Shown here piece by piece: positions 1 to 64,000 of a stretch of DNA of 64,000 nucleotides. Numbering within the stretch: position 1 is the stretch's first letter; each line of letters opens with the position of its first letter. The stretch comes from Streptomyces sp. RKND-216. GTDB taxonomy: Bacteria; Actinomycetota; Actinomycetes; Streptomycetales; Streptomycetaceae. The position numbers were made by a program, and so were the translations under genes. The stretch spans positions 973,001 through 1,037,000 of the forward strand of contig NZ_SSBQ01000002.1 of NCBI RefSeq assembly GCF_004795255.1, in the 5' to 3' direction. The notes beneath the pieces are model-generated. The model saw nothing but the letters and a program-made list of their open reading frames with translations, was not told the DNA's origin and ran no database searches.

Positions 1-43
1 CGAACTTCCCTGGCTGCGGCCCCGACCGCCCACGACGACCTGA
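1..43 (+). CDS. 3' end of an upstream gene, possibly lycopene cyclase crtY (partial)
   Basis: A reading frame enters from the left edge and stops at a TGA at 41-43, reading ...LPWLRPRPPTTT. In other Streptomyces isorenieratene clusters the gene beside crtT on this side is the lycopene cyclase crtY, so position suggests a crtY tail. Only 13 codons are visible and none is diagnostic, so this is an inference from gene order. The gene would lie 29 bp upstream of crtT in the same operon. Confidence 0.35.
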   Translation, partial: ELPWLRPRPPTTT

Positions 44-72
44 CTCCTGCTCACACCCTCCCTGGAGACGCG

Positions 73-792
73 GTGCCCCTGCTGCACGACCAAGAACTCT
101 CCGCCGCCTTCGACCACGCCGCCGGCACCTACGACCGCTTCACGGCCGCCAACCCGGGCTACCGGGCCGGGCTCCGGCGCTCCGCGCGACGACTGCGCCT
201 TCCTGACCGCGGTGCGGCGCTGCGCATCCTGGATCTGGGCTGCGGCACCGGGTCCTCCACCGCCGCACTGCTGTCCGCCGCGCCACGGGCCCACGTCACC
301 GCCGTGGACGCGTCGGCGGGGATGCTGGAGCGGGCGGAGGCCAAACCGTGGCCGCCCGGTGCGGTGGAGTTCGTACACGGCCCCGCCGAGCAGCTCACCG
401 AAGCCGGGGTGCGGGGCCCGTTCGACGCGGTCTTCGCCGCGTACCTCTTCCGCAACCTCTCCGATCCCGACGGGGTACTGGCCGCTGTACGGGATCTGCT
501 GGCTCCGGCTGGGCGGCTGGCGGTGCACGAGTACACCCTCAGCGGCGCCCGGGCACACCGCGCGCTGTGGACGGGAGTCTGCCGGGGTGGTCTCGTCCCC
601 GTGGCGTCACTGCGCGGCGACGGCCGCCTGTACCGGCATCTGTGGCGCAGCGTCCTGGATTTCGACGATGCCCCCGACTTCCGTGCCCGGCTGCGGAGAG
701 CCGGGTTCGAGGACGTGCGGGTGCTTCCGGCCACCGGGTGGCAGTGGGGCATCGTCCACACCTTCGTCGCGCGCCGAGGGGGTGCCGCGTGA
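73..792 (+). CDS. crtT: SAM-dependent methyltransferase of the carotenoid cluster, CrtT-like
   Basis: This 239-aa protein is a class I SAM-dependent methyltransferase of the UbiE/COQ5 kind. The glycine-rich SAM loop ILDLGCGTG lies near residue 52, followed by an acidic VTAVDAS strand end and a DAVFAAYLFRNL motif IV region. The GTG start at 73 is chosen because GGAG sits 5 nt upstream; the frame stays open to the window edge, so a longer N-terminus cannot be excluded. Its stop overlaps the crtU start (TGATG), so the two are translationally coupled. CrtT is a fixed member of Streptomyces isorenieratene loci, but its substrate is not settled. The C-terminal half carries the usual substrate lid. 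No key residue appears to be missing. Confidence 0.8.
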   Translation: MPLLHDQELSAAFDHAAGTYDRFTAANPGYRAGLRRSARRLRLPDRGAALRILDLGCGTGSSTAALLSAAPRAHVTAVDASAGMLERAEAKPWPPGAVEFVHGPAEQLTEAGVRGPFDAVFAAYLFRNLSDPDGVLAAVRDLLAPAGRLAVHEYTLSGARAHRALWTGVCRGGLVPVASLRGDGRLYRHLWRSVLDFDDAPDFRARLRRAGFEDVRVLPATGWQWGIVHTFVARRGGAA

Positions 793-2336
793 TGCGTGTG
801 AATGCTCACGGCCGGGGACGACGTGGACGCGACCCGCGCGCGGAGGCGCTGCAGCCGCCGCCGGGGGCGCCGCGGCTGACGGGTGCGCCGCCGCGCGTCG
901 CGGTGGTCGGCGGCGGCATCGCCGGGCTCGCGGCGGCGACCGGACTGGCCGAACGTGGTGCGCGCGTCACGGTGTATGAGAGGGAGTCCGGGCTGGGCGG
1001 TCGGCTGCTGGGCTGGCCGGAGCGTCTCGCGGACGGCAGCCGGGTGACGATGAGCCGCGGCTTCCACGCCTTCTTTCGCCAGTACTACAACCTGCGGGGG
1101 CTGCTGCGGCGTGTGGACGGATCCCTCGGCATGCTCACGCCGCTCGCGGACTATCCGTTGTGGCACCACGACGGTCTGCGTGACGGGTTCCGCGGACTGC
1201 CCCGTACGCCGCCGTGGAACGCGGCGGCGTTCGTGGCCCGCAGCGAGGCCTTCGCCTGGCGGGATCTGACCCGGATCCGGCCGCGAGCGGCACTGTCGCT
1301 GCTGGATGTGCGGGTCCCGGAGGTGTACGCGCGCTTCGACGGCGCCAGCGCCGCCTCGTACCTGGACGCGATCGGGTTCCCGCCCGCCGCCCGGCATCTC
1401 GCGTTCGAGGTGTTCTCACGCAGCTTCTTCGCCGACCCGCGCGACTTCTCCGCCGCCGAACTCGTCCTGATGTTCCACATCTACTTCCTCGGCTCCAGCG
1501 AGGGCCTGCTGTTCGACGTCCCCCGCGAACCGTTCCCGCACGTGTTGTGGGAGCCGCTCGCCGGCTACCTGGCCCGCCACGGTGCACGGGTCCGGACCAA
1601 GACACCGGTGGAGACCGTGCAGCCGCGGGACGCAGGGTTCACGGTCGTCTCCGGGCCGGCCAGCGAGGAGGTGGATGCGGTGGTGCTCGCGCTGGACACC
1701 GCGGGTCTGCAGTCCCTCGTGGGGCGCTCCCCCGGCCTGGGCGACGCCGACTGGCGCTCGCGCGTGGCCGGGCTGCGCGCCGCGCCGCCGTTCCTGGTCT
1801 CCCGTCTGTGGCTGGACCGCCCGGTGGCCGCCGACCGGCCGGGGTTCCTGGGCACCAGCGGTTACGGCCCGCTGGACAACGTCAGCGTCCTCGACCGATG
1901 GGAGGGTGAGGCCCGCCGATGGGCGGAGCGCACCGGCGGTTCGGTCGTCGAACTGCATGCCTACGCCGTGGCCGACGGCACCGACCGCGCGGCCACGGAG
2001 GAGCAACTGACGGCACACCTGCACTCCGTGTATCCGGAAACGCGTCAGGCGCGGATCATCGATGTACGGCACGAATGGCGGGCGGACTGCCCGCTCTTCG
2101 AGGTGGGCGGTCACCCGCGCCGCCCCGGAGTGACCACGCCGCACGCACGGCTGATGCTCGCCGGCGATCTGGTGCGCACCGACCTGCCGGTGGCCCTGAT
2201 GGAGCGAGCCGCGACCACCGGATTCCAGGCGGCGAACGCCCTGTTGCGGCAGTGGGGTGTGCGCGGGCAGACGCTGTGGACCGTGCCGCGGGCGGGGCGC
2301 TCGGCCGCGCTGAGGGCCGCAGCGGCCCTGGCCTGA
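792..2336 (+). CDS. crtU: CrtU, beta-carotene desaturase/methyltransferase (isorenieratene synthase)
   Basis: This 514-aa FAD-dependent enzyme of the CrtI-related amine-oxidase-fold superfamily has the dinucleotide-binding motif VAVVGGGIAGLAAA near residue 37, then YERESGLGGRL. The C-terminal LMLAGDLVRTDLPVALMERA segment is the usual second FAD contact. In the established Streptomyces and Brevibacterium pathway CrtU turns the beta-ionone ends of beta-carotene into aromatic rings by desaturation and methyl migration, giving isorenieratene. I start it at the ATG at 792, which overlaps the crtT stop. An open frame runs upstream to 348 but lies inside crtT and is rejected. A GTG at 789 is a possible alternative. 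It converges with the crtEIB operon 46 bp away. Confidence 0.88.
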   Translation: MRVNAHGRGRRGRDPRAEALQPPPGAPRLTGAPPRVAVVGGGIAGLAAATGLAERGARVTVYERESGLGGRLLGWPERLADGSRVTMSRGFHAFFRQYYNLRGLLRRVDGSLGMLTPLADYPLWHHDGLRDGFRGLPRTPPWNAAAFVARSEAFAWRDLTRIRPRAALSLLDVRVPEVYARFDGASAASYLDAIGFPPAARHLAFEVFSRSFFADPRDFSAAELVLMFHIYFLGSSEGLLFDVPREPFPHVLWEPLAGYLARHGARVRTKTPVETVQPRDAGFTVVSGPASEEVDAVVLALDTAGLQSLVGRSPGLGDADWRSRVAGLRAAPPFLVSRLWLDRPVAADRPGFLGTSGYGPLDNVSVLDRWEGEARRWAERTGGSVVELHAYAVADGTDRAATEEQLTAHLHSVYPETRQARIIDVRHEWRADCPLFEVGGHPRRPGVTTPHARLMLAGDLVRTDLPVALMERAATTGFQAANALLRQWGVRGQTLWTVPRAGRSAALRAAAALA

Positions 2337-2382
2337 CCCGCAGCCCCGTTGCTCGCCCCGTTCGGGCTACCGGGTGGAGCGG

Positions 2383-3381
2383 TCAGCCGGGGAAACGACC
2401 GGTGGAGCGCAGCAGGTAGCGACGTTCGGCATAGGCGAGGTCGTCGCGCCACAGGCGCGCGGCCGCCGCACTCATGAGCGGACGCAGCAGCGGGGCGGCG
2501 CGCCGCGCGGCGACGAACCCGGTCCGTTCAGAGGTGGCGACGACGGCTTCGACGACACGCGTGCGGGGCCGGTCGTGCGTGTCGGGCCCGAGGGGGGTCG
2601 CGTGCGTCTCGACCACGGACCCCTCGCCTTCGCCTTCGACGATCCGCATGACGACGGTGCGGGGTCCGGGGGCGGTGAACGTCGCGCGCACGGGGACGAC
2701 GAGCCGGCCGGCCACCTTGAACGACACCCGTACGGTGAAGCCTTCGTCGGCGGCGTTCTCCACCGTGAGGTCGACGAAGGAGTAGGGGTGGAACCAGGCG
2801 CCGTGCCAGGGGTCGAGCCGGTTGGCGACCACGTCCTCCGGCTCGCAGACGCCTTGCGCGCTCATGACGGCGCCGACCGCGCCGGGCAGGGAGGGACGGG
2901 CGGGGACGAGCGGGCTCTGCATCGGGGACTCGCCTCCCAGCGCGTCCAGTCGCACCCAGACCAGCAGGCCGTCGTCGTGGGCGGGGTAGGGCTCCCAGCC
3001 GGCGAACGGCGCGCCGTCCAGCGCGAGACCGTGCCAGTGGCAGACCACTCTCCCGCAGCGCACCGGGCTGTCGCGCAGCGGCGCACCGAGGTGGGGACAG
3101 GCGCCCGGCCCCGCACGGAGCGCACCGTCGTCCCCGCGCCAGAGGATGACCTCCAGACCGCCCACGGTGCGGCCCAGGACGGTGCCCGGGCGCACCTCGC
3201 GGCTGCCTGCGACGACATACCAGTTGCCGGTCGGCCGAGCGGACGCCGTCTTCAGGGCGGCCGCGATGAGCGCGGGGCTCGCCTCCCGCCAGGTGGGCTC
3301 CTGAGCGTCCCAGCGGCTGGGCCGGCGGCGCCAGGAGAGCGGAAGACGAGGCCGGCGGCGCGGTGCGGGGAGCGGGCTCAT
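2383..3381 (-). CDS. Rieske [2Fe-2S] protein of the carotenoid operon (DUF5914-like)
   Basis: This 332-aa protein has an N-terminal Rieske domain of about residues 50-160. The two iron-sulfur binding boxes are visible as CPHLGAPL (CxH) and CHWHGLAL (CxxH), and the [10 protein letters not shown] strand resembles ring-hydroxylating oxygenases. The C-terminal part (about 170-330) has no mononuclear-iron triad that I can recognise and resembles the DUF5914 region found with Rieske domains in actinobacteria. Its ATG overlaps the crtB stop (ATGA), making it the last gene of crtE-I-B-x. That is the position named crtV in other Streptomyces, where crtV is annotated as a methylesterase-like protein, so I give no symbol. 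A redox role in carotenoid end-group modification is inferred. Confidence 0.75.
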
Positions 3382-4388
3382 GCCGAGTCCTCTCGCGGCA
3401 GAACGGGGTGACGGACGGGTTCCGGCTTCCCGGGGCGTCGCCGTGCGGCGGACGGGGCGCGCCGCAGCCGGGCGGCGGCCACTCCCGTGACGCCGCGTGC
3501 GGCCACCACGGCGCGTCGGGCCGGCGAGACGGCGACGCGGCGGTGCAGCACCGGGTAGCCGGCGTCGGCGGCGGCGTCGAGGATCTCCGAGTACAGGGTG
3601 TAGGCGGCGCGGATGCAGGGGCGGGAGACGGGATCGAGCAGGGCGATGCCCGGCTCGGCCTCCCGGTACACCTCGCGGGTGAGGGCGTCGGCGGCCCGCA
3701 GGGCGCTGCTGATGCGTGGGTCGTGGCGTCCGGTGGCACGGCTCCACTGCAGCAGGCCCCGGTCGACGCCGTGGGCGGCCAGCAGGTCGCCGGGCAGGTA
3801 GACGCGGTCACGGTCGAGGTCCTCGCCGACGTCGCGGAGGAAATTGGTCAGCTGGAAGGCGACACCGAGCGCGGCAGCGTGGGCTTCGGCCTCCTCCGCC
3901 GGGACCACGGTGCCCAGCACCGGCATCATCTGCAGGCCGATGACGGCCGCCGAACCGTGCATGTAGGTCTGCAGAGCCGGATAGTCCGGGTAGGCGCGGA
4001 CCTGGAGGTCCATGCGCATGGACGCCATGAAGTCGGTGAAGTGGGTGTGGCAGATGCCGTAGGTGCGGGCCGTGTGCGCCACGGCTCGCACCACCGGTTC
4101 GCCGCTGGAGCCGGTACGGAGGCCGACGGCCAGCTCCTGCTCCCAGCGGCTCAGGGCTGCCGCCCGCTCGTGGACGGCGGCATCGGCGGCGAGGTCGTCG
4201 ACGATGTCGTCGGCCCAGCGGGCGAAGCCGTACAGTGCGTGCACTGCCGGGCGACGAGCGGGCGGCAGCAGGCGCGTGGCCAGGAAGTAGGTGCGGCCGT
4301 GGCGGGCGTTCAGGGCCCGGCACAGCGTGTAGTCCCGGCGCAGGCCCGGTTCGGTGATGCCGGCGGCAGTCAGTTCACGTGCCGTCAT
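3378..4388 (-). CDS. crtB: Phytoene synthase CrtB
   Basis: This 336-aa trans-isoprenyl diphosphate synthase condenses two geranylgeranyl diphosphates head-to-head into phytoene. Both aspartate-rich motifs are intact: ADDIVDD at residues 59-65 and [14 protein letters not shown] near residue 185, which also carries the usual arginines. The [12 protein letters not shown] signature near residue 31 is typical of bacterial CrtB. A basic Arg/Pro-rich tail of about 45 residues follows the catalytic fold. The start lies 14 bp inside the 3' end of crtI and the stop overlaps the next start, so the four genes read as one coupled operon. Confidence 0.93.
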
Positions 4389-5955
4389 GGTCGGTGCCTC
4401 CTGCCGGGATGCGGCTGCCGCAGTGCGGCATGCTTTCGGCGCAGTGGTGGTGACGGGACGCGGGAAGCGCCCTCGCTCCGGTGATCCGCTGAGCGGCGAG
4501 CTTCCCGGAGATGAGGACCGTGGGGACGCCGACGCCCGGGGTGGTTCCGCAGCCGGCGAGGACGCCGTTGGTGGTGCCCCGCATCAGGTTGCGGGGACGG
4601 AACGGGCCGGTCTGCGCGAACGTGTGGGCGGCGGAGAAGGGGGTGCCTGCGGCCATGCCCTGGGCCGTCCAGTCGGCGGGGGTCACCAGTTGCTCGTCCT
4701 CGATGGAGGTGCTCAGGCCGGTCAGGCCGCGGCGTTCGAGCTCGGCGACCAGCTGGTCCCGGTAGCGGGGTCCCAGGTCGCGCCAGGCGGCGGGGCTCGG
4801 GCCGATGTCGGTGTTGGGGCAGGGCGCCAGGATGTAGTGCAGGTGCCTACCCGGTGGGGCGAGGCCGGGGTCGTGGGCGGTGGGGCGTGAGATCAGCAGC
4901 GACGGGTCGGTCATCAGCCGCCCGTGGCGGGTGAGTTCGTCGAAGGTGCGATGCCAGGCGTGACCGAACGAGAGGGTGTGGTGCTGCAGCTCGTCCCAGG
5001 TGCGGTCGGTTCCGGCGTGCAGCACGACGGCGGACGGTGAGTGCCGCAGCCGAAGCGGTCGGCGCGGTGTGCGGCCCAGCAGGCCGTAGGCGGCGGGCAG
5101 GTCACAGGTCAGGACGGCTGCGTCGCAGGGCAGGCGGCGACCGTCGGCGGTGCGCACGGCGCGAATCCGGTCGCCGGACCGCTCCAGGCTGCCGACCTCG
5201 GTGTTCCAGTGGAAGGTGGCTCCGGCCTCGGCTGCTGCCGCGGTCATGGCACGAGCGACGGCGTGGATGCCACCGGTGGGAAAGTACACGCCTGCCACGG
5301 TGTCCATGTAGGCGATGACCGCGTAGGCCGCCAACGCCTTGGCCGGGGGCACCCCGGCGTAGAGCGACTGGAAGGTGAAGACGCGCCGCAGCCGCTCGTC
5401 GCGCAGGAAGTGGCCGATGCGGGTCTCCAGGCGGCCGAAGCCGCCGAGTGCGGCCAGCCGCGCCAGGTCCGGGTGCAGAAGGTCGAGGGGAGAGTCGAAG
5501 TGGGCGTCGATGAAACGGCGCATCTGCACGCGGTACAGGCGCTGCAGCCAACAGCGGAGAGCGCGGTACCCGGCTGCCTCGCGTGGCCCGGCGAAGCGGT
5601 GGATCTCCTCCTCCATCGCTTCCGCGTCGGTGTGCACGTCCAGGCTCGAGCCGTCGGCGAAAAGCGCCCGGTAGGCGGGGTGAAGCTGTGTCAGCTCCAG
5701 TCGGCCCCTGACCGACGTGCCCACGGCGGCGAACGCCTCGTCCAGGAGATGCGGCATGGTGAGCACGGTGGGGCCGGTGTCGAGCCGGAAGCCGCCGAGG
5801 TCGGTGCGGCCGGCCCGGCCGCCCGGTCCGGCATCGCGTTCGACGACGGTCACCTCCCGACCGGAGCCGAGCAGATGCAGTGCTGCGGAGAGCCCGGAGA
5901 GTCCCGCGCCGACCACCACGACGCGGTCGGTGGGGCCGGGAACCGTTCGCGTCAC
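4375..5955 (-). CDS. crtI: Phytoene desaturase CrtI
   Basis: This 526-aa FAD-dependent desaturase takes phytoene to lycopene. The N-terminal [17 protein letters not shown]ossmann motif (from about residue 12) is followed by [13 protein letters not shown] and by [13 protein letters not shown]. The C-terminus carries the bacterial CrtI signature [19 protein letters not shown], which closes the FAD site. The length is normal apart from a tail of about 30 residues that overlaps the crtB start. Its ATG overlaps the crtE stop (ATGA). All expected motifs are present, so I expect an active enzyme. Confidence 0.93.
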
Positions 5956-7157
5956 GTACTCCTCCGGTCCGTTGCAACCCCCGGGGCTCCGGGGACGACG
6001 CGGGTGGCGGCGTGGACGAGGTCGACGAGCCGCTGCTCGGCGTCGGAGTCGAGCCGGGCGCGGGCAAGCTCTGTGGTGGCGTGCCTCACCAGCGCCTCGA
6101 TCCGCTCGGTCACGGCGTCACGTGCGCCGACCCGGACCAGCGCGTGCCGGTACTCCTCCAGGGCTTCGGCGCCCAGGTGGGAGTCGGCGAAGACGCGTCT
6201 CATCACCTCCAGCGCCTGATGGTCCTCGCACGCTTCCGCCCGTTGCCACGCGAGGGCCGCCAGATGGGTGGCCTTCCCCTCGCGCACGTCCTCCCCTGCC
6301 GGCTTTCCGGTGGCGGCCGGGTCGCCGAACACGCCGTCGAGGTCGTCGCGGAGCTGGAAGGCGAGGCCCGCGCTGTGCCCTGCGGCCTCCAGGCACCTGC
6401 GGGTGTGTGGGGAAGCGCCCGCGAGGGCCGCGCCCATGCCCAGTGGCCGCCGCACGGTGTAGGCCGCCGTCTTCAGCGCCGCCACCCGCAAGGCGCTTTC
6501 GGGGGAGAACGCTCCGACGGCCTGCGTGCGCAGATCCAGGTACTGGCCGGCGACCATCTCGGCCCGCATGGCCCGCCACCCGAGGTCTTCGCCACGTGGA
6601 GCTGCGCGCTCGCGTGTCGCCTCGGCGAACAGGTCCTCGGCCCACATCAGAGCGAGATCACCGGCCAGCACGGCACCGCTCGTGCCGAACGCCTCCGGCG
6701 AGCCGTTCATGCCGACCCCGCGATGGCGGGCGGCGAAGTCCATGTGGAGGGCCGGCCTTCCGCGCCGCGTCTCTGAGCGATCCATCACATCGTCATGGAT
6801 CAGGGCGAGCGCCTGCAGCAACTCGAGAGAAGCCGCAGCTTTCAGCGCGCCGCTCGCCTCGGGCTCCCGGCCCGAGCCCCCCGCAGCACGCCACCCCCAC
6901 CAGAGGAACGAGGCACGCAGCCTCTTGCCGCCGCGCAGGACGAAGTCCGCGACGGGCCGGGCGACCTCGTCGCAGAACACCTCATCGAGTGAAGCCGCTT
7001 CGACCACACGGTCCTCCAGCCACGAGGCCAGAAGTGCCTCTACGGCTCCCGGAGTGTCGACGTCCGGGTGCGGAGTCTGCGTGCCGCAGCGGGACCACAG
7101 TGGGGTTTGCGGGCTCACAGGACAGGTGCGGTCCTCCGTCTCGGACGAGAGAGTCAT
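5952..7157 (-). CDS. crtE: Geranylgeranyl diphosphate synthase CrtE
   Basis: This 401-aa polyprenyl synthase makes the C20 precursor for crtB. The first aspartate-rich motif HDDVMDRSETRRG is near residue 120 and the second, QLRDDLDGVFGD, is near residue 272. The GGKRLRASF motif near residue 77 also fits. The chosen ATG at 7157 has an AAGGAGG directly upstream but only one base away, which is unusually tight, so the true start could be a GTG a few codons downstream. Upstream open frame to 7394 looks non-coding. It is the first gene of the crtE-I-B-Rieske operon. A promoter is expected in the 332 bp before it, but I see no clear hexamers. Confidence 0.9.
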   Translation of the reverse strand: MTLSSETEDRTCPVSPQTPLWSRCGTQTPHPDVDTPGAVEALLASWLEDRVVEAASLDEVFCDEVARPVADFVLRGGKRLRASFLWWGWRAAGGSGREPEASGALKAAASLELLQALALIHDDVMDRSETRRGRPALHMDFAARHRGVGMNGSPEAFGTSGAVLAGDLALMWAEDLFAEATRERAAPRGEDLGWRAMRAEMVAGQYLDLRTQAVGAFSPESALRVAALKTAAYTVRRPLGMGAALAGASPHTRRCLEAAGHSAGLAFQLRDDLDGVFGDPAATGKPAGEDVREGKATHLAALAWQRAEACEDHQALEVMRRVFADSHLGAEALEEYRHALVRVGARDAVTERIEALVRHATTELARARLDSDAEQRLVDLVHAATRVVPGAPGVATDRRST

Positions 7158-7489
7158 GCCTCCTTCTACCGGAGAAGCGGCGCGATCGGATTCAACGCCA
7201 CGAGCATGGGCCCGACGGCCCCGGCGGCGGTTCCGCGTGCCCACCGGTACGAGCCGCCCCGCCGAAGAGCGGCGACGTACGGTCCTGCCCGGGGGCGCGG
7301 GTGCCGGGAGCCGTGGAGGGGAGGGCCGAGCGGCAGTGGTTCCGGACCACGCCTCGTGCTTCTGCCGTCTGCCGGCCGTCGGAGGCTGACGCACCCCCGC
7401 ACGAGAAGTCCCGCAGGGGGCGGACGGCCGGGGACCCGCCCGGTCCGCGCAGACACGGGCCGGACGGGACCGGCCGGGCGGCCGGGGGG
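7158..7489. other. 332-bp intergenic region upstream of crtE
   Basis: No gene is supported here. Near its right end, just after the P450 stop, is a short inverted repeat (6-bp arms CCGGCC/GGCCGG at 7470-7485, 4-nt loop) that may weakly terminate the terpene-P450 transcript. The crt operon promoter should lie here. In other Streptomyces the crt genes are light-controlled through the ECF sigma factor LitS, but I could not identify a matching promoter by eye and no litR/litS gene is in the window. Confidence 0.4.
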
Positions 7490-8836
7490 CTACGTCCGGC
7501 GGGACACGACCCGCATCGGCAGCTTGTCCGGGTGTGCGACGGCGGAGGCGACTTCGCGGACCGTGTGGCCCGGGAGGGGCTCGAACCGCCAGCGGGAGAG
7601 GACGGTGGCCATCGCGATGGCGATCTCCGTCAGCGCGAAGCCGTCACCGATGCACTTGCGGTTCCCCGCGCCGAAGGGGATGTACCCCTCACGGGGCCGC
7701 CCTTCCCGGCGTTCGGGCAACCAGCGGTCCGGGTCGAAGGTGTGCGGGTCGTCGTAGAGGCGTTCGTCGCGGTGCAGGGAGTAGAGGCTGAAGGCGAGTT
7801 CGGTGCCCTCCTCCAGGCGGTGACCTGCGAGTTCCACCGGTTTCGTGACGCGGCGCATGAGGAGCGGCACCGAGTGCATACGGCCGATCTCGTCGATCAC
7901 CTGCCGGGTGTAGGTCAGCTTCGGGAGGTCCTCGAAGGCGATGTTCCCGTCCGGTGCCACCTCGTCGATCTCCGCGAGGAGCTTCTTCTCCACTTCCGGT
8001 GCCTTGGCGAGTTCGTGGAAGGTCCAGGCGAGGGTGGAGGCGGTCGTCTCGGTGCCGGCGAACATGATGGCGACGAGTTCGTCCCGGATCTCGCGGTCGG
8101 TGAGCTTCTCCCCGGTGTCCGCGTCGCGGGCGTTGAGCAGCATGGACAGCAGGTCGTTGTAGTCGACGTCGCCTTCCTTGTGGGAGGCGGCGATGACGTC
8201 GTCGATGACCGTGCGCAACCTCTTCGCCGCCTGGTTGAAGCGCCGGTTCGCCGGAATCGGCAGGTGGTCGAGCAGGCGCGGGGTGACCGCCCGCAGCAGG
8301 GCGTAGCGCAGCAGGATCGGCACGTCGACGCGGACGGCTTCGGCGGCGGGCCGGCTGATGTCGGCGGAGAACATCGTCTCGGCCAGGGTGCCCACGGAGA
8401 ACTCGGCGAGTTCCTGGTCGACCTGGACGGTCTGCCCGTCGGTCCACGCGTCGGCCATGGCACGCGCGCGGGCGGCCATGGTCGCGGCGTACCCGGCGAT
8501 CTTGGCCTGGTGGAAGCTGGGCTGCATCAGCCGCCGGTGCCGTTTGTGGATGTGGCTGGGAGCGGTGGGCAGGGAGTCCCCGACCAGGACGCGGGCGCGG
8601 ACGAAGAAGCGGCCTTTGTCCAGGTGGCGCGCCTTGGTGACGAGCAGTTCGTGGGTCAGCTCGGCACTGTTGACGAAGTAGATGGGCAGGGTTCCCACGT
8701 CGACCCGTACGAAGTCGCCGGTGTGCCGCAGCGACTGCATGAAGTCGAGCGGGCGGCGGGCCAGTGGGAGGACGTGTCCGATGAGCGGTATGCGGCCCGG
8801 TGCTCGTGGCACAGCGGCGGCGCTGGTTGCGGCCAT
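7490..8836 (-). CDS. Cytochrome P450 paired with the terpene synthase
   Basis: This 448-aa P450 has the I-helix oxygen-binding motif FAGTETTAS, the K-helix EIGR (EXXR) motif, and the heme loop FGAGNRKCIGDGF with the Cys near residue 395. It belongs to the class whose heme loop ends in CIG, like the terpene-oxidising CYP170-type enzymes. The start at 8836 is chosen because AAGGA lies 9 nt upstream; a GTG at 8839 and an ATG at 8860 are alternatives. It is the second gene after the terpene synthase, about 31 bp downstream, so it most likely oxidises that enzyme's hydrocarbon or alcohol product. Its redox partners are not encoded nearby. Confidence 0.87.
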   Translation of the reverse strand: MAATSAAAVPRAPGRIPLIGHVLPLARRPLDFMQSLRHTGDFVRVDVGTLPIYFVNSAELTHELLVTKARHLDKGRFFVRARVLVGDSLPTAPSHIHKRHRRLMQPSFHQAKIAGYAATMAARARAMADAWTDGQTVQVDQELAEFSVGTLAETMFSADISRPAAEAVRVDVPILLRYALLRAVTPRLLDHLPIPANRRFNQAAKRLRTVIDDVIAASHKEGDVDYNDLLSMLLNARDADTGEKLTDREIRDELVAIMFAGTETTASTLAWTFHELAKAPEVEKKLLAEIDEVAPDGNIAFEDLPKLTYTRQVIDEIGRMHSVPLLMRRVTKPVELAGHRLEEGTELAFSLYSLHRDERLYDDPHTFDPDRWLPERREGRPREGYIPFGAGNRKCIGDGFALTEIAIAMATVLSRWRFEPLPGHTVREVASAVAHPDKLPMRVVSRRT

Positions 8837-8867
8837 CACGGCGTTTCCTTGTCTCGGCACCTGGCCG

Positions 8868-9989
8868 TCAGTTCGCCATCAGTTCGGTGAGGAGGGTCTT
8901 CTGCTGCGCCGGCGGGGGCGAGGGGGCGTCCTGCGCTCGGGGCAGCAGGTCCCACCACCAGGCGACGCAGGGGATGTCCAGCGGCTCGCTGCTGTCGTCG
9001 GTCGGGGCGTCGAGGAAGGTGGAGGGCAGCCGTGCCGGGTCGTCGGGGGTGGTGTAGCGGTGGGAGCTGATGCCCCAGTCCTGCGCGCCCCGGATGAAGT
9101 GGCCGAGGCTGCGCAGGTACTGCCGCAGCCGCGGGCTGTCGACGGTGGACGTCAGGTGGTCGCAGAGCCTCTCGAAGAGCACCATGACGCGGTCGCGCTG
9201 GGCGACTGCGGTCCGCAGTGCGTCTTCCGGGGCCAGTCCTCGGTGGTGCTGGAGGACGCGCAGCACGTTGAGGTAGTGCTGACCGGCGCGGCTCTCCTTG
9301 TGGTAGGAGAAGAGGTCGTTGTCCCAGGTGATGACGAAGTAGGCCATCTCGGCTGCGGCCCGGACCGACCGGTGGTCGCGCTCGCCGGGATCGAGTTCGT
9401 AGCCGTGCCCCATCTCCAGCAGCGGCAGGACGACGGAGGTGGCACCGTCGTAGAGGCGCATGAGGGTGTAGTCGTTGAGGTCGGGGACCGTCGCGTGACT
9501 GCGGTGGCCGGCTTCCCACACCACGGAGAGGAAGTACTCGCGCAGTGCGTCCACCCAGCGGGTCACCTGGGCCGGCGTGCCGTGGTGGGCCATGCGGCGG
9601 CTCAGGTCTCGCAGGCCGCGGGCGAGGGGGTCCTGCTGCAGCATCGGCGCTTCGGGATTCTGGGCGACGCGCAGCAGGCGGGAGAGCTCACCGGCGAGCA
9701 GCCCCGGGTCGGCGCCGAGTTCTCCCTCCTCGCAGTGGCCGTCGTCGACGCCGAACAGCCAGAGGATGAAGTCGGCGAGGAGCCGGGCGACTTCTTCGTC
9801 GCCTTCGGGGAGGATGCGCGCGGCGAAGGTGCCGATCTCGCTGGCGACGAGCTTGTCACGCAGTTCCGTCGAGCCTATGCCGAAGGCGTGCGCCCATGCG
9901 GCGTTCTGACGGTCGACGGCCTGGTGCCGCGGGTGGATGGCCGGGGGTATCGGAGAGTAGACGGGCGGGACGAGCAACCCGTGGTGCAC
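8868..9989 (-). CDS. Class I terpene synthase (sesquiterpene cyclase type)
   Basis: This 373-aa bacterial class I terpene cyclase has an aspartate-rich motif DDGHCE at residues 82-87 and an NSE triad NDLFSYHKE (N224, S228, E232). The effector segment RLYDG supplies R178, D181 and G182. Motif spacing matches bacterial sesquiterpene cyclases such as selinadiene synthase, but the product cannot be read from sequence. The GTG start at 9989 has GAGGTG 8 nt upstream. The next gene is a P450 in the same orientation, so together they look like a small terpene-alcohol or ketone operon. Because crtE lies downstream, a diterpene substrate is a less likely alternative. Confidence 0.85.
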   Translation of the reverse strand: MHHGLLVPPVYSPIPPAIHPRHQAVDRQNAAWAHAFGIGSTELRDKLVASEIGTFAARILPEGDEEVARLLADFILWLFGVDDGHCEEGELGADPGLLAGELSRLLRVAQNPEAPMLQQDPLARGLRDLSRRMAHHGTPAQVTRWVDALREYFLSVVWEAGHRSHATVPDLNDYTLMRLYDGATSVVLPLLEMGHGYELDPGERDHRSVRAAAEMAYFVITWDNDLFSYHKESRAGQHYLNVLRVLQHHRGLAPEDALRTAVAQRDRVMVLFERLCDHLTSTVDSPRLRQYLRSLGHFIRGAQDWGISSHRYTTPDDPARLPSTFLDAPTDDSSEPLDIPCVAWWWDLLPRAQDAPSPPPAQQKTLLTELMAN

Positions 9990-10068
9990 GAGCGATCACC
10001 TCAGTCGTTCAGCGGACGGCCGCTCTCCACGGGGTCTCGGGGAGCCGCCTGCACCGCGACCAGGTCCA

Positions 10069-10123
10069 CGACACACCGATGCAGCCACCGCGGGGGTATC
10101 GCGGTGGCTGCATCGGTGTGTCG
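10069..10123. terminator. Perfect 24-bp inverted repeat (hairpin)
   Basis: Arms at 10069-10092 and 10100-10123 are perfectly complementary over 24 bp around a 7-nt loop. No run of T follows on either strand. It lies about 208 bp after the CYP157-like stop and 80 bp before the terpene synthase start, both read on the - strand. It is probably the terminator of the conservon operon; U-less hairpin terminators are common in Streptomyces. If the terpene promoter lies upstream of it, it would instead sit in the 5' leader and could attenuate. Confidence 0.7.
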
Positions 10124-10186
10124 AAGACGGCCAGAAGTGGATCACATCGTCCCGGGGCACTCAAGACCCCGGATATCGAACTGGCA

Positions 10187-10217
10187 TGTCAAGAGGGCAT
10201 ATTGCGCCATCATATGC
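10187..10217 (-). promoter_or_regulatory. AT-rich candidate promoter/operator upstream of the terpene synthase
   Basis: Within the otherwise gene-free 10124-10330 stretch, an unusually AT-rich patch has an inverted repeat GCATAT/ATATGC (10197-10202 and 10212-10217, 9-nt spacer). A - strand TTGACA lies at 10192-10187. No good -10 hexamer follows at 16-18 nt, so the promoter reading is weak. The remainder of 10124-10330 holds nothing I can support. Confidence 0.3.
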
Positions 10218-10330
10218 GGTTGCCGAAACCCGGGCCCGGCACCCGCCCCAGGCCCCGCACGCGCACGGACGACACGCGTCTCACCCGGTCGCGCGCCCGG
10301 GGCCCCGGAACCGGCGAGGCCGAACAGTCC

Positions 10331-11770
10331 CTAACGGCGCCACCGGAGACGGCGGAAGGGCCGGCGGGACGTGGAAACCCCGGGCGCCGTCCGGCTGGGT
10401 ACGTCCGCGGGGGCCGGAGGGGAGGGAACGCTGCGCTGGGGCGGGAGTTCGGCGCCCGCGGTCTCCTCCGGGGCCGGCGAATCCTTCGCCGACCGGAGCC
10501 GCCCGGGGGTGAAGCGGACGGGCAGGGCGGCCAGCGGACGCGACATCAGCGAGGCGTTCCAGGTCAGCTCCTCCTCCGGTACGGCCAGGCGCAGGTCGGG
10601 CAGCCGGCTGAGCAGGACGTCGATCCCGGTGTCGGCGATGGCCCGGCCCAGGTCCTGGCCGGGGCACTCGTGCGGACCGCCGCTGAAGGCCAGGTGGGAG
10701 CGGTTCCCGTGCAGGGCGGTGGAGGTGTCCGGGCGGATGGCCGGGTCGGCGTTGCCCGCGGCCAGGCCGAGGATCAGCAGGTCCCCCTCCTTGATCCGCT
10801 TGCCCGCCAGCTCGACGTCCCCGGTGGCCCAGCGGCCGAGGTTGGTCGTCATCGGCGGGTCGTCCCACAACACCTGCTCCAGAGCGTCCGGCAGCGTCAT
10901 GTGGCCACCGGCCAGGTTCGCGCGAAAGCGACGGTCGGTGAGCACCAGCCGCAGGGTGCCCGCGATCAGGTTGACCGTCGGCTCGTTGGCGGAAACCAGC
11001 ACGACGCGCAGGTGCTCGCGCACCTCGTCGTCGCTCAGCCGGGCCGGGTGCTCGATGAGCTTGGAGGCCACGTCGTGGCCGGGCGTGACGCGTTTGCGTT
11101 CGACGAGCTGCTGGAGCGTCTCGGTGAGGTAGTCGTTGCTGGCCACCGCCGTCTCCGTGCCGCCGAGCATGTCGCGCGCCGCGTCGACGAGCCGGGGTCC
11201 GTAATCCTCCGGCATGCCGAACAGCTGCGTGACCACGCGCAGCGGGAGCTGGGCGGCGAACTGGTCGACCAGGTCGGCCCGTCCCACGGCGGCGAAGTCG
11301 TCGATGAGCTGGTGGGAGAAGCGGGTGACGTAGCGACGGATGCCGCGCGCTTCGAACCGGGACAGGCTGTCGGTGACGGCGCGGCGCAGCCGCTCGTGGT
11401 CGGGGCCGTCGGCGAACACGCACAGCGGCTGCCACGCGGTCATCGGCGTGAGGGGGTGGTCGGGCGGCACGTTGCCCTCCGCCATGTCGCGCCAGCGGCG
11501 CGAGTCGCGGCTGAAGAGCGTCGAGGTCCGCGCCACCTCCAGGTTCTCCCGGTGACCGAGCACCAGCCACGCCGGCAGGTCCCCGTGCACCAGCACGGGA
11601 GCCACGGCCCCGTGCTCCGCGCGCAGCTTCTCGTACAGCGCCATCGGGTCGGCGTCGGCCTCCGGCCCGTAGAGACGCCGCAGGCCGTCCGTCCCGGCGG
11701 CGTGCGCGGGGCATCCGGGCGGTGGCGCGGCCGGCCCCGGCCCGACGGTGGGTTCGTTCGGGGAGTTCAC
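10331..11770 (-). CDS. CYP157-like cytochrome P450 of the conservon (CvnE-like)
   Basis: This 479-aa P450 closes the conservon operon; its GTG overlaps the cvnD stop (GTGA). The heme loop FSGGPHECPGQDLG has its Cys near residue 369. The I-helix reads VVLVSANEPTVN. The K-helix reads EQVLWDDPP near residue 299, so the Arg of the normally invariant EXXR is absent, which is the known hallmark of the CYP157 family found in Streptomyces conservons. The last 80 or so residues are a Pro/Ser/Arg-rich tail. A role in the conservon signalling complex or in oxidation of an unknown substrate is inferred from family context. Confidence 0.88.
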   Translation of the reverse strand: MNSPNEPTVGPGPAAPPPGCPAHAAGTDGLRRLYGPEADADPMALYEKLRAEHGAVAPVLVHGDLPAWLVLGHRENLEVARTSTLFSRDSRRWRDMAEGNVPPDHPLTPMTAWQPLCVFADGPDHERLRRAVTDSLSRFEARGIRRYVTRFSHQLIDDFAAVGRADLVDQFAAQLPLRVVTQLFGMPEDYGPRLVDAARDMLGGTETAVASNDYLTETLQQLVERKRVTPGHDVASKLIEHPARLSDDEVREHLRVVLVSANEPTVNLIAGTLRLVLTDRRFRANLAGGHMTLPDALEQVLWDDPPMTTNLGRWATGDVELAGKRIKEGDLLILGLAAGNADPAIRPDTSTALHGNRSHLAFSGGPHECPGQDLGRAIADTGIDVLLSRLPDLRLAVPEEELTWNASLMSRPLAALPVRFTPGRLRSAKDSPAPEETAGAELPPQRSVPSPPAPADVPSRTAPGVSTSRRPFRRLRWRR

Positions 11771-12387
11771 ATCGCCTCCGAAGTCGTGGCCAGGGAACGC
11801 AGGTGGTGCATCAGCGTCATCAGGACGTCACGGCTGGAATCGCGGTGCCGGGCGTCGCACGCCACGATCGGTACGCTCGGCGGCAGGTCGAGCGCGTCGC
11901 GCAGGTCGTCCACGGCGTAGGTGGGGGCGTCCGGGAAGGCGTTGACGGCCACGATGAACGGGACCGACGCCTCCTCCAGCCGGCCCATCACGTCGAAGCC
12001 GGCCTCGAGGCGTCGCGTGTCGACGAGGACGACGGCGCCTAGTGCTCCGTCGAACAGGCCGTTCCACAGGAACCAGAACCGCTCCTGTCCGGGCGTGCCG
12101 AAGAGGTAGAGGACCATCTCCTGGTTGAGGCTGATGCGGCCGAAATCCATCGCGACGGTGGTGGCCGTCTTCCGTTCGACGCCGGTGTTGTCGTCGACCG
12201 TGGCGCCGGCCTGCGTCATCGTCTCCTCGGTCGTCAGCGGACGAATCTCGCTGACCGAACGGACCAGCGTCGTCTTTCCGACGCCGAAGCCGCCCACCAC
12301 GACGAGCTTGACCGCCACGTTGGTCGACGACGGCAGCGCGTCCTCACTCCGCGGCCCCGTGACCGTCTCAGAGCTTGCTGAGTCCAT
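11767..12387 (-). CDS. cvnD: Conservon GTP-binding protein CvnD
   Basis: This 206-aa small GTPase-like protein is of the Streptomyces conservon type. The P-loop GGFGVGKTTLVRSVSE is near residue 32, a switch-like TMTQAGATVDDNTG segment follows, and the G3 region is YLFGTPGQERFWF. The AVNAFPD segment occupies the position of the guanine-specificity (NKxD) motif in degenerate form. In studied conservons CvnD works with CvnA-C at the membrane like a eukaryotic G-protein-coupled system. Its start lies 20 bp inside cvnC, and its stop overlaps the P450 start. Confidence 0.9.
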   Translation of the reverse strand: MDSASSETVTGPRSEDALPSSTNVAVKLVVVGGFGVGKTTLVRSVSEIRPLTTEETMTQAGATVDDNTGVERKTATTVAMDFGRISLNQEMVLYLFGTPGQERFWFLWNGLFDGALGAVVLVDTRRLEAGFDVMGRLEEASVPFIVAVNAFPDAPTYAVDDLRDALDLPPSVPIVACDARHRDSSRDVLMTLMHHLRSLATTSEAM

Positions 12388-12724
12388 CGATTACCGCCTC
12401 AATCAGTGCGATGTCCGGAAGCGTGGATGCAGGGTTGCGCGTCTGCACCAGTTCTTCGTCCAACAGGTCCGTCAGCAGCACGGTGGTCACGCTGACCGGC
12501 AGCCGCAGGTAGGCGGAGATCTCCGCCAGGGACAGCGGGGCACCGCACATCCGCAGGATGGCCGCGTGTTCGGGCTGCATCCCGACCTTCGGCTGCACGC
12601 GGGCGACGATCAGCGTGACCAGCCCCAGACCCGCCGTCTCCGGCGAGTCGGTGCGGCCCCCGGTGATGACGTAGAGCCGCTCGGGGGTCTCCGCGTCCTC
12701 CCACTCCTCGTCTCCTCCGCTCAT
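12368..12724 (-). CDS. cvnC: Conservon DUF742 protein CvnC
   Basis: This 118-aa DUF742 protein carries LYVITGGRT near the N-terminus and a predicted winged-helix-like C-terminal half with the SLAEISAYLRLPVSVTTVLL and DLLDEELV segments. It is the third component of the four-gene conservon core. Its ATG overlaps the cvnB stop (ATGA) and its 3' end overlaps cvnD. The molecular role in the complex is not established. Confidence 0.92.
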   Translation of the reverse strand: MSGGDEEWEDAETPERLYVITGGRTDSPETAGLGLVTLIVARVQPKVGMQPEHAAILRMCGAPLSLAEISAYLRLPVSVTTVLLTDLLDEELVQTRNPASTLPDIALIEAVIDGLSKL

Positions 12725-13125
12725 ACGGAGGACCCGTCATGCCGCGGAGGGCTCGTGAGGTGGGCGCCGATACGCGCCACGAGGTCGCGCATGCACTGGC
12801 CCACGAGACCCGCGTCGACTCCTTCGTCCGCCAGCACGGCGAGATGCGCTCCCGCACCGGCCGCCATCAGGTACATGAAGCCGCCGTCGACCTCGATGAC
12901 GACCATCCGCATCCGGCCGCTGCTGTGCTCGAACTCCGCGGCGATCGCCACCGAAAGGCTCTGCAGCCCCGACCCGATGGCGGCGATTCGGTCGGCGGTG
13001 TCCTGGTCGGTGGCGTGCCGCGCCATGCACAGGCCGTCCGAGGACAGCACCACCACATGGCGTGTCTGCGGGACGCTCTCCGCCAGGTCCTTCAGCATCC
13101 AGTCCATGTCGACCCGCCGATCCAT
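12721..13125 (-). CDS. cvnB: Conservon roadblock/LC7 protein CvnB
   Basis: This 134-aa roadblock/LC7-domain protein is the expected partner of the small GTPase. The fold is seen in WMLKDLAESVPQTRHVVVLS at the start and in the central IAAIGSGLQSLSVAIAAEF helix, followed by MVVIEVDGGFMYLMAAG. Start at 13125 leaves a 3-nt gap after the cvnA stop; an in-frame ATG at 13107 is an alternative. Roadblock proteins of this type act as GTPase regulators or scaffolds. It is part of the coupled cvnA-E operon. Confidence 0.92.
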   Translation of the reverse strand: MDRRVDMDWMLKDLAESVPQTRHVVVLSSDGLCMARHATDQDTADRIAAIGSGLQSLSVAIAAEFEHSSGRMRMVVIEVDGGFMYLMAAGAGAHLAVLADEGVDAGLVGQCMRDLVARIGAHLTSPPRHDGSSV

Positions 13126-13128
13126 CGC

Positions 13129-14706
13129 TCACTCACCCTCATCCGACGTCGTGTCTGTACTGCTGTGGCGGGGTGCCGGCGTCGTGCGCTCCTCGCCGGA
13201 CAACCCGCTCGCGAGGTCGGCCATCCACATGCCGGGCTGCGGTGCGGGGGCCTCTCCCTGCTCGACCGGCGGAGCGGCAGGATCCGGGCGCGCGGGACCG
13301 AAGCGACCCGGGCCGTTCGGACCCTGCCGCCGACGGCGCCGCTGTGGCAGGCCGTTCGCGTTGCGCACCGGCTCCTCCGCGGGAGCCGCCTCTTCGGCGT
13401 TCTCCAGGAGACCGTGGGCCGGTGCCGGGGCGGCGGTCGCCCGCCGCGGCTCGTGACCGGCGCCGGGGCGGACTCCGCCGCCCGATCCGGCGTCCGCCGG
13501 GGTGTGCGCTCGCGAGTCCGCGCCGGGAGCGGCACCGATGCCGTGGGCGCGTACCGTGACCGGCGCCGTGGTGACCAGCTGCTTGGGCACGACGAGCACG
13601 GCCCGCACCCCGCCGTAGGCGGACGGCGGCAGCGACACCTGGAAGTCGTAGGCCCTGGCCAGGCGGCCGACCACGGCCAGCCCGAGGCGCGGTGCCTCAC
13701 CAAGGTCGTTGAGGTCGATCCCGGCCTGCGCCTCCTTGAGCATCTGCTCGGCGCGGGACCTGGCCTCCTCGCTCAGGCCGACGCCGCCGTCCTCGATCTC
13801 GACGGCGACACCCGCGTGGACCTCGCTCGCCGTCAGATGCACCCTCGCCTTGGGCGGCGAGTACCGGGTCGCGTTGTCGAGCAGTTCGGCGAGCGCGTGG
13901 ATGAGCGGTTCCACCGCCGGGCCGGTGATCGCGACGTCGACGACGGAGTGCAGCTCGACGCGCTGGTAGTCGGTGATGCGGGACATCGCGCCGCGCAGCA
14001 CGCTGTAGAGGGCCACGGGCTTGCTCCACTGCCTGCCGGGGCGTGCCCCGCCCAGCACGGCGATGCTGTCGGCGAGGCGGCCGATGAGCGCGGTGCCGTG
14101 GTCCAGCTTGAGCAGGTCGGCGAAGAAGTCGGGCCGGCTGCCGTGCCGTTCCTCCATCTCCCGCAGGTCGCGGGCCTGCTGATGGATGACGGCCTGCACA
14201 CGGCGGGCGATGTTGACCACACCGCGCTGGGCGGAGTCCCGTAGCGTCTCCTCGGCCTGCACGGCCTGGACGACGCTGTGCAGCAGCGCCCGGTGAGCTG
14301 CCCGGAACTCGTCGCTGAGCCCTTCCCCGGTGGACTCCATGGACAGCAGGACGTCCTCGGCGAACTCGCCCTCCTGCAGGCGCTCGACGGCCTCGGGTAG
14401 ACGCTGCTGCGCCAGTGCCGTCGTGGCCGCCTCCTGCTGGATCAGGCGGCTGCGCAGCGCCTCTTCCCGTTCGGCGTGCCGGGCCCGCTCGGCGGCGGCC
14501 GTCGCGCCGCGACGGGCCACTTCCGCCGCGAGCGCGGCGACGGCGAGTGTGGCCGCGGCACCGCACCAGACGACCGCCGCGCGCGCCACGGGCTGCACCA
14601 TCAGGGCGGCGACGACCGTCACCGCCGCCGTCACGGCGGCGGGCAGGAACCACGCCGCCGCAGGTACGGACCGCGGGACTCCGGGGGACGATCCAGCACG
14701 AACCAT
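13129..14706 (-). CDS. cvnA: Conservon membrane sensor kinase-like protein CvnA
   Basis: This 525-aa sensor-kinase-like protein has two N-terminal membrane segments (about residues 10-60), an Arg/Glu-rich coiled region (about 60-130), a helical dimerisation region, and a C-terminal HATPase domain. The N-box is LLDNATRYSPP and the G1 box is IEDGGVGLS. A long Pro/Ala/Arg-rich disordered tail follows (about 400-525). No obvious phosphoacceptor H-box is seen, as in other CvnA proteins. The ATG at 14706 has GAGG 6 nt upstream; longer open frame to 14874 is not supported. It is the first gene of the conservon operon. Confidence 0.9.
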   Translation of the reverse strand: MVRAGSSPGVPRSVPAAAWFLPAAVTAAVTVVAALMVQPVARAAVVWCGAAATLAVAALAAEVARRGATAAAERARHAEREEALRSRLIQQEAATTALAQQRLPEAVERLQEGEFAEDVLLSMESTGEGLSDEFRAAHRALLHSVVQAVQAEETLRDSAQRGVVNIARRVQAVIHQQARDLREMEERHGSRPDFFADLLKLDHGTALIGRLADSIAVLGGARPGRQWSKPVALYSVLRGAMSRITDYQRVELHSVVDVAITGPAVEPLIHALAELLDNATRYSPPKARVHLTASEVHAGVAVEIEDGGVGLSEEARSRAEQMLKEAQAGIDLNDLGEAPRLGLAVVGRLARAYDFQVSLPPSAYGGVRAVLVVPKQLVTTAPVTVRAHGIGAAPGADSRAHTPADAGSGGGVRPGAGHEPRRATAAPAPAHGLLENAEEAAPAEEPVRNANGLPQRRRRRQGPNGPGRFGPARPDPAAPPVEQGEAPAPQPGMWMADLASGLSGEERTTPAPRHSSTDTTSDEGE

Positions 14707-14889
14707 CAGCATCCTCACAATATTGAAGCGACGCGCGCAACAGGCGGTGTTCTTCGTACAGCGACGGGAAGACCGGTCAGCCGAGGCGCACACCCTCGAC
14801 ACGGCAACAGGACAGGGAGCGGCAGAGGAGATCCACTGCGTCAGCGCTCCGAGCCCTCGGCAGCATAGCTGCAATGAACTCGTAGATCA

Positions 14890-14935
14890 CATAGACCTTT
14901 TGTCGGCCCGTCAGCTTTTGTCTATGGCCCGTCAG
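14890..14935. promoter_or_regulatory. AT-rich repeats upstream of the conservon
   Basis: The 571 bp between cvnA and the GNAT gene (14707-15277) has no supported gene. It does contain a locally AT-rich element: two direct copies of CTTTTGTC followed by GGCCCGTCAG (14897-14914 and 14915-14935, the second with a 3-nt insertion). An inverted pair CATAGAC/GTCTATG (14890-14896 and 14920-14926) overlaps them. It lies about 190 bp before the cvnA start and is a candidate operator or promoter for the conservon. The rest of the gap shows nothing clear. Confidence 0.35.
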
Positions 14936-15277
14936 ATGCGCGAGGCTCCGAGGAGACACCCGGCTCGCCGGTCGTGCGACGGCGTCCCAACCAGTGCTTC
15001 CTCCGCTCCGTTCACCGCACGGGGACGGGGCCGCCGCCTGCCGACGACCCGGGGCGGGGGAGACTGGACGAACGCCCGCACGGCTCGCGCCCACGGCCGA
15101 CATGCTGCCTCCACCGTGGCGACCCCCGGCACCGACGGCGTCCGACGCGCGTCACGCTCCGGACCGGAGTCCGTATCCGCGTCGCGCGCGAGGACGTGGA
15201 CGGCCCCGCGGGCGGTGACCCGACGAGGCCGGCCACCATCCGGCCGACCGCGCTGCCCGCGGGAAAGGAACTGCGCC

Positions 15278-16021
15278 ATGACGAAGGACAACGAGCCGGT
15301 CCTCGGCCACCCGGTCCTCGACGACCCGGCCCTCGACGACCCCGTGGGCCGGTCGCTCGGCGGCCGGCACGCCGCCTTCGCCCGAAGAGCCGGCGGCGCC
15401 GCCACCTACCTCCCGGACGTGGCCACCTTCTCCGCCGTGGCCACCGACCCGGACGCTCAAGACTGGGCCGACCTCGCCCGCCTGCTCGGCCCCGGCGCCT
15501 TCGCCGACATGTTCAGTTGCCCGTCCCTCCCGCCGCCGGACTGGCAGCCGGTCTTCACCCTGGAGGGCCGTCAGATGATCTGGAACGGCGACGCCCGCCC
15601 CGGCCGCCCGGAATCCGCGCCCGGCACCGACCTCGTCGAGCTGGCTGCGGACAGCGTGCCCGACGTGCTCGATCTCGTCGCCCGGACCGAGCCGGGGCCC
15701 TTCTGGCCGCGCACCCACGAACTCGGCACCTACCTGGGCGTCCGGTCGGACGGCGTCCTGGTGGCCATGGCCGGAGAGCGCCTGCGCCCTCCGGGGTGGA
15801 CCGAGATCAGCGCCGTCTGCACCGCACCCGACGCACGCGGGAAGGGCCACGCCTCCCGCCTCATCACCGCACTCGCCGCACGCATCGTGGCGCGCGGCGA
15901 ACGGCCCTTCCTCCACGTGGCGGAGGCGAACACCGCAGCGATCTCCCTGTACGAACGGCTCGGCTTCACCTCACGCAGGCCGGTCACCTTCCGAGGCTTC
16001 ACCACCCCCGACATCCCCTGA
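15278..16021 (+). CDS. GNAT-family N-acetyltransferase
   Basis: This 247-aa protein has a C-terminal GNAT (FR47-like) domain, about residues 130-240. The acetyl-CoA pyrophosphate loop is APDARGKGHAS, preceded by the ISAVCTAP strand, and the helix NTAAISLYERLGF closes the fold. The N-terminal 120 residues are a separate, less conserved region that may supply the substrate site. The ATG at 15278 has AAAGGAA 8 nt upstream. It stands alone on the + strand, divergent from the conservon and convergent with the XRE regulator. The substrate is unknown. Confidence 0.82.
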   Translation: MTKDNEPVLGHPVLDDPALDDPVGRSLGGRHAAFARRAGGAATYLPDVATFSAVATDPDAQDWADLARLLGPGAFADMFSCPSLPPPDWQPVFTLEGRQMIWNGDARPGRPESAPGTDLVELAADSVPDVLDLVARTEPGPFWPRTHELGTYLGVRSDGVLVAMAGERLRPPGWTEISAVCTAPDARGKGHASRLITALAARIVARGERPFLHVAEANTAAISLYERLGFTSRRPVTFRGFTTPDIP

Positions 16022-16044
16022 GGCTGGCCTGCGGTGCACCCTCG

Positions 16045-16091
16045 GGCGGCTCGACGGCTTCCGCCCCCGTCGGAATCCAGCCCGAGCCGCC
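16045..16091. terminator. Stem-loop between convergent GNAT and XRE-cupin genes
   Basis: Nine-bp arms GGCGGCTCG (16045-16053) and CGAGCCGCC (16083-16091) enclose a loop that itself holds a small GACGG/CCGTC stem. It fills most of the gap between two convergent stops and abuts the regulator stop codon, so it can serve both genes. Confidence 0.5.
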
Positions 16092-16649
16092 TCACTGGTG
16101 CACGTGGGCGCGCTGCCCCTCACGGTCGAAGACCATGATCAACTCGGCCGGAGCGTCCAGGGCCGTGATCGCGTGCGGGACCATCGTCGCGAACTCCGCC
16201 GCCTCCCCCGTGTCGACGTCGATCTGCCGCTCGCCCAGCCACAGGCGCGCACGGCCGTCGAGCACGAGGAACCAGTCGTGGCCCGGGTGCACCCGTTGAC
16301 TCGGCGGCGCGTCGGACGGTTCGAGGCGCATCTTGATCGCGACCGTGCGCCCGTCCGGACGACTCAGCGGCCACGTCGTCCGCGTGCCGCTGCTGTGGGC
16401 GACCGGGCGGATGACGACGTCGTCGTCGGTGGGCGCCTCGAAGAGCGCGTCGAGACTCACCTGGAGGGCGTTGGCCAGCGGCACCAGCACGTCGAGGCTC
16501 AGCGTGCGCTTGCCCGTCTCGACGCGGCTGATGGTCGACGGGCTGAGGTGGGTGCGCTCGGCCAGTTCGTCGAGGGAGTACCCCAGGGTGGTGCGCATGC
16601 TGCGCAGGCGCGACCGCGCCAGGGCCTCGATGTCGGCGACTCCGTGCAT
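16092..16649 (-). CDS. XRE-family regulator with C-terminal cupin
   Basis: This 185-aa one-component regulator has an N-terminal helix-turn-helix (about residues 10-65: RLRSMRTTLGYSLDELAERT then LSPSTISRVETGKR). A C-terminal cupin barrel (about 110-180) includes HPGHDWFLVLDG and AAEFATMVPHAI. Proteins of this layout usually bind a small ligand in the cupin and control a neighbouring gene. It is divergent from the oxidoreductase-methyltransferase gene with only 76 bp between starts, so that gene is its likely target. A good Shine-Dalgarno (GGGAGGATGGGAG) supports the ATG at 16649. Confidence 0.88.
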   Translation of the reverse strand: MHGVADIEALARSRLRSMRTTLGYSLDELAERTHLSPSTISRVETGKRTLSLDVLVPLANALQVSLDALFEAPTDDDVVIRPVAHSSGTRTTWPLSRPDGRTVAIKMRLEPSDAPPSQRVHPGHDWFLVLDGRARLWLGERQIDVDTGEAAEFATMVPHAITALDAPAELIMVFDREGQRAHVHQ

Positions 16650-16677
16650 GCTCCCATCCTCCCGCCCTCTTGCTGAT

Positions 16678-16697
16678 TCCGCAAGGCGCTTTGCGGA
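16678..16697. promoter_or_regulatory. Candidate operator of the XRE-cupin regulator
   Basis: A 20-bp inverted repeat with 7-bp arms TCCGCAA/TTGCGGA and a 6-nt spacer sits in the 76-bp divergent intergenic region. Its position between the two starts fits autoregulation plus control of the oxidoreductase-methyltransferase gene. This is inferred from symmetry and location only. Confidence 0.5.
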
Positions 16698-16725
16698 GAC
16701 CGCCGGGCGTCGTACCGTCGGACCC

Positions 16726-18393
16726 ATGAGCGACCACCCCGCGGAGACCCGCACCTCGGCCCACTCCCAGCACGCCGGGCACCCCGACAACACCGGTCAC
16801 GACAGCCACACCCGGCACCCCGCCCAGGAGCGTCACTGCGACGTCGCCGTCATCGGCGGCTCGGCCGCCGGTCTCGCCGCCGCCCTGCAGATCTCCCGCC
16901 AGCGACGCAGCGTCGTCGTGGTCGACGACGGCACCCCGCGCAACGCCCCGGCCGCGCACATGCACGGGTACCTGGGGCACGAGGGCGTCGCGCCCGACGA
17001 GCTGAGGGAGACCGGGCGCGCCGAGGTACGCGCGTACGGCGGGGAGGTGCTCTCCGGCCGGGTCGTGGGGGTGCACCGTCTCGACGACGGCCGGTTCCGG
17101 CTCGACCTCACCGGCGGGCATGCACTGACGGCCCGCCGCGTCCTCGCCGCGACCGGCCTGTTCGACGAACTCCCCGCTCTGGACGGCGTCGCCGAGGGAT
17201 GGGGACGGGGCGTGATCCACTGCCCGTTCTGCCACGGCTTCGAAGTGCGTGACCGGCGCCTGGTGCAGATCGTCACCCACGCTCTCGGCCTCCACCCGAC
17301 CCCGCTGTTCCGGCACCTGACCGACCGGCTGACCGTCGTACTGCACGATCCGGCCGGACTCGACGAGGAGGCCGTCGCCGCGCTCGCCGCCTCCGGCGTC
17401 GCCGTCGAACACGGCGAGGTCGGCCGGGTCCGCACCGGGCCGGAGGGCGAGGTGTCCGGAGTCGAACTCGGCGACGGTCGCGTCCTCGATGCCGACGCCG
17501 TCGTGGTCGGCCCGCGGTTCCGGGCACGTGTCGACATGCTGGCCGGGACCGGGCTCACCGCCACCCCGCACCCGACCGGCGCCGGCGACGTCCTCACGGT
17601 GGACCAGCGCGGCGAGACCGCCGTACCGGGGATCTACGCGGCTGGCAACGTCACCGACCCGAGCCTGCAGGTGCTGCCGTCGGCCGCCCAGGGCAGCCAG
17701 GTCGGCGCCATGATCGCCTTCAGCCTCGCCGAAGAGGATCTGCACGACGCCGTCCGGCGTTCGGGCGAGGAGGCCGACTGGGACCACCGCTACGGGGGCC
17801 CGGACCGGGCCTGGAGCGGCAACCCCAACGGCACGCTCGTCCACGAGGTCGCCAGCCTGCCCCCGGGCCGGGCGCTCGACGTCGGAACCGGCGAGGGCGC
17901 CGACGCCCTCTGGCTGGCCGAGCGCGGCTGGAAGGTGACCGCCACCGACATCTCCGGCAACGCGCTCGCCCGGGTGCGCGCCGAGGCGGATCGGCGCGGA
18001 CTCGCCGTCGACCTCCTGCGCAGCGACGCCAACGATCCCGTGCCCTTCGGCGCCGAGGCGTTCGACCTGGTCTCCCTGCAGTACGGCTCGTTCAAGCGCA
18101 CCCCCGACCAGCGCGGACTGCGCAGCCTGCTCGCCGCCGTGGCCCCGGGTGGCACGTTCCTGGTCGTGCACCACGACCTCACTCCCCTGCGCGACCCGGT
18201 GGACGTGGCCACCCAGACCCGGATGTACGACCCGGAGGCCTTCGTCGGGGTCGACGAGGTCGCCGCCGCGCTCACCGCCGACCCGGACACCTGGGAGGTC
18301 GAGATCCAGGAGACCCGGCCACGGCCCCCCGGCGCGGCCAGCACCCACCACGTGGACGACGTCGTCCTGCGCGCGACCCGGCGGGCGCGCTGA
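16726..18393 (+). CDS. Fusion: thioredoxin-reductase-like FAD oxidoreductase + SAM methyltransferase
   Basis: This 555-aa fusion has two enzyme parts. Residues about 38-340 are a thioredoxin-reductase-like flavoprotein: FAD motif VAVIGGSAAGLAAALQ, redox-type CPFCHG (CxxC), and a C-terminal GIYAAGNVTD FAD contact. The NADPH motif is poorly preserved, because the stretch after CPFCHG lacks a clear GxGxxA. Residues about 370-555 are a class I methyltransferase with the SAM loop ALDVGTGEGADALWLAERGW. The N-terminus is His-rich (residues 12-37), which could bind metal. The architecture recurs in Streptomyces. The substrate is unknown, and a redox or metalloid-stress role is only a guess. It is divergent from an XRE-cupin regulator. 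Confidence 0.85.
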   Translation: MSDHPAETRTSAHSQHAGHPDNTGHDSHTRHPAQERHCDVAVIGGSAAGLAAALQISRQRRSVVVVDDGTPRNAPAAHMHGYLGHEGVAPDELRETGRAEVRAYGGEVLSGRVVGVHRLDDGRFRLDLTGGHALTARRVLAATGLFDELPALDGVAEGWGRGVIHCPFCHGFEVRDRRLVQIVTHALGLHPTPLFRHLTDRLTVVLHDPAGLDEEAVAALAASGVAVEHGEVGRVRTGPEGEVSGVELGDGRVLDADAVVVGPRFRARVDMLAGTGLTATPHPTGAGDVLTVDQRGETAVPGIYAAGNVTDPSLQVLPSAAQGSQVGAMIAFSLAEEDLHDAVRRSGEEADWDHRYGGPDRAWSGNPNGTLVHEVASLPPGRALDVGTGEGADALWLAERGWKVTATDISGNALARVRAEADRRGLAVDLLRSDANDPVPFGAEAFDLVSLQYGSFKRTPDQRGLRSLLAAVAPGGTFLVVHHDLTPLRDPVDVATQTRMYDPEAFVGVDEVAAALTADPDTWEVEIQETRPRPPGAASTHHVDDVVLRATRRAR

Positions 18394-18448
18394 CCGCGCT
18401 GCCGGCCGGTGAGCACGACAGCGGAGGGGGAGCACGACGGAGCGCCGA

Positions 18449-18475
18449 CCCCGCCGCCTCGAAGACACGGCGGGG
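18449..18475. terminator. Hairpin between convergent genes
   Basis: A perfect 8-bp stem CCCCGCCG/CGGCGGGG (18449-18456, 18468-18475) with an 11-nt loop lies between the + strand fusion gene and the - strand geosmin synthase, both ending here. It likely works in both directions. Confidence 0.55.
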
Positions 18476-18528
18476 GATGTGAAACCACCGGCCTGAGGGG
18501 CGGGGGTGCGCCGGGGAGCAGGACCCTC

Positions 18529-20724
<2,196 letters not shown>

Positions 20725-22137
20725 TCAGTCGCGGCGGTGGTGGACCTCGACGTCCTCGAGGATGCCGAGCGCGTCCGGTACCAGTACCGCGGCCGAGTAG
20801 TAGGTGGACACCAGGTAGGAGATGACGGCCTTGTCGTCGATGCCCATGAAGCGGGCGTTGAGACCGGGCTCGATCTCGTCCGGGATACCGGTCTGGTGCA
20901 GACCGATGACACCCTGGTTGTCCTCCCCCAGCCGCATCGCGATCACCGAGGACGTGCCCTGCGGGGTCACCGGGATCTTGTTGCACGGAAGGATCGGCAC
21001 GCCGCGCCACGCCGGGACGGATTCGCCGTTGAGCTCGGCGTTCCCCGGGTACAGCCCGCGGTGGTTCAGCTCACGGCCGATCGCGGCGATGGCCTTCGGG
21101 TGCGCCAGCATCACACGGGTGTTGCGGCGACGGGACAGCAACTCGTCCAGGTCGTCCGGAGTGGGCGGCCCCGAGTGGGTACGGATGCGCTGCTTGTACT
21201 CCGCGTTGTGCAGCAGACCGAACTCACGGTTGTTGACGAGCTCGTGCTCCTGACGCTCGCGCAGCGCCTCCACCGCGAGCCGCAGCTGCTCCTCGGTCTG
21301 GTTCATCGGCTTGTTGTACAGGTCGGCGACGCGAGTGTGGACCCGCAGCACCGTCTGCGCGACCGACAGCTCGTACTCACGCGGTTTGAGCTCGTAGTCG
21401 ACGAAGGTGCCGGGCAGGGTGGGTTCCCCCACGTGACCGGAGGCCAGCGCGATCTCGGCCTCCCCCTGCCTGTTCTGTTCCTGCGAGGACAGGGCGCGGA
21501 ACGCGCCGACGTGCTCGCGGAGTGACGGAACGCGTTCCAGCAGGCGCTCGAAGTCGTCACGCCGCAGCTGAAGAAGAGTGCCGGACGTCAGCGCGGTCGC
21601 GGTGGCGTCCCAGGTGGCGGGCTCCCCGAGGAGCGCCTGTTCACCGAACCGGTCGCCCTCAGCCACCGTTTCCAGCACGAAGTCCTCGCCGTACCTGCTC
21701 GATCGCGTACGGCGGACCCTGCCGTGGGCGATCAGGCGCACGTACTGGACGTCCTCACCCTCGCGAGCCAGCACCTCACCGGCCTCGAAGTCGTGCTGTG
21801 TGAAGGCGTCGGCCAGCGCCGAGAGGGCCTCTCCGTCCTCGAATCCGCGGAAGATGCCCAGCTCCCCCAGCTCCGGGGGAATCACACGGACGGTCGCGCC
21901 GGTCTGATCGAAGTCGATGCGGCCGTCCCCGACCGCGTAGGTCAGCCGCCGGTTGACACGGTAGACACCGCCCTCGGTCTGCACCCACGGGAGGACCTTG
22001 AGAAGCCAGCGCGAGGTGATGCCCTGCATCTGCGGGGCGGACTTGGTGGTGGTCGCGAGCTTCCGCGCGGCGGCGGTACTGAGAGACCGCAGCGGTTCCT
22101 CGGTCTCTGCGGCCCGAGGCTGCGACGGGGTGGTCAT
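20725..22137 (-). CDS. EshA-type cyclic-nucleotide-binding protein, family 2B encapsulin shell
   Basis: This 470-aa protein matches the size of EshA. An N-terminal arm (about 1-90) is followed by an inserted cyclic-nucleotide-binding domain (about 93-215; [14 protein letters not shown], then the phosphate-binding-cassette-like [19 protein letters not shown]). The HK97-like shell part follows (about 245-470; [33 protein letters not shown]). EshA-like proteins are now classed as family 2B encapsulins, and terpene cyclases are known cargo of that family. Being first in a two-gene operon with geosmin synthase implies a shell/cargo pair. The ATG at 22137 has GGAGGA 5 nt upstream. The lack of an arginine in the cassette (TW in place of the usual RA) raises doubt about cAMP binding. 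Confidence 0.9.
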
Positions 22138-22184
22138 GCGTGTCCTCCGTGGGGGCGTGCGGACGACCGGCGGTCGTCTGGGCG

Positions 22185-22236
22185 TGCGTCAGAGCTGTCA
22201 ACATCAATTAGACCTGACGCAGCGGGAGTTGACGCA
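22185..22236. promoter_or_regulatory. Triple TGACGCA box upstream of the encapsulin-geosmin operon
   Basis: Within 100 bp upstream of the encapsulin start there are three copies of one heptamer: TGCGTCA (inverted) at 22185-22191, TGACGCA at 22215-22221 and TGACGCA at 22230-22236. The sequence between the first two is AT-rich, and a - strand TTGACA lies at 22201-22196. The outer copies extend to 10-bp arms (GCGTGCGTCA/TGACGCACGC). This looks like an operator overlapping the operon promoter. Confidence 0.5.
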
Positions 22237-22851
22237 CGCGGGGTTGCGCCCCGGACGTGGTGCACGGGCTCGGCCGCTTCCCGCGGGCCTACCGGCGCCG
22301 CGCACGGCCGGGAAAGAAACGGTGTCCGAGGGATGCGCCGCTGAACGGACGCTCCGCAGAACAGGACCAGCCGTCCTCGACCACACAGCGGGCCAAGCGC
22401 AGACGTCCGGTCTCGGGCAGCTGGACATTACGGTGGGACACCGGGCGGGTCCTTTGGGACGGCGGACGAGTGACTTGGCGGTTCTCATCCTGCCGCTGAA
22501 GAACCCGCCCCTTCGTACCGGCCCCAGCGTCACCAACCTCACCGAACAACACACCTAGAGCCTCCGACCTACCCGGGGCGGTTCAGGTGCATGCGGCAAC
22601 GGCGACTGGGTAGGCAAGAGCTTCCTTCCTCCGGAGGTGTCCCGGATCGCTTCGGAGGACGTACGTGGGGTGCACCGCTGTTATAGCCCGACCGGTGTCG
22701 ATCCGTGACCGCCGACCCGGCCCCGGAGTGGCCGGCATGTCGTCCGGTGAGAGACGCGGGCTCTGACCGGCGAAGACACCCCGCTCCCTGTACTGAGGAT
22801 CGAGGAGCGTGGATTCACATCCGCTGCCGGGACGGCGGAGGCGAAGAGCGA
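22237..22851. other. Intergenic region with no supported gene
   Basis: About 600 bp between the geosmin operon promoter and the terminator of the next cluster. Short open frames exist on both strands, but none has a Shine-Dalgarno plus a recognisable product. I see no repeat or mobile-element remnant. It marks the boundary between the terpene region and the leinamycin-type cluster. Confidence 0.4.
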
Positions 22852-22880
22852 GGGCGGCCTTTCGCATCGAGAGGCCGCCC
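22852..22880 (-). terminator. Hairpin downstream of the SnoaL-like gene
   Basis: Nine-bp arms GGGCGGCCT (22852-22860) and AGGCCGCCC (22872-22880) enclose an 11-nt loop about 90 bp beyond the last gene of the - strand cluster. It probably terminates that transcript. Confidence 0.55.
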
Positions 22881-22969
22881 GTTGATCTTTCACCGGGCAC
22901 GTCGGGCCGGAGCGGGAGGAAGGCGCCGACCCACCTGTCGGTACGGGTTCGCTCAGCGACCCGCAGGCC

Positions 22970-23335
22970 TCAGGATGCCCACCAGTCCCGGGATCCGCCC
23001 TCATCCGCGCCGCACTGACGCCAGATCAGACCGTCGCGGAGCACGTACACGCCGAACGTGACGACCACCTCACCGCGGACGGTCATGGTGCCGCGCATCA
23101 TGACCGTGTCATCGGTCTGGATGAACTCGTTCATCTCCACGTGCTGCAGGTCGAGTTCCCAGTAGCGGGCCAGGAGTTTCCGGATCTCGTCCTCTCCCCG
23201 CACGGTGCCGGTGAACCGGATCCACTCGGCGTCAGGGTGGTACAGCTTCATGAGTCCGTCCAGGTCACGCTCCGCCGTGCAGCGAACCATTTCGGCGAAG
23301 AGAGGGTGCAGCTCGATCTCGGCTTCTGTGCTCAT
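22970..23335 (-). CDS. SnoaL/NTF2-like small protein
   Basis: This 121-aa protein of the SnoaL-like (NTF2 cone) superfamily shows the helix LFAEMVRCTAERDLDGLMKLYHPDAEWIRF, then a strand-rich half with EFIQTDD and FGVYVLRDGLIWRQ. Members are polyketide cyclases, hydroxylases, isomerases or simple ligand binders, so a catalytic role cannot be read directly. The ATG at 23335 has GGAG 7 nt upstream; open frame to 23419 is not supported. It lies 90 bp after the acyl ligase in the same direction and is the last gene of the cluster on this side. It may act on the polyketide or its precursor. Confidence 0.78.
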   Translation of the reverse strand: MSTEAEIELHPLFAEMVRCTAERDLDGLMKLYHPDAEWIRFTGTVRGEDEIRKLLARYWELDLQHVEMNEFIQTDDTVMMRGTMTVRGEVVVTFGVYVLRDGLIWRQCGADEGGSRDWWAS

Positions 23336-23425
23336 GACAAGGCTCCAGTCGGTTCGGCGGTATCCGTTGCGGACGAGGCGGGCGAGCGGACGAGGTGGCG
23401 TCGAAGACGGAAGGGGCACCGGGGG

Positions 23426-24913
23426 TCAGGAAGCGGAGAACCAGCCGCGAATGGAGCGTTTGATCACCTTCCCGAGGTCGTTGCGCGGCAGTTCGTCCAC
23501 GAGAAGGACCTGAGAGGGTGCCTCGTGGAAGGCGAGTGCACCACGGGCGTGGGCCAGAAGCGCCGACGTCATGCCGGCGTCGTGAGGGGCTCCCTCAGCA
23601 GGAACGACCGCTGCGACCACGGCGCCCTCCGCTGTTCCCACGACGGCGACGTCGCCGACGGAGTCGTGAGCGAGCAGGGCGGATTCGACCCGGAGCGTGG
23701 AGACGATCCCCCTCGGGGTGCGAACGGCGTCCGACTCACGGTCGAAGAGATGCAGCTCGCCCTCCTCGTCAAGGTGCCCGAGGTCGCCGGTGTCGCACCA
23801 TCCGCCCGGGGGTGTCCCCTGCTCCTCGGGTCCGGAGTCCAGGCGGACGCGGGCCGGCGCGCCTTCGGCACGCAGCCATATGCGCCCCACCTGCCCCTGC
23901 GGCAGGGCCTCACCCTGCTCGTCGGTGATCAGTACGTGCGTGCCGGGTGCCGGGCGACCGACGGACATCGGGCGAGACGGGTCGAAGGTGCCGATGGTGA
24001 CCGCGGGTTTGGCCTGGCTCGCCGAATAGGCGCCGATCACGGAGGCGTTCGGCATGGCTTTCAGCAATGCCTGAGCAAGCGGTGGGTGCAGAAAGGCAGA
24101 CGCCGTAGCCACCGTTCTGACCGATGAGACATCGTAGCGCTCCAGCACTCCGTCTCGGACGAGTTGCACCGCGAGGTGCGGAGTCATCATGATCGTGCTC
24201 GCGGCATGCTCCTCGATCAGCGCGCCCAGCCGGTCGGCGTCACCGGGAGGTGCAAGGACGAGGGTCGTCGGGGTGGCGTTGAGGACCATCGAGACCGTGG
24301 TCGCGCTCGCGGTGATGCCGAGCTTCACCGAGGCCACCATCGGCGTCGGTTCGTCGTGGGCCATGACCGAAGGCGGGCCCCCGGCGGTCGCCAGGTTCTC
24401 GTGGGAGACAACCACTCCCCGCGCCATCCCCGTGGTTCCCGAGGAGTAGACGACCTCCGCGTCGTCATGCGGGCTGTGTGCGAGCGCGACCGGCGGGCCG
24501 TCGGCCATCGACAGCTCGTCCAAAGACCGCGTCCACCGGACAGACAGGTCGTCGGGCGGGAGTGTCCGCCCATGCACGATGCCGACCATGCGGCTCTGCC
24601 GTACCCGGCGTTCCGTCTCTGCGGCGGGCAGGCGCACGGACAAGTGCACGACCGCCGCACCGGCCTTGAGCGCGCCGAGGTACGCAACGGCGTAATCGGC
24701 CCAGTCCATGCCGCCGAAGTGGATGCCGACGCGGTCACCGCGACGCACGCCCGCCGCCTGCAGGCCCCGCGCCACCGCCTCCGAACGACGGTCCCAGGCG
24801 CCGTACAGCAGGTCCGGTCGTCCGTCGATGACGAGAGCCACACGGTCGGGGTGCAGCGCCGCGTGCGCGTGAAGTTGGTCGGTGAGGTAGGAGATGGTGG
24901 TCCGCTTCGTCAT
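23426..24913 (-). CDS. AMP-dependent acyl-CoA ligase/adenylating enzyme
   Basis: This 495-aa ANL-superfamily enzyme activates a carboxylic acid as the acyl-AMP, usually then to CoA. The P-loop-like motif VVYSSGTTGMARG lies near residue 150. The A8 motif appears as GWCDTGDLGHLDEEG, and the C-terminal catalytic Lys is in PRNDLGKVIKR. No carrier domain is fused. The ATG at 24913 is chosen; a GTG at 24922 that overlaps the PIG-L stop (GTGA) is equally plausible. Leinamycin-type clusters encode a stand-alone CoA ligase, LnmW, of unsettled role. The residues lining the acid pocket do not let me name the substrate. Confidence 0.82.
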   Translation of the reverse strand: MTKRTTISYLTDQLHAHAALHPDRVALVIDGRPDLLYGAWDRRSEAVARGLQAAGVRRGDRVGIHFGGMDWADYAVAYLGALKAGAAVVHLSVRLPAAETERRVRQSRMVGIVHGRTLPPDDLSVRWTRSLDELSMADGPPVALAHSPHDDAEVVYSSGTTGMARGVVVSHENLATAGGPPSVMAHDEPTPMVASVKLGITASATTVSMVLNATPTTLVLAPPGDADRLGALIEEHAASTIMMTPHLAVQLVRDGVLERYDVSSVRTVATASAFLHPPLAQALLKAMPNASVIGAYSASQAKPAVTIGTFDPSRPMSVGRPAPGTHVLITDEQGEALPQGQVGRIWLRAEGAPARVRLDSGPEEQGTPPGGWCDTGDLGHLDEEGELHLFDRESDAVRTPRGIVSTLRVESALLAHDSVGDVAVVGTAEGAVVAAVVPAEGAPHDAGMTSALLAHARGALAFHEAPSQVLLVDELPRNDLGKVIKRSIRGWFSAS

Positions 24914-24918
24914 CCGTG

Positions 24919-25650
24919 TCACCCCACAAGCTCGAAGGCGACGCCTTTGCGGTCCCCGAACCGGGGCGCGGTGGCGGCCAGGAGGTGGTCGAGAATGAAG
25001 CGTGCCCGATCCTCCGGCGGATCCTCGCTCAGAGCCAGGAGGTAGCGGCGATGGGCGGCGAGGGAGCGGACAGCGCGTTCCGCGGCGTCCGCATCGACGG
25101 CCACAGCGTGTGTTGCGCGGGGGGAGCCGGCGACTGCCACGCGGCGGGCACGCCACGGTTCGAGACCCTCCTCGGCGAGCCTGGGGAAGATCCACGGGTT
25201 GGCGGCGTCGGCCACCGCGTCCAGGGCGGCCCGGCCGACGGCACGGTGATCGGGGGTGTTCCAGGCGCCGGAGGCCCAGGTGTCGTGGTGGTTGAAGGTG
25301 AGGATGAGGTCGGGACGCCACCTGCGTACGGCGCGGGCCAGGTCCCTGCGCAGGTCCGGCCCGTAGACGATGGAGCCGTCGGCGTGCCCTTCGAGGAAGT
25401 CGACGTCGCGCACGCCGAGTTCCGCCGCGGCCTTGCGTTGTTCCGCTTCGCGCGCCGGTCCACACTGCTCCGGCGCGAGGTCGGATATACCGGCTTCGCC
25501 GCGGGTCACCAGGAGGTAGACCACTTCCCGGCCCTGCGCGGTCCACCGGGCGATGGCAGGGCCGGCCCCGAACTCGATGTCGTCGGGATGGGCAACGATG
25601 GCGAGCGCGCGGCTCCAGTCGTCGGGCATGTCGAGGAGTGCGTCGGCCAT
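24919..25650 (-). CDS. PIG-L/LmbE-family metal-dependent deacetylase
   Basis: This 243-aa PIG-L family hydrolase has the zinc-binding AHPDDIEFG motif at residues 20-28, TRGEAG near residue 52, and the second metal motif [13 protein letters not shown] near residue 133. Relatives deacetylate GlcNAc conjugates (MshB) or cleave mycothiol S-conjugates (Mca). Next to a gene set for a sulfur-containing, thiol-reactive metabolite, a role in mycothiol-conjugate processing or self-protection is attractive but only inferred. It overlaps or abuts the acyl ligase gene and lies 150 bp downstream of the MFS gene. Confidence 0.85.
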
Positions 25651-25800
25651 GAGATCTCCGTACGTTGTCGGCGAGGGGATGGACCGACGGCGTCCGAGCG
25701 ACGTTCCGGGGCTCGGCTGCAGCCGGGGCTGACATGCGTTGCGAACGCGGTGGACGGAAGTGAAGCACTTTCCCGAGGCGCCGGGGCCGGTGACGGGTTC

Positions 25801-27228
25801 TCAGGCGGCCTCGGGCTCGGACGGTACGCGAATGACCAGAAGGGCGACCGCCAGGGCTGCGGCCATGATGGCGGTACAGGACAGGAATCCGACGCGGAAG
25901 CTGTACGTGTCGCCCAGGCCACCGGTCGCCTGCGTGACGGTGGTCAGCACCGCGAGCCCGAGCGAGCCTCCTACGAGCATCGCGGTGTTGAACAGGCCCG
26001 AGACGGCACCAGCGTCGGTGGGTGCGATGCCGGCGGTGGCGAGGGAGCCGGCGGGCATCATGGTCAGGCCGAGGCCGATGCCGGAGAGGATGGTGGGGCC
26101 GAGCACCGCGCCCAGGTAGGAGACGGAGGGTGCCGCGACACCGAGCCACGCCATGCCCACCCCGAGGAAGCTGAGGCCAAGCACCAGCATGCGCCTGAGT
26201 CCCACCCGGTCGACCGTCTTCGTGCATACCTGCGCGGAGACCATCAGGATGGCGATCAGAGGAAGGTAGGCGATGCCCGTCCTGAGCGCGGAGAACCCCA
26301 GTTGACCCTGCAGGTACAGCGTGACGAAGTAGAAGTAGCTCATCTGCGTGGCCCCCCACATCATCATGATGCCCAGGGCACCGCCCGTATTCCGTCGGCG
26401 GAGGAGGTGCAGGGGGACGACCGGGTGTTCCTGTCGCCGCTCCACCGCGAAGAACAGGACCAGGAGCCCCGCCACAACCACGAGCAGACCCCCGCGCTGC
26501 GGGGCGCTCCAGGGGTTGTCGGTGTCCAGGAACACGAAGACGGTCAGCAGAAGTGCCGCAGTGATCGTCACCGCCCCCACCACGTCGAGCGACGGCCGCT
26601 CCTCGGCACGGCTGTCGGTGAGGGTGGTGAGCGAGAGCACGACGATGGCGAGCCCGATCGGGATGGAGAGGAAGAAGCTGAACGGCCAACCAGGGCCGGA
26701 CGTCAGCAGACCGCCGAGGAGGAGGCCGAAGAGTGCCCCCGCAGCTGCGGCGCTGCCCCACAGCGCCAGAGCCTTCTGTCGCTTGGGCCCCTCGGGGAAG
26801 GAAGTGATGATGAGGGACAGCACGACCGGCGCGGTCAGGGCACCCCCGACTCCCTGGACCGCTCGCCCGACGACCATCGTCGCCGGATCGGTTGCGAAGC
26901 CGCAGACGGCGGAAGCCACGGTGAACACGGTGATGCCGATGATGAGGACCCGGCGGCGTCCGAACACGTCACCGATCCGGCCTCCGATGAGGAGCAACCC
27001 TCCGTAGAGGAGGGCGTAGGCGTTGACCACCCACGGCAGGCCCGGTTCGCTGAAGCCCAGGTCACGCTTGATGAACGGCAACGCGACGTTGACGATGGTC
27101 TGGTCGACCTGGATGAGCAGCTCGGCCATCAGCAGCGTGAGCAGAATGAGCCGCGTGAGGACGGAGCCCGGCTCCGCGGTGGCTCTCTTGTCGGTTGCCG
27201 AGGGCTCGTCGGTGGGCCGGACGGTCAT
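25801..27228 (-). CDS. MFS drug-efflux transporter (DHA2, 14-TM)
   Basis: This 475-aa major-facilitator transporter of the 14-TM DHA2 type uses proton antiport. TM1 carries LIQVDQTIVNVALP (motif D1). The loop-2 motif A is GGRIGDVFGRRRVLI, and motif C-like glycines follow in TM5. It most likely exports the product of the adjacent leinamycin-type cluster, as LnmY-type MFS proteins are thought to do. The ATG at 27228 has AGGAGA 3 nt upstream. Open frame upstream to 27696 overlaps the DUF3224 gene and is rejected. Confidence 0.88.
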   Translation of the reverse strand: MTVRPTDEPSATDKRATAEPGSVLTRLILLTLLMAELLIQVDQTIVNVALPFIKRDLGFSEPGLPWVVNAYALLYGGLLLIGGRIGDVFGRRRVLIIGITVFTVASAVCGFATDPATMVVGRAVQGVGGALTAPVVLSLIITSFPEGPKRQKALALWGSAAAAGALFGLLLGGLLTSGPGWPFSFFLSIPIGLAIVVLSLTTLTDSRAEERPSLDVVGAVTITAALLLTVFVFLDTDNPWSAPQRGGLLVVVAGLLVLFFAVERRQEHPVVPLHLLRRRNTGGALGIMMMWGATQMSYFYFVTLYLQGQLGFSALRTGIAYLPLIAILMVSAQVCTKTVDRVGLRRMLVLGLSFLGVGMAWLGVAAPSVSYLGAVLGPTILSGIGLGLTMMPAGSLATAGIAPTDAGAVSGLFNTAMLVGGSLGLAVLTTVTQATGGLGDTYSFRVGFLSCTAIMAAALAVALLVIRVPSEPEAA

Positions 27229-27371
27229 GACTCTCCTGGTCTCCTGTGCGCACCCGCCGGTCCGGCGGGCTCGGACGCACCCCACAGTAAGGACGGGGAT
27301 GCGGGCGGGATGCTCACTACAGCGCATCGCGGGGGGAACGCAGCCGGTGCCCCGCAGGGGTGAGCGTGCAG

Positions 27372-27401
27372 GGGCCGGGGCGCACGTCGCGGCCCCGGCC
27401 C
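27372..27401 (-). terminator. GC-rich hairpin after the DUF3224 gene
   Basis: A perfect 10-bp stem, GGGCCGGGGC at 27372-27381 and GCCCCGGCCC at 27392-27401, with a 10-nt loop, lies 18 bp beyond the DUF3224 stop on the - strand. It likely separates that gene from the MFS gene. Confidence 0.6.
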
Positions 27402-27418
27402 AGTGACACGTCCCGCCG

Positions 27419-27811
27419 TCAGAGGCGGTATTCGACCGTGTACTCGGCCGTCTTCTCATCCAGGGACTTGACGGATCCGGTGCCCGAGATGCCGGCGAAG
27501 TCGCCGGTTCCGGTCCCCTCGACGAGGGTCCACCTCTCGTCGGCGGCACTGGTGAAGACACCTTCGATACGCGCCACGAAGGTGCCTTTCCTGTCGCCGA
27601 TGGAGCCCTCGAAGCGCTGGAGGCCCACGTACGTGGCCGAGCCGCCCTCTCCGTAGGCGAGGAGGTACTCCAGGACGCCCTCGCCCTCAAGGTCACCGCT
27701 GAAGGTGTTCTCCACGCTGGCGCGTGTCAGGGAGGCTGAACCCTCCTGCTGGTGGTACGGGTTCTCGTTCCACGACTTCGTGGTGTACGTGCCGGTTGCT
27801 CGGGTGGTCAT
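27419..27811 (-). CDS. DUF3224 protein (copy 1)
   Basis: This 130-aa DUF3224 protein is all-beta and looks like a single allene-oxide-cyclase-type barrel. It repeats glycine-rich strands such as FSGDLEGEGVLEY, ATYVGLQRFEGSIGDRKG and VEGTGTGDFAGISGTGSV. No catalytic residues are established for the family. A second family member is encoded at 29343 on the other strand, on the far side of the P450. A role as binding, cyclisation or stress protein for the pathway is only inferred from that placement. Confidence 0.8.
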   Translation of the reverse strand: MTTRATGTYTTKSWNENPYHQQEGSASLTRASVENTFSGDLEGEGVLEYLLAYGEGGSATYVGLQRFEGSIGDRKGTFVARIEGVFTSAADERWTLVEGTGTGDFAGISGTGSVKSLDEKTAEYTVEYRL

Positions 27812-27870
27812 CCTGCGGTGGTCCTCTCGTGCGGGACGATCGACTGGCCGTGACTGTGCGCCAGCTGATG

Positions 27871-27892
27871 TGACGGACCGTCATCGTATACT
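27871..27892. promoter_or_regulatory. Palindrome and TATACT upstream of DUF3224 copy 1
   Basis: A perfect 13-bp palindrome TGACGGACCGTCA (27871-27883) is followed by TATACT (27887-27892), which reads GTATAC-like on both strands, about 60-80 bp before the DUF3224 start. The pairing of a TetR/MarR-size operator with a -10-like element suggests a regulated promoter. No regulator gene is adjacent. Confidence 0.4.
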
Positions 27893-27971
27893 CCGGGGAC
27901 AGCCTGTCCTTCCGCGTACGTCGGGCAGGGCTCAGTTCAAGCCACCGGGCTCGGAAGGTGCAACCGAATCT

Positions 27972-29180
27972 TCACCAGCTGATATGGAGTGTGCGCGGCC
28001 CCCGTACCGTGGTGTCCGGTTTCCACTCGATCTCGCCGTGGACGCGCAGGCCCGGCATGCCCTGCACGAGTGCTTTGAGGGCCTCCTGCAGTTCGACCCT
28101 CGCCAGGTGGGCGCCGAGGCAGTGGTGCGGCCCGTGGCCGAAGGCCATGTGCCGATTGTCGGGTCGGTCCAGCCGGACCTCCTCGGGTTCGTCGAAGGTC
28201 TGACCGTCCCGATTGGCGGCGCTGGTGTCCACGACGACCGGCTCTCCCGCACGCACCAGGACGTTCCCCACCCGCACGTCCTCCAGCGGGTAACGGGGGG
28301 AGACGCCGTTCGCGGTGAAGGGCACGAAACGGAGGAGCTCCTCCACCGCCGTGGGAACGAGCTCCGGGTCCGTGCACAGCCGATTCCACAGTTCTGGCCG
28401 TTCCAGCAGTACGTGGACGAAGTTCGGAATCTGGCTGGCCGTCGTCTCGAAACCACCGATAAGGATCGAGATGCACAGGCCGAGGAGTTCCGGTTCCGTG
28501 AGCCGGTCGTGCGCGTCCCGCGCCTCGATCAGGGCGCTCATCAGGTCGTCGCCCGGTGCCGCGCGACGCTCGAGGATCAAGCGCTCGAAGTAGTCCTGCA
28601 TGTCCGCGAAGCTCTGACCGCACTCCTCGTCAGTGAGCTCGTTTGTGGAGAGTGCCGCATCGCACCAGCTGCGCAATTGGGCACGGTCTTCCTCCGGCAC
28701 CCCGAGGAACTCGCAGATGACGGTGATGGGCATGGCCAACGCGTACGAGCCGACCAGTTCGGCCGGGGCTCCCGCCGCCCTCATGTCGGCCACGAGCTTC
28801 GCGGCCAACTCTCCGATCCAGGCCCGTTTTCCCTCGATGCGCCGGGCGGTGAAAGCTTTCGACACCAGCGTGCGTACCCGAGTGTGATCGGGCGGGTCCA
28901 TGGTGAGAATGCTTTCCGGAATGGCACGCGGCGTCATGCGGGGCTCGTCCCGGCGTGTCACCTCGGCGCGCGAGAAGCGCCGGTCGGTCAGCACGAGACG
29001 CGCGTCGACGTAGCGTGTGACCAGCCACGCCGGGTCGCCGTACGGCAACTGAACCCGGATCGGTTCCCCGTCCTGCAAGAGCTTGGCGTACTCCCCGGAA
29101 AGTTCGAGCCCCCGTCCCCCGGCGAAGGGATAGGGAACTGCTTCTCCCTGGTGCTTCTCGGCTTCCACTCCGGTGCTCAC
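27972..29180 (-). CDS. Cytochrome P450 (tailoring, CYP105/107-like)
   Basis: This 402-aa soluble bacterial P450 is of the length and style of Streptomyces macrolide-tailoring enzymes. The I-helix is ILIGGFETTAS, the K-helix EXXR is VEELLRF, and the heme loop is FGHGPHHCLGAHLARVE with the Cys near residue 354. All core motifs are present. It is flanked by two DUF3224 genes, all within the leinamycin-type cluster, so hydroxylation or epoxidation of the polyketide is likely. The subfamily and site of oxidation cannot be read from sequence. Ferredoxin and reductase are not encoded nearby. Confidence 0.9.
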   Translation of the reverse strand: MSTGVEAEKHQGEAVPYPFAGGRGLELSGEYAKLLQDGEPIRVQLPYGDPAWLVTRYVDARLVLTDRRFSRAEVTRRDEPRMTPRAIPESILTMDPPDHTRVRTLVSKAFTARRIEGKRAWIGELAAKLVADMRAAGAPAELVGSYALAMPITVICEFLGVPEEDRAQLRSWCDAALSTNELTDEECGQSFADMQDYFERLILERRAAPGDDLMSALIEARDAHDRLTEPELLGLCISILIGGFETTASQIPNFVHVLLERPELWNRLCTDPELVPTAVEELLRFVPFTANGVSPRYPLEDVRVGNVLVRAGEPVVVDTSAANRDGQTFDEPEEVRLDRPDNRHMAFGHGPHHCLGAHLARVELQEALKALVQGMPGLRVHGEIEWKPDTTVRGPRTLHISW

Positions 29181-29251
29181 TCTGCCTGCCTCCTTCAGAT
29201 TACCGCCGGGCCCGACGGCCGACGAGCACAGTGCACGCTGCGCCGCACACG

Positions 29252-29270
29252 GCGTGACGCCAGGTCACGC
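29252..29270. promoter_or_regulatory. 19-bp palindrome between divergent P450 and DUF3224 genes
   Basis: Seven-bp arms GCGTGAC (29252-29258) and GTCACGC (29264-29270) with a 5-nt spacer lie in the 162-bp divergent intergenic region. The location suggests an operator controlling one or both genes. Confidence 0.45.
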
Positions 29271-29342
29271 TAGCGGCCGCAGCAGCCGGGGCATGCTCAA
29301 TCCGGAACATCCCCGGGAGGCGTCGCGCCCGATACTGCGCGC

Positions 29343-29747
29343 ATGACACTCACACGGATCCAGGCCACGTTCACCGTCGACGTCTGGGACGCCACCCCTG
29401 ACGAACCGGTGGAGGGCGGCCCCAGCACGGGTCGGGTGGAACTGAGCAAGACCTACACCGAGGGAGACGTGACCGGCACGGCGGCGGGCCACATGGCCAC
29501 CACGCAGGGCCCCGGGGGCGCCGCCTACGTGGCGCAGGAGCGCGTCACCGGCACCATGGCCGGCCGCACGGGGACGTTCGTCCTCGAACACCGGGCGACG
29601 CAGATTCTCGATCAGGAACCAGTGACGTGGGCTGGCATCGTCCCCGGGTCCGGCACCGGCGAACTGTCGGGCGTGAGCGGCGAGGGAACCCTGGGACACG
29701 GCACTCTCGATCTCCGGGTGGAGTTTCCCGACAGGGACCGCACGTAG
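29343..29747 (+). CDS. DUF3224 protein (copy 2)
   Basis: This 134-aa DUF3224 protein has the same strand pattern as copy 1 (YTEGDVTGTAAGHM, AAYVAQERVTGTMAGRTG, VPGSGTGELSGVSGEGTL), but the two are clearly diverged. It is the only + strand gene in the whole cluster, divergent from the P450 and convergent with the phosphopantetheinyl transferase. No Shine-Dalgarno is at the usual distance (GGAGG is 23 nt away). GATACT lies 6 nt before the ATG, which would fit a leaderless transcript. Function is unknown; its placement suggests a link with the P450 or the product. Confidence 0.78.
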   Translation: MTLTRIQATFTVDVWDATPDEPVEGGPSTGRVELSKTYTEGDVTGTAAGHMATTQGPGGAAYVAQERVTGTMAGRTGTFVLEHRATQILDQEPVTWAGIVPGSGTGELSGVSGEGTLGHGTLDLRVEFPDRDRT

Positions 29748-29787
29748 CCTTCCGGCGGCCCGGCACACCTCCCACGGCTATGCGCCG

Positions 29788-30588
29788 TCAGCCGACGCGC
29801 AGCCGATGTGCCGGATAGGTGCGCCACGGGAAGCCGTGGTGCACCTGGACCGCCTGCTCACCGGGGGCGCGCCGTTCCACCGCGACCGCGGCGACGACGT
29901 CCGGCCCCGCGTCGAACACCCGGAATCGCCAGCGGGACTCCACGTCGTCTTCAGGGGGCCGGAATCCGACCACGTGACCGGTTTCGTCGAGAGCGAACGC
30001 GAAGGAGTCGAAGGGCAGGCCGATGCCTGTACCGCGCGCCTTCACGTATGCCTCCTTCAGGCTCCACAGCCGGGTCGTCGCCCTGTCACGCGTCCTGCCC
30101 TCCTCTAGAGCGCGCAGACCGCTGCACTCCTCGTCGGAGAACATCGCCGCGATTGCGGCGGATCCTTGGCCTGTCGCCGTCCGGGAGACTCGTTCCACAT
30201 CGACGCCGACACGGCCGGGCCGGGCGAGTGCCAGGGCGTTCATGCCCTCGGTGTGGGAGAGGTTGAAGTCGAAGGCCGCCCGGCCTCGCGGCGCGACGCT
30301 CTCCGGGAGCCGCAGCCGCGGTCGGCCCAACGGGGAGCGCACGATGACCAGTTCGGCTTCCGGGATTCCGGTTTCCAGGGCAAGTGCCCGCCGGACCAGC
30401 ACCCGTGCTGTGCGGTACTGCCGGCGGTCCTGTTCACGGCGGAGCCGCTCCCCCGCCGCCCACTCGTCGGGGTCCAACCAGTGCAGGGCCAGTATGTCGG
30501 CCGTCGGCGGCGGCAGCGCCTCGTTCGGGCAGAGCCACACCGTCACCTCGCCGTCCTCCCCGTGCGGGAGAGCACCGTGAGCCGACAT
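29788..30588 (-). CDS. Sfp-type 4'-phosphopantetheinyl transferase
   Basis: This 266-aa Sfp-type PPTase converts apo carrier proteins to their holo forms. The GVDVERV motif (Mg2+ ligand region) and the WSLKEAYVKARGTG signature are intact, and DFNLSHTEG supplies the conserved His. Its ATG overlaps the thioesterase TAA (TAATG), so it is coupled to the leinamycin-type operon and likely serves the many ACP/PCP domains of the two megasynthases. Open frame upstream to 30720 lies inside the thioesterase and is rejected. Confidence 0.92.
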   Translation of the reverse strand: MSAHGALPHGEDGEVTVWLCPNEALPPPTADILALHWLDPDEWAAGERLRREQDRRQYRTARVLVRRALALETGIPEAELVIVRSPLGRPRLRLPESVAPRGRAAFDFNLSHTEGMNALALARPGRVGVDVERVSRTATGQGSAAIAAMFSDEECSGLRALEEGRTRDRATTRLWSLKEAYVKARGTGIGLPFDSFAFALDETGHVVGFRPPEDDVESRWRFRVFDAGPDVVAAVAVERRAPGEQAVQVHHGFPWRTYPAHRLRVG

Positions 30589-31340
30589 TACCCGGGCGGA
30601 CTGAGGGCCGGTGCCAGAGAGGACCACAGCGCCTCGAGCACTTCCTTGGAGTCCTTCAGGTAGAAGTGGTCCCCAGGGAAGACCCGTAGCCGGAAGTTCC
30701 CGCTGGTCACCTCGCGCCACCCGCCGACCTCCTGCGGCGCGGCGAGCGGATCACGATCGCCGCAAAAGGCGTGGACGGGGCAGGAGAGCAACGGGCCGGG
30801 TGCCGGCCGGTAGGTCTCGTTCAGCTCGAAGTCGGCCCGGAGAAACGGCAGGAACAGACGGATCACCTCAGGTTTGCCGGCGACCTCCGCCGGGGTGCCG
30901 CCGAGCCTGACCATCTCGGCCAGGAAATCCTTCTCCGCCAGACCCGAGACCGGTGACAGCCGGCTGGGCATGTGGGGCGCTCGTCGCCCCGAGACGAGCA
31001 GGGCCTCCGGCCCGGGGTCTCCGGCCCGGCGCAGGGCACGGGCCGCTTCGTAGGCGACCACCGAGCCCAGGCTGTGTCCGAAGAAGGCGTAGGGACGGTC
31101 CAGGTGGGGGCGCAGGCCGGCGACGAGCTCGGAGACGAGAGGGGTCATGCGGCGATGGGGCTGCTCCCGCATTCGTGATTCGCGTCCCGGGAGGACGACC
31201 GGAACCACTTCGATCCCCGTAGGCGTCTGCTCGCGCCACGGGCGGAAGAAGGCACTGCCGCCGCCGGCGTGTGCGAAGCAGAAGATCCGCAGGCGCGCGT
31301 CGGCGCCGCTCGGGGTAGGACTGACCCAGGAGCCCGACAT
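30588..31340 (-). CDS. Type II thioesterase (LnmN-like)
   Basis: This 250-aa alpha/beta-hydrolase is an editing thioesterase. The nucleophile elbow is GHSLGS with Ser90, the acid is in FCGDRDPL, and the His is in FPGDHFYL. The oxyanion region is FAHAGGGSAFF. Type II thioesterases clear misprimed or stalled carrier proteins, and leinamycin clusters encode one (LnmN) next to the HMGS-like gene as here. It follows the HMGS-like gene by 45 bp and overlaps the PPTase start by one base. Confidence 0.92.
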   Translation of the reverse strand: MSGSWVSPTPSGADARLRIFCFAHAGGGSAFFRPWREQTPTGIEVVPVVLPGRESRMREQPHRRMTPLVSELVAGLRPHLDRPYAFFGHSLGSVVAYEAARALRRAGDPGPEALLVSGRRAPHMPSRLSPVSGLAEKDFLAEMVRLGGTPAEVAGKPEVIRLFLPFLRADFELNETYRPAPGPLLSCPVHAFCGDRDPLAAPQEVGGWREVTSGNFRLRVFPGDHFYLKDSKEVLEALWSSLAPALSPPG

Positions 31341-31385
31341 GTTGGTTTCCCGTGCTTTCTCTCGTCGTCGGCGGCCGACTCGTGC

Positions 31386-32642
31386 TCAGCGCCACGTGTA
31401 CTGCCGGTGGTAGTTCTTGACGCCGGTGAAGGCGAGGATCTCCTTGCGGTCGACGGCTCGTTGACCGATCGCTTCCCAGCGCGCGGCGTCGATCATCCGG
31501 TCTTGCACGGGTACCAGGCACTTCAGGTTCTCCTCCAGGAGACCCGTGTACTCGTCGAAGGAGACGTCGGCTCGGTTCTCCACATGGGTGCCGATGTTCA
31601 TGGCAGAGACCGTGGCGGCGCTCTCCGCGTCCACGACGCCGCTGAAGAACTCCGAGGAGCAGCCGGAACCGTAGGAGAAGACGCCGACGCGGCTCGGAGC
31701 AGTCACCGTGCCCGAGTCGAGGAGGCTGGCAAGGGCCAGGTAGACGGAGCCCGAGCACAGGTTGCCGACGAGCGAGGGGTACCTCAGCGACGGGACGACG
31801 CGTCGTGCGAAGTCCTCCTGCAGCTCGCCCGCCGGCTTGCCGCGGTCCCGCATCAGTTTCCGGTGGGCCGCCTTGACCAGTCCGGCGAACGGCGTGTGCA
31901 TCACGAGGTGGTCGAACGTCGTGGCGATGTCGACGCCCTCGACCCGGTCGGCGTAGTCCGCGAAACTGTGCGTCAAGCAGTCGAGGTAGGCGAACAGCGA
32001 GCGGTCCACGTCCGCGATGTCGAAGTCCGGTGCGGGCCTGGCCGAATCCAGAGTCTCGTAGCTGTAGTTGCCGAAGGCGCCGAGGTCCAGGGGCATCACT
32101 CGGGGATCGTCACTCAGCAGGACGGCGGCCGCACCGTGTCCAGCGGCCGGTTCCGAATAGGCCGCCCGCTCGTCGACGACGGCCACGTCCGTCGCGATGA
32201 CCAAAGCCTTTGCACCCGGCGATAGGCCCGAGGCCAGATAGCCAGTCGCCAACTGAACGGCGGCCGTGGCCCCGAAGCACGCCTGTTTGACCTCGATCAT
32301 CCGGCAGTGACGACTGAGCCCCAGGTACTCGTGCACGTACGAGGCGACGGACTTGCTATAGTCCACGCCCGACTCAGTGGAGGTGACGAGGATCTCGATG
32401 CGGTCACGCTGCTCGGGCGGGAGGGCGTCGACGATCGGGCGTGCCGCGTTCACCGCGTTGGTGACCGGGTCCTCGAAGGGGAGTGCCAGGGAGCGGCGCG
32501 TCATCATCAGGTTGTCGATGCGGTCGGTGTCCAGCCCTCGTCCCCTGAAGAGCTCCTGGACGGTGATGGCGGCGAGTCCGCACCACACGTTGAGCGCCTC
32601 GATGCCGCAGCCGTCGCGGCGGACGTACGCGGGCTCGGTCAT
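31386..32642 (-). CDS. HMG-CoA-synthase-like beta-branching enzyme (LnmM-type)
   Basis: This 418-aa HMG-CoA-synthase homologue condenses an ACP-bound acyl donor onto a beta-ketoacyl-ACP of the PKS. The catalytic Glu90 is in STESGVDYSKS, the nucleophile Cys122 is in VKQACFGATAA, and the His249 is in HTPFAGLVKAAH. In leinamycin biosynthesis LnmM uses a propionyl donor made by LnmK on LnmL, giving a C2 branch. The same three genes are adjacent here, with ATGA overlap to the ACP. The enoyl-CoA-hydratase-like partner (LnmF type) is not in the window. Confidence 0.93.
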   Translation of the reverse strand: MTEPAYVRRDGCGIEALNVWCGLAAITVQELFRGRGLDTDRIDNLMMTRRSLALPFEDPVTNAVNAARPIVDALPPEQRDRIEILVTSTESGVDYSKSVASYVHEYLGLSRHCRMIEVKQACFGATAAVQLATGYLASGLSPGAKALVIATDVAVVDERAAYSEPAAGHGAAAVLLSDDPRVMPLDLGAFGNYSYETLDSARPAPDFDIADVDRSLFAYLDCLTHSFADYADRVEGVDIATTFDHLVMHTPFAGLVKAAHRKLMRDRGKPAGELQEDFARRVVPSLRYPSLVGNLCSGSVYLALASLLDSGTVTAPSRVGVFSYGSGCSSEFFSGVVDAESAATVSAMNIGTHVENRADVSFDEYTGLLEENLKCLVPVQDRMIDAARWEAIGQRAVDRKEILAFTGVKNYHRQYTWR

Positions 32643-32899
32643 CGCTGCTCCTCACAGAGGAAGTCCACGAGCGTCTCGATGTCGGGGATGTCGCTGAACG
32701 CGGACATCGGCGTGCGAATGCCGGTGCGCTCGACGAGCAGGGCGATGATTTCCACACGGTCCACGGAGTCGGCACCGAGGTCCTTCAGGTGCCTGCCACC
32801 TCCGATCAGCTCGTCGGGTACGCCGGGAAGGATGCCTCGGACGACCTCGCGCACGAGGGCGTGCGTAGCCGCCCGTTGCGAGGAGTGGGCCAGTGTCAT
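32639..32899 (-). CDS. Stand-alone donor acyl carrier protein (LnmL-type)
   Basis: This 86-aa acyl carrier protein has the phosphopantetheine Ser45 in LGADSVDRVE. It is a discrete ACP, not fused to the PKS. It sits between the LnmK-type and HMGS-type genes with ATGA overlaps on both sides, which identifies it as the donor ACP of the beta-alkylation cassette, loaded and decarboxylated by LnmK. The N-terminal helix is short, and the sequence around Ser lacks a Leu after Ser (DSVDR), as in other donor ACPs. Confidence 0.93.
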   Translation of the reverse strand: MTLAHSSQRAATHALVREVVRGILPGVPDELIGGGRHLKDLGADSVDRVEIIALLVERTGIRTPMSAFSDIPDIETLVDFLCEEQR

Positions 32900-33876
32900 G
32901 CCGGGTCCTTCCGTGGAGGTGCGGTCGGTGCGGGGACTGTGCGAGTGGTGCTGACGGCGAGGACGCGCCGGGTGTCGCGGTCACGTACCACCACGTCACC
33001 GACCTCGTCGCCAGGGACGCCCGTGCGCCGCCAGGACGATGCGGTGAGAGTGAGCACGGAGTCCACGTCGGCGTTGCCGAGGTAGCAGATCTGCTGGTCG
33101 ACGACGGTTCGGGCGAGGAAGGCCGCGGCCGTGCCGCCGCGTTGCCGCCACAGGGCCAGCAGCGCCTCGTCGACCATGGAGAAGTAGGACGCGAAGTAGA
33201 GCAGCCCGACTCCGTTGACGTCGCGGAGGACGTCGACGGGGTGGGTGACGGTCACCTCGTCCGGCATCGCCTCGTAGGCGGGATTCGTCGGGTCGTGGAA
33301 GGTGAGGTCTCGTCGGGCCCGCTGGTACACCGCCCGGGGCGAGAACCGGTCCGGCAGCATCGGCAGGTCCCGGTGCCGGAAGCCGGGAGGAGACGCCTTC
33401 ACCAGCCCCTGGTTGCTGCCAGGGGTGCTCCGTGCGATCCAGCGGTTGAAATTCTCCACGTACAGGCAGTTCTCGCGTGGGCCGAGGTGGAACTCCTCCG
33501 GATCGAGCTGGCGCTCGGCCTCGCCGTCCTCGCTACGCGTGATGCGGTGGAGCGTGAGGACCGACTCGCTGCCCTGGTCGTAGCAGCCGGACACGACGTC
33601 GAGCTGGTCGCCGAAGGTGAGGACGCGGGGATTGATCGAGGCGCTCCCTCGGACGCGGAAGTAGTAGAACGCCAGGTACGTCGGATTCCCGGCGTCGTCG
33701 CGTGCGGTGAAGACGTCCGTCTCACACAGCTCGCTGACCGTTTCCCAGGTCCAGTCGCCGAGGAGGCCCACAAAGAGGGAACTCGGCCCGCACATCCCGG
33801 GCCGTACGGTCACGGAGCGGCGGACGCCGGTACCGCCCGGGCTCCGTGCGGCTGCGGCGCCGGTGGGCGATGTCAT
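32896..33876 (-). CDS. LnmK-type bifunctional acyltransferase/decarboxylase
   Basis: This 326-aa protein matches LnmK of the leinamycin pathway, a double-hotdog enzyme that loads methylmalonyl-CoA onto its ACP and decarboxylates it to propionyl-ACP. Recognisable segments are RPGMCGPSSLFVG, GDWTWETVS and NPTYLAFYYFRVRG (from about residue 64). The catalytic Tyr of LnmK lies in this last segment; Tyr67 is the probable equivalent. The second hotdog repeats the pattern around GLLYFASYFSMVDEALL. Its ATG overlaps the LnmJ-type stop and its stop overlaps the ACP start. LnmK is diagnostic of this family of pathways. Confidence 0.9.
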   Translation of the reverse strand: MTSPTGAAAARSPGGTGVRRSVTVRPGMCGPSSLFVGLLGDWTWETVSELCETDVFTARDDAGNPTYLAFYYFRVRGSASINPRVLTFGDQLDVVSGCYDQGSESVLTLHRITRSEDGEAERQLDPEEFHLGPRENCLYVENFNRWIARSTPGSNQGLVKASPPGFRHRDLPMLPDRFSPRAVYQRARRDLTFHDPTNPAYEAMPDEVTVTHPVDVLRDVNGVGLLYFASYFSMVDEALLALWRQRGGTAAAFLARTVVDQQICYLGNADVDSVLTLTASSWRRTGVPGDEVGDVVVRDRDTRRVLAVSTTRTVPAPTAPPRKDPA

Positions 33877-36800
33877 CGGTCACTCCTCGTCGTTGCGGAG
33901 GGGGCTGCGACGCCGGCCGGGTGCTGCGCGAGGAAGGCGGTCAGGACGTCGTTGAACTCCTCGGCGCTGGTCAGGCTCGGGAAGTGCCCCGCGTCGGCGA
34001 CTTCGTGGTAGCGCGAGTGAGGAATCAGACCGTGGAGCAGGTGAGCGGTCTTCAGCGGGATTACCGTGTCGTGCCGGCCGTGGACGATGAGGGTCGGGGC
34101 AGAGACGTCGGCAAGGCGGTCCAGGAGGTCCGGTTCGGCGGCGAAGACGTCGAGGTAGCGCAGCCCCGTGAGTGGGTCCATGCTCTCGCTGCGCAACAGC
34201 ACTTGCTCATGGTGCGCGCGGTCACGGGCGAAGCGGGGGGACGCGGCGTTCCTTTCGACGTGGTCGAAGTCCTCCTCTACGACGACGCCCAGCCGGTTGG
34301 CCTCGTCTGCGCGGTTGCCGAGCTTGTACGAACTGCCCACGAGGGTCAGCGAAGCGGTGCTCTCGGGGTGGCGCAACGCGAAGGTCTGCGCGACGAGGCC
34401 GCCGAAGGAGGCTCCCGCGATGTGGACGGGCTCCCGGACGCCCAGGGCGCCGAGGGCCTGGCGGGCCAGGTCCGCGAGACCGGCGTAACTGAGGTCGTCC
34501 GCCGCAGTCGTGGCCCCCACCCCGGGATGGTGCACGACGATCACCCGGTACCTGTCGGCCAGGGCGGTGAACTGAGGACCGAACAGGCCGGCTCCGATGT
34601 TGAACGGAAGCATGAGCAGCAGGGCAGGTCCGTTGCCCGCGCTCCACACCTCCACCTGACCGCCCGGCACCTCCAGCAGGTGGCGTTCGACGTGCTCGGC
34701 CAGTTCGCGCAGCACCGCGGCGGTCTCGTCCTGCGCCGTGTACCCCTCGGCGAGTGCCTCGCGAATGTCTTCGGGGACGTGCTCCGCGGGATGGAAGCGT
34801 GCCAGTGCCGGAGTACCGGGGCCGGACGTGGCCGGCAGGAGATCGCGCAGGCCGCTCCGGTCGGCGAAGAGCCGCGTCAGACGGTCCACCACCTCGTCCG
34901 CCTCGTCGTCCTCCATCCCGACGGGTACGGCAAGACGGACCAGCCCCGCATCCTCCTTGCCGCTGCCCAGGTGCGCAGCGGCACGGATGCCCGTGTGCCG
35001 GTAGATCCACGCCAGCACCGCCGGAACGGGCTGCCGGAATGCGCGCAGCTCCCGCATGCGTCCTGTTTCCAGCAGGACGCAGTGGGTCGCCGGGCCCGGG
35101 AGGAGGGGGAGACCGGCGTCGCTCAGTGCCTGGTGGATCCGCGCGACTCGGTGCACGCGGTCGTGGACGGCCCTCACCGCCCACCGGTGGTCCCTGAGGG
35201 CCGTCAGGGTCTCCGCTCGGCCAGTACGGCTCACTGCGGGGCCTCTCATCGAGAGGTGCTCCGTCAGGTGGGCAGCGACTTCCGGGTCGTCGGTCGCGAC
35301 GATCCCCCCGGAGTCGGTGCCGAAGTTCTTGCTCAAGCTCATCGTGACCGCGTCGGCCAGGGACAGGATCTCCTGTGCGACCTCGAACGGGTCCTGGTGA
35401 TGCCGTCCTTTCTCCTGGGTGGTGATGAGGACGGCGTTGTCCAGGACGCGCGTGGTGTCGAGGACCAGTCGTACAGCGTGACGGTCGGCCAGTTCACGGA
35501 CGGCGGTGAGGTTGGCGAGGGACAGCGGTGCCCCGCCCTGCGCGTTGACGCCGGTCTCGACGCACAGGAAGGCGATCCGTCCGGCGTGCTCGGTCAGGAC
35601 GGCTTCGAGGTGGTCCAGATCGATGTCCCCGCGCAAGGCACCGGCGGGGTCGGTGCGGACGCCGACGGGCTGGAAGCCGTTGTCCATCAGGCTGAAATAC
35701 CAGGTCGGGAAGACGGAGTTGTGCACGACCACGGGACCGCGCGAGGGCCATGCCCGGCACAGCGCCGCCTCCGCCGCACGTCCGGAAGGGGTCGGCACCA
35801 CGCAGGAGAAGGGCAGCAGGTCGATGTCTTCGAGGGTGTGACCGGGAGTCAGCTGAACCGCACGCCGTTGGAGTTCGCCGGTTCGCGCCGCGGTGAGCGC
35901 AGGGCCGAGTTCCGCCCAGGAGTCGGTGACCAGGTCGTGGTCCACCAGGTCGGCGGGGAGAAGCAGAGGGTTCCAGCCGTGGGCCTCGAGGTGCCGGGTA
36001 CGCCGGTCGAGCGCGAGATCCGCCGGGCCCGTCGGTGCGGGGGCAGGGCGCTCGGGCGGGATCGCGGGGTTCTGTGCGGGGGCCGCCTCGGGTGTGGCCG
36101 CCCCTTGCCCCGCGCGGTCGGCACCGACCTCCGGGTCCGCGATCATGAGGATCAACCGGGACACGTCCGTGCGTGGTTCGCCGGCCGGCTGGCACAGGTA
36201 GAGCGGGTGGTTGTCCGGGCGGAACTTGTTCTTGAAGCGGAAATTGCCGTCACCGGTGAAGATGCCGCGAGACCGCAGTTCCGCGAGGGCGGCCTCGACC
36301 TCGGGCGCCGCATTGGGGGATTCGCCGATCCGGGCGCCGAAGCTGCCGCCGAAGCTGAAGACCGTGCACCCTTCAGCGGCCGTCCTCTCGATGATCTTGA
36401 CCACGGCGTAGTCGAGGCCGCCCGGGGGCGCGTCCTCCGGGTAGAACTCCAGGTCGAGGAGGTAGCCGGGCTCCGAGGGGATCTTCGTCACGATCACCGC
36501 GCTGACCATACGGTCGTCGACGTACGTGAGGAACATGCGGTGTCTCTGCTGCAGGATGCCACGCCCGATCTCGTCCCGCACCGTGGAGACATAGGGGTTC
36601 ACCATCGCCTTCGCGTCGCCCCACCTGTCGATCATCTCGGTGATCGCACGGTCGGTCGTCCGATCGGAGCCGACCTCGTACTCGACGGTGCGGCACTCAC
36701 CGGACTTCTCGAACCTGCCGATCAGGTAGCGCAAGCGCGCCATGCGGCCGCCTGCGAGGGAGAAGTTCTGGATGTCTTCCAGGCGTTGCAGGGCGCCGAA

Positions 36801-39800
36801 CGGTGTGGCGGTGAAGTGGACACCGGCCTCCTCTTCGAGCCGGAGCAGCGAGACGATGTTGGCCTGCCTGCCGTGGGCACGGCCGTACCGCACGTATTCC
36901 GCGGCCAGGGCCGGCATCTGCTCGGCGGGCCCCACGTAGGACCAGGTCAGCATGACCTCGTCGCGGCGCGAGCAGTGGAAGTAGGCGCTTCGGTCGGAGC
37001 CGAGGAAGAGGAGCGGGGCGATGTCCCGTCCGGGCAGGCCGCCCTCCCTGCCGTATCGCCGCTCGAGGTCGGCGACCGTGCGGGCGATCTCCGGATTCTC
37101 CGCCAGTCTCGCCTTCTCTATCACCACGGCCCCTCCTCGGTACTCCCCCGGGACAGGCCGGGGCGAGGACGGAACGTCCGCAGGGGCTCCGGGCCCGTCG
37201 TTCCGAAGGAGGCGGACGGCTTCCCCGGCACCGTGGAGGGTCGCGAGGGTCGAAGCCAGCTCGGGAACCGTCGGGTGGTCGAAGAGAAGCGTCTTGCGCA
37301 AGGCTCCGAAGTTCTTCTCCAGGGCTGCGACGGATCGGAGCATGTCGAACGAGGAAAAGCCGTTGTCGGCGAAGGTGCGTGTCGGGTCCACCCTCCGTTC
37401 CACGATGTCGCCGAGCGTGGCGAGAAGCAGCTGCTCCAGTGCGGACATCCCCACTGGCGCGGCAGGGATCGTCTCCGGAGCGGGATGGCCCCCTTCCGGC
37501 GTCCGGGCTTTTCGAGGGTCGGGGGGTTCCGGGTCGGCGGGTGAGGTCGGAGAGGGACGCGACACGGGCCCGACGGGTGCGCCGCCGTCCTCCCCGGCGC
37601 ACAACGGTGCGACGAAGCCGGAAAGTTTGCCGACCGTGTCGTAGTCGTACAGCTCCGCAGCCTTCAATTCCAGGGAGAAGGTCGTGTTGAGCAACCGCAC
37701 CAGGTCCATCCGGTAGATGGAGTCCAGACCCAGTTCGGCGAAGGGAACATCGTCGCCGATCTCCTCGCCTCCGGTGCCCAGGATGTCGGCGAGCTGGTCG
37801 CGGAGCAGCGTGGCCACAGCCGGGAGCGCCGCCTCGCGCCCCGGCCCGGCCGGAGCGGGACGAGGCGACCCGACCACCGGGCGTTCGGGCATCGCGATGT
37901 GGTTGTCGGTGCCCCGCTCCGGCTGCCGGGCTGCCGTCGAGGACGGCGCGGACGCGGCCGCTTCCTGCGCGGTGCGTGCCGCCGGGGTCACCAGCGTCAC
38001 CTTGGGTCCGCGACGTAGCGGACCGGGCGTGCCGTCACCTGCTGGGCGTTCCGCGGGAACAGACGGCACAACGGACTCCTTGACTTGAGGCGACTCTTGG
38101 GAGCGGGAAGCAGGAGCGGCGACGCCATCCGGAGCGTCCCCACCCGGACCGCTCACCCAGTGCCGGGTGCGGACGAACGGTGACGTCGGGAGACGGAGAC
38201 GGCCCGGCGCCGGTGTCCAGCCGAGGTCCCAGGGGACCGCGGCTCCCTCGCACCACAGCGCGGCCAGTCGGGTCGGTCCTTCGTCGCCTCGTGCCCCGGG
38301 GGTGTGACGGACGGCGGTGCCGGCAGCCGCCCCGGCCGGGAGCACGCCGGAGGCGAACTTCTCCAAGGCGGACACGAGCGCGGCCCGGTCCCGTACCGCC
38401 ACCGCGAAGCGGTGGGGGCGTTCCGTCCTGCCGGTCTGCAGGGTGTACGCCACCCGAGCCAGGTCCGCCTCGGGATGATCCTGAAGGTGACGTGCGAGCC
38501 GGCCGGCGTAGTCGGCGAGGTCCTCCCGCGTTCCCGCGGACAGCGGGACAAGCACCGGGAGCGGGCAGGGATGGTGAGGGCGGTCGCCGTCGTCGTAGGC
38601 CTCCAGCACGACGTGCGCGTTGGAGCCACCGAAGCCGAACGAGCTGACGCCTGCGCGATACACCTCGCAGCCGTCGGCTGTCTTGACGGGCTGCCAGGAG
38701 CGGCGCCGGTCGTTCACGAAGAACGGGCCGTCGTCCAGGCGCAGGTACGGGTTCGGATCGGTGAAGTGGAGATTGGCCGGAAGTATCCGGTGCCGCATGC
38801 AGAGAAGTACCTTCAGCACACCGGCGATACCGGCGGCCGTCTCCCCGTGGCCGATGGCGGACTTCACCGCGCCGAGAGCGACACGGTCGCCGTCCGGTAG
38901 TGGCTCGCGTCGTTCCTGGTGCAACTGTGTGAATGCCTTCTTCAGTCCTTCCACCTCGACCGGGTCGCCCAGCCGGGTGCCGGTGCCGTGGGTCTCGATG
39001 TAGCTGAGCGTGTCGGGAGCCACCCCTGCCGTCCTGACGGCGCGGGCGATGACCCGTGCCTGGGCCTCCGGGTTGGGTGCCGTGAGAGACGGGGAGCGAC
39101 CCCCGTGGTTCACGGCGCTGCCGCGGATGACGGCGTGGATCTCGTCCCCGTCAGCAAGGGCGCGCGCCAGCGGCTTGAGCACCACCGCCCCCGCACCCTC
39201 ACCGCGCACGTATCCGTCCGCGGCCGCGTCGAACGTCGCGCACCTGCCGTCCGGGCTGAGCATCCCGGAGTCGGCGAACGACCGCAGCAGTCCCGGGGAG
39301 AGGATCACGTTCACACCGCCCGCCACGGCCATCTCGCACTCTCCGTCGCGCAGGGACCGCACGGCGCGGTGCAGTGCCACCAACGAGCTGGAGCACGCGG
39401 TGTCGACGGCCTCACTCGGCCCGTGGAGGTCCAACAGGTAGGACACCCGGTTCGGGAGCACCGAATGGGCGATGCCCGTGGCGGCGTGGGCGGCGGACGC
39501 GACGCCGTGCTCCTTGAGCAGGTCGTCGTAGTCGTGGGTCGCCACGCCCACGAACAGGCCGGTCGCGGAACCCGCTAGCCCGCCGGGACGGTGACCCGCG
39601 TCCTCCAAGGCACACCACGCCGACTGGAGGAAGAGTCGCTGCTGCGGGTCCATGAGCGCCGCCTCGTTGGGTGAGATTCCGAAGAGGCGGGCGTCGAACG
39701 CGGCGACGTCGTCGAGGAATCCGCCCCGCATGGTCCTCGTTGCCGGGTCGGCGAGGAGCGCGGCACGGTCGTGCGGGATGTGGTCGACCAGGTCGTCCCC

Positions 39801-42800
39801 GCTGTCCAGGTGTGCCCAGAAGGTTTCGAGGTCGGGTGACTTGGGGAACGTGCCGGCCATGCCGATCACCGCGACGGGCTGGTCGGTGCCTGCTGGGGTG
39901 GACGACGAAGTGTCTCCACCGGCAAGCGCGGCAGGTCTGCTTTCCGTCGCCTCCACCGGCTGCGGCTCGCGCTCCGGCCGCGGTTCGAGCGGGTGGTCCT
40001 GGTCCCCCAGAGCTGCGAGAAGCTCGGTGCGGTGGTGCTCGGCGAGATAGTCGGCGAACGCCGCCAGATCCGGGCATTCGAACAGCACGGTGGGCAGGAG
40101 GTCCAGGCCGAAACGTTCGTTGACCTTGTTCACCAGCTCGGTGAGCGTGATGGAGTCGAAGCCGAGTTCCAGCAGCTCCGCCCGCACGTCGACGTCCGAC
40201 TCGTCAACAAGCAGGAACTCCGCGGCCAACAGACGGGCCTCACGCTCGGCGAGGTCGCGCACCCGTGTGCCGGCCTCGGCGGGAGACCCGTCGAGGGCGG
40301 TGTGGGACAGCGGAGCGATGGGGGCCGCTCCGTCCCGCGCGGCCGCGGGCGCCTGCCCCTCGACGACCGCGCAGCAGGCCTCGCCCGACTCCAGGGCACG
40401 TACGAAGGCGTCCAGACCGGCCCGCGTACTCAGCGGCACCATGTCCCACTTGCGGGCGAACAGCTCCCGCGTGGCGTCGTCGACCCGCATGCCCCCCTCC
40501 GCCCACAGCGGCCAGCAGATGGCCAGTGACACCCCGGCCCGGATGCCCTGCGCGACCTGACGCACCCTGCGGGCCGCGAACTCGTCCTGGAAGGCGTTCG
40601 CGTAGGCGTAGTCGGCCTGCCCGGGGTTGCCCGCCTCTCCGGACATCGAGGAGAACAGGACGAAGAAATCGAGAGGTTCGGCTGCCGTGGCGCGGTCAAG
40701 GTGGACGGTGCCCTCCACCTTGGGGCCCAGGACGTCGGCGACCTCGCGTGGTGTCTTGCGCACAGCTCGGGCGTCACGGGTGACACCAGCGGCGTGCAGG
40801 ACGCCCCGCAAGGGCGCGAACTCCTCCCTCACCGCGGCCACCAGTCTCATCGTCGCGTCGGCGTCCCGCAGATCCACTCGGCGGTGGACGACCCGGGCGC
40901 CGAAACTGTTCAGCTCCGCGACCAGGTCCGCGGTCGGTGCTGTGCGGCTCGCGAGCACCACGGTGGCGTCCGATTCCAGGGTGGTGAAGTAGCGGGCGAA
41001 GTGGCGCCCCACCGCACCGGCGCCACCGGTGATCAGGTAGGTGCCGCCCGCACGGAGACGGAACGGGGGCCGGTCGGCCCGGACGGGTGTGAACGGCCGC
41101 AAGTCCTTGGCCTGCCGCAACCCGTCGAGGTGCCTGATCTCCACGGTGCCCGGCTGGGCGCCCAGCAGTTCCTCGACGAGGAGATCGGCGTTCGTCCGCG
41201 CCGTGGCCGCGTCGTGCGCAGGCGGGAGGGCGAGCCGCACGCCGTGGAGGCGGGTGTGTTCCAGCGCGAGCGTGCGCAGAGTGGCTCCGACAGCGCTGTC
41301 GTACGGGTCGACCTCCGCGGGCGGGCCGGGGTGGGCGTACAGCACGCGGACAGCGGGGCGTTCGGGACGCCGCAGGACGGCGGCGGACGACCACAGCACC
41401 GCGGGCAGCGCAGCGGAAGGTGGGTCCGAGGGCCGGGTGGGCGTACGGCTCTCTCGTCCGACGCCCTCCGGCAGGTGCACGAGAGCGTCGGGCAGCGCGT
41501 CGCGCGTTGCGAGGTCCTCGACGAGGAGGTCGTGGTCGCCGGGGTCCGAGAGGCGCATCGTGTAGCCGCCGTCACCGGTCCGGGCGAAACGCCCGCCCTC
41601 CGAAACGGTGACGACCCCGACGCCCTCCCTCGTGAGGCGGTCGACCACCAGCCCTCGCGCGTCGCCCGGTTCGGCGTACACGACCGCAGTCCGCGCCGGC
41701 TCGCGCCGCACGGGGCGAGCGGCCGGCTCCCACACGGGTCGCAGGTACCGGAGGTGCGCCCCTTCCGGGGAGGAGCCCCCGGCTGACGTGCCGCTTGGCA
41801 CCGGGCCGTTCGGGCTCGCCGACTCGCTCTTACGTGCGACCCGTGGCGCGATCTCCAACCCGTCGAGGCGCTGGAGGATCCAGCCGTCGCCGTCCGTGAG
41901 TCGAATGTCGAACCATCGGTGGCCGTTGGGGCTGCCGTCCGGAGTCACTTCCCGGACCTGGGCCCAGCAGTCCATCGGGAGTGGCGCCTCGGCCTGCAGT
42001 TCCGTGACACCCACCGGCAGGTAGGACTCCTCGTCGCGGCACAGCACGGAGACGGCCTGGAGAGCGCCGTCGAGCAGGGCGGGGTCCAGTCGGAAGTTGT
42101 GGGTGCGCTGCCGCATCTGGTGGCTGTTGGCGAGCCGTGCCAGTGCCTCTCCGTCGCCCACCCAGAGGTCGGCGACAACGCGGAGGGGACGCCCGTGACG
42201 CAGGCCGCTGGTGACGAACCCGTCGTAGAGGTCCGCCGAAGGAATCCGCCGGCGGTAGCGGCGACGGAGCTCCTCCAGGGCGAGGGTCTGCCCGGAAGGA
42301 AGCGCTTTCTCGTCCGGCGCGGCAAGGAGGCCCCGGGCGGCTGTGCGTGGGCCGGACGCCCCCTCCGCCCTCACCTCGAAGTCGCTGCCGCCGGACTCGC
42401 GCGCGGTGAGCGTCGTACGCACCCGCTCCACTCCGGCGTCGAGGTTCACCGGCGACACCCAGCGGATGTCGGTCATGCGCAGCGGGTAGGCGGGTGCGGC
42501 ACGCGTTTGAAGAAGCGCTTCGGCTACGACGGTGAGGAGGGCGACGCCGGGAACGCAAGGCGCGTCGTCGATGAGATGATACCTGGCGAGGCCGAGCGCC
42601 GGGTGGGTCGCCAGTTCCTCGGTCACGATCGGTCGGTCGCGGCCCACCGTTGTCTCCTGTCCTTCTGTCAAGGTTCGCGTGCTGGCGGGGGCAGGTGGGT
42701 CCTCGCGGTGAGCGGCTGCGCGGTCCGTTGCGGCCGTGTCGGGCCGTGGTGGGACGAGGTCCGCCGGTTCGTCGGGCATCTCGCCGTGCCCGGTGGTGGC

Positions 42801-45800
42801 AGGGGTGGCGGCGGCTCCCCTGCCGTGTTCGGCGATCCAGTACCGACGGCGTTCAAAGGGGTAGGTGGGGAACACCGCCCTGCGCGGCGCGGGCCGGCCC
42901 GCCTCCGTGAGGCTCACCCACAACCCGTGCCAGTCGACGGAGCCACCGTTCACCCAGTGGCGCGCCCGCTGGTCCTGAGCATCGGCGCTCAGGTCGTCGG
43001 CCGGTGCACCGGTGAACGCTCCGTCGCCGTTCCTCCCGGAAGCGGTGCCGTTGTGGACGCCGCCACCAAGGGGTTCGCCCGCGGCGAACCGCTGCAGACC
43101 GGCCGCGATCGCCTCGTGGTCGCTGCCGCACACCGCGAGCCGTTCGGGCAGTTCCCGGCGTCCGGTCTGGCTGGAGGCCGCCAGGTCCCGCAGGGGTGTC
43201 TCCGCACCTGCCGGGGTACGCAGGTACGCCGCGGTCCGGGAGGCGTGGCGGCGCAGCGCCTCCCCGCTGAGGGCGGACAGCACGAACACCTGCTGCTCCG
43301 CCACATCCGCATCCGCAACGGGGGCTCCGCCGTCGCCGAAGCCCTCGGGTCGTTCGGGCTCGGTGTACTCCTCCAGCACCAGGTGCACGTTGGCTCCCCC
43401 CGCTCCGAACGAGCTGATGCCGGCCCGGCGTGGCCAGGTCCGCTTGCCGGTGCCTATGTCGGCCTCGGGACGTTCCCACCGCGCCGCCTCGTGCTGCGGA
43501 CGGAACGGTGACTCGGCGAAACCGATCTTGGGGTTGACCGTCCGGAGATTGATGGTGGGTGCGAGTGTGCGGTGCCGGAACTGGAGCAGCACCTTGGTCA
43601 GCGCTGCGATCCCGGCGGCGCCCTCGAGGTGTCCGATGTTCGATTTCACCGAGCCGACGCCGCAGAAGCCCCTCTCGGTGACGCCGAAGGCGCGGAACGC
43701 ACGGGTCAGACCGGCCACTTCGATGGGGTCGCCGAGTGCCGTGCCGGTGCCGTGGGCCTCCACGTAGGACACTGTCCTGGGATGTACCCCCGAACGCCGC
43801 AATGTCTCCTCGATGAGCCGGGCCTGGGCGTTGGGATTGGGCACCGTGTAGCCGCTGACTTTACCCCCGGCGTTACTCAGGCTGCCTTTGACGACCGCCC
43901 ATACGGTGTCGCCGTCGGCCCTCGCCCGTGCGAGCGGCTTCAGCAGGACCGCCCCCGCCCCTTCACCGGGTACGAACCCGTCCGCCTCGGAATCGAAGAC
44001 GCGGCACGCGTCACCGGTGGAGAGCATGTTCCGCGCGGCCAGTGCGGCGAAGTGGGCCGGGTGCAGTATGAGGTTGACGCCGCCCGCTATCGCCATCGCG
44101 CACTCCCCGCGGCGCAGGCTCTCACAGGCCAGGTGGACTGCCGTCAGGGCGGACGAGCAGGCGCTGTCCAGGGCGAGGCTCGGGCCCTGGAGGTCGAAGG
44201 TGTAGGACACCCGGTTGGCCAGGGACCAGTAGGCGGAGTGGCCGGTGGCGTAGCGGCCCTCGGGCCAGTCGGCCGCAGCTGCCAGGAGCCCGTACTCTCC
44301 GTACATGAGTCCTGCGAAGACTCCGGTGAGCGGCTCACGCGTCCGTTCTCCGAGGTGACCTGTGCTCTCCAGCAGCTCCCAGCAGGTCTCCAGGAACAGG
44401 CGCTCCTGCGGGTCGATGTCGTTGGCTTCACGGGGCAGGATGCCGAATAGCGGCGCGTCGAAGGCGTCGACCCCCTCGAGGAACCCGCCCCATCGGTTGT
44501 ACGTGCGGTGCTTGACGCCCTTGCGCGTGTCGAAGTGGGGGCGCCAGTCCCAGCGGTCCTCCGGGATTTCGCCGATACACGCATTGCCCCGGGACAGGTG
44601 GGTCCAGAAGGTTTCCAGATCGGGCGATCCGGGGTAGCGGCCCGCCACTCCGATGATCGCGATGTCGTCGGCTTCCGGCCGGTCGTCGGCGCTCGTTGCC
44701 GCCGGGGTTCCGGCCGGGGCGGTCGTCACCGTCCCCGGCGTCCCGGTGACGCGCGGTGCTGCGGACTGTCCCCCAGCGGGAGCGACTTCGGCCGTCGGCG
44801 CGGGTGCCGGGGGCGGTGCGCCCTCCGCCGGGCGAGCGGGGTCGCGGTCTCCCGGCTCCGGCGGCGCCGGGGGTTCCTCCGTGCCGGGCTGCGGCACCGC
44901 GGCAACCGGTATGCGGTCGCCGTGGTGCTCCTCCAGGTACGCCGCAAGTCGGTCGAGGGTCACGTGTTCGAACAGAAGGGTGGACGGCAGGTCGCCCAGG
45001 TCCTGCTCGAATCGGTCGACGATGCTCAGGCTCACCAACGAGTCGACGCCGAAGTTCTCGAACGTCGCCTCCTCGTCCAAGGCTTCCACCGGGTGCTTCA
45101 GCACCTCCGCGAAGACCCCGGCCACATAGGCGCGCGCGGCAGACGTCCCCCGTCCGAGGTCGCCCGGCTCGTCCGCACCATCCGCGTTACGCGGCTTCTC
45201 GACGACGACGAGTGACTGCGCGGACTCCTGGGGTGTGGCTCCGGGCACGCCGTGCGTGCGCGCGACCGTGAGGTCCACGGCCTCCGCAGCGGTACGCCAC
45301 TGCTCCGTGCTGAGAAGCGGGGTGTGGGGCAGGCGGCGTTCCGCGTCCTCGTACATCCACCAGCCGGTCGTCAGCCCGAAGGTGAGTGTCAGGAAGTCCG
45401 AGACCCGGGTGATCTCGTTGACGAGGGCGACTCCGCCGGGCCGGAGCAGTGTGCCGATGTGTGCCAGCGTCCGCCGGATGTCGGGAGTGGCATGCAGCAC
45501 ATGGGTGGCGAGCACCACGTCGTACTCACCGGCCGGGAACCCCTGCGCCGTCGGATCCTTCGAGATGTCCAACTGTTCGAAGGACAGGTACGGGCGGGTG
45601 GCGCCGAACTCCCGCTCTCCGTGCCTCAGGAAGGCCGGGGAGATATCCGTGTAGACGTACTGGACCGCCCCGTCACCCAGTTCCTCGCACGCCGCGAGCA
45701 CGGTGCCCGAACTCGAACCCGTGCCGGCGCCGATCTCGAGGACGCGGGCGGCGCTCCCCCGCCGTCCGTGGGCCTGGCGTGCGGCTTCGGCGACCTCCTG

Positions 45801-48800
45801 GGCGAGCGTATGGTTGAAGTGGTCGGTGATCGGCTGTCCGCGGTAGATCGGCTCGACGAGGGAGACCGACCCCTTGGGGAACAGCACGTCCATGGGATCG
45901 CGCCGCCCGGTGAGCACGTCGCCGAGCGCGTCGACGCACCGTTCCACGAGACGCACGTGGCCCTCCATCGTCGGATGGCGCGCGATGATCTCGTCCGCGA
46001 GGGCTTCGTCCGGCGACTCGGCCGCGCCGGTGAGGACGTACCCTGGGCCTTCCCGACGCACGGACCCGACCCCGCACAGGATCTCCAGGGAGGCGTGGAA
46101 CAGACGGCGGTGACGTTCCACGACACCCATTCGCCTCTCCCAGACCGCGACCGGTGAGGTCTCGCCCGCAACGGGCCGACCCTCCATGCGGTGGAAGGCG
46201 TCACGCAGCAGGGTCCGGCTGTACGACTCGACCGCCGCGAAGCCCCGCCGGGCCTCCGCAAGGTCCTCTCCGTCGCCGTCCGGTGCCGGCGCGGGCTCGC
46301 CGCTCCCGCCCACGAAGGCGGGTGCGGACGCGGCCGCCCGGTCCCCCTCGTCCACCCCGGCCGACAGGACGGTCGCCAGCCGTTCGCCGTGCTCTTCCCT
46401 CAGGTGGGCAGCGAGCCGGCTGATCGTCATGTGCTCGAACAGAAGGGTGGACGGCAGGTCGCCCAGATCCTGCTCGAAACGGTCGACGATGCTCAGGCTC
46501 ACCAACGAGTCGACACCGAAATTCTCGAACGTCGCCTCCTCGTCCACGGCCTCCGCCGGGTGCTTCAGCACCTCCGCGAAGACCCCAGCCACGTAGGCGC
46601 GCACCGCCCCGGGAGCGAGGTCGGCGCCGCCGGAGGCGTCGGTCGCCGTCCGAGGTGCCGAAGCGGAGGGGGCGACCGACGCCGCAGCGCTCGTCTCCGG
46701 CGCGAGGGCCGTCGGGTCTGCGGCCGACCGGACAGCCGCCGCATCGGCGTCCGCGGCGCCCCGGATGCGAATGCCCATGCCGGGCAGGGCGGACTTCTCC
46801 GCCTTCATGGCCAGCACCTGGGGCAGGCGGGCGGAGATCACGCGGCGCAGTACGGCCATCCCCTCGGCGGGTTCGATCGAGCCGATGCCCAGCTTCGTGA
46901 ACGCTTTCCGCATCCGGTCGTTGGCCACGGCCCCGACACTTCCCCAGAAGCCCCAGTTGACGACGGAGACGGGGTAGGGCCGACGCCGGTCCAGCCACTG
47001 CGCGTACGCGTCCTCGAACGTGCTGGCGGCCGCGTAGTTGGCCTGGCCGCCGGCCTCCACGAAGGAGACGGCCGAGGAGAAGATCAGCAGGAAGTCCAGC
47101 GGCTCCTCCTCCAACGCACGGGAGAAGGCGGTGACACCGGCTACCTTGGGGGCGAGCCCCGCGGCGAACTCCGCTTCGTCCATGTGCGCGATGGTGCGGT
47201 CCCGCAGGTCAAGTGCCGCGTGAACGGCTCCGTGCACGGCACCGAACTCCGTCCGTACCCGCTCGAGGGCTCGTCGCAGCGCGGCCTCGTCGGCGACGTC
47301 CGCCTGGAGGTAGAGAGCCCGCCCGCCGAGCGCCTCGATCTCCCGGGCCTTGCTCTCGTGTTCCGGGCCTCGCGGGCTGCGTCCCAGCCAGACGAGTCGG
47401 GCCCCGGCGATCCGTGCAAGCAGCCTGCTCAGCGCGAAGCCGATGCCGCCGGCACCCCCCGCGATCACGTAGGTGCCTTGGCTGCGGAACGGCGCGGTGC
47501 CCTCGGGCGCGGGCAGTCGCACAGGGGCGAAGGTCCGCTCGAGGCGCCGCCCGCCGCGCAGCAGTACCAGGGGTTCGGAGCCCGGTTCCGAAACGATCAG
47601 GTCGGCCGTGCGTTCGAGGTCCGGGTCGGCAGCGGACACGTCCACGCAGGACACCCGCCATCGGGGGCACTCGGACTCGACGGCACGGGCAAGACCGAGG
47701 AGCCCGGCGGCGTGCGGTACCACGGTCTCCTCCGCGTCCGCCGGCACCGCACCGGAGGTGACGATGCGCAGTTCCAGCCGCTCCCGCTGCCGCCCGGCCG
47801 CCAGAAACCGCTTCACCAGGCGGAAGAACGTCAACGCGGTGGTGTCCTCCTCCGGCGGGACGGCGGGCTCGTCGCCGCCCGCGACGAAGTAGACGACGTC
47901 CAGCGGGTCGTCGAGAGGCCGGAGGTCGGCGGCGCCGGCGTCCGGCAGCGGCACGGTGGTGACCTGGCCGTGGCGCGCCGTCCGGGCGGCGAGGGCCTCG
48001 GCGAGGCGGTGCGCGTCCTGCGTGTGCACCACGACGGTACGGCGGTCGTCCGGCGCTTCGGCGGGCGGGACGACCGGGGCCGTCTCGCGCCACACCGGGC
48101 GGTAGACCATCTCGTCGACGGGGTTCTGCTGTGCACGCAGCAGCAGACCGTCGTAGCGCGCGCAGACGCGTCCCGACGCGTCGGCCAGCCGGATGCCGTA
48201 GCGGTGGGGTCCGACACGTTCCACATGGGCGTACTGGGGGACCGCTCCGGGAACCGTGAGGGTCACGCTGTCCAGTGCGAACGGCACCAGCACCGTCTCG
48301 TTGGCTCCTTCGACGGCGGCGACGAGCTGCTGGGCGCCGTCGAGCAGGCAGGGGTCGAGCGTGAACCCCGGCCTCGGCAGGGCGGCGAACCGGCCCAGTG
48401 CCTCGCGTTCGCCGAAGCGCACCTCCGACAAAGTCCGGAAGTTTTCCCCGTACTCGATGCCTCCGGACCGGAAGTCCTCGTAGAACCGCGCGGCCGGGAT
48501 GCTCCGGGGGCAGCGCCGCCTCGCCTCGGAGAGGTCGAGGTCCGGCTCCTGCTCCGCCGAGTGGGCGGTGACGAGATCGCCCTGGACGTACCGCTGCTGT
48601 CGGTCGCGCGACTCGAGTATGAACGTGTACCCGTCCTCGGCCGGCGTCAGCCTCACCCTCAAGGTGCCTGCCGCGGACGGGTCGACGAGCCGAAGCCACC
48701 GGACACCCGTCAACCGGAGTGGTCCGGTCAAGCCGGAGGCCCGTGCGGCGGAGGCGGCGAGGTCGAGGCCGGCGGCACCGGGAAGGACCGGTCTCCCGCC

Positions 48801-51800
48801 GACCCGGTGGTGGTCCAGCAGCCAGTGGCCGTCCGGAACGGCGACGTCGAACACCGCCCCTTCCGCCTCGTCCGAGCTGCTTACCGGGGCGCCGAGGTGG
48901 GGGTGCCGGCCAGGCGACTTCGAAGCTTCTCCGCCGGCCGGCTCCTCTGGGCCGCCGACCCAATGACGCTGGTCGGCGAAGGGGTAGGGGGGAAGCGGCA
49001 CCCGGCGCCCTTCCCTGCCGGTGAACAGCCCGGACCAGTCGAGGTCCTTCCCGGCGACGTACTCCTGCGCGAGGCGCTCCAGTTCGGCGCGGCGGTCGTT
49101 GCCGTGTCTCCCGCCGCCCGGGGTCGACACCTCCGCGCCCGGGGTTCGCGGGTTGCCGCTGCGGGCGGCGTCGCGGAGCTGTTGCCGGAGTTCGGCGCGG
49201 TCCTCCGCGACGAACGCGGCGCGCACCGCCCAGTGGCTGCGGCCGACGGCCAGTGTGTACGCCACGTCGACAAGCGGCGGCGGTTCGTCCTCAAGCGCAT
49301 CCGCCAGCCGCACCAGCGCCCGGCTCAGGGCCTGCTTGTCCTGGCCCGAGACGGGGAACAGGTGAGCGCCGCCGGCTTCACGCGGAGGCGCAGGGGCAGG
49401 GGGGGCCTCGGCCACCACGGCATGTGCGTTGGTGCCACTGAATCCGAAGCTGCTGACCGTCGCCACCCGGGTGCCGTCCGGTCCCGGAACCCACGGGCGG
49501 CGCTCTCGCACGACGAAGAACGGGCTGCCTTCCAGGCCGGTCCTGGGGTTGGGTGTGTCGAAGGCAGGCGCCGGCGGCAACTCACCGTGCCGCAGAGCGA
49601 GGAGCACCTTCAGGAGGCCGGCGATCCCCGCGGCCATCGTGGTGTGTCCGATGTTGGCCTTGACAGTGCCGATACCGCAATATCCGGCCCGATCGGTGGT
49701 GCGTCGGAAGACGTCGGTGAGTGCCCTGGCCTCGATCGGATCACCCAGGGGTGTGCCTGTGCCATGGGCCTCGACGTAACCGATGTGGTCGGCTGTGACG
49801 CCGGCACGTGCGTGGACCTCTGCGAGCAGCGCCGCCTGCGACACCGCGCTGGGGGCGGTGATGCCGTTGGTCCGGCCGTCGCCGTTGATGCCGGTGGCCT
49901 TGATGACGCCGTGGATGTGGTCCCCGTCGGCCAGCGCACGGTCGAGGCGTTTGAGGACCACGCAGCCCACCCCTTCGCCCAGCACCGTGCCGTCGGCCTG
50001 GGCGTCGAAGGGCCGGCAGCTGCCGGTGGGTGACAGCATGCCGACCTTGCTGGTGCGAATGTGCAGTTGGGGCGTGACCATGAGGGCCACTCCGCCTGCG
50101 AGGGCGGTGGCGCACTCGCCGCGCCGGATGCTCTCGGCCGCCAGATGGACCGCCACGAGTGAGGAGGAGCAGGCGGTGTCGACGGCCAGGGTGGGGCCGA
50201 CGAGGTTCAGCAGGTAGCTGATGCGGGCGGGCATGAGGGAGCTCGTGGAGCCGAGGAAGGCGTGGCCGCCGTCCGCGCGCCCGGCCTGTCCCAGCAGTTC
50301 TCCGTAGTCTCCGGGCGCGCAACCGACGAACACGCCGCACCGGGAGGGATCACCGGACTGGACCGCGTAGCCCGCGTCGTCCAACGCCGACCAGGCCTGC
50401 TGGAGGAACAGGCGTTGCTGGGGGTCCATGACTTCGGCCTCGAGCGGCGAGATGTTGAACAGCGCTGCGTCGAACCTGTCCACGTCGGGGAGCATGGCCG
50501 CCCACTTGCTGTACGTACGGCCTGCCGCCCGGCGGTCAGGGTCGTACACCGATTCCACGGCCCAGCGGTGCGGGGGGATCTCGGCGAAGCTGTGTCGGCC
50601 GGCGGCGAGGTTCTCCCAGAACTCGTGGAGGTTCTCGGCACCGGGGAAGCGGCCGGACATGCCGATGACGGCGATGTCGTCGGCATCGGTCGACCGGGGG
50701 GAGGAGCCGGGCACGGCCGTCGAGGCGGACGGTCCGCGGTTCACGGGGCCCAGCGCGAGGACGTGGTCGGTCATCCGCGGGACCGTGGGGTGGTCGAAGA
50801 CGGCGGTGGATTCGACGTCCACATCGAACCGCTCCGCCAGCCGCTGAGTGACCCGCACCGCGCCGACCGAGTCGAGTCCGAGTTCGTGGAAGCTGCTCCG
50901 GGCGTCGATCTCGTGGCGCTCCAGATAGAGCTCGGCGCAAAGGGCGTCCTCGACGGCCTGCCTCACCTCCTCCCGATCAGTGTCTCGAACCGCCTGCACG
51001 CCGGGCTCGGGCCAGGCCGGGGGGACGGCCGAGGTCTCCGCCCGTACGGGTGCCGGGTCGGCCGGCCCAGAAAGCGCTGCGGGAGTGGGTGAGGAGTCTG
51101 CGACCTCGACGGGGACGGTGGGTTCCGCCGTGGTGGCGGGCCGCTGCCCTGCCTCGTTCCACTCCCCCACCCAGTACCGCTTCTCGGTGAAGGGCTGTAC
51201 CGGCAGCGGCACCCTCAGCGGTCTGCGGCCGGCCGTGTGCACGTAACAGTCCTCCCAGCGGATGTCCGTGCCGACGACCCACTGCCGCGCCACCTCGTGC
51301 AACTCTCCGGCCCGGTAGAGCTCGACGAGGTGACGCGCCGCGGGGGTGTCGGCGTCGGCGCTGCCTTCCCCGGGCGCACTTCCGGCATACACCCCGGACG
51401 TCGCGGTCTCGCCGTCGAGGTACTCCTCCAGCCGGCCGAGCAGTTCGTCCAGTCCGCGGGCCACGACAGCCACACGGACGGGAAGAGCGACGCGGCCGAC
51501 CTGCAGGGTGTGAGCCACGTCCGCGGCGGAGAGGCGCCGGGGGTACGTACCGTCCCCTTCGGCGGGATGGGCGAGCTCGGCGATCGATGCACCGCCGCGT
51601 ACGGATGCGGCGGGCACCCGCCCACCGAGACGACGCGCCAGTTCCGCCAGGCCGAGCCTGTCCACGCCGAGGTCGGCCAGCGGCTCCCTGGGGTCGACGG
51701 CTTCTTCCGGGACGCCCAGTACCGCTGCCACTTCCGCAGTGACCCGTACGGCTGACGAGCCTGCGGGCGCCGTGGCGGTCGTGCCGGTGCCGACGGTCGG

Positions 51801-54800
51801 CCGCTGCACGTGGCGGACATGCCGGCGCAGCAGCCTCGTCAAGGCGTCCCGGTCCCGGGCGGAGAAGACGAAGAGACGCGGCGCGGTCTCCTCACCCGCT
51901 TCCTCCTCGGGCACGCCGGTGCGCGGCCACTCCTCCAGGAGAACGTGCGCGTTGGCGCCCCCGGCGCCGAAGGCGGAGACACCGGCGCGGAGCGTTGTGC
52001 AGCCCGGGGCGGGAAGCCAGTCCGCCGCCTCCCGCTGGACGCGGAACGGGGAGGAGGCGAAATCGATGTGCGGGTTGAGGCGCTCGGCGTGAAGCGAGGG
52101 CGCCAACCGCCGGTGCTTCATTTGCAGCAGGACCTTGGTGACGGCGGCGATACCCGCGGCGCTCTCCAGGTGTCCGATGGCAGACTTCACCGAGCCGATC
52201 GCGCAGCTCCCGGGGAGCAGGTCGACATCGGCGAAAGCGCTGCGCAACCCTTCGATCTCGATGGGGTCCCCGAGGGACGTACCGGTGCCGTGCGCCTCGA
52301 TGTAGCCGATGGTGGCCGGGTCGAGGGACGAACGGTCCACCGCCCGGCGGATGAGGGACGCCTGCGCCGACGGGCTCGGCACCGTGTACCCGCTGGTGCG
52401 GCCCGCGTGGTTGAGGAAGGAACCCCGGATCACCGCATGCACCGTGTCCCCGTCGGCCAGGGCGCGCGAGAGCGGTTTGAGGACGACGGCCCCCACACCC
52501 TCGCCGGGCACGTAGCCGGTGCCGCCCTCGCCGAAGCTGCGGCAGCGGCCGTCCTCGGAGAGGAAGTGGCCCTCGGCGAGCTGCAGGTACTTCTGCGGAT
52601 GCACCGCGAGGTTGACGCCGCCGGCCACTGCGGCGTCGCACTCACCGCGACGCAGGCTCTCGACGGCGAGGTGAAGAGCCGTCAAGGACGACGAGCAGGC
52701 GGTGTCGACGGCCATGCTGGGGCCACGGAAATCCAGGCAGTAGGAGACCCGGTTGGCGACCGAACAGTGGAGTGCAGTGGGGGCCACCCCGTCGGCAGGG
52801 TCGGTGAGCAGCTGGTAGTGGTTCCACATGACGCCGGCGAAGACACCGACGTTGCCGCCACCCAACGTGTCCGGCCGGTACCCCGCGTCCTCGACGGCAC
52901 GCCAGCTGACGGTGAGGAACAGGCGTTCCTGCGGGTCCATCCGCTCGGCCTCGCGCCGTGAGATGCCGAAGAACTCGGCGTCGAAGCGGTCGGCACCGTC
53001 GAGGAAACCTCCCCAGCGGCCGTAGGTGTGCCCTCTCCTGCCCTTCTCCTCGTGGTAGACCGCCGAGTGGTCCCAGCGGTCGGCGGGCACCTCTGTGATG
53101 CCGTCGCGCCCCTCCTCCAGGAGGGCCCAGAGGGCGGCTGGGCCGTCGGCCCCGGGATACCGACCGTCCAAACCGATGACGGCCACGGGTTCACCCTCGG
53201 ATGGGAGGCCGGGCGTCGGGGCGGACGGCAAAAGGGGGTCGTGCGGGGCGGAGCCGGCTGCCGGAGCCCCGCTCGAAGAGAGCGGTGCGCCGGGCGCGTG
53301 TTCCGGCTGAGTGGGGTTCCGCATGGCCGACACCGCCGCGGAAGGCTCGGGGAACGCGGCGGCGAGACGTCCGCTCTCCCCGTGGGGGAGCACGAGGCGC
53401 GGCGTGTCGGCGGCGAGGGCTCCCAGCAGCACGTCCAGCCCCCGTTCGGAGGGCATGGGGTGGAACCCGGTGGCGGATGCGGAACGGCGCAGGACGTCGT
53501 CCGTCACCTGCATGCCACCGTCCGCCCACAGCGACCAGCCCAGCGAGACCGTGACACCGTGCCGGTCACGGCGAGCCGTCCGGTGCTCGGCGAAATGATC
53601 CAGGAACGCGTTGGCGTAGGCGTAGTGGCTCTGCCCAAGGTTGGGCAGGGTCGCGGAGATGGAAGAGAACAGGAGGAAGAAGTCGAGCCGATCGGATGCT
53701 GTGGCGGCATCGAGGAGGCGTGTCCCGCGGACCTTGGCGGCGAGCACCTCGGCCACAGCGGAGGCGTCCGTGCGGAAGAACATTCCGTCCCGGACGGCCC
53801 CGGCGCAGTGGAACACCCCGTCGATGCGGCCGAAGAGGGTGCGGGTTCGGGCGACCACGGCGTCGACGTCCTCGGGCAGGGAGACGTCGCCCCGGATGTA
53901 GCTCACCTCGGCGCCTCGGGCGCGCCAGTCGCGCATCCGTTCCTCGAGCGCGGCGTCGGGGGCGCGGCGCCCCGTCAGGACGATACGGGCACGGACTTCG
54001 CGCACGAGACGGTCTGCGAGGAGCCCGGCTATTCCGCCGGCACCTCCCGTGACGAGGTAGACGCCGTGCTCACGTAACCGCGGCGCCGGCGTGCCGTCCG
54101 CGGGCGCGACGGGTGGCCTCAGCGGCGAGAAGCGCACGGCTTCGCGAACCGTTCCTCGGTGGCGGACCTCCGACTCCTCCGAGCGGTCGGCGGACTCGGC
54201 GAGGAGGATGCGGGCGAGCGCTTCCGCGCGGAGGCCGGTCTCGTAGCCGACGGTGCGGCACCGGAGCAGGGGGGCCTCCGCGGCCACCGTGCGGGCGAAC
54301 CCGGCGAGAGCTCCCTCCGCCGGCCGGGCCCGCCCCTCTCCCTCGGTAGCGTGGAGGAACAGCAGCGCGACGACAGCGGTGGGCCGGGTGCGGGTCACCG
54401 CAGTGGCCAGGGCATGGCCCTCACGATGCGCGAGGGGTACGGGAGCGTCGTCCTCGTCCGGGGGGCCGCCCGGCGCCGCCACCCGGACGTAGGCGACGGG
54501 TGCGTCCCCTGAGCCGTCCGTCACGGCTGCGCACAGTTCGCCGAGCTGTGCGGGATCGGTGGTGTCGAGCCGGAAGTGCCGTTCGGAGACCTGTTCGTAC
54601 CGCTGGGCGCGCTCGACGCGCACGATACGGTCCTCCCCGGCCAGCACCACCATCGCGTCGACGAGGCCGTCGTCCGCTCCGATCAGGACGAACGGGCCCC
54701 CGTCGGCTCCTCCCGGCGGATCCACCGGGAGCGAGGCGACTGCCCAGCAAGGGCGGTAGCAGAGTAATTCCGGTTCCGGTTCTGTCGGAGCGTTCTCCGG

Positions 54801-56048
54801 CCAGGGGGTCGTTGCGGGAGGCGCGGCGGAAGTGGGAGCGGGACGGTCGGCGGCGGGGTACCGTGCGTCCAGGTGGGCAGCGAGCGAGGCAACGTCGGAG
54901 AACTCGAAGAGCAGAGTCGGGTACAGCGGCGCCCTCACGTAGCCCTCGAGTTCCCTGCTCATCTCCAGCATGTGAGCGGAGTCAAGACCCATGTCGTAGA
55001 AGCCGGCCTGGACAGGGACGTCCACCGGGCGCCTTCCGAGCCGGGTGGCCACCATGTCCCGCAGGTGAGCGACGGTACCGCTCTCGGCGGGCCCGGGCAT
55101 CCCGGTGTCTTCGGACGTCCCGTCCGTCCGCGTCCCCGTCGGGGCGGACGCGGCGTCGGCGCCGGGTGCGCGTGCCGTGTCCACGAGCAGTTTGCCGATG
55201 AGTTCGGGATGCCGGATGCGCTTGCAGGTGAGTTTGGTGAACTCGGCGAGAAGCCGACCCTCGTCGTCGTGCAGGGTATAGCTGTTGTGCATGACGTCGC
55301 CGCTGGGAGCCTGCGTCTCCGGCTGTGGCACGTGCGCGTGGACCGTTCCGCCGAGTGGGCGCGGCGCGCGGAAGGACTCGATGAAGACCGGTATGAACGG
55401 GTCGTCGCCGACCGGATCGACCTGGGTGAAGGCGACGATGGTGGAGCAGTCCAGCTTCGCCGGATGGAGTCGGAAGGCGCTGTCGAAACCTGCCGACCCG
55501 GCGTCGAGCGTCAGTTCGGCGAGCAGCCACGCCGGGCCGTGGTGGATCCGGCCGAAGCAGCGCATCGCGTCCCCGTGGACGATGCGCTCGACGCGCGCAC
55601 GGGCGTACATGTCGTCCATGTCCGTGGTGCGGTGGGCGGACCCGCGCAAGGCCGGGACGTCGAGCGGCGGCGGCTCCGGCCGGTCGCGGAAGAGCAGCTC
55701 GGCCTCGACGTGCTGCCGGTACGGGGAAAGGGCGGAGCCGTCACGACGCCACCTGCTTTCGACGGTGACTCTACGTGCGCCCTCGTCCGGGCGCGTGACG
55801 ACCACGCGGATCTCCCGTTCGTGGCCTTCGGTCGTGGCGAGTGGTTCCTGGAAGAGGACGTTGCGGAGTTCCGCGCGGGCGACGTCGAATCCCTCGGCCT
55901 GCAGGACACGCAGTACGAGGTCGAGGAACGTCACCCCGGGCATCACGGAGACGCCGTGGACGCGGTGGTTCTGCATGACGAAGTCGGAGTGCTCGACGAC
56001 GAGGCGGTACTCCACCTCGGGTTCCTGACCTGTGCGCGGACTCAACAC
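33873..56048 (-). CDS. LnmJ-type trans-AT polyketide synthase with terminal DUF-SH-TE
   Basis: This 7,391-aa megasynthase is similar in size and order to LnmJ. Domains by residue: DH (25-270, HRVHG), ACP (Ser near 356), KR (530-900); KS (950-1370), ACP-like remnant (R1464 in place of Ser), ACP (near 1727); KS (1785-2210), DH (2400-2640), KR (2650-3100), ACP (near 3181), C-methyltransferase (3260-3620, LEIGAGTG), ACP (near 3669); KS (3790-4225), DH (4475-4735, D4495 in place of Gly), KR (4765-5235), ACP (near 5299); KS (5390-5820), ACP (near 6109), ACP (near 6233), DUF (6310-6640), SH lyase (6680-7100, PLP Lys6907), TE (7120-7391, Ser7214). No AT is present, so malonyl units must come from a trans AT encoded elsewhere. 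All four KS domains keep Cys-His-His; the KRs keep Lys-Ser-Tyr. The GTG at 56048 has AAGGA 5 nt upstream and overlaps the previous gene by 7 nt; open frame above it is not coding. Confidence 0.93.
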   Translation of the reverse strand: MLSPRTGQEPEVEYRLVVEHSDFVMQNHRVHGVSVMPGVTFLDLVLRVLQAEGFDVARAELRNVLFQEPLATTEGHEREIRVVVTRPDEGARRVTVESRWRRDGSALSPYRQHVEAELLFRDRPEPPPLDVPALRGSAHRTTDMDDMYARARVERIVHGDAMRCFGRIHHGPAWLLAELTLDAGSAGFDSAFRLHPAKLDCSTIVAFTQVDPVGDDPFIPVFIESFRAPRPLGGTVHAHVPQPETQAPSGDVMHNSYTLHDDEGRLLAEFTKLTCKRIRHPELIGKLLVDTARAPGADAASAPTGTRTDGTSEDTGMPGPAESGTVAHLRDMVATRLGRRPVDVPVQAGFYDMGLDSAHMLEMSRELEGYVRAPLYPTLLFEFSDVASLAAHLDARYPAADRPAPTSAAPPATTPWPENAPTEPEPELLCYRPCWAVASLPVDPPGGADGGPFVLIGADDGLVDAMVVLAGEDRIVRVERAQRYEQVSERHFRLDTTDPAQLGELCAAVTDGSGDAPVAYVRVAAPGGPPDEDDAPVPLAHREGHALATAVTRTRPTAVVALLFLHATEGEGRARPAEGALAGFARTVAAEAPLLRCRTVGYETGLRAEALARILLAESADRSEESEVRHRGTVREAVRFSPLRPPVAPADGTPAPRLREHGVYLVTGGAGGIAGLLADRLVREVRARIVLTGRRAPDAALEERMRDWRARGAEVSYIRGDVSLPEDVDAVVARTRTLFGRIDGVFHCAGAVRDGMFFRTDASAVAEVLAAKVRGTRLLDAATASDRLDFFLLFSSISATLPNLGQSHYAYANAFLDHFAEHRTARRDRHGVTVSLGWSLWADGGMQVTDDVLRRSASATGFHPMPSERGLDVLLGALAADTPRLVLPHGESGRLAAAFPEPSAAVSAMRNPTQPEHAPGAPLSSSGAPAAGSAPHDPLLPSAPTPGLPSEGEPVAVIGLDGRYPGADGPAALWALLEEGRDGITEVPADRWDHSAVYHEEKGRRGHTYGRWGGFLDGADRFDAEFFGISRREAERMDPQERLFLTVSWRAVEDAGYRPDTLGGGNVGVFAGVMWNHYQLLTDPADGVAPTALHCSVANRVSYCLDFRGPSMAVDTACSSSLTALHLAVESLRRGECDAAVAGGVNLAVHPQKYLQLAEGHFLSEDGRCRSFGEGGTGYVPGEGVGAVVLKPLSRALADGDTVHAVIRGSFLNHAGRTSGYTVPSPSAQASLIRRAVDRSSLDPATIGYIEAHGTGTSLGDPIEIEGLRSAFADVDLLPGSCAIGSVKSAIGHLESAAGIAAVTKVLLQMKHRRLAPSLHAERLNPHIDFASSPFRVQREAADWLPAPGCTTLRAGVSAFGAGGANAHVLLEEWPRTGVPEEEAGEETAPRLFVFSARDRDALTRLLRRHVRHVQRPTVGTGTTATAPAGSSAVRVTAEVAAVLGVPEEAVDPREPLADLGVDRLGLAELARRLGGRVPAASVRGGASIAELAHPAEGDGTYPRRLSAADVAHTLQVGRVALPVRVAVVARGLDELLGRLEEYLDGETATSGVYAGSAPGEGSADADTPAARHLVELYRAGELHEVARQWVVGTDIRWEDCYVHTAGRRPLRVPLPVQPFTEKRYWVGEWNEAGQRPATTAEPTVPVEVADSSPTPAALSGPADPAPVRAETSAVPPAWPEPGVQAVRDTDREEVRQAVEDALCAELYLERHEIDARSSFHELGLDSVGAVRVTQRLAERFDVDVESTAVFDHPTVPRMTDHVLALGPVNRGPSASTAVPGSSPRSTDADDIAVIGMSGRFPGAENLHEFWENLAAGRHSFAEIPPHRWAVESVYDPDRRAAGRTYSKWAAMLPDVDRFDAALFNISPLEAEVMDPQQRLFLQQAWSALDDAGYAVQSGDPSRCGVFVGCAPGDYGELLGQAGRADGGHAFLGSTSSLMPARISYLLNLVGPTLAVDTACSSSLVAVHLAAESIRRGECATALAGGVALMVTPQLHIRTSKVGMLSPTGSCRPFDAQADGTVLGEGVGCVVLKRLDRALADGDHIHGVIKATGINGDGRTNGITAPSAVSQAALLAEVHARAGVTADHIGYVEAHGTGTPLGDPIEARALTDVFRRTTDRAGYCGIGTVKANIGHTTMAAGIAGLLKVLLALRHGELPPAPAFDTPNPRTGLEGSPFFVVRERRPWVPGPDGTRVATVSSFGFSGTNAHAVVAEAPPAPAPPREAGGAHLFPVSGQDKQALSRALVRLADALEDEPPPLVDVAYTLAVGRSHWAVRAAFVAEDRAELRQQLRDAARSGNPRTPGAEVSTPGGGRHGNDRRAELERLAQEYVAGKDLDWSGLFTGREGRRVPLPPYPFADQRHWVGGPEEPAGGEASKSPGRHPHLGAPVSSSDEAEGAVFDVAVPDGHWLLDHHRVGGRPVLPGAAGLDLAASAARASGLTGPLRLTGVRWLRLVDPSAAGTLRVRLTPAEDGYTFILESRDRQQRYVQGDLVTAHSAEQEPDLDLSEARRRCPRSIPAARFYEDFRSGGIEYGENFRTLSEVRFGEREALGRFAALPRPGFTLDPCLLDGAQQLVAAVEGANETVLVPFALDSVTLTVPGAVPQYAHVERVGPHRYGIRLADASGRVCARYDGLLLRAQQNPVDEMVYRPVWRETAPVVPPAEAPDDRRTVVVHTQDAHRLAEALAARTARHGQVTTVPLPDAGAADLRPLDDPLDVVYFVAGGDEPAVPPEEDTTALTFFRLVKRFLAAGRQRERLELRIVTSGAVPADAEETVVPHAAGLLGLARAVESECPRWRVSCVDVSAADPDLERTADLIVSEPGSEPLVLLRGGRRLERTFAPVRLPAPEGTAPFRSQGTYVIAGGAGGIGFALSRLLARIAGARLVWLGRSPRGPEHESKAREIEALGGRALYLQADVADEAALRRALERVRTEFGAVHGAVHAALDLRDRTIAHMDEAEFAAGLAPKVAGVTAFSRALEEEPLDFLLIFSSAVSFVEAGGQANYAAASTFEDAYAQWLDRRRPYPVSVVNWGFWGSVGAVANDRMRKAFTKLGIGSIEPAEGMAVLRRVISARLPQVLAMKAEKSALPGMGIRIRGAADADAAAVRSAADPTALAPETSAAASVAPSASAPRTATDASGGADLAPGAVRAYVAGVFAEVLKHPAEAVDEEATFENFGVDSLVSLSIVDRFEQDLGDLPSTLLFEHMTISRLAAHLREEHGERLATVLSAGVDEGDRAAASAPAFVGGSGEPAPAPDGDGEDLAEARRGFAAVESYSRTLLRDAFHRMEGRPVAGETSPVAVWERRMGVVERHRRLFHASLEILCGVGSVRREGPGYVLTGAAESPDEALADEIIARHPTMEGHVRLVERCVDALGDVLTGRRDPMDVLFPKGSVSLVEPIYRGQPITDHFNHTLAQEVAEAARQAHGRRGSAARVLEIGAGTGSSSGTVLAACEELGDGAVQYVYTDISPAFLRHGEREFGATRPYLSFEQLDISKDPTAQGFPAGEYDVVLATHVLHATPDIRRTLAHIGTLLRPGGVALVNEITRVSDFLTLTFGLTTGWWMYEDAERRLPHTPLLSTEQWRTAAEAVDLTVARTHGVPGATPQESAQSLVVVEKPRNADGADEPGDLGRGTSAARAYVAGVFAEVLKHPVEALDEEATFENFGVDSLVSLSIVDRFEQDLGDLPSTLLFEHVTLDRLAAYLEEHHGDRIPVAAVPQPGTEEPPAPPEPGDRDPARPAEGAPPPAPAPTAEVAPAGGQSAAPRVTGTPGTVTTAPAGTPAATSADDRPEADDIAIIGVAGRYPGSPDLETFWTHLSRGNACIGEIPEDRWDWRPHFDTRKGVKHRTYNRWGGFLEGVDAFDAPLFGILPREANDIDPQERLFLETCWELLESTGHLGERTREPLTGVFAGLMYGEYGLLAAAADWPEGRYATGHSAYWSLANRVSYTFDLQGPSLALDSACSSALTAVHLACESLRRGECAMAIAGGVNLILHPAHFAALAARNMLSTGDACRVFDSEADGFVPGEGAGAVLLKPLARARADGDTVWAVVKGSLSNAGGKVSGYTVPNPNAQARLIEETLRRSGVHPRTVSYVEAHGTGTALGDPIEVAGLTRAFRAFGVTERGFCGVGSVKSNIGHLEGAAGIAALTKVLLQFRHRTLAPTINLRTVNPKIGFAESPFRPQHEAARWERPEADIGTGKRTWPRRAGISSFGAGGANVHLVLEEYTEPERPEGFGDGGAPVADADVAEQQVFVLSALSGEALRRHASRTAAYLRTPAGAETPLRDLAASSQTGRRELPERLAVCGSDHEAIAAGLQRFAAGEPLGGGVHNGTASGRNGDGAFTGAPADDLSADAQDQRARHWVNGGSVDWHGLWVSLTEAGRPAPRRAVFPTYPFERRRYWIAEHGRGAAATPATTGHGEMPDEPADLVPPRPDTAATDRAAAHREDPPAPASTRTLTEGQETTVGRDRPIVTEELATHPALGLARYHLIDDAPCVPGVALLTVVAEALLQTRAAPAYPLRMTDIRWVSPVNLDAGVERVRTTLTARESGGSDFEVRAEGASGPRTAARGLLAAPDEKALPSGQTLALEELRRRYRRRIPSADLYDGFVTSGLRHGRPLRVVADLWVGDGEALARLANSHQMRQRTHNFRLDPALLDGALQAVSVLCRDEESYLPVGVTELQAEAPLPMDCWAQVREVTPDGSPNGHRWFDIRLTDGDGWILQRLDGLEIAPRVARKSESASPNGPVPSGTSAGGSSPEGAHLRYLRPVWEPAARPVRREPARTAVVYAEPGDARGLVVDRLTREGVGVVTVSEGGRFARTGDGGYTMRLSDPGDHDLLVEDLATRDALPDALVHLPEGVGRESRTPTRPSDPPSAALPAVLWSSAAVLRRPERPAVRVLYAHPGPPAEVDPYDSAVGATLRTLALEHTRLHGVRLALPPAHDAATARTNADLLVEELLGAQPGTVEIRHLDGLRQAKDLRPFTPVRADRPPFRLRAGGTYLITGGAGAVGRHFARYFTTLESDATVVLASRTAPTADLVAELNSFGARVVHRRVDLRDADATMRLVAAVREEFAPLRGVLHAAGVTRDARAVRKTPREVADVLGPKVEGTVHLDRATAAEPLDFFVLFSSMSGEAGNPGQADYAYANAFQDEFAARRVRQVAQGIRAGVSLAICWPLWAEGGMRVDDATRELFARKWDMVPLSTRAGLDAFVRALESGEACCAVVEGQAPAAARDGAAPIAPLSHTALDGSPAEAGTRVRDLAEREARLLAAEFLLVDESDVDVRAELLELGFDSITLTELVNKVNERFGLDLLPTVLFECPDLAAFADYLAEHHRTELLAALGDQDHPLEPRPEREPQPVEATESRPAALAGGDTSSSTPAGTDQPVAVIGMAGTFPKSPDLETFWAHLDSGDDLVDHIPHDRAALLADPATRTMRGGFLDDVAAFDARLFGISPNEAALMDPQQRLFLQSAWCALEDAGHRPGGLAGSATGLFVGVATHDYDDLLKEHGVASAAHAATGIAHSVLPNRVSYLLDLHGPSEAVDTACSSSLVALHRAVRSLRDGECEMAVAGGVNVILSPGLLRSFADSGMLSPDGRCATFDAAADGYVRGEGAGAVVLKPLARALADGDEIHAVIRGSAVNHGGRSPSLTAPNPEAQARVIARAVRTAGVAPDTLSYIETHGTGTRLGDPVEVEGLKKAFTQLHQERREPLPDGDRVALGAVKSAIGHGETAAGIAGVLKVLLCMRHRILPANLHFTDPNPYLRLDDGPFFVNDRRRSWQPVKTADGCEVYRAGVSSFGFGGSNAHVVLEAYDDGDRPHHPCPLPVLVPLSAGTREDLADYAGRLARHLQDHPEADLARVAYTLQTGRTERPHRFAVAVRDRAALVSALEKFASGVLPAGAAAGTAVRHTPGARGDEGPTRLAALWCEGAAVPWDLGWTPAPGRLRLPTSPFVRTRHWVSGPGGDAPDGVAAPASRSQESPQVKESVVPSVPAERPAGDGTPGPLRRGPKVTLVTPAARTAQEAAASAPSSTAARQPERGTDNHIAMPERPVVGSPRPAPAGPGREAALPAVATLLRDQLADILGTGGEEIGDDVPFAELGLDSIYRMDLVRLLNTTFSLELKAAELYDYDTVGKLSGFVAPLCAGEDGGAPVGPVSRPSPTSPADPEPPDPRKARTPEGGHPAPETIPAAPVGMSALEQLLLATLGDIVERRVDPTRTFADNGFSSFDMLRSVAALEKNFGALRKTLLFDHPTVPELASTLATLHGAGEAVRLLRNDGPGAPADVPSSPRPVPGEYRGGAVVIEKARLAENPEIARTVADLERRYGREGGLPGRDIAPLLFLGSDRSAYFHCSRRDEVMLTWSYVGPAEQMPALAAEYVRYGRAHGRQANIVSLLRLEEEAGVHFTATPFGALQRLEDIQNFSLAGGRMARLRYLIGRFEKSGECRTVEYEVGSDRTTDRAITEMIDRWGDAKAMVNPYVSTVRDEIGRGILQQRHRMFLTYVDDRMVSAVIVTKIPSEPGYLLDLEFYPEDAPPGGLDYAVVKIIERTAAEGCTVFSFGGSFGARIGESPNAAPEVEAALAELRSRGIFTGDGNFRFKNKFRPDNHPLYLCQPAGEPRTDVSRLILMIADPEVGADRAGQGAATPEAAPAQNPAIPPERPAPAPTGPADLALDRRTRHLEAHGWNPLLLPADLVDHDLVTDSWAELGPALTAARTGELQRRAVQLTPGHTLEDIDLLPFSCVVPTPSGRAAEAALCRAWPSRGPVVVHNSVFPTWYFSLMDNGFQPVGVRTDPAGALRGDIDLDHLEAVLTEHAGRIAFLCVETGVNAQGGAPLSLANLTAVRELADRHAVRLVLDTTRVLDNAVLITTQEKGRHHQDPFEVAQEILSLADAVTMSLSKNFGTDSGGIVATDDPEVAAHLTEHLSMRGPAVSRTGRAETLTALRDHRWAVRAVHDRVHRVARIHQALSDAGLPLLPGPATHCVLLETGRMRELRAFRQPVPAVLAWIYRHTGIRAAAHLGSGKEDAGLVRLAVPVGMEDDEADEVVDRLTRLFADRSGLRDLLPATSGPGTPALARFHPAEHVPEDIREALAEGYTAQDETAAVLRELAEHVERHLLEVPGGQVEVWSAGNGPALLLMLPFNIGAGLFGPQFTALADRYRVIVVHHPGVGATTAADDLSYAGLADLARQALGALGVREPVHIAGASFGGLVAQTFALRHPESTASLTLVGSSYKLGNRADEANRLGVVVEEDFDHVERNAASPRFARDRAHHEQVLLRSESMDPLTGLRYLDVFAAEPDLLDRLADVSAPTLIVHGRHDTVIPLKTAHLLHGLIPHSRYHEVADAGHFPSLTSAEEFNDVLTAFLAQHPAGVAAPSATTRSDR
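34740..36010 (-). other. SH domain: PLP-dependent thiocysteine lyase
   Basis: Residues about 6680-7100 of the LnmJ-type protein resemble tyrosine phenol-lyase and tryptophanase-type beta-eliminating lyases. The PLP-binding Lys6907 is in SLSKNFGTDSGG, with a VLDTTRVLDNA stretch before it and TRNxxR-like VSRTGRAE after it. In leinamycin biosynthesis this domain cleaves the C-S bond of a polyketide thiocysteine to leave a persulfide or thiol on the chain. It is the signature of the family. Confidence 0.88.
36130..37130 (-). other. DUF domain upstream of SH (cysteine-transfer partner)
   Basis: Residues about 6310-6640 form the domain that always precedes SH in leinamycin-family synthases. The fold looks GNAT-like of the DUF2156 / aminoacyl-transferase kind, with YFHCSRRDEVMLTW, FSLAGGRMARLRY, NPYVSTVRDEIG and VFSFGGSFGARIG. 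It is thought to deliver cysteine sulfur to the growing chain together with SH. No further catalytic residues can be assigned by eye. Confidence 0.8.
44961..45135 (-). repeat. ACP coding repeat, copy A (after the methyltransferase)
   Basis: This 175-bp stretch within the second ACP of the methyltransferase module is nearly identical to 46428-46602, with about 11 differences by eye. The two ACPs share the FGVDSLVSLSIVDRFEQDLGDLP core. Confidence 0.85.
46428..46602 (-). repeat. ACP coding repeat, copy B (before the methyltransferase)
   Basis: This is the partner of 44961-45135 and encodes the ACP before the methyltransferase domain. The ACP-MT-ACP arrangement is known from LnmJ. The DNA-level similarity points to recent duplication or gene conversion. 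Confidence 0.85.
51560..51725 (-). other. Degenerate ACP-like domain (Ser to Arg)
   Basis: Residues about 1445-1490 of the LnmJ-type protein align with an ACP (AAVLGVPEEAVDPREPLADLG then VDRLGLAELARRLG). The phosphopantetheine Ser is replaced by Arg1464. The codon is AGG (51657-51659), one base from the Ser codon AGC. It cannot be phosphopantetheinylated; the functional ACP of this module lies about 260 residues further on. Confidence 0.75.
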
Positions 56049-59000
56049 TGCTGTCCTTCCGGGCGAGAGGCGGGCACGACCCAGCGACCTGCCGAGGCGG
56101 CTGCACCGGGGCCGATGTCGAGCAGGGAGGTGGTGAGCGAGGGGCGTGAGGCGGAGTCTTCGCCCTGATGGGGACGTGCCGAGGGAATCGTGTGCGCCGG
56201 TCCGGGTGCGGACGCGGGTTCGGGTACGGACACGGATTCGCGTTCCAGCCACAGTCGGCGGCGGCGGAACTCGGGGGCCGGCAGGGGGCTCCGTGGGGCG
56301 GGGGCGGATGGTGCGGGCGACTCCGGGGATCCGACGAGGATGTGGGCGTTGGTGCCGCCCAGCCCGAAGGCGCTCACCCCGGCGATCCTCCGCCCGCCGG
56401 CCGGGGGCGTCCAGGTCCGCGGCACCCGGTTGGGGAAGAACGGCGAAGCGTCGAAATCGAAACGGGGGTTGGGGGTGTCGCAGAACAGCGTCGGCGGGAT
56501 GACGCCCTCGCGCACGGCCAGGACGGCCTTGACGAGACCGGCCATCCCGGAGGCGCTCAGCAGGTGCCCCACGTTGCTCTTGGCGGAGCCGACGGCGCAG
56601 AAGCCGGTCAGGTCCGTGTCCCGCCGGAACGCCTCGGTGAGGGCCCGCAGTTCGATCGGGTCACCGATCATGGTGCCGGTGCCGTGGGCCTCGATCATGC
56701 CGATGTCCCGTGCCCGCAGGCCGCTTTCTGTGAGAGCGCGCCCGATCACCTCGGCCTGCGCCACGGGGTTCGGCGTCGTGAGACCCATGGTGCGTCCGTC
56801 GTTGTTGACGGCGACCGATTCGATCACGGCGTGCACGCGGTCGCCGTCCCGCAGGGCGGACTCCAGCGGCTTCAGGAGGACGACTGCGCATCCCTCACCC
56901 GGCACGAACCCGTCAGCATTCTCATCGAACGTCGCGCACCGTCCCACGCGGGACAGTGCGTGCGCCGCGCTGAAGTCCAGGTAGGGCTCCTCGTCGAGCA
57001 GGACGTCCACCCCTCCCGCGAGCGCCATCTCCGACTCCCCCTCGCGCAGGCTGCGGCAGGCCGCCTGCAGTGCGACCAGCGAGGAGGAACACGCGGTGTC
57101 CACGACGACATTCGGGCCGCGGAAGTCGAAGCGGTGTGCCACGCGGGCGCTGACGAAGTTCTGGTCACCGCCCATGCCGACCCCGCCCGGCAGGGTGCGG
57201 GCCCGTCGGCCGTAGCCGGTGGTGCGGGCTCCGGCGAAGACCCCCACGGCCCGGCCGGCGAGCTCCTGCTCCCGGTACCCGGCGTCCGTGAGGCAGGTGG
57301 CCGCCTCCTCGAGGAACAGCCGGATCACCGGGTCCAGCGCGACGGCCTCGGCCTCCGTCATACCGAACCAGTCGGGGTCGAAGTACTCGACGCCTTCGAC
57401 GAAGCCGCCCCACTTGCTGACGCTGCGGCCGTGGGCGTACTCGGTCCGGTAGAGATCCCGCACGTCCCAACGGGAGGGGGGTACTTCGGTGACGGAGCAG
57501 CGCCCGGCGACGAGGTTGTCCCAGAATGCGGCGACGTCGGGTGCTCCCGGGAACCTGCCGGCCATGCCGATCACGGCGACGCGTCCCGACATTCCGCCGT
57601 GGTCTTCGACGGGGGGCGCACCGGTGGCAGGGGCGGGGGCCGGGCCGGAGGGGCGGGGCACGTCGGCGCGGGAGCGGACGCCGAGGGCTTCGAGGTGCGA
57701 CGCCAGCTGGTGCAGTGTGGGGTGTTCGAGCAGGACTGCCGGGTCGAGGGAGGCCGCGGTGGCCTCCTCCATGCGGAAGACCAACTCGCCCAGCATGACC
57801 GACTCGACGCCCAGATCACCGAACGGGACGGTCGGGTCGAGGTCCGCCTCGTCGATGGCCAGCACCTCGGCGAACAACGGGGTGAGCCAGGCGAGAGCGT
57901 CTTCCTGCGATTCTGTCACGAGCTGCTCCACGGGCGACGGCTGCGGGACGGGGGAGCCCGAGGGGGTGTGCTGGGCACCGGACTGGAGGGCCGAGCTGCT
58001 CGGGGCGTACGGGGCCCCGGGGAGGGCGGTGGTGACATCAGCGGCGGTCGGGGCGGAGATGTCCGGGACCGCACCGGGGGTGGAGGGCGCCGTGCCAGGG
58101 CGCGCGAGCCGCCCCGGCGCGAGGGGCTCCTCATGCGTGGGATCGGCGCCCAGAAGGGCGTCCGGCGAAACGAGCTCGCTGTCCAGGGGTGGGCAGACGA
58201 CGACGCGTGACACGTCCGGCGGCAGCGTCAGGAGGCGCTCGAGCAGCCGGAGCCCCTCCTCCTCACTCAGGGAACCCACCCCGGCGGGAGCGCAACCGTC
58301 CGGGTGGTCCGCTCCCATGCCGTTCTGGCTCCAGGTGGGCCAGTTGACCGAACGAAGTCCCGGCAGCCCCAGGGCGCGGTGCTCCGCGAAGTAGTCGAGA
58401 AAGGCGTTCGCGGCCGCGTAGTCGGACACGCCCCTCGCGAGAAGGGGGGACACGGCGGAGAGGGAGGAGAACAGCACGAAGAAGTCGAGTTCGTCGGAAG
58501 CGCAGAGCCGGGCGAGCGTCTCCACACCCTCCGCCTTCGGTTCCATCACGGCCCTCACGTCGGCGACGGACTTGCCGGCGAAGGAAGGAGTGCCGAGCGG
58601 CCCCCTCCCGGCGCAGTGCAGCACACCTCCCAGCGGACCGAGCTCGTCCCGTACACGGTCGAGAAACGCGCGGCTCCGCCCGATGTCGGCGAGGGAACCC
58701 GCGTGCAGGAGAACGTGAGCCCCCGCCGCTTCCAGATCCCTGACGAGTGCCGCCACAGCGCCGTCGCGCGAGTCGGGGTCGAGCGAGGACCACTGGGCCC
58801 TCGGCGGCACCGGCCGGTGACCGGTGAGCGCTACGAGGCGGGCTCCGCGCCGCACCAGCCGTCGTGCGGCAGCCGCACCGATCCCCCCGGTACCGCCCGT
58901 CACCAGGTAGGCGCGGTGCGGGTCGAGCTCCACAGGTCGCGCGGGGCTCGCAGGTAGGGCCACGAGTCGCCGGCGCCGTCGCACCTCGCCGTCGTGGCAC

Positions 59001-62000
59001 ACCTCGGTGAGACCGTCCCCGGCGAGCATTTCAGCGTGTATCAGCCGGGCGGCCCGCTCCGGATGGGTCCCCCCTGCCGGGACATCGACGACGGTGGCGG
59101 AGACCCGAGCGTTCTCGGCACCCAGCATCCTGACGAATCCCGCCATGCGAGCGCCGTCGAGCGCGGGGCCGGTGTCCGGCACCCGGTGGAGTCCCTCCGT
59201 CACGAGGAGGACGCGCAGGTCGTGTCCGCGCCGCACGCGCACCAACCGTTGCAGTAGCCGCAGACGCGCTGTCCACGGCGCGGAATCGTCGGCCCGCTGT
59301 CCCCCTGCGGCGTCGCACAGGTCGACCAGCGCGGCGACGTCACCCGCTCCGTCCGCTCCGTCCGCGCACCGGGCCGCGATACGGTCGGCCGCCGACTCGT
59401 CGTCCAGGATGTCGCCCCCCAGCGCGGCGCCCGTCCCGTGCAGCACCAGTGTGACGCGGTGGCTTCCGAGTCGTACGGCGAGGGCGCGGGCCAGTGCTTC
59501 GGTCCGGTGGGTGAAGACGCACACCACGCGCCCGGTGAGCGCCCCCACGCCCGGAGGGAGGGCCTCGGGCGTCCAGACGGACGTGTAGAGAGCCGGTCCG
59601 TGGAGTGTCGGGGACGGCTCCGCCTCAACGGAACGGCGCCGCTGCGGGTCGCCGAGGTGAGCGGCGGCCGTGCCCGGTGATGGTCCCGGTCTGCCGGGCT
59701 CCTCCGGCCCGTCCTGTGCCGGGGCGGGCAGCCAGTAGCGGTCGCGCAGGAACGGGTAGGACGGCAGTGAGACGAGCCGCCGCCGCTCGGCGTGGAGGGC
59801 GTCCCAGGTGACGTCGCCGCCCGCGACCCAGTGGACGGCCACGCGGCGCAGTTCCGCCAGCCGGTCCTTCCCGGGGCGAGGGGCGGCGCAGACGCCGACC
59901 GGGCGCGCATCACCGGGGACACGTCCCCGCAGCACCTCCTCCGGGGTCCTGCCCGCTGCGACCTCGTCGAGCAGCTCGAGGAGGCGTTCCTCCTGGGCGA
60001 CCACGACGGCGAGCCGCTCCCGCAGCCCTTCCCTGCCCACCTGGAGTGTGTAGGCCACCTCCGGGAGTGCGGCGCGTTCGCCCGCCGCTTCGTCGGTCCG
60101 CAGCCGCTCGGCCAGGCGCCGTGCCACCTCGCGGAGGCGGTGAGGGTGAGTGGCCGACAGCACGATCAGCTGAGGATCGGGTTCCGACCCTCCTGGGCGA
60201 GGCGGTGACCCGTCGGGGGCAGGCACGTGCTCCTCGACGACGACGTGGACGTTGGCTCCTCCGGCGCCGAAGGAGCTGAGACCGGCCCGTCTGGGCGCGG
60301 CAGCGCCGTCCGCTGTGACCGGGGCGTGCCACGGCTCCGCCTCCCGCACGACGCGGAAGGGCGAAGTCTCCCAGTCCACCGCCGGGTTCAGCTCTCTGGA
60401 GTGCAGCGACGGCGCGAGGCGACGGTGGCGCATCTGCAGGATGACCTTGGTGAGGCCAGCGATGCCCGCGGCGGCCTCCGGGTGGCCGATGTTCGACTTC
60501 ACCGACCCTATGGCGCAGGAGCCCGGCGGCAGATGGGCGTCGGCGAACGCCGTGGTCAGACCGCTGATCTCGATGGGGTCACCCAGCCGGGTGCCGGTGC
60601 CGTGGGCTTCCAGGTAGCCGATCGTGCTCGGGTCCACCCCCGACTCCCGTACGGCGCGGAGTACGAGTTCCGCCTGCGCCGCGGGGTTGGGGACCATGTA
60701 GCCGGTGGTGCGGCCGCCGTGGTTCACGGACGTTCCGCGGATGACCGCGTGGATGCGGTCGCCGTCGGCGAGGGCCGCCCCCAGCGGCCTGAGTAGCAGC
60801 GCGCCAACCCCCTCCGCCGGGGCGAACCCGTCACCGTCCGCGCCGAAGCTGCGGCAGCGGTGGTCGCTGGAGGTCATGCCCAGCCGCGCCTGCTGACGGA
60901 ATTTGTGCGGGTGCAGGGACAGGTTGACCCCGCCCACCACGGCTGCCGAGCACTCGCCGCGCCGTAGGCTCTGCGCGGCGAGGTGCAGCGCGGTGAGGGA
61001 CGAGGAGCACATGGTGTCGACGGCCATGCTGGGGCCGCTCAGGTCGAGCAGGTACGACACCCGGTTCGCGATGCCGGCGACCGCCGACCCGGTGTCCTCG
61101 GGTTCGCCGGACAGGGAGCGCTCGACGCCGAAGAAGGGGTACTCGTTGTACATCGTCCCGGCGAAAACACCCACCCGGGAGCCGATGCGCTCCCGCAGGC
61201 GGGCACGGCTGTAACCGCCGTCCTCCAGGGCCTCCCAGACGACTTCCAGGAACAAGCGCTCCTGCGGATCCATCAGCCGGGCGTCACGAGGCGTGATCCC
61301 GAAGAACAGGGGATCGAAGCGGTCCACGCCGTCCAGGAACCCGCCGTGCATGAGCTGGGCTCCACAGGCCGCGACGGGACGGTCCGGGGGGACGGGGGTC
61401 ACACAGTCCCTGCCCTGCTCCAAGTTCCGCCAGAACTCGCGCAGATCGGGCGCCTGCGGGTAGCGCCCGGCGAGACCGACGACGGCCAGGGGCTCCGCCT
61501 CCGGTGTCCCGCCGTGGGCAGGGGGTGCGGCGCTCACGGCCGGGGCGGGAGGAGCGGGCACCGCTGGACCGGCTGCCGCGGCAGCGGGCTTTCCGTCAGC
61601 AGGTTCCCCGGCGGCGGACTCCCCACTGTTCTCGGTCCACGGCCCGTCGTGCAGTCGCACCAGATGGTCGGCGACGCCGGCGAGGTCGCGGTACTCGTAG
61701 AACACCGTTTGCGTCACGGGACCGACCTCCGCCTGCAACCGGGCGTTGAGCCGGGAGACGAGCAGCGAGGTGAGTCCGTACTGCTCAAGCGGCACCTGCG
61801 GATGGAGTCGTTCGGCGGGGATGCCGCTCGCCTCGGCGTACAGGTCCGTCAGGTACCGCTCGGCACGGCGTAACGCCTGTTCCCCGGCGGCGGAGGCGGG
61901 TTCCGCTTCCGGCGGCAACGGGGCGGCGTCGGGAGCAGGGCTGCTGTTTGCGGGCGGGCCGAACCGGTGGCGGTCCCCGGCGAACACGTGGCCGGGGAGG

Positions 62001-64000
62001 GTGACGCGCCGCCCGGGGACGGGCCACATACGGGCCCAGTCCACCTCGTGACCGCGCAACCACTGGTCCACGACCCGGGCGGGGTCACCGTCGGCAGCCC
62101 CCGCTGCGGGGTCGGCGACGCCCGTCCGCAGGTCGGAACCGGCCTGCCCGTCGAGGAAGCGGCCAAGGCCGGCGACCGCCCCGGGCAGGGTCCGGGCGGT
62201 CAGGGCAAGCCGGTGGGCGTGAGGTACTCGCCCGGTCTGCAGGGTCCAGGCGACATCCGGGAGGTTCAGGTTCGCGGCGTGCGTGGTCAGGTGGTCACAC
62301 AGCGTTCGTGCGGCGGTGGCGAGGCGCTCGCGGGTGTCGGCGGAGAGCAGCAGGAGCCGGCGGGTGTCGGGGCCTCCGGCATCGTGGTCGAACGTCGCGG
62401 ACTCGGGGACCGCGTCCGCCGCCTGCTCGCGGTCGGGGGGACGGGACGTCAGGATCGCATGACCGTACGAGCCGGTGGCCCCGACAGCATTGACGAGAGC
62501 GGTGCGACGGCCGTCTGCCGCCTTCTCCGTCCAGGGGCGGCCGCGGTCCACCACCTCGACGGGGAGAGCGGCCCAGTCGACGAGGTCGTTGCGGCGGCGG
62601 GCGACCGTGGTGGGTGCGATGGTGCCGTGACGCATCTGGAGGAGGACCTTGATGACCTGGGAGAGGCCCGAGGCCGCCTCCAGGTGCCCGATGTTGGGTT
62701 TGAGGGTACCGACGGGGAGGCGCGGTGCGTCGCCGGACGTCGCGAAGACCTCGCTGAGGGCCTCCAGTTCGGCGACGTCCGCGATGCCGGATCCGGCGGC
62801 CGCGCACTCCACGTAGTCGATGTCCCCGGGGGCTGAGCCCGCCTCGGCGAGGGCTCGCGAGAGCGAGTCGGCGAGCCGCTCGGCACGGGGCGCACCGTAG
62901 CGGGGGGCCCGTCCGACGTGGGACATCCGGGTGCCTTCCACGAGTCCGTGGACGACGTCGCCCGCGTCTGTGGCCGCTGCCGCGGGGCGCAGCAACAACG
63001 CTGCTACGCCTTCGCCCGGGTACCAGCCCGACCCGTCGGCGGGGAAGGCTTCCGGAGTGCCGGACGTCGCGAGCAGTTCCATGCCCTCCAGGAGTCCCCA
63101 GTGGTAGGGGTGCGCGAGCAGGTTGGCCGCCCCGACGACGGCCGCCCCGCATTCGCCTCGCCGCAGGCTCTCCACCGCCAGGTGGAGGGCGGCCAGGGAG
63201 GACGCGCATGAGGTGTCGACGGCCATGCTGGGGCCTTGGAAGTCGAAGAAGTGGGAGATCCTGTTGGGGACGTCGGACGCGGTCGCCGGTGTCCGTGCCG
63301 GGCCTCCGTCGGCCCAGTGGTCGGCACCGCGCAGCCGGTGGTCCTGCCACATCGTGCCGATGAACACTCCGACCCGCCCGGCCGACAGGCGCAGCGACTC
63401 GGCTGTGTGCCCGGCGTCCTCCAGGCACCTCCACACCGCCTCCAGCAGGAGCCGGGCCTGCGGGTCCACGAAGGGCGCCTCCGCCGGCGAGACGTGGAAG
63501 AGCAGGCTTTCAAACCGGTCGATGCCGTCGAGGAAGCCACCGCGGGGACGTGTTCCTCCCCGCGCGACCTCACCGCGGGAGGGAGGCACAGGCCCGACGG
63601 CGGACCTTCCGGAGGCCAGATTGTCCCAGAAGGTGTCCAGGTCGTCCGCTCCCGGGAAGCGACCCGCCATGCCGATCACGGCCATCGGTTCCGGCGCGGC
63701 GGGGAGCTGCGGCCACGGCCCGGTCTGTACGGCGGCCACGGTGCCCACCGGTGTCGTCGCGGGGCGGCCGAACGGGGGGCGCAGCCCTGCCGCGGAGCTG
63801 GAGGCGTGGGACGCGGCACCGCCGAGGAATGCCTGGAGGAAGACGTGTCCCTCGTCGAGCCCCAGGGATGTGGCCAGCCCCTCGAAGGAGAGCGCGCCGA
63901 TCGGGCACAGGCCGACACCGGCCGCCGCCTGTCCCATCATCAGCAGCTGCCCCATGTGGCCCGCTTCCAGGGTGAGGTAGCGAAGACTCTCCTCGCCGTA
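56042..64000 (-). CDS. LnmI-type NRPS-PKS, C-terminal 2,652 residues (5' end beyond window)
   Basis: This is the 3' part of a hybrid NRPS-PKS gene that runs off the right edge. Window residues 1-65 are the end of a SagB/nitroreductase-like oxidase domain (MGQLLMMGQAAAGVGLCPIG), the type that oxidises thiazolines in NRPS modules. Then follow KS (100-490, CASS kept but the first His motif reads ECAAAGSG, Ala400), ACP (GLTSLL, Ser near 744), KS (838-1257, Cys-His-His intact), KR (1480-1940, GGTGGIG and Tyr in VSDYAAANAF), ACP (GVESVML, near 2066), KS (2140-2553, intact) and a short tail. No AT is present. The last KS has no partners on this protein; its DH-ACP-KR are at the start of the next one, as in LnmI/LnmJ. 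The first KS is probably non-elongating and moves the thiazole intermediate from NRPS to PKS. Confidence 0.92.
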   Translation of the reverse strand, partial: YGEESLRYLTLEAGHMGQLLMMGQAAAGVGLCPIGALSFEGLATSLGLDEGHVFLQAFLGGAASHASSSAAGLRPPFGRPATTPVGTVAAVQTGPWPQLPAAPEPMAVIGMAGRFPGADDLDTFWDNLASGRSAVGPVPPSRGEVARGGTRPRGGFLDGIDRFESLLFHVSPAEAPFVDPQARLLLEAVWRCLEDAGHTAESLRLSAGRVGVFIGTMWQDHRLRGADHWADGGPARTPATASDVPNRISHFFDFQGPSMAVDTSCASSLAALHLAVESLRRGECGAAVVGAANLLAHPYHWGLLEGMELLATSGTPEAFPADGSGWYPGEGVAALLLRPAAAATDAGDVVHGLVEGTRMSHVGRAPRYGAPRAERLADSLSRALAEAGSAPGDIDYVECAAAGSGIADVAELEALSEVFATSGDAPRLPVGTLKPNIGHLEAASGLSQVIKVLLQMRHGTIAPTTVARRRNDLVDWAALPVEVVDRGRPWTEKAADGRRTALVNAVGATGSYGHAILTSRPPDREQAADAVPESATFDHDAGGPDTRRLLLLSADTRERLATAARTLCDHLTTHAANLNLPDVAWTLQTGRVPHAHRLALTARTLPGAVAGLGRFLDGQAGSDLRTGVADPAAGAADGDPARVVDQWLRGHEVDWARMWPVPGRRVTLPGHVFAGDRHRFGPPANSSPAPDAAPLPPEAEPASAAGEQALRRAERYLTDLYAEASGIPAERLHPQVPLEQYGLTSLLVSRLNARLQAEVGPVTQTVFYEYRDLAGVADHLVRLHDGPWTENSGESAAGEPADGKPAAAAAGPAVPAPPAPAVSAAPPAHGGTPEAEPLAVVGLAGRYPQAPDLREFWRNLEQGRDCVTPVPPDRPVAACGAQLMHGGFLDGVDRFDPLFFGITPRDARLMDPQERLFLEVVWEALEDGGYSRARLRERIGSRVGVFAGTMYNEYPFFGVERSLSGEPEDTGSAVAGIANRVSYLLDLSGPSMAVDTMCSSSLTALHLAAQSLRRGECSAAVVGGVNLSLHPHKFRQQARLGMTSSDHRCRSFGADGDGFAPAEGVGALLLRPLGAALADGDRIHAVIRGTSVNHGGRTTGYMVPNPAAQAELVLRAVRESGVDPSTIGYLEAHGTGTRLGDPIEISGLTTAFADAHLPPGSCAIGSVKSNIGHPEAAAGIAGLTKVILQMRHRRLAPSLHSRELNPAVDWETSPFRVVREAEPWHAPVTADGAAAPRRAGLSSFGAGGANVHVVVEEHVPAPDGSPPRPGGSEPDPQLIVLSATHPHRLREVARRLAERLRTDEAAGERAALPEVAYTLQVGREGLRERLAVVVAQEERLLELLDEVAAGRTPEEVLRGRVPGDARPVGVCAAPRPGKDRLAELRRVAVHWVAGGDVTWDALHAERRRLVSLPSYPFLRDRYWLPAPAQDGPEEPGRPGPSPGTAAAHLGDPQRRRSVEAEPSPTLHGPALYTSVWTPEALPPGVGALTGRVVCVFTHRTEALARALAVRLGSHRVTLVLHGTGAALGGDILDDESAADRIAARCADGADGAGDVAALVDLCDAAGGQRADDSAPWTARLRLLQRLVRVRRGHDLRVLLVTEGLHRVPDTGPALDGARMAGFVRMLGAENARVSATVVDVPAGGTHPERAARLIHAEMLAGDGLTEVCHDGEVRRRRRLVALPASPARPVELDPHRAYLVTGGTGGIGAAAARRLVRRGARLVALTGHRPVPPRAQWSSLDPDSRDGAVAALVRDLEAAGAHVLLHAGSLADIGRSRAFLDRVRDELGPLGGVLHCAGRGPLGTPSFAGKSVADVRAVMEPKAEGVETLARLCASDELDFFVLFSSLSAVSPLLARGVSDYAAANAFLDYFAEHRALGLPGLRSVNWPTWSQNGMGADHPDGCAPAGVGSLSEEEGLRLLERLLTLPPDVSRVVVCPPLDSELVSPDALLGADPTHEEPLAPGRLARPGTAPSTPGAVPDISAPTAADVTTALPGAPYAPSSSALQSGAQHTPSGSPVPQPSPVEQLVTESQEDALAWLTPLFAEVLAIDEADLDPTVPFGDLGVESVMLGELVFRMEEATAASLDPAVLLEHPTLHQLASHLEALGVRSRADVPRPSGPAPAPATGAPPVEDHGGMSGRVAVIGMAGRFPGAPDVAAFWDNLVAGRCSVTEVPPSRWDVRDLYRTEYAHGRSVSKWGGFVEGVEYFDPDWFGMTEAEAVALDPVIRLFLEEAATCLTDAGYREQELAGRAVGVFAGARTTGYGRRARTLPGGVGMGGDQNFVSARVAHRFDFRGPNVVVDTACSSSLVALQAACRSLREGESEMALAGGVDVLLDEEPYLDFSAAHALSRVGRCATFDENADGFVPGEGCAVVLLKPLESALRDGDRVHAVIESVAVNNDGRTMGLTTPNPVAQAEVIGRALTESGLRARDIGMIEAHGTGTMIGDPIELRALTEAFRRDTDLTGFCAVGSAKSNVGHLLSASGMAGLVKAVLAVREGVIPPTLFCDTPNPRFDFDASPFFPNRVPRTWTPPAGGRRIAGVSAFGLGGTNAHILVGSPESPAPSAPAPRSPLPAPEFRRRRLWLERESVSVPEPASAPGPAHTIPSARPHQGEDSASRPSLTTSLLDIGPGAAASAGRWVVPASRPEGQQC

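Follow-up and report, generated by a model that had tools for sequence, protein, structure and literature searches.

Leinamycin is an antitumor drug lead, and the locus studied here poses the question whether this Streptomyces strain holds a whole pathway for leinamycin or for a relative. An earlier note on the window (the entire stretch of 64,000 nt that was analysed) had claimed a leinamycin-family cluster at 22970..64000. The best explanation as a whole, to which we assign a probability of about 0.9, is a complete lnm-type cluster of the leinamycin subclade with a pathway leading to leinamycin or a near congener.

Organization of the cluster

The cluster is situated on a 5.58-Mb Streptomyces contig and is complete; none of its 24 genes as called contains an internal stop. 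The LnmV-type gene (22970) forms the left edge, as had been claimed, whereas the right end lies beyond the window at an extrapolated 81088. Besides the genes listed earlier, an MFS exporter and an acyl-CoA/AMP ligase-like protein were present (Table 1), and across the whole cluster two P450s. Homologues of LnmK, ACP, HMGS and type II thioesterase followed J in the order K-L-M-N. The description of the genes as almost all overlapping was accurate: overlaps amounted to 1 base between the PPTase gene and lnmN and to 4 bases each for M/L, L/K, K/J and J/I, with lnmN and lnmM, spaced by 45 bases, as exception. The hybrid NRPS start, consisting of Cy, Cys-type A, PCP and Ox together with discrete A and PCP, was found just outside the window. 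The NRPS Cy-A-PCP module, the trans AT (LnmG) and LnmF, which the earlier note expected right of position 64000, are all present in the cluster; LnmF belongs to an HMGS cassette with LnmK, L and M. Six TTA codons are spread over five cluster genes, the regulator included, hence the cluster may be bldA-dependent.

Table 1 Features of the locus in window coordinates, with supporting matches (E values, identities)
Feature	Position	Strand	Evidence
LnmV-type SnoaL-like protein, 121 aa	22970..23335	-	SnoaL_2 1.1e-14; 85% to CB01635
LnmW-type acyl-CoA/AMP ligase-like protein	23426..24913	-	AMP-binding 2e-47; 75% to CB01635
LnmX-type PIG-L (mycothiol/bacillithiol-deacetylase-like) protein	24919..25650	-	PIG-L 1.9e-30; 80% to CB01635
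LnmY-type MFS exporter (predicted)	25801..27228	-	MFS_1 8.9e-55; 72% to CB01635
Extra DUF3224 protein	27419..27811	-	DUF3224 7e-35; 77% to K. griseola; CB01635 DUF3224 at just 32%
LnmZ-type cytochrome P450	27972..29180	-	p450 5e-27; 77% to CB01635; haem motif present
LnmZ'-type DUF3224 protein	29343..29747	+	DUF3224 1.4e-26; 78% to CB01635
4'-phosphopantetheinyl transferase (PPTase)	29788..30588	-	ACPS 9.1e-17; 62% to K. griseola
LnmN-type type II thioesterase	30588..31340	-	Thioesterase 7.3e-47; 60% to CB01635
LnmM-type HMG synthase	31386..32642	-	HMG_CoA_synt_C 1.4e-17; 75% to CB01635
LnmL-type discrete ACP	32639..32899	-	best ACP model 3.3e-12, under cut-off; 64% to CB01635
LnmK-type bifunctional acyltransferase/decarboxylase (predicted)	32896..33876	-	TIGR04098 4.9e-80; PDB LnmK chain 4hzo 1.5e-118
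LnmJ-type trans-AT PKS, 7390 aa	33873..56045	-	Pfam, motif map, alignment to CB01635 LnmJ
TE domain of LnmJ-type protein	33873..34718	-	Abhydrolase_1 7.3e-20; GASFGG
SH (predicted thiocysteine lyase) domain	34746..36038	-	Beta_elim_lyase 1.7e-27; PDB 9cen 2e-87
DUF domain (PF09924/DUF2156)	36135..37139	-	LPG_synthase_C 6.2e-14; profile vs 5vrv 5.6e-15; model + fold search
Ser-less carrier-like insert (pseudo-ACP), module-5 KS linker of LnmJ-type protein	51516..51761	-	PP-binding 2e-7, above cut-off
LnmI-type NRPS-PKS, Cy-A-PCP-Ox-KS-ACP-KS-KR-ACP-KS, 4462 aa	56042..64000 in window, gene to extrapolated 69430	-	

The window covers the C-terminal 2652 aa of the LnmI-type protein, in which the earlier reading of KS-ACP-KS-KR-ACP-KS after the oxidase was confirmed. 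Between A4 and A5, its A domain has core motifs identical to LnmI, suggesting specificity for cysteine; the LnmQ-type A domain had conservative differences in these motifs. The LnmJ-type protein has the string DH-ACP-KR-KS(pseudo-ACP)-ACP-KS-DH-KR-ACP-MT-ACP-KS-DH-KR-ACP-KS-ACP-ACP-DUF-SH-TE, and a database protein (P0003) equals it in length. The predicted DUF-SH-TE end was seen, preceded by two ACPs that both possess the serine; KS-ACP-ACP-DUF-SH-TE is the leinamycin-type terminal module, and leinamycin-type clusters have eight modules (PMC7618002). The LnmI/LnmJ-type pair contains seven KS domains, and at the motifs displayed its domain string is that of LnmI/LnmJ in CB01635. The published LnmJ string of S. 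atroolivaceus agrees once DH domains and pseudo-ACP, absent from its table, are set aside. Catalytic motifs of both proteins were intact where displayed; the third DH of the LnmJ-type protein has HxxxD in place of HxxxG.

The SH domain and its phylogeny

The PLP-binding lysine of the SH domain (residue 6896 in a 7380-aa numbering) was kept in 102/102 aligned SH regions among the matches listed, own included; the alignment held 102 of 103 proteins drawn from at least 673 candidates. Among solved chains, the SH sequence scored highest, at 297 bits, with 9cen ('Polyketide Synthase Protein'), which we take to be an SH domain, against 121 bits for tyrosine phenol-lyase. A grouping with unrelated aminotransferases was not seen by score, and an ordinary tyrosine phenol-lyase or aminotransferase was rejected by scores together with a tree of its own kind. 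The tree comprised DUF-SH proteins only, with no outgroup. In it our protein, one of S. albidoflavus and two of Kitasatospora were sister to CB02959, NPDC028635 and CB01635, with a support of 100/100 for all seven together; our clade was separate from the CB01635/CB02959 clade, again with 100/100. A search of 61 relatives for SH gave, besides our own, two strong matches, one of 41% identity and a fragment of 49%, both in another family; other matches were weaker, of tyrosine-phenol-lyase or tryptophanase size, or fragments. In the S. albidoflavus protein (P0004, 4352 aa) the N-terminal sequence at the expected LnmJ start is unrelated, and only the C-terminal part of this protein was used.

Gene content and domain order support, on the sequence level, the leinamycin-family assignment of the earlier note, as do the NRPS, trans-AT and HMGS genes (partly beyond the window) and the DUF-SH tree.

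Comparison with known clusters

Streptomyces sp. CB01635, named as LNM-producing strain and carrying an LnmK near-identical to the PDB LnmK, has counterparts for 22 of the 24 cluster genes, LnmB among these. LnmV, W, X, Y, Z and one DUF3224 protein were 72-85% identical. The tailoring P450s LnmA and LnmZ, both present, reached 81% and 77%, above the 62-64% of LnmI/J; LnmA, V, X, Z and Z' were the best conserved of all matched genes, and LnmD was only 49% identical. Both P450s and the ferredoxin are common to the two clusters, and the LnmI/LnmJ strings are alike at the motifs displayed. In our cluster LnmE is relocated and LnmA-B as well as O-P-Q are on the other strand. Solely the PPTase and the second DUF3224 gene had no close counterpart in 95 kb of CB01635. 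A search over 121 kb revealed neither LnmC nor the ABC transporter genes LnmR-U in our cluster; LnmR matched only a gene outside of it. Judged by sequence, the cluster is an intact, close but rearranged cousin of the leinamycin cluster.

Kitasatospora griseola JCM 3339 shares the PPTase and the second DUF3224 protein, and the left-half order V-W-X-Y-DUF3224-Z-Z'-PPTase-N-M-L-K-J is that of our cluster; its record stops inside lnmJ and the comparison refers to this half. K. griseola and Kitasatospora sp. CB02891, the latter compared by its LnmJ-type protein only, belong to our DUF-SH clade, with an SH identity of 68% in both. Streptomyces sp. CB02959 shares the D-Q core and one P450 of the LnmA kind, with identities of 49-75%, and has an LnmX-like gene at 57%. 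Its genome had no LnmV (E <= 1e-10) and no LnmW (E <= 1e-40); gene calls over 95 kb revealed no LnmY, second P450 or DUF3224, a soft result, as the same calls missed the LnmX-like gene. A catalogue of Pan from 2017 reportedly holds 49 lnm-type clusters. The guangnanmycin (GNM), weishanmycin (WSM) and largimycin (LRG) clusters, of which no sequence was identified among the hits and which are likened here by their published descriptions, have the family, DUF-SH and the HMGS cassette in common with ours (PMC8479088, PMC7618002, PMC13200230). WSM and LRG have a second beta-branch at C-9 (PMC7618002, PMC13200230). Module 5 of WSM contains an in-cis ECH domain (PMC7618002), whereas a Pfam search of our LnmJ-type protein revealed none at E <= 0.001.

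The earlier note had regarded the accessory genes (two DUF3224, PIG-L, SnoaL, PPTase) and the degenerate ACP as signs of an undescribed product. All of these are real; however, this conclusion was not supported. SnoaL, PIG-L, one DUF3224 protein and the Ser-less ACP also occur in the cluster of the leinamycin-producing strain CB01635, and the PPTase and the second DUF3224 protein are both found in K. griseola. BshB1, MshB and Mca matches of the LnmX-type protein were under the cut-off. The dithiolane-forming enzyme has not yet been identified (PMC13200230). LnmV, W and X were rejected as leinamycin-only markers of dithiolane enzymes, as homologues occurred in 13 (1e-10), 25 (1e-40) and 30 (1e-30) of 38 DUF-SH genomes, counted as genome-wide matches, many by eye near the SH gene, with L032, L033 and L042 left out. 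The comparison narrows the expectations on these enzymes, since LnmV-, W- and X-like genes are not unique to leinamycin.

Proposed pathway and alternative explanations

Genes, gene order, domains, active-site motifs and phylogeny were read directly; for the chemical steps and the product we infer from characterised relatives. LnmQ and LnmP would load alanine (D-Ala in leinamycin), LnmI would add cysteine, cyclise it to the thiazole and start the polyketide, and LnmJ would extend the chain with malonate from the trans AT LnmG. On the last module, a carboxylated beta-branch is expected to be made at C-3 by LnmK-L-M-F; the DUF would attach thiocysteine and the SH domain cleave it to a hydropersulfide. 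Closure of the macrolactam by the TE may be followed by oxidation and finishing by the LnmA/B and LnmZ P450 system and LnmV-X to leinamycin or a near congener. The missing LnmC and LnmR-U, the low identity of LnmD, the motif of the third DH and the rearranged gene order count against this explanation, and a PKS identity of 62-64% leaves room for a different congener.

We give even odds to a distinct new congener, differing for instance in oxidation or dithiolane finish, as in the same-clade Kitasatospora clusters; this reading is a special case within the best explanation, so that the two estimates overlap. The clade apart from CB01635 and CB02959, the PPTase and DUF3224 genes shared with K. 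griseola, the missing LnmC and LnmR-U and the changed motif of the third DH favor it, but the tailoring genes of CB01635 are kept, LnmA, V, X, Z and Z' even best of all, and that strain has the same order of modules and matching core motifs in the A domains. That the locus is a silent or decaying relic appears improbable: a small genome of 5.6 Mb and the TTA codons would fit, yet uninterrupted genes and intact displayed motifs oppose it. Hardly credible is a non-leinamycin pathway with the sulfur module alone in common. DUF-SH modules are indeed found in other PKS families (PMC8479088), but gene content contradicts such a pathway, as do the lnm core genes, the terminal module, the NRPS start and the tree. 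As a complete relative, the leinamycin-type cluster is useful for tailoring-gene comparison and engineering, and leinamycin or a congener might be obtained from it as a second source.

The Ser-less carrier insert and the DUF domain

The insert was placed in 46 of 105 proteins (59 not placed), namely the 103 listed ones and LnmJ of CB01635 and CB02959, by an HMM from six Ser-less sequences with a linker-motif and position filter; for nine of the 46 the E value exceeded 0.001 (weakest 1.3) and placement is weak. Serine was absent in 46/46. Two listed proteins, P0029 and P0030, bear an identical strain name. The degenerate ACP was rejected as a marker of our cluster, for LnmJ of CB01635 and other listed proteins share it. 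The flanks of the insert are predicted to fold as a trans-AT KS linker (model and fold search). Fold searches with KS-linker models had no lone carrier protein among the best 50 matches listed each, KS, KS-AT and AT structures filling the lists; this is no argument against an ACP-like fold.

The DUF is homologous in sequence to the MprF/DUF2156 aminoacyl-tRNA-dependent transferases, and a predicted model with fold search points to their tandem-GNAT, MprF-like fold. K316 and K318, the FKxKF lysines, and D242 were kept in 27/27 DUFs and align to A-PGS. The arginine three residues past the conserved aspartate in the displayed MprFs, presumably catalytic in A-PGS, is replaced by F245 in 27/27 DUFs. 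In contrast to MprF and A-PGS, the DUF is a soluble domain within a PKS, and the reaction proposed for it in the literature is conjugate addition instead of acyl transfer. Speculatively, and with little likelihood in our estimate, the DUF could be a PKS-embedded aminoacyl-tRNA-dependent transferase that draws on persulfidated cysteinyl-tRNA and adds the thiocysteine (cysteine persulfide) which it carries to the ACP-bound chain at C-3. A separate and equally speculative reading makes the Ser-less insert a conserved non-catalytic docking element. In a weaker form, the DUF may have descended from such transferases and now use free thiocysteine. If the DUF reading were true, tRNA would be the sulfur supplier of leinamycin-family drugs; with the fold result, DUF role and thiocysteine source become testable biochemically with Cys-tRNA.

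Gene content and boundaries of the cluster

The genome of Streptomyces sp. RKND-216 comprises 5.61 Mb on two contigs with a G+C content of 71.4 %. Another 57 kb of sequence right of the window end was included in the analysis; coordinates above 64000 continue the window numbering, and addition of 973000 yields the contig position. Cluster genes were identified by Pfam and NCBIfam. Lnm letters were assigned from gene order and function, with A-E, H, N, O, R-U and V-Z' used in their customary sense. Within the window, the layout described in an earlier note from the sequence alone was confirmed: part of the LnmI-type NRPS-PKS gene, the gene for the LnmJ-type trans-AT PKS, then the K, L, M and N genes, mostly overlapping by 4 bases from I to N, with a PPTase gene overlapping N. 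The same note had suggested looking for a Cy-A-PCP region, an LnmG-like trans AT and an LnmF-like hydratase beyond position 64000, and all were present there, together with further lnm-type genes. All 24 cluster genes as called were free of internal stops. Six TTA codons are spread over five genes, those of LnmJ, LnmI, LnmF, LnmP and LnmO type, the last encoding the Crp-type regulator, and suggest a dependence on bldA. PMC9570651 describes what Q, P, I, J, G, L, K, M and F do.

Features of the cluster and its flanks; positions above 64000 are extrapolated
Feature	Position	Strand	Remark
Carotenoid-type and accompanying genes	3378-9989	-	
Encapsulin shell protein and terpene cyclase	18529-22137	-	directly left of cluster
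LnmJ-type	33873-56045		
LnmJ DUF	36135-37139	-	
Ser-less insert, LnmJ module-5 KS linker	51516-51761	-	
LnmI-type, remainder	to 69430		condensation/cyclisation, adenylation domain, PCP and nitroreductase-type oxidase ahead of KS domains
LnmH-like DUF6039 protein	69555-70427		
LnmG-like AT fused to PfaD-type oxidoreductase	from 70486		the actual start is probably near 72.8 kb
LnmF-like enoyl-CoA hydratase	72795-73628		
LnmD-like alpha/beta hydrolase	73773-75089		
LnmA-like P450	75588-76787	+	
LnmB-like ferredoxin	76795-77025	+	tblastn, 71 %
LnmO-like Crp-type regulator	77339-77989	+	
LnmP-like PCP	78047-78310	+	
LnmQ-like A protein	78319-79923	+	
LnmE-like protein	80171-81088	+	
Transposase-like fragment	81749-82084	-	just past right edge of cluster

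Affiliation to the leinamycin subclade

The cluster is intact and adds a further member to an established family, within the leinamycin subclade; judged from sequence, the product may be leinamycin or a congener. At least 103 proteins, including that of RKND-216, carry a DUF-SH-TE region. Among the matches listed, the closest SH domains (thiocysteine lyase) were those of S. albidoflavus (72 %), Kitasatospora CB02891 (68 %) and Streptomyces NPDC028635 (60 %). In a DUF-SH tree of 46 rows, the RKND-216 protein grouped with that of S. albidoflavus (support 100/96), and both joined a Kitasatospora pair (100/100). The sister group of this clade consisted of CB02959, NPDC028635 and the leinamycin producer CB01635, all seven proteins being united with a support of 100/100. 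Within the genus, 11 of 392 genomes carried an SH domain at E <= 1e-60, RKND-216 included. An LnmK gene followed the TE at 30 of the 41 named loci, of which L032 and L033 are alike and represent two contigs of one strain; V-, W- and X-like genes were common among the DUF-SH genomes.

The broader interest of the RKND-216 cluster lies in two parts of LnmJ, the DUF and a carrier-protein-like insert lacking the phosphopantetheine serine. The predicted fold of the DUF is that of the MprF/FemX aminoacyl-tRNA-dependent transferases, and the insert is retained in many lnm-type proteins. Both are features of the family, not of RKND-216 alone.

The S. albidoflavus protein (P0004, 4352 aa) is of LnmJ type in its C-terminal half, and its N-terminal stretch is unrelated; among the Pfam families assigned to the protein is PF07693, the KAP P-loop NTPase family. 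The join is either an assembly artefact or a real fusion.

Neighbouring genes

On the left, a family 2B encapsulin shell protein, matched above the cut-off, is encoded beside a 725-aa terpene cyclase that resembles encapsulin cargo with a match just below the cut-off. Farther left, carotenoid-type genes resembling those of phytoene synthase and phytoene desaturase are accompanied by one resembling a polyprenyl synthase gene and by genes for a P450 and a selina-4(15),7(11)-diene synthase. On the right, the transposase-like fragment, its identity judged by eye, is accompanied by other genes beyond the cluster.
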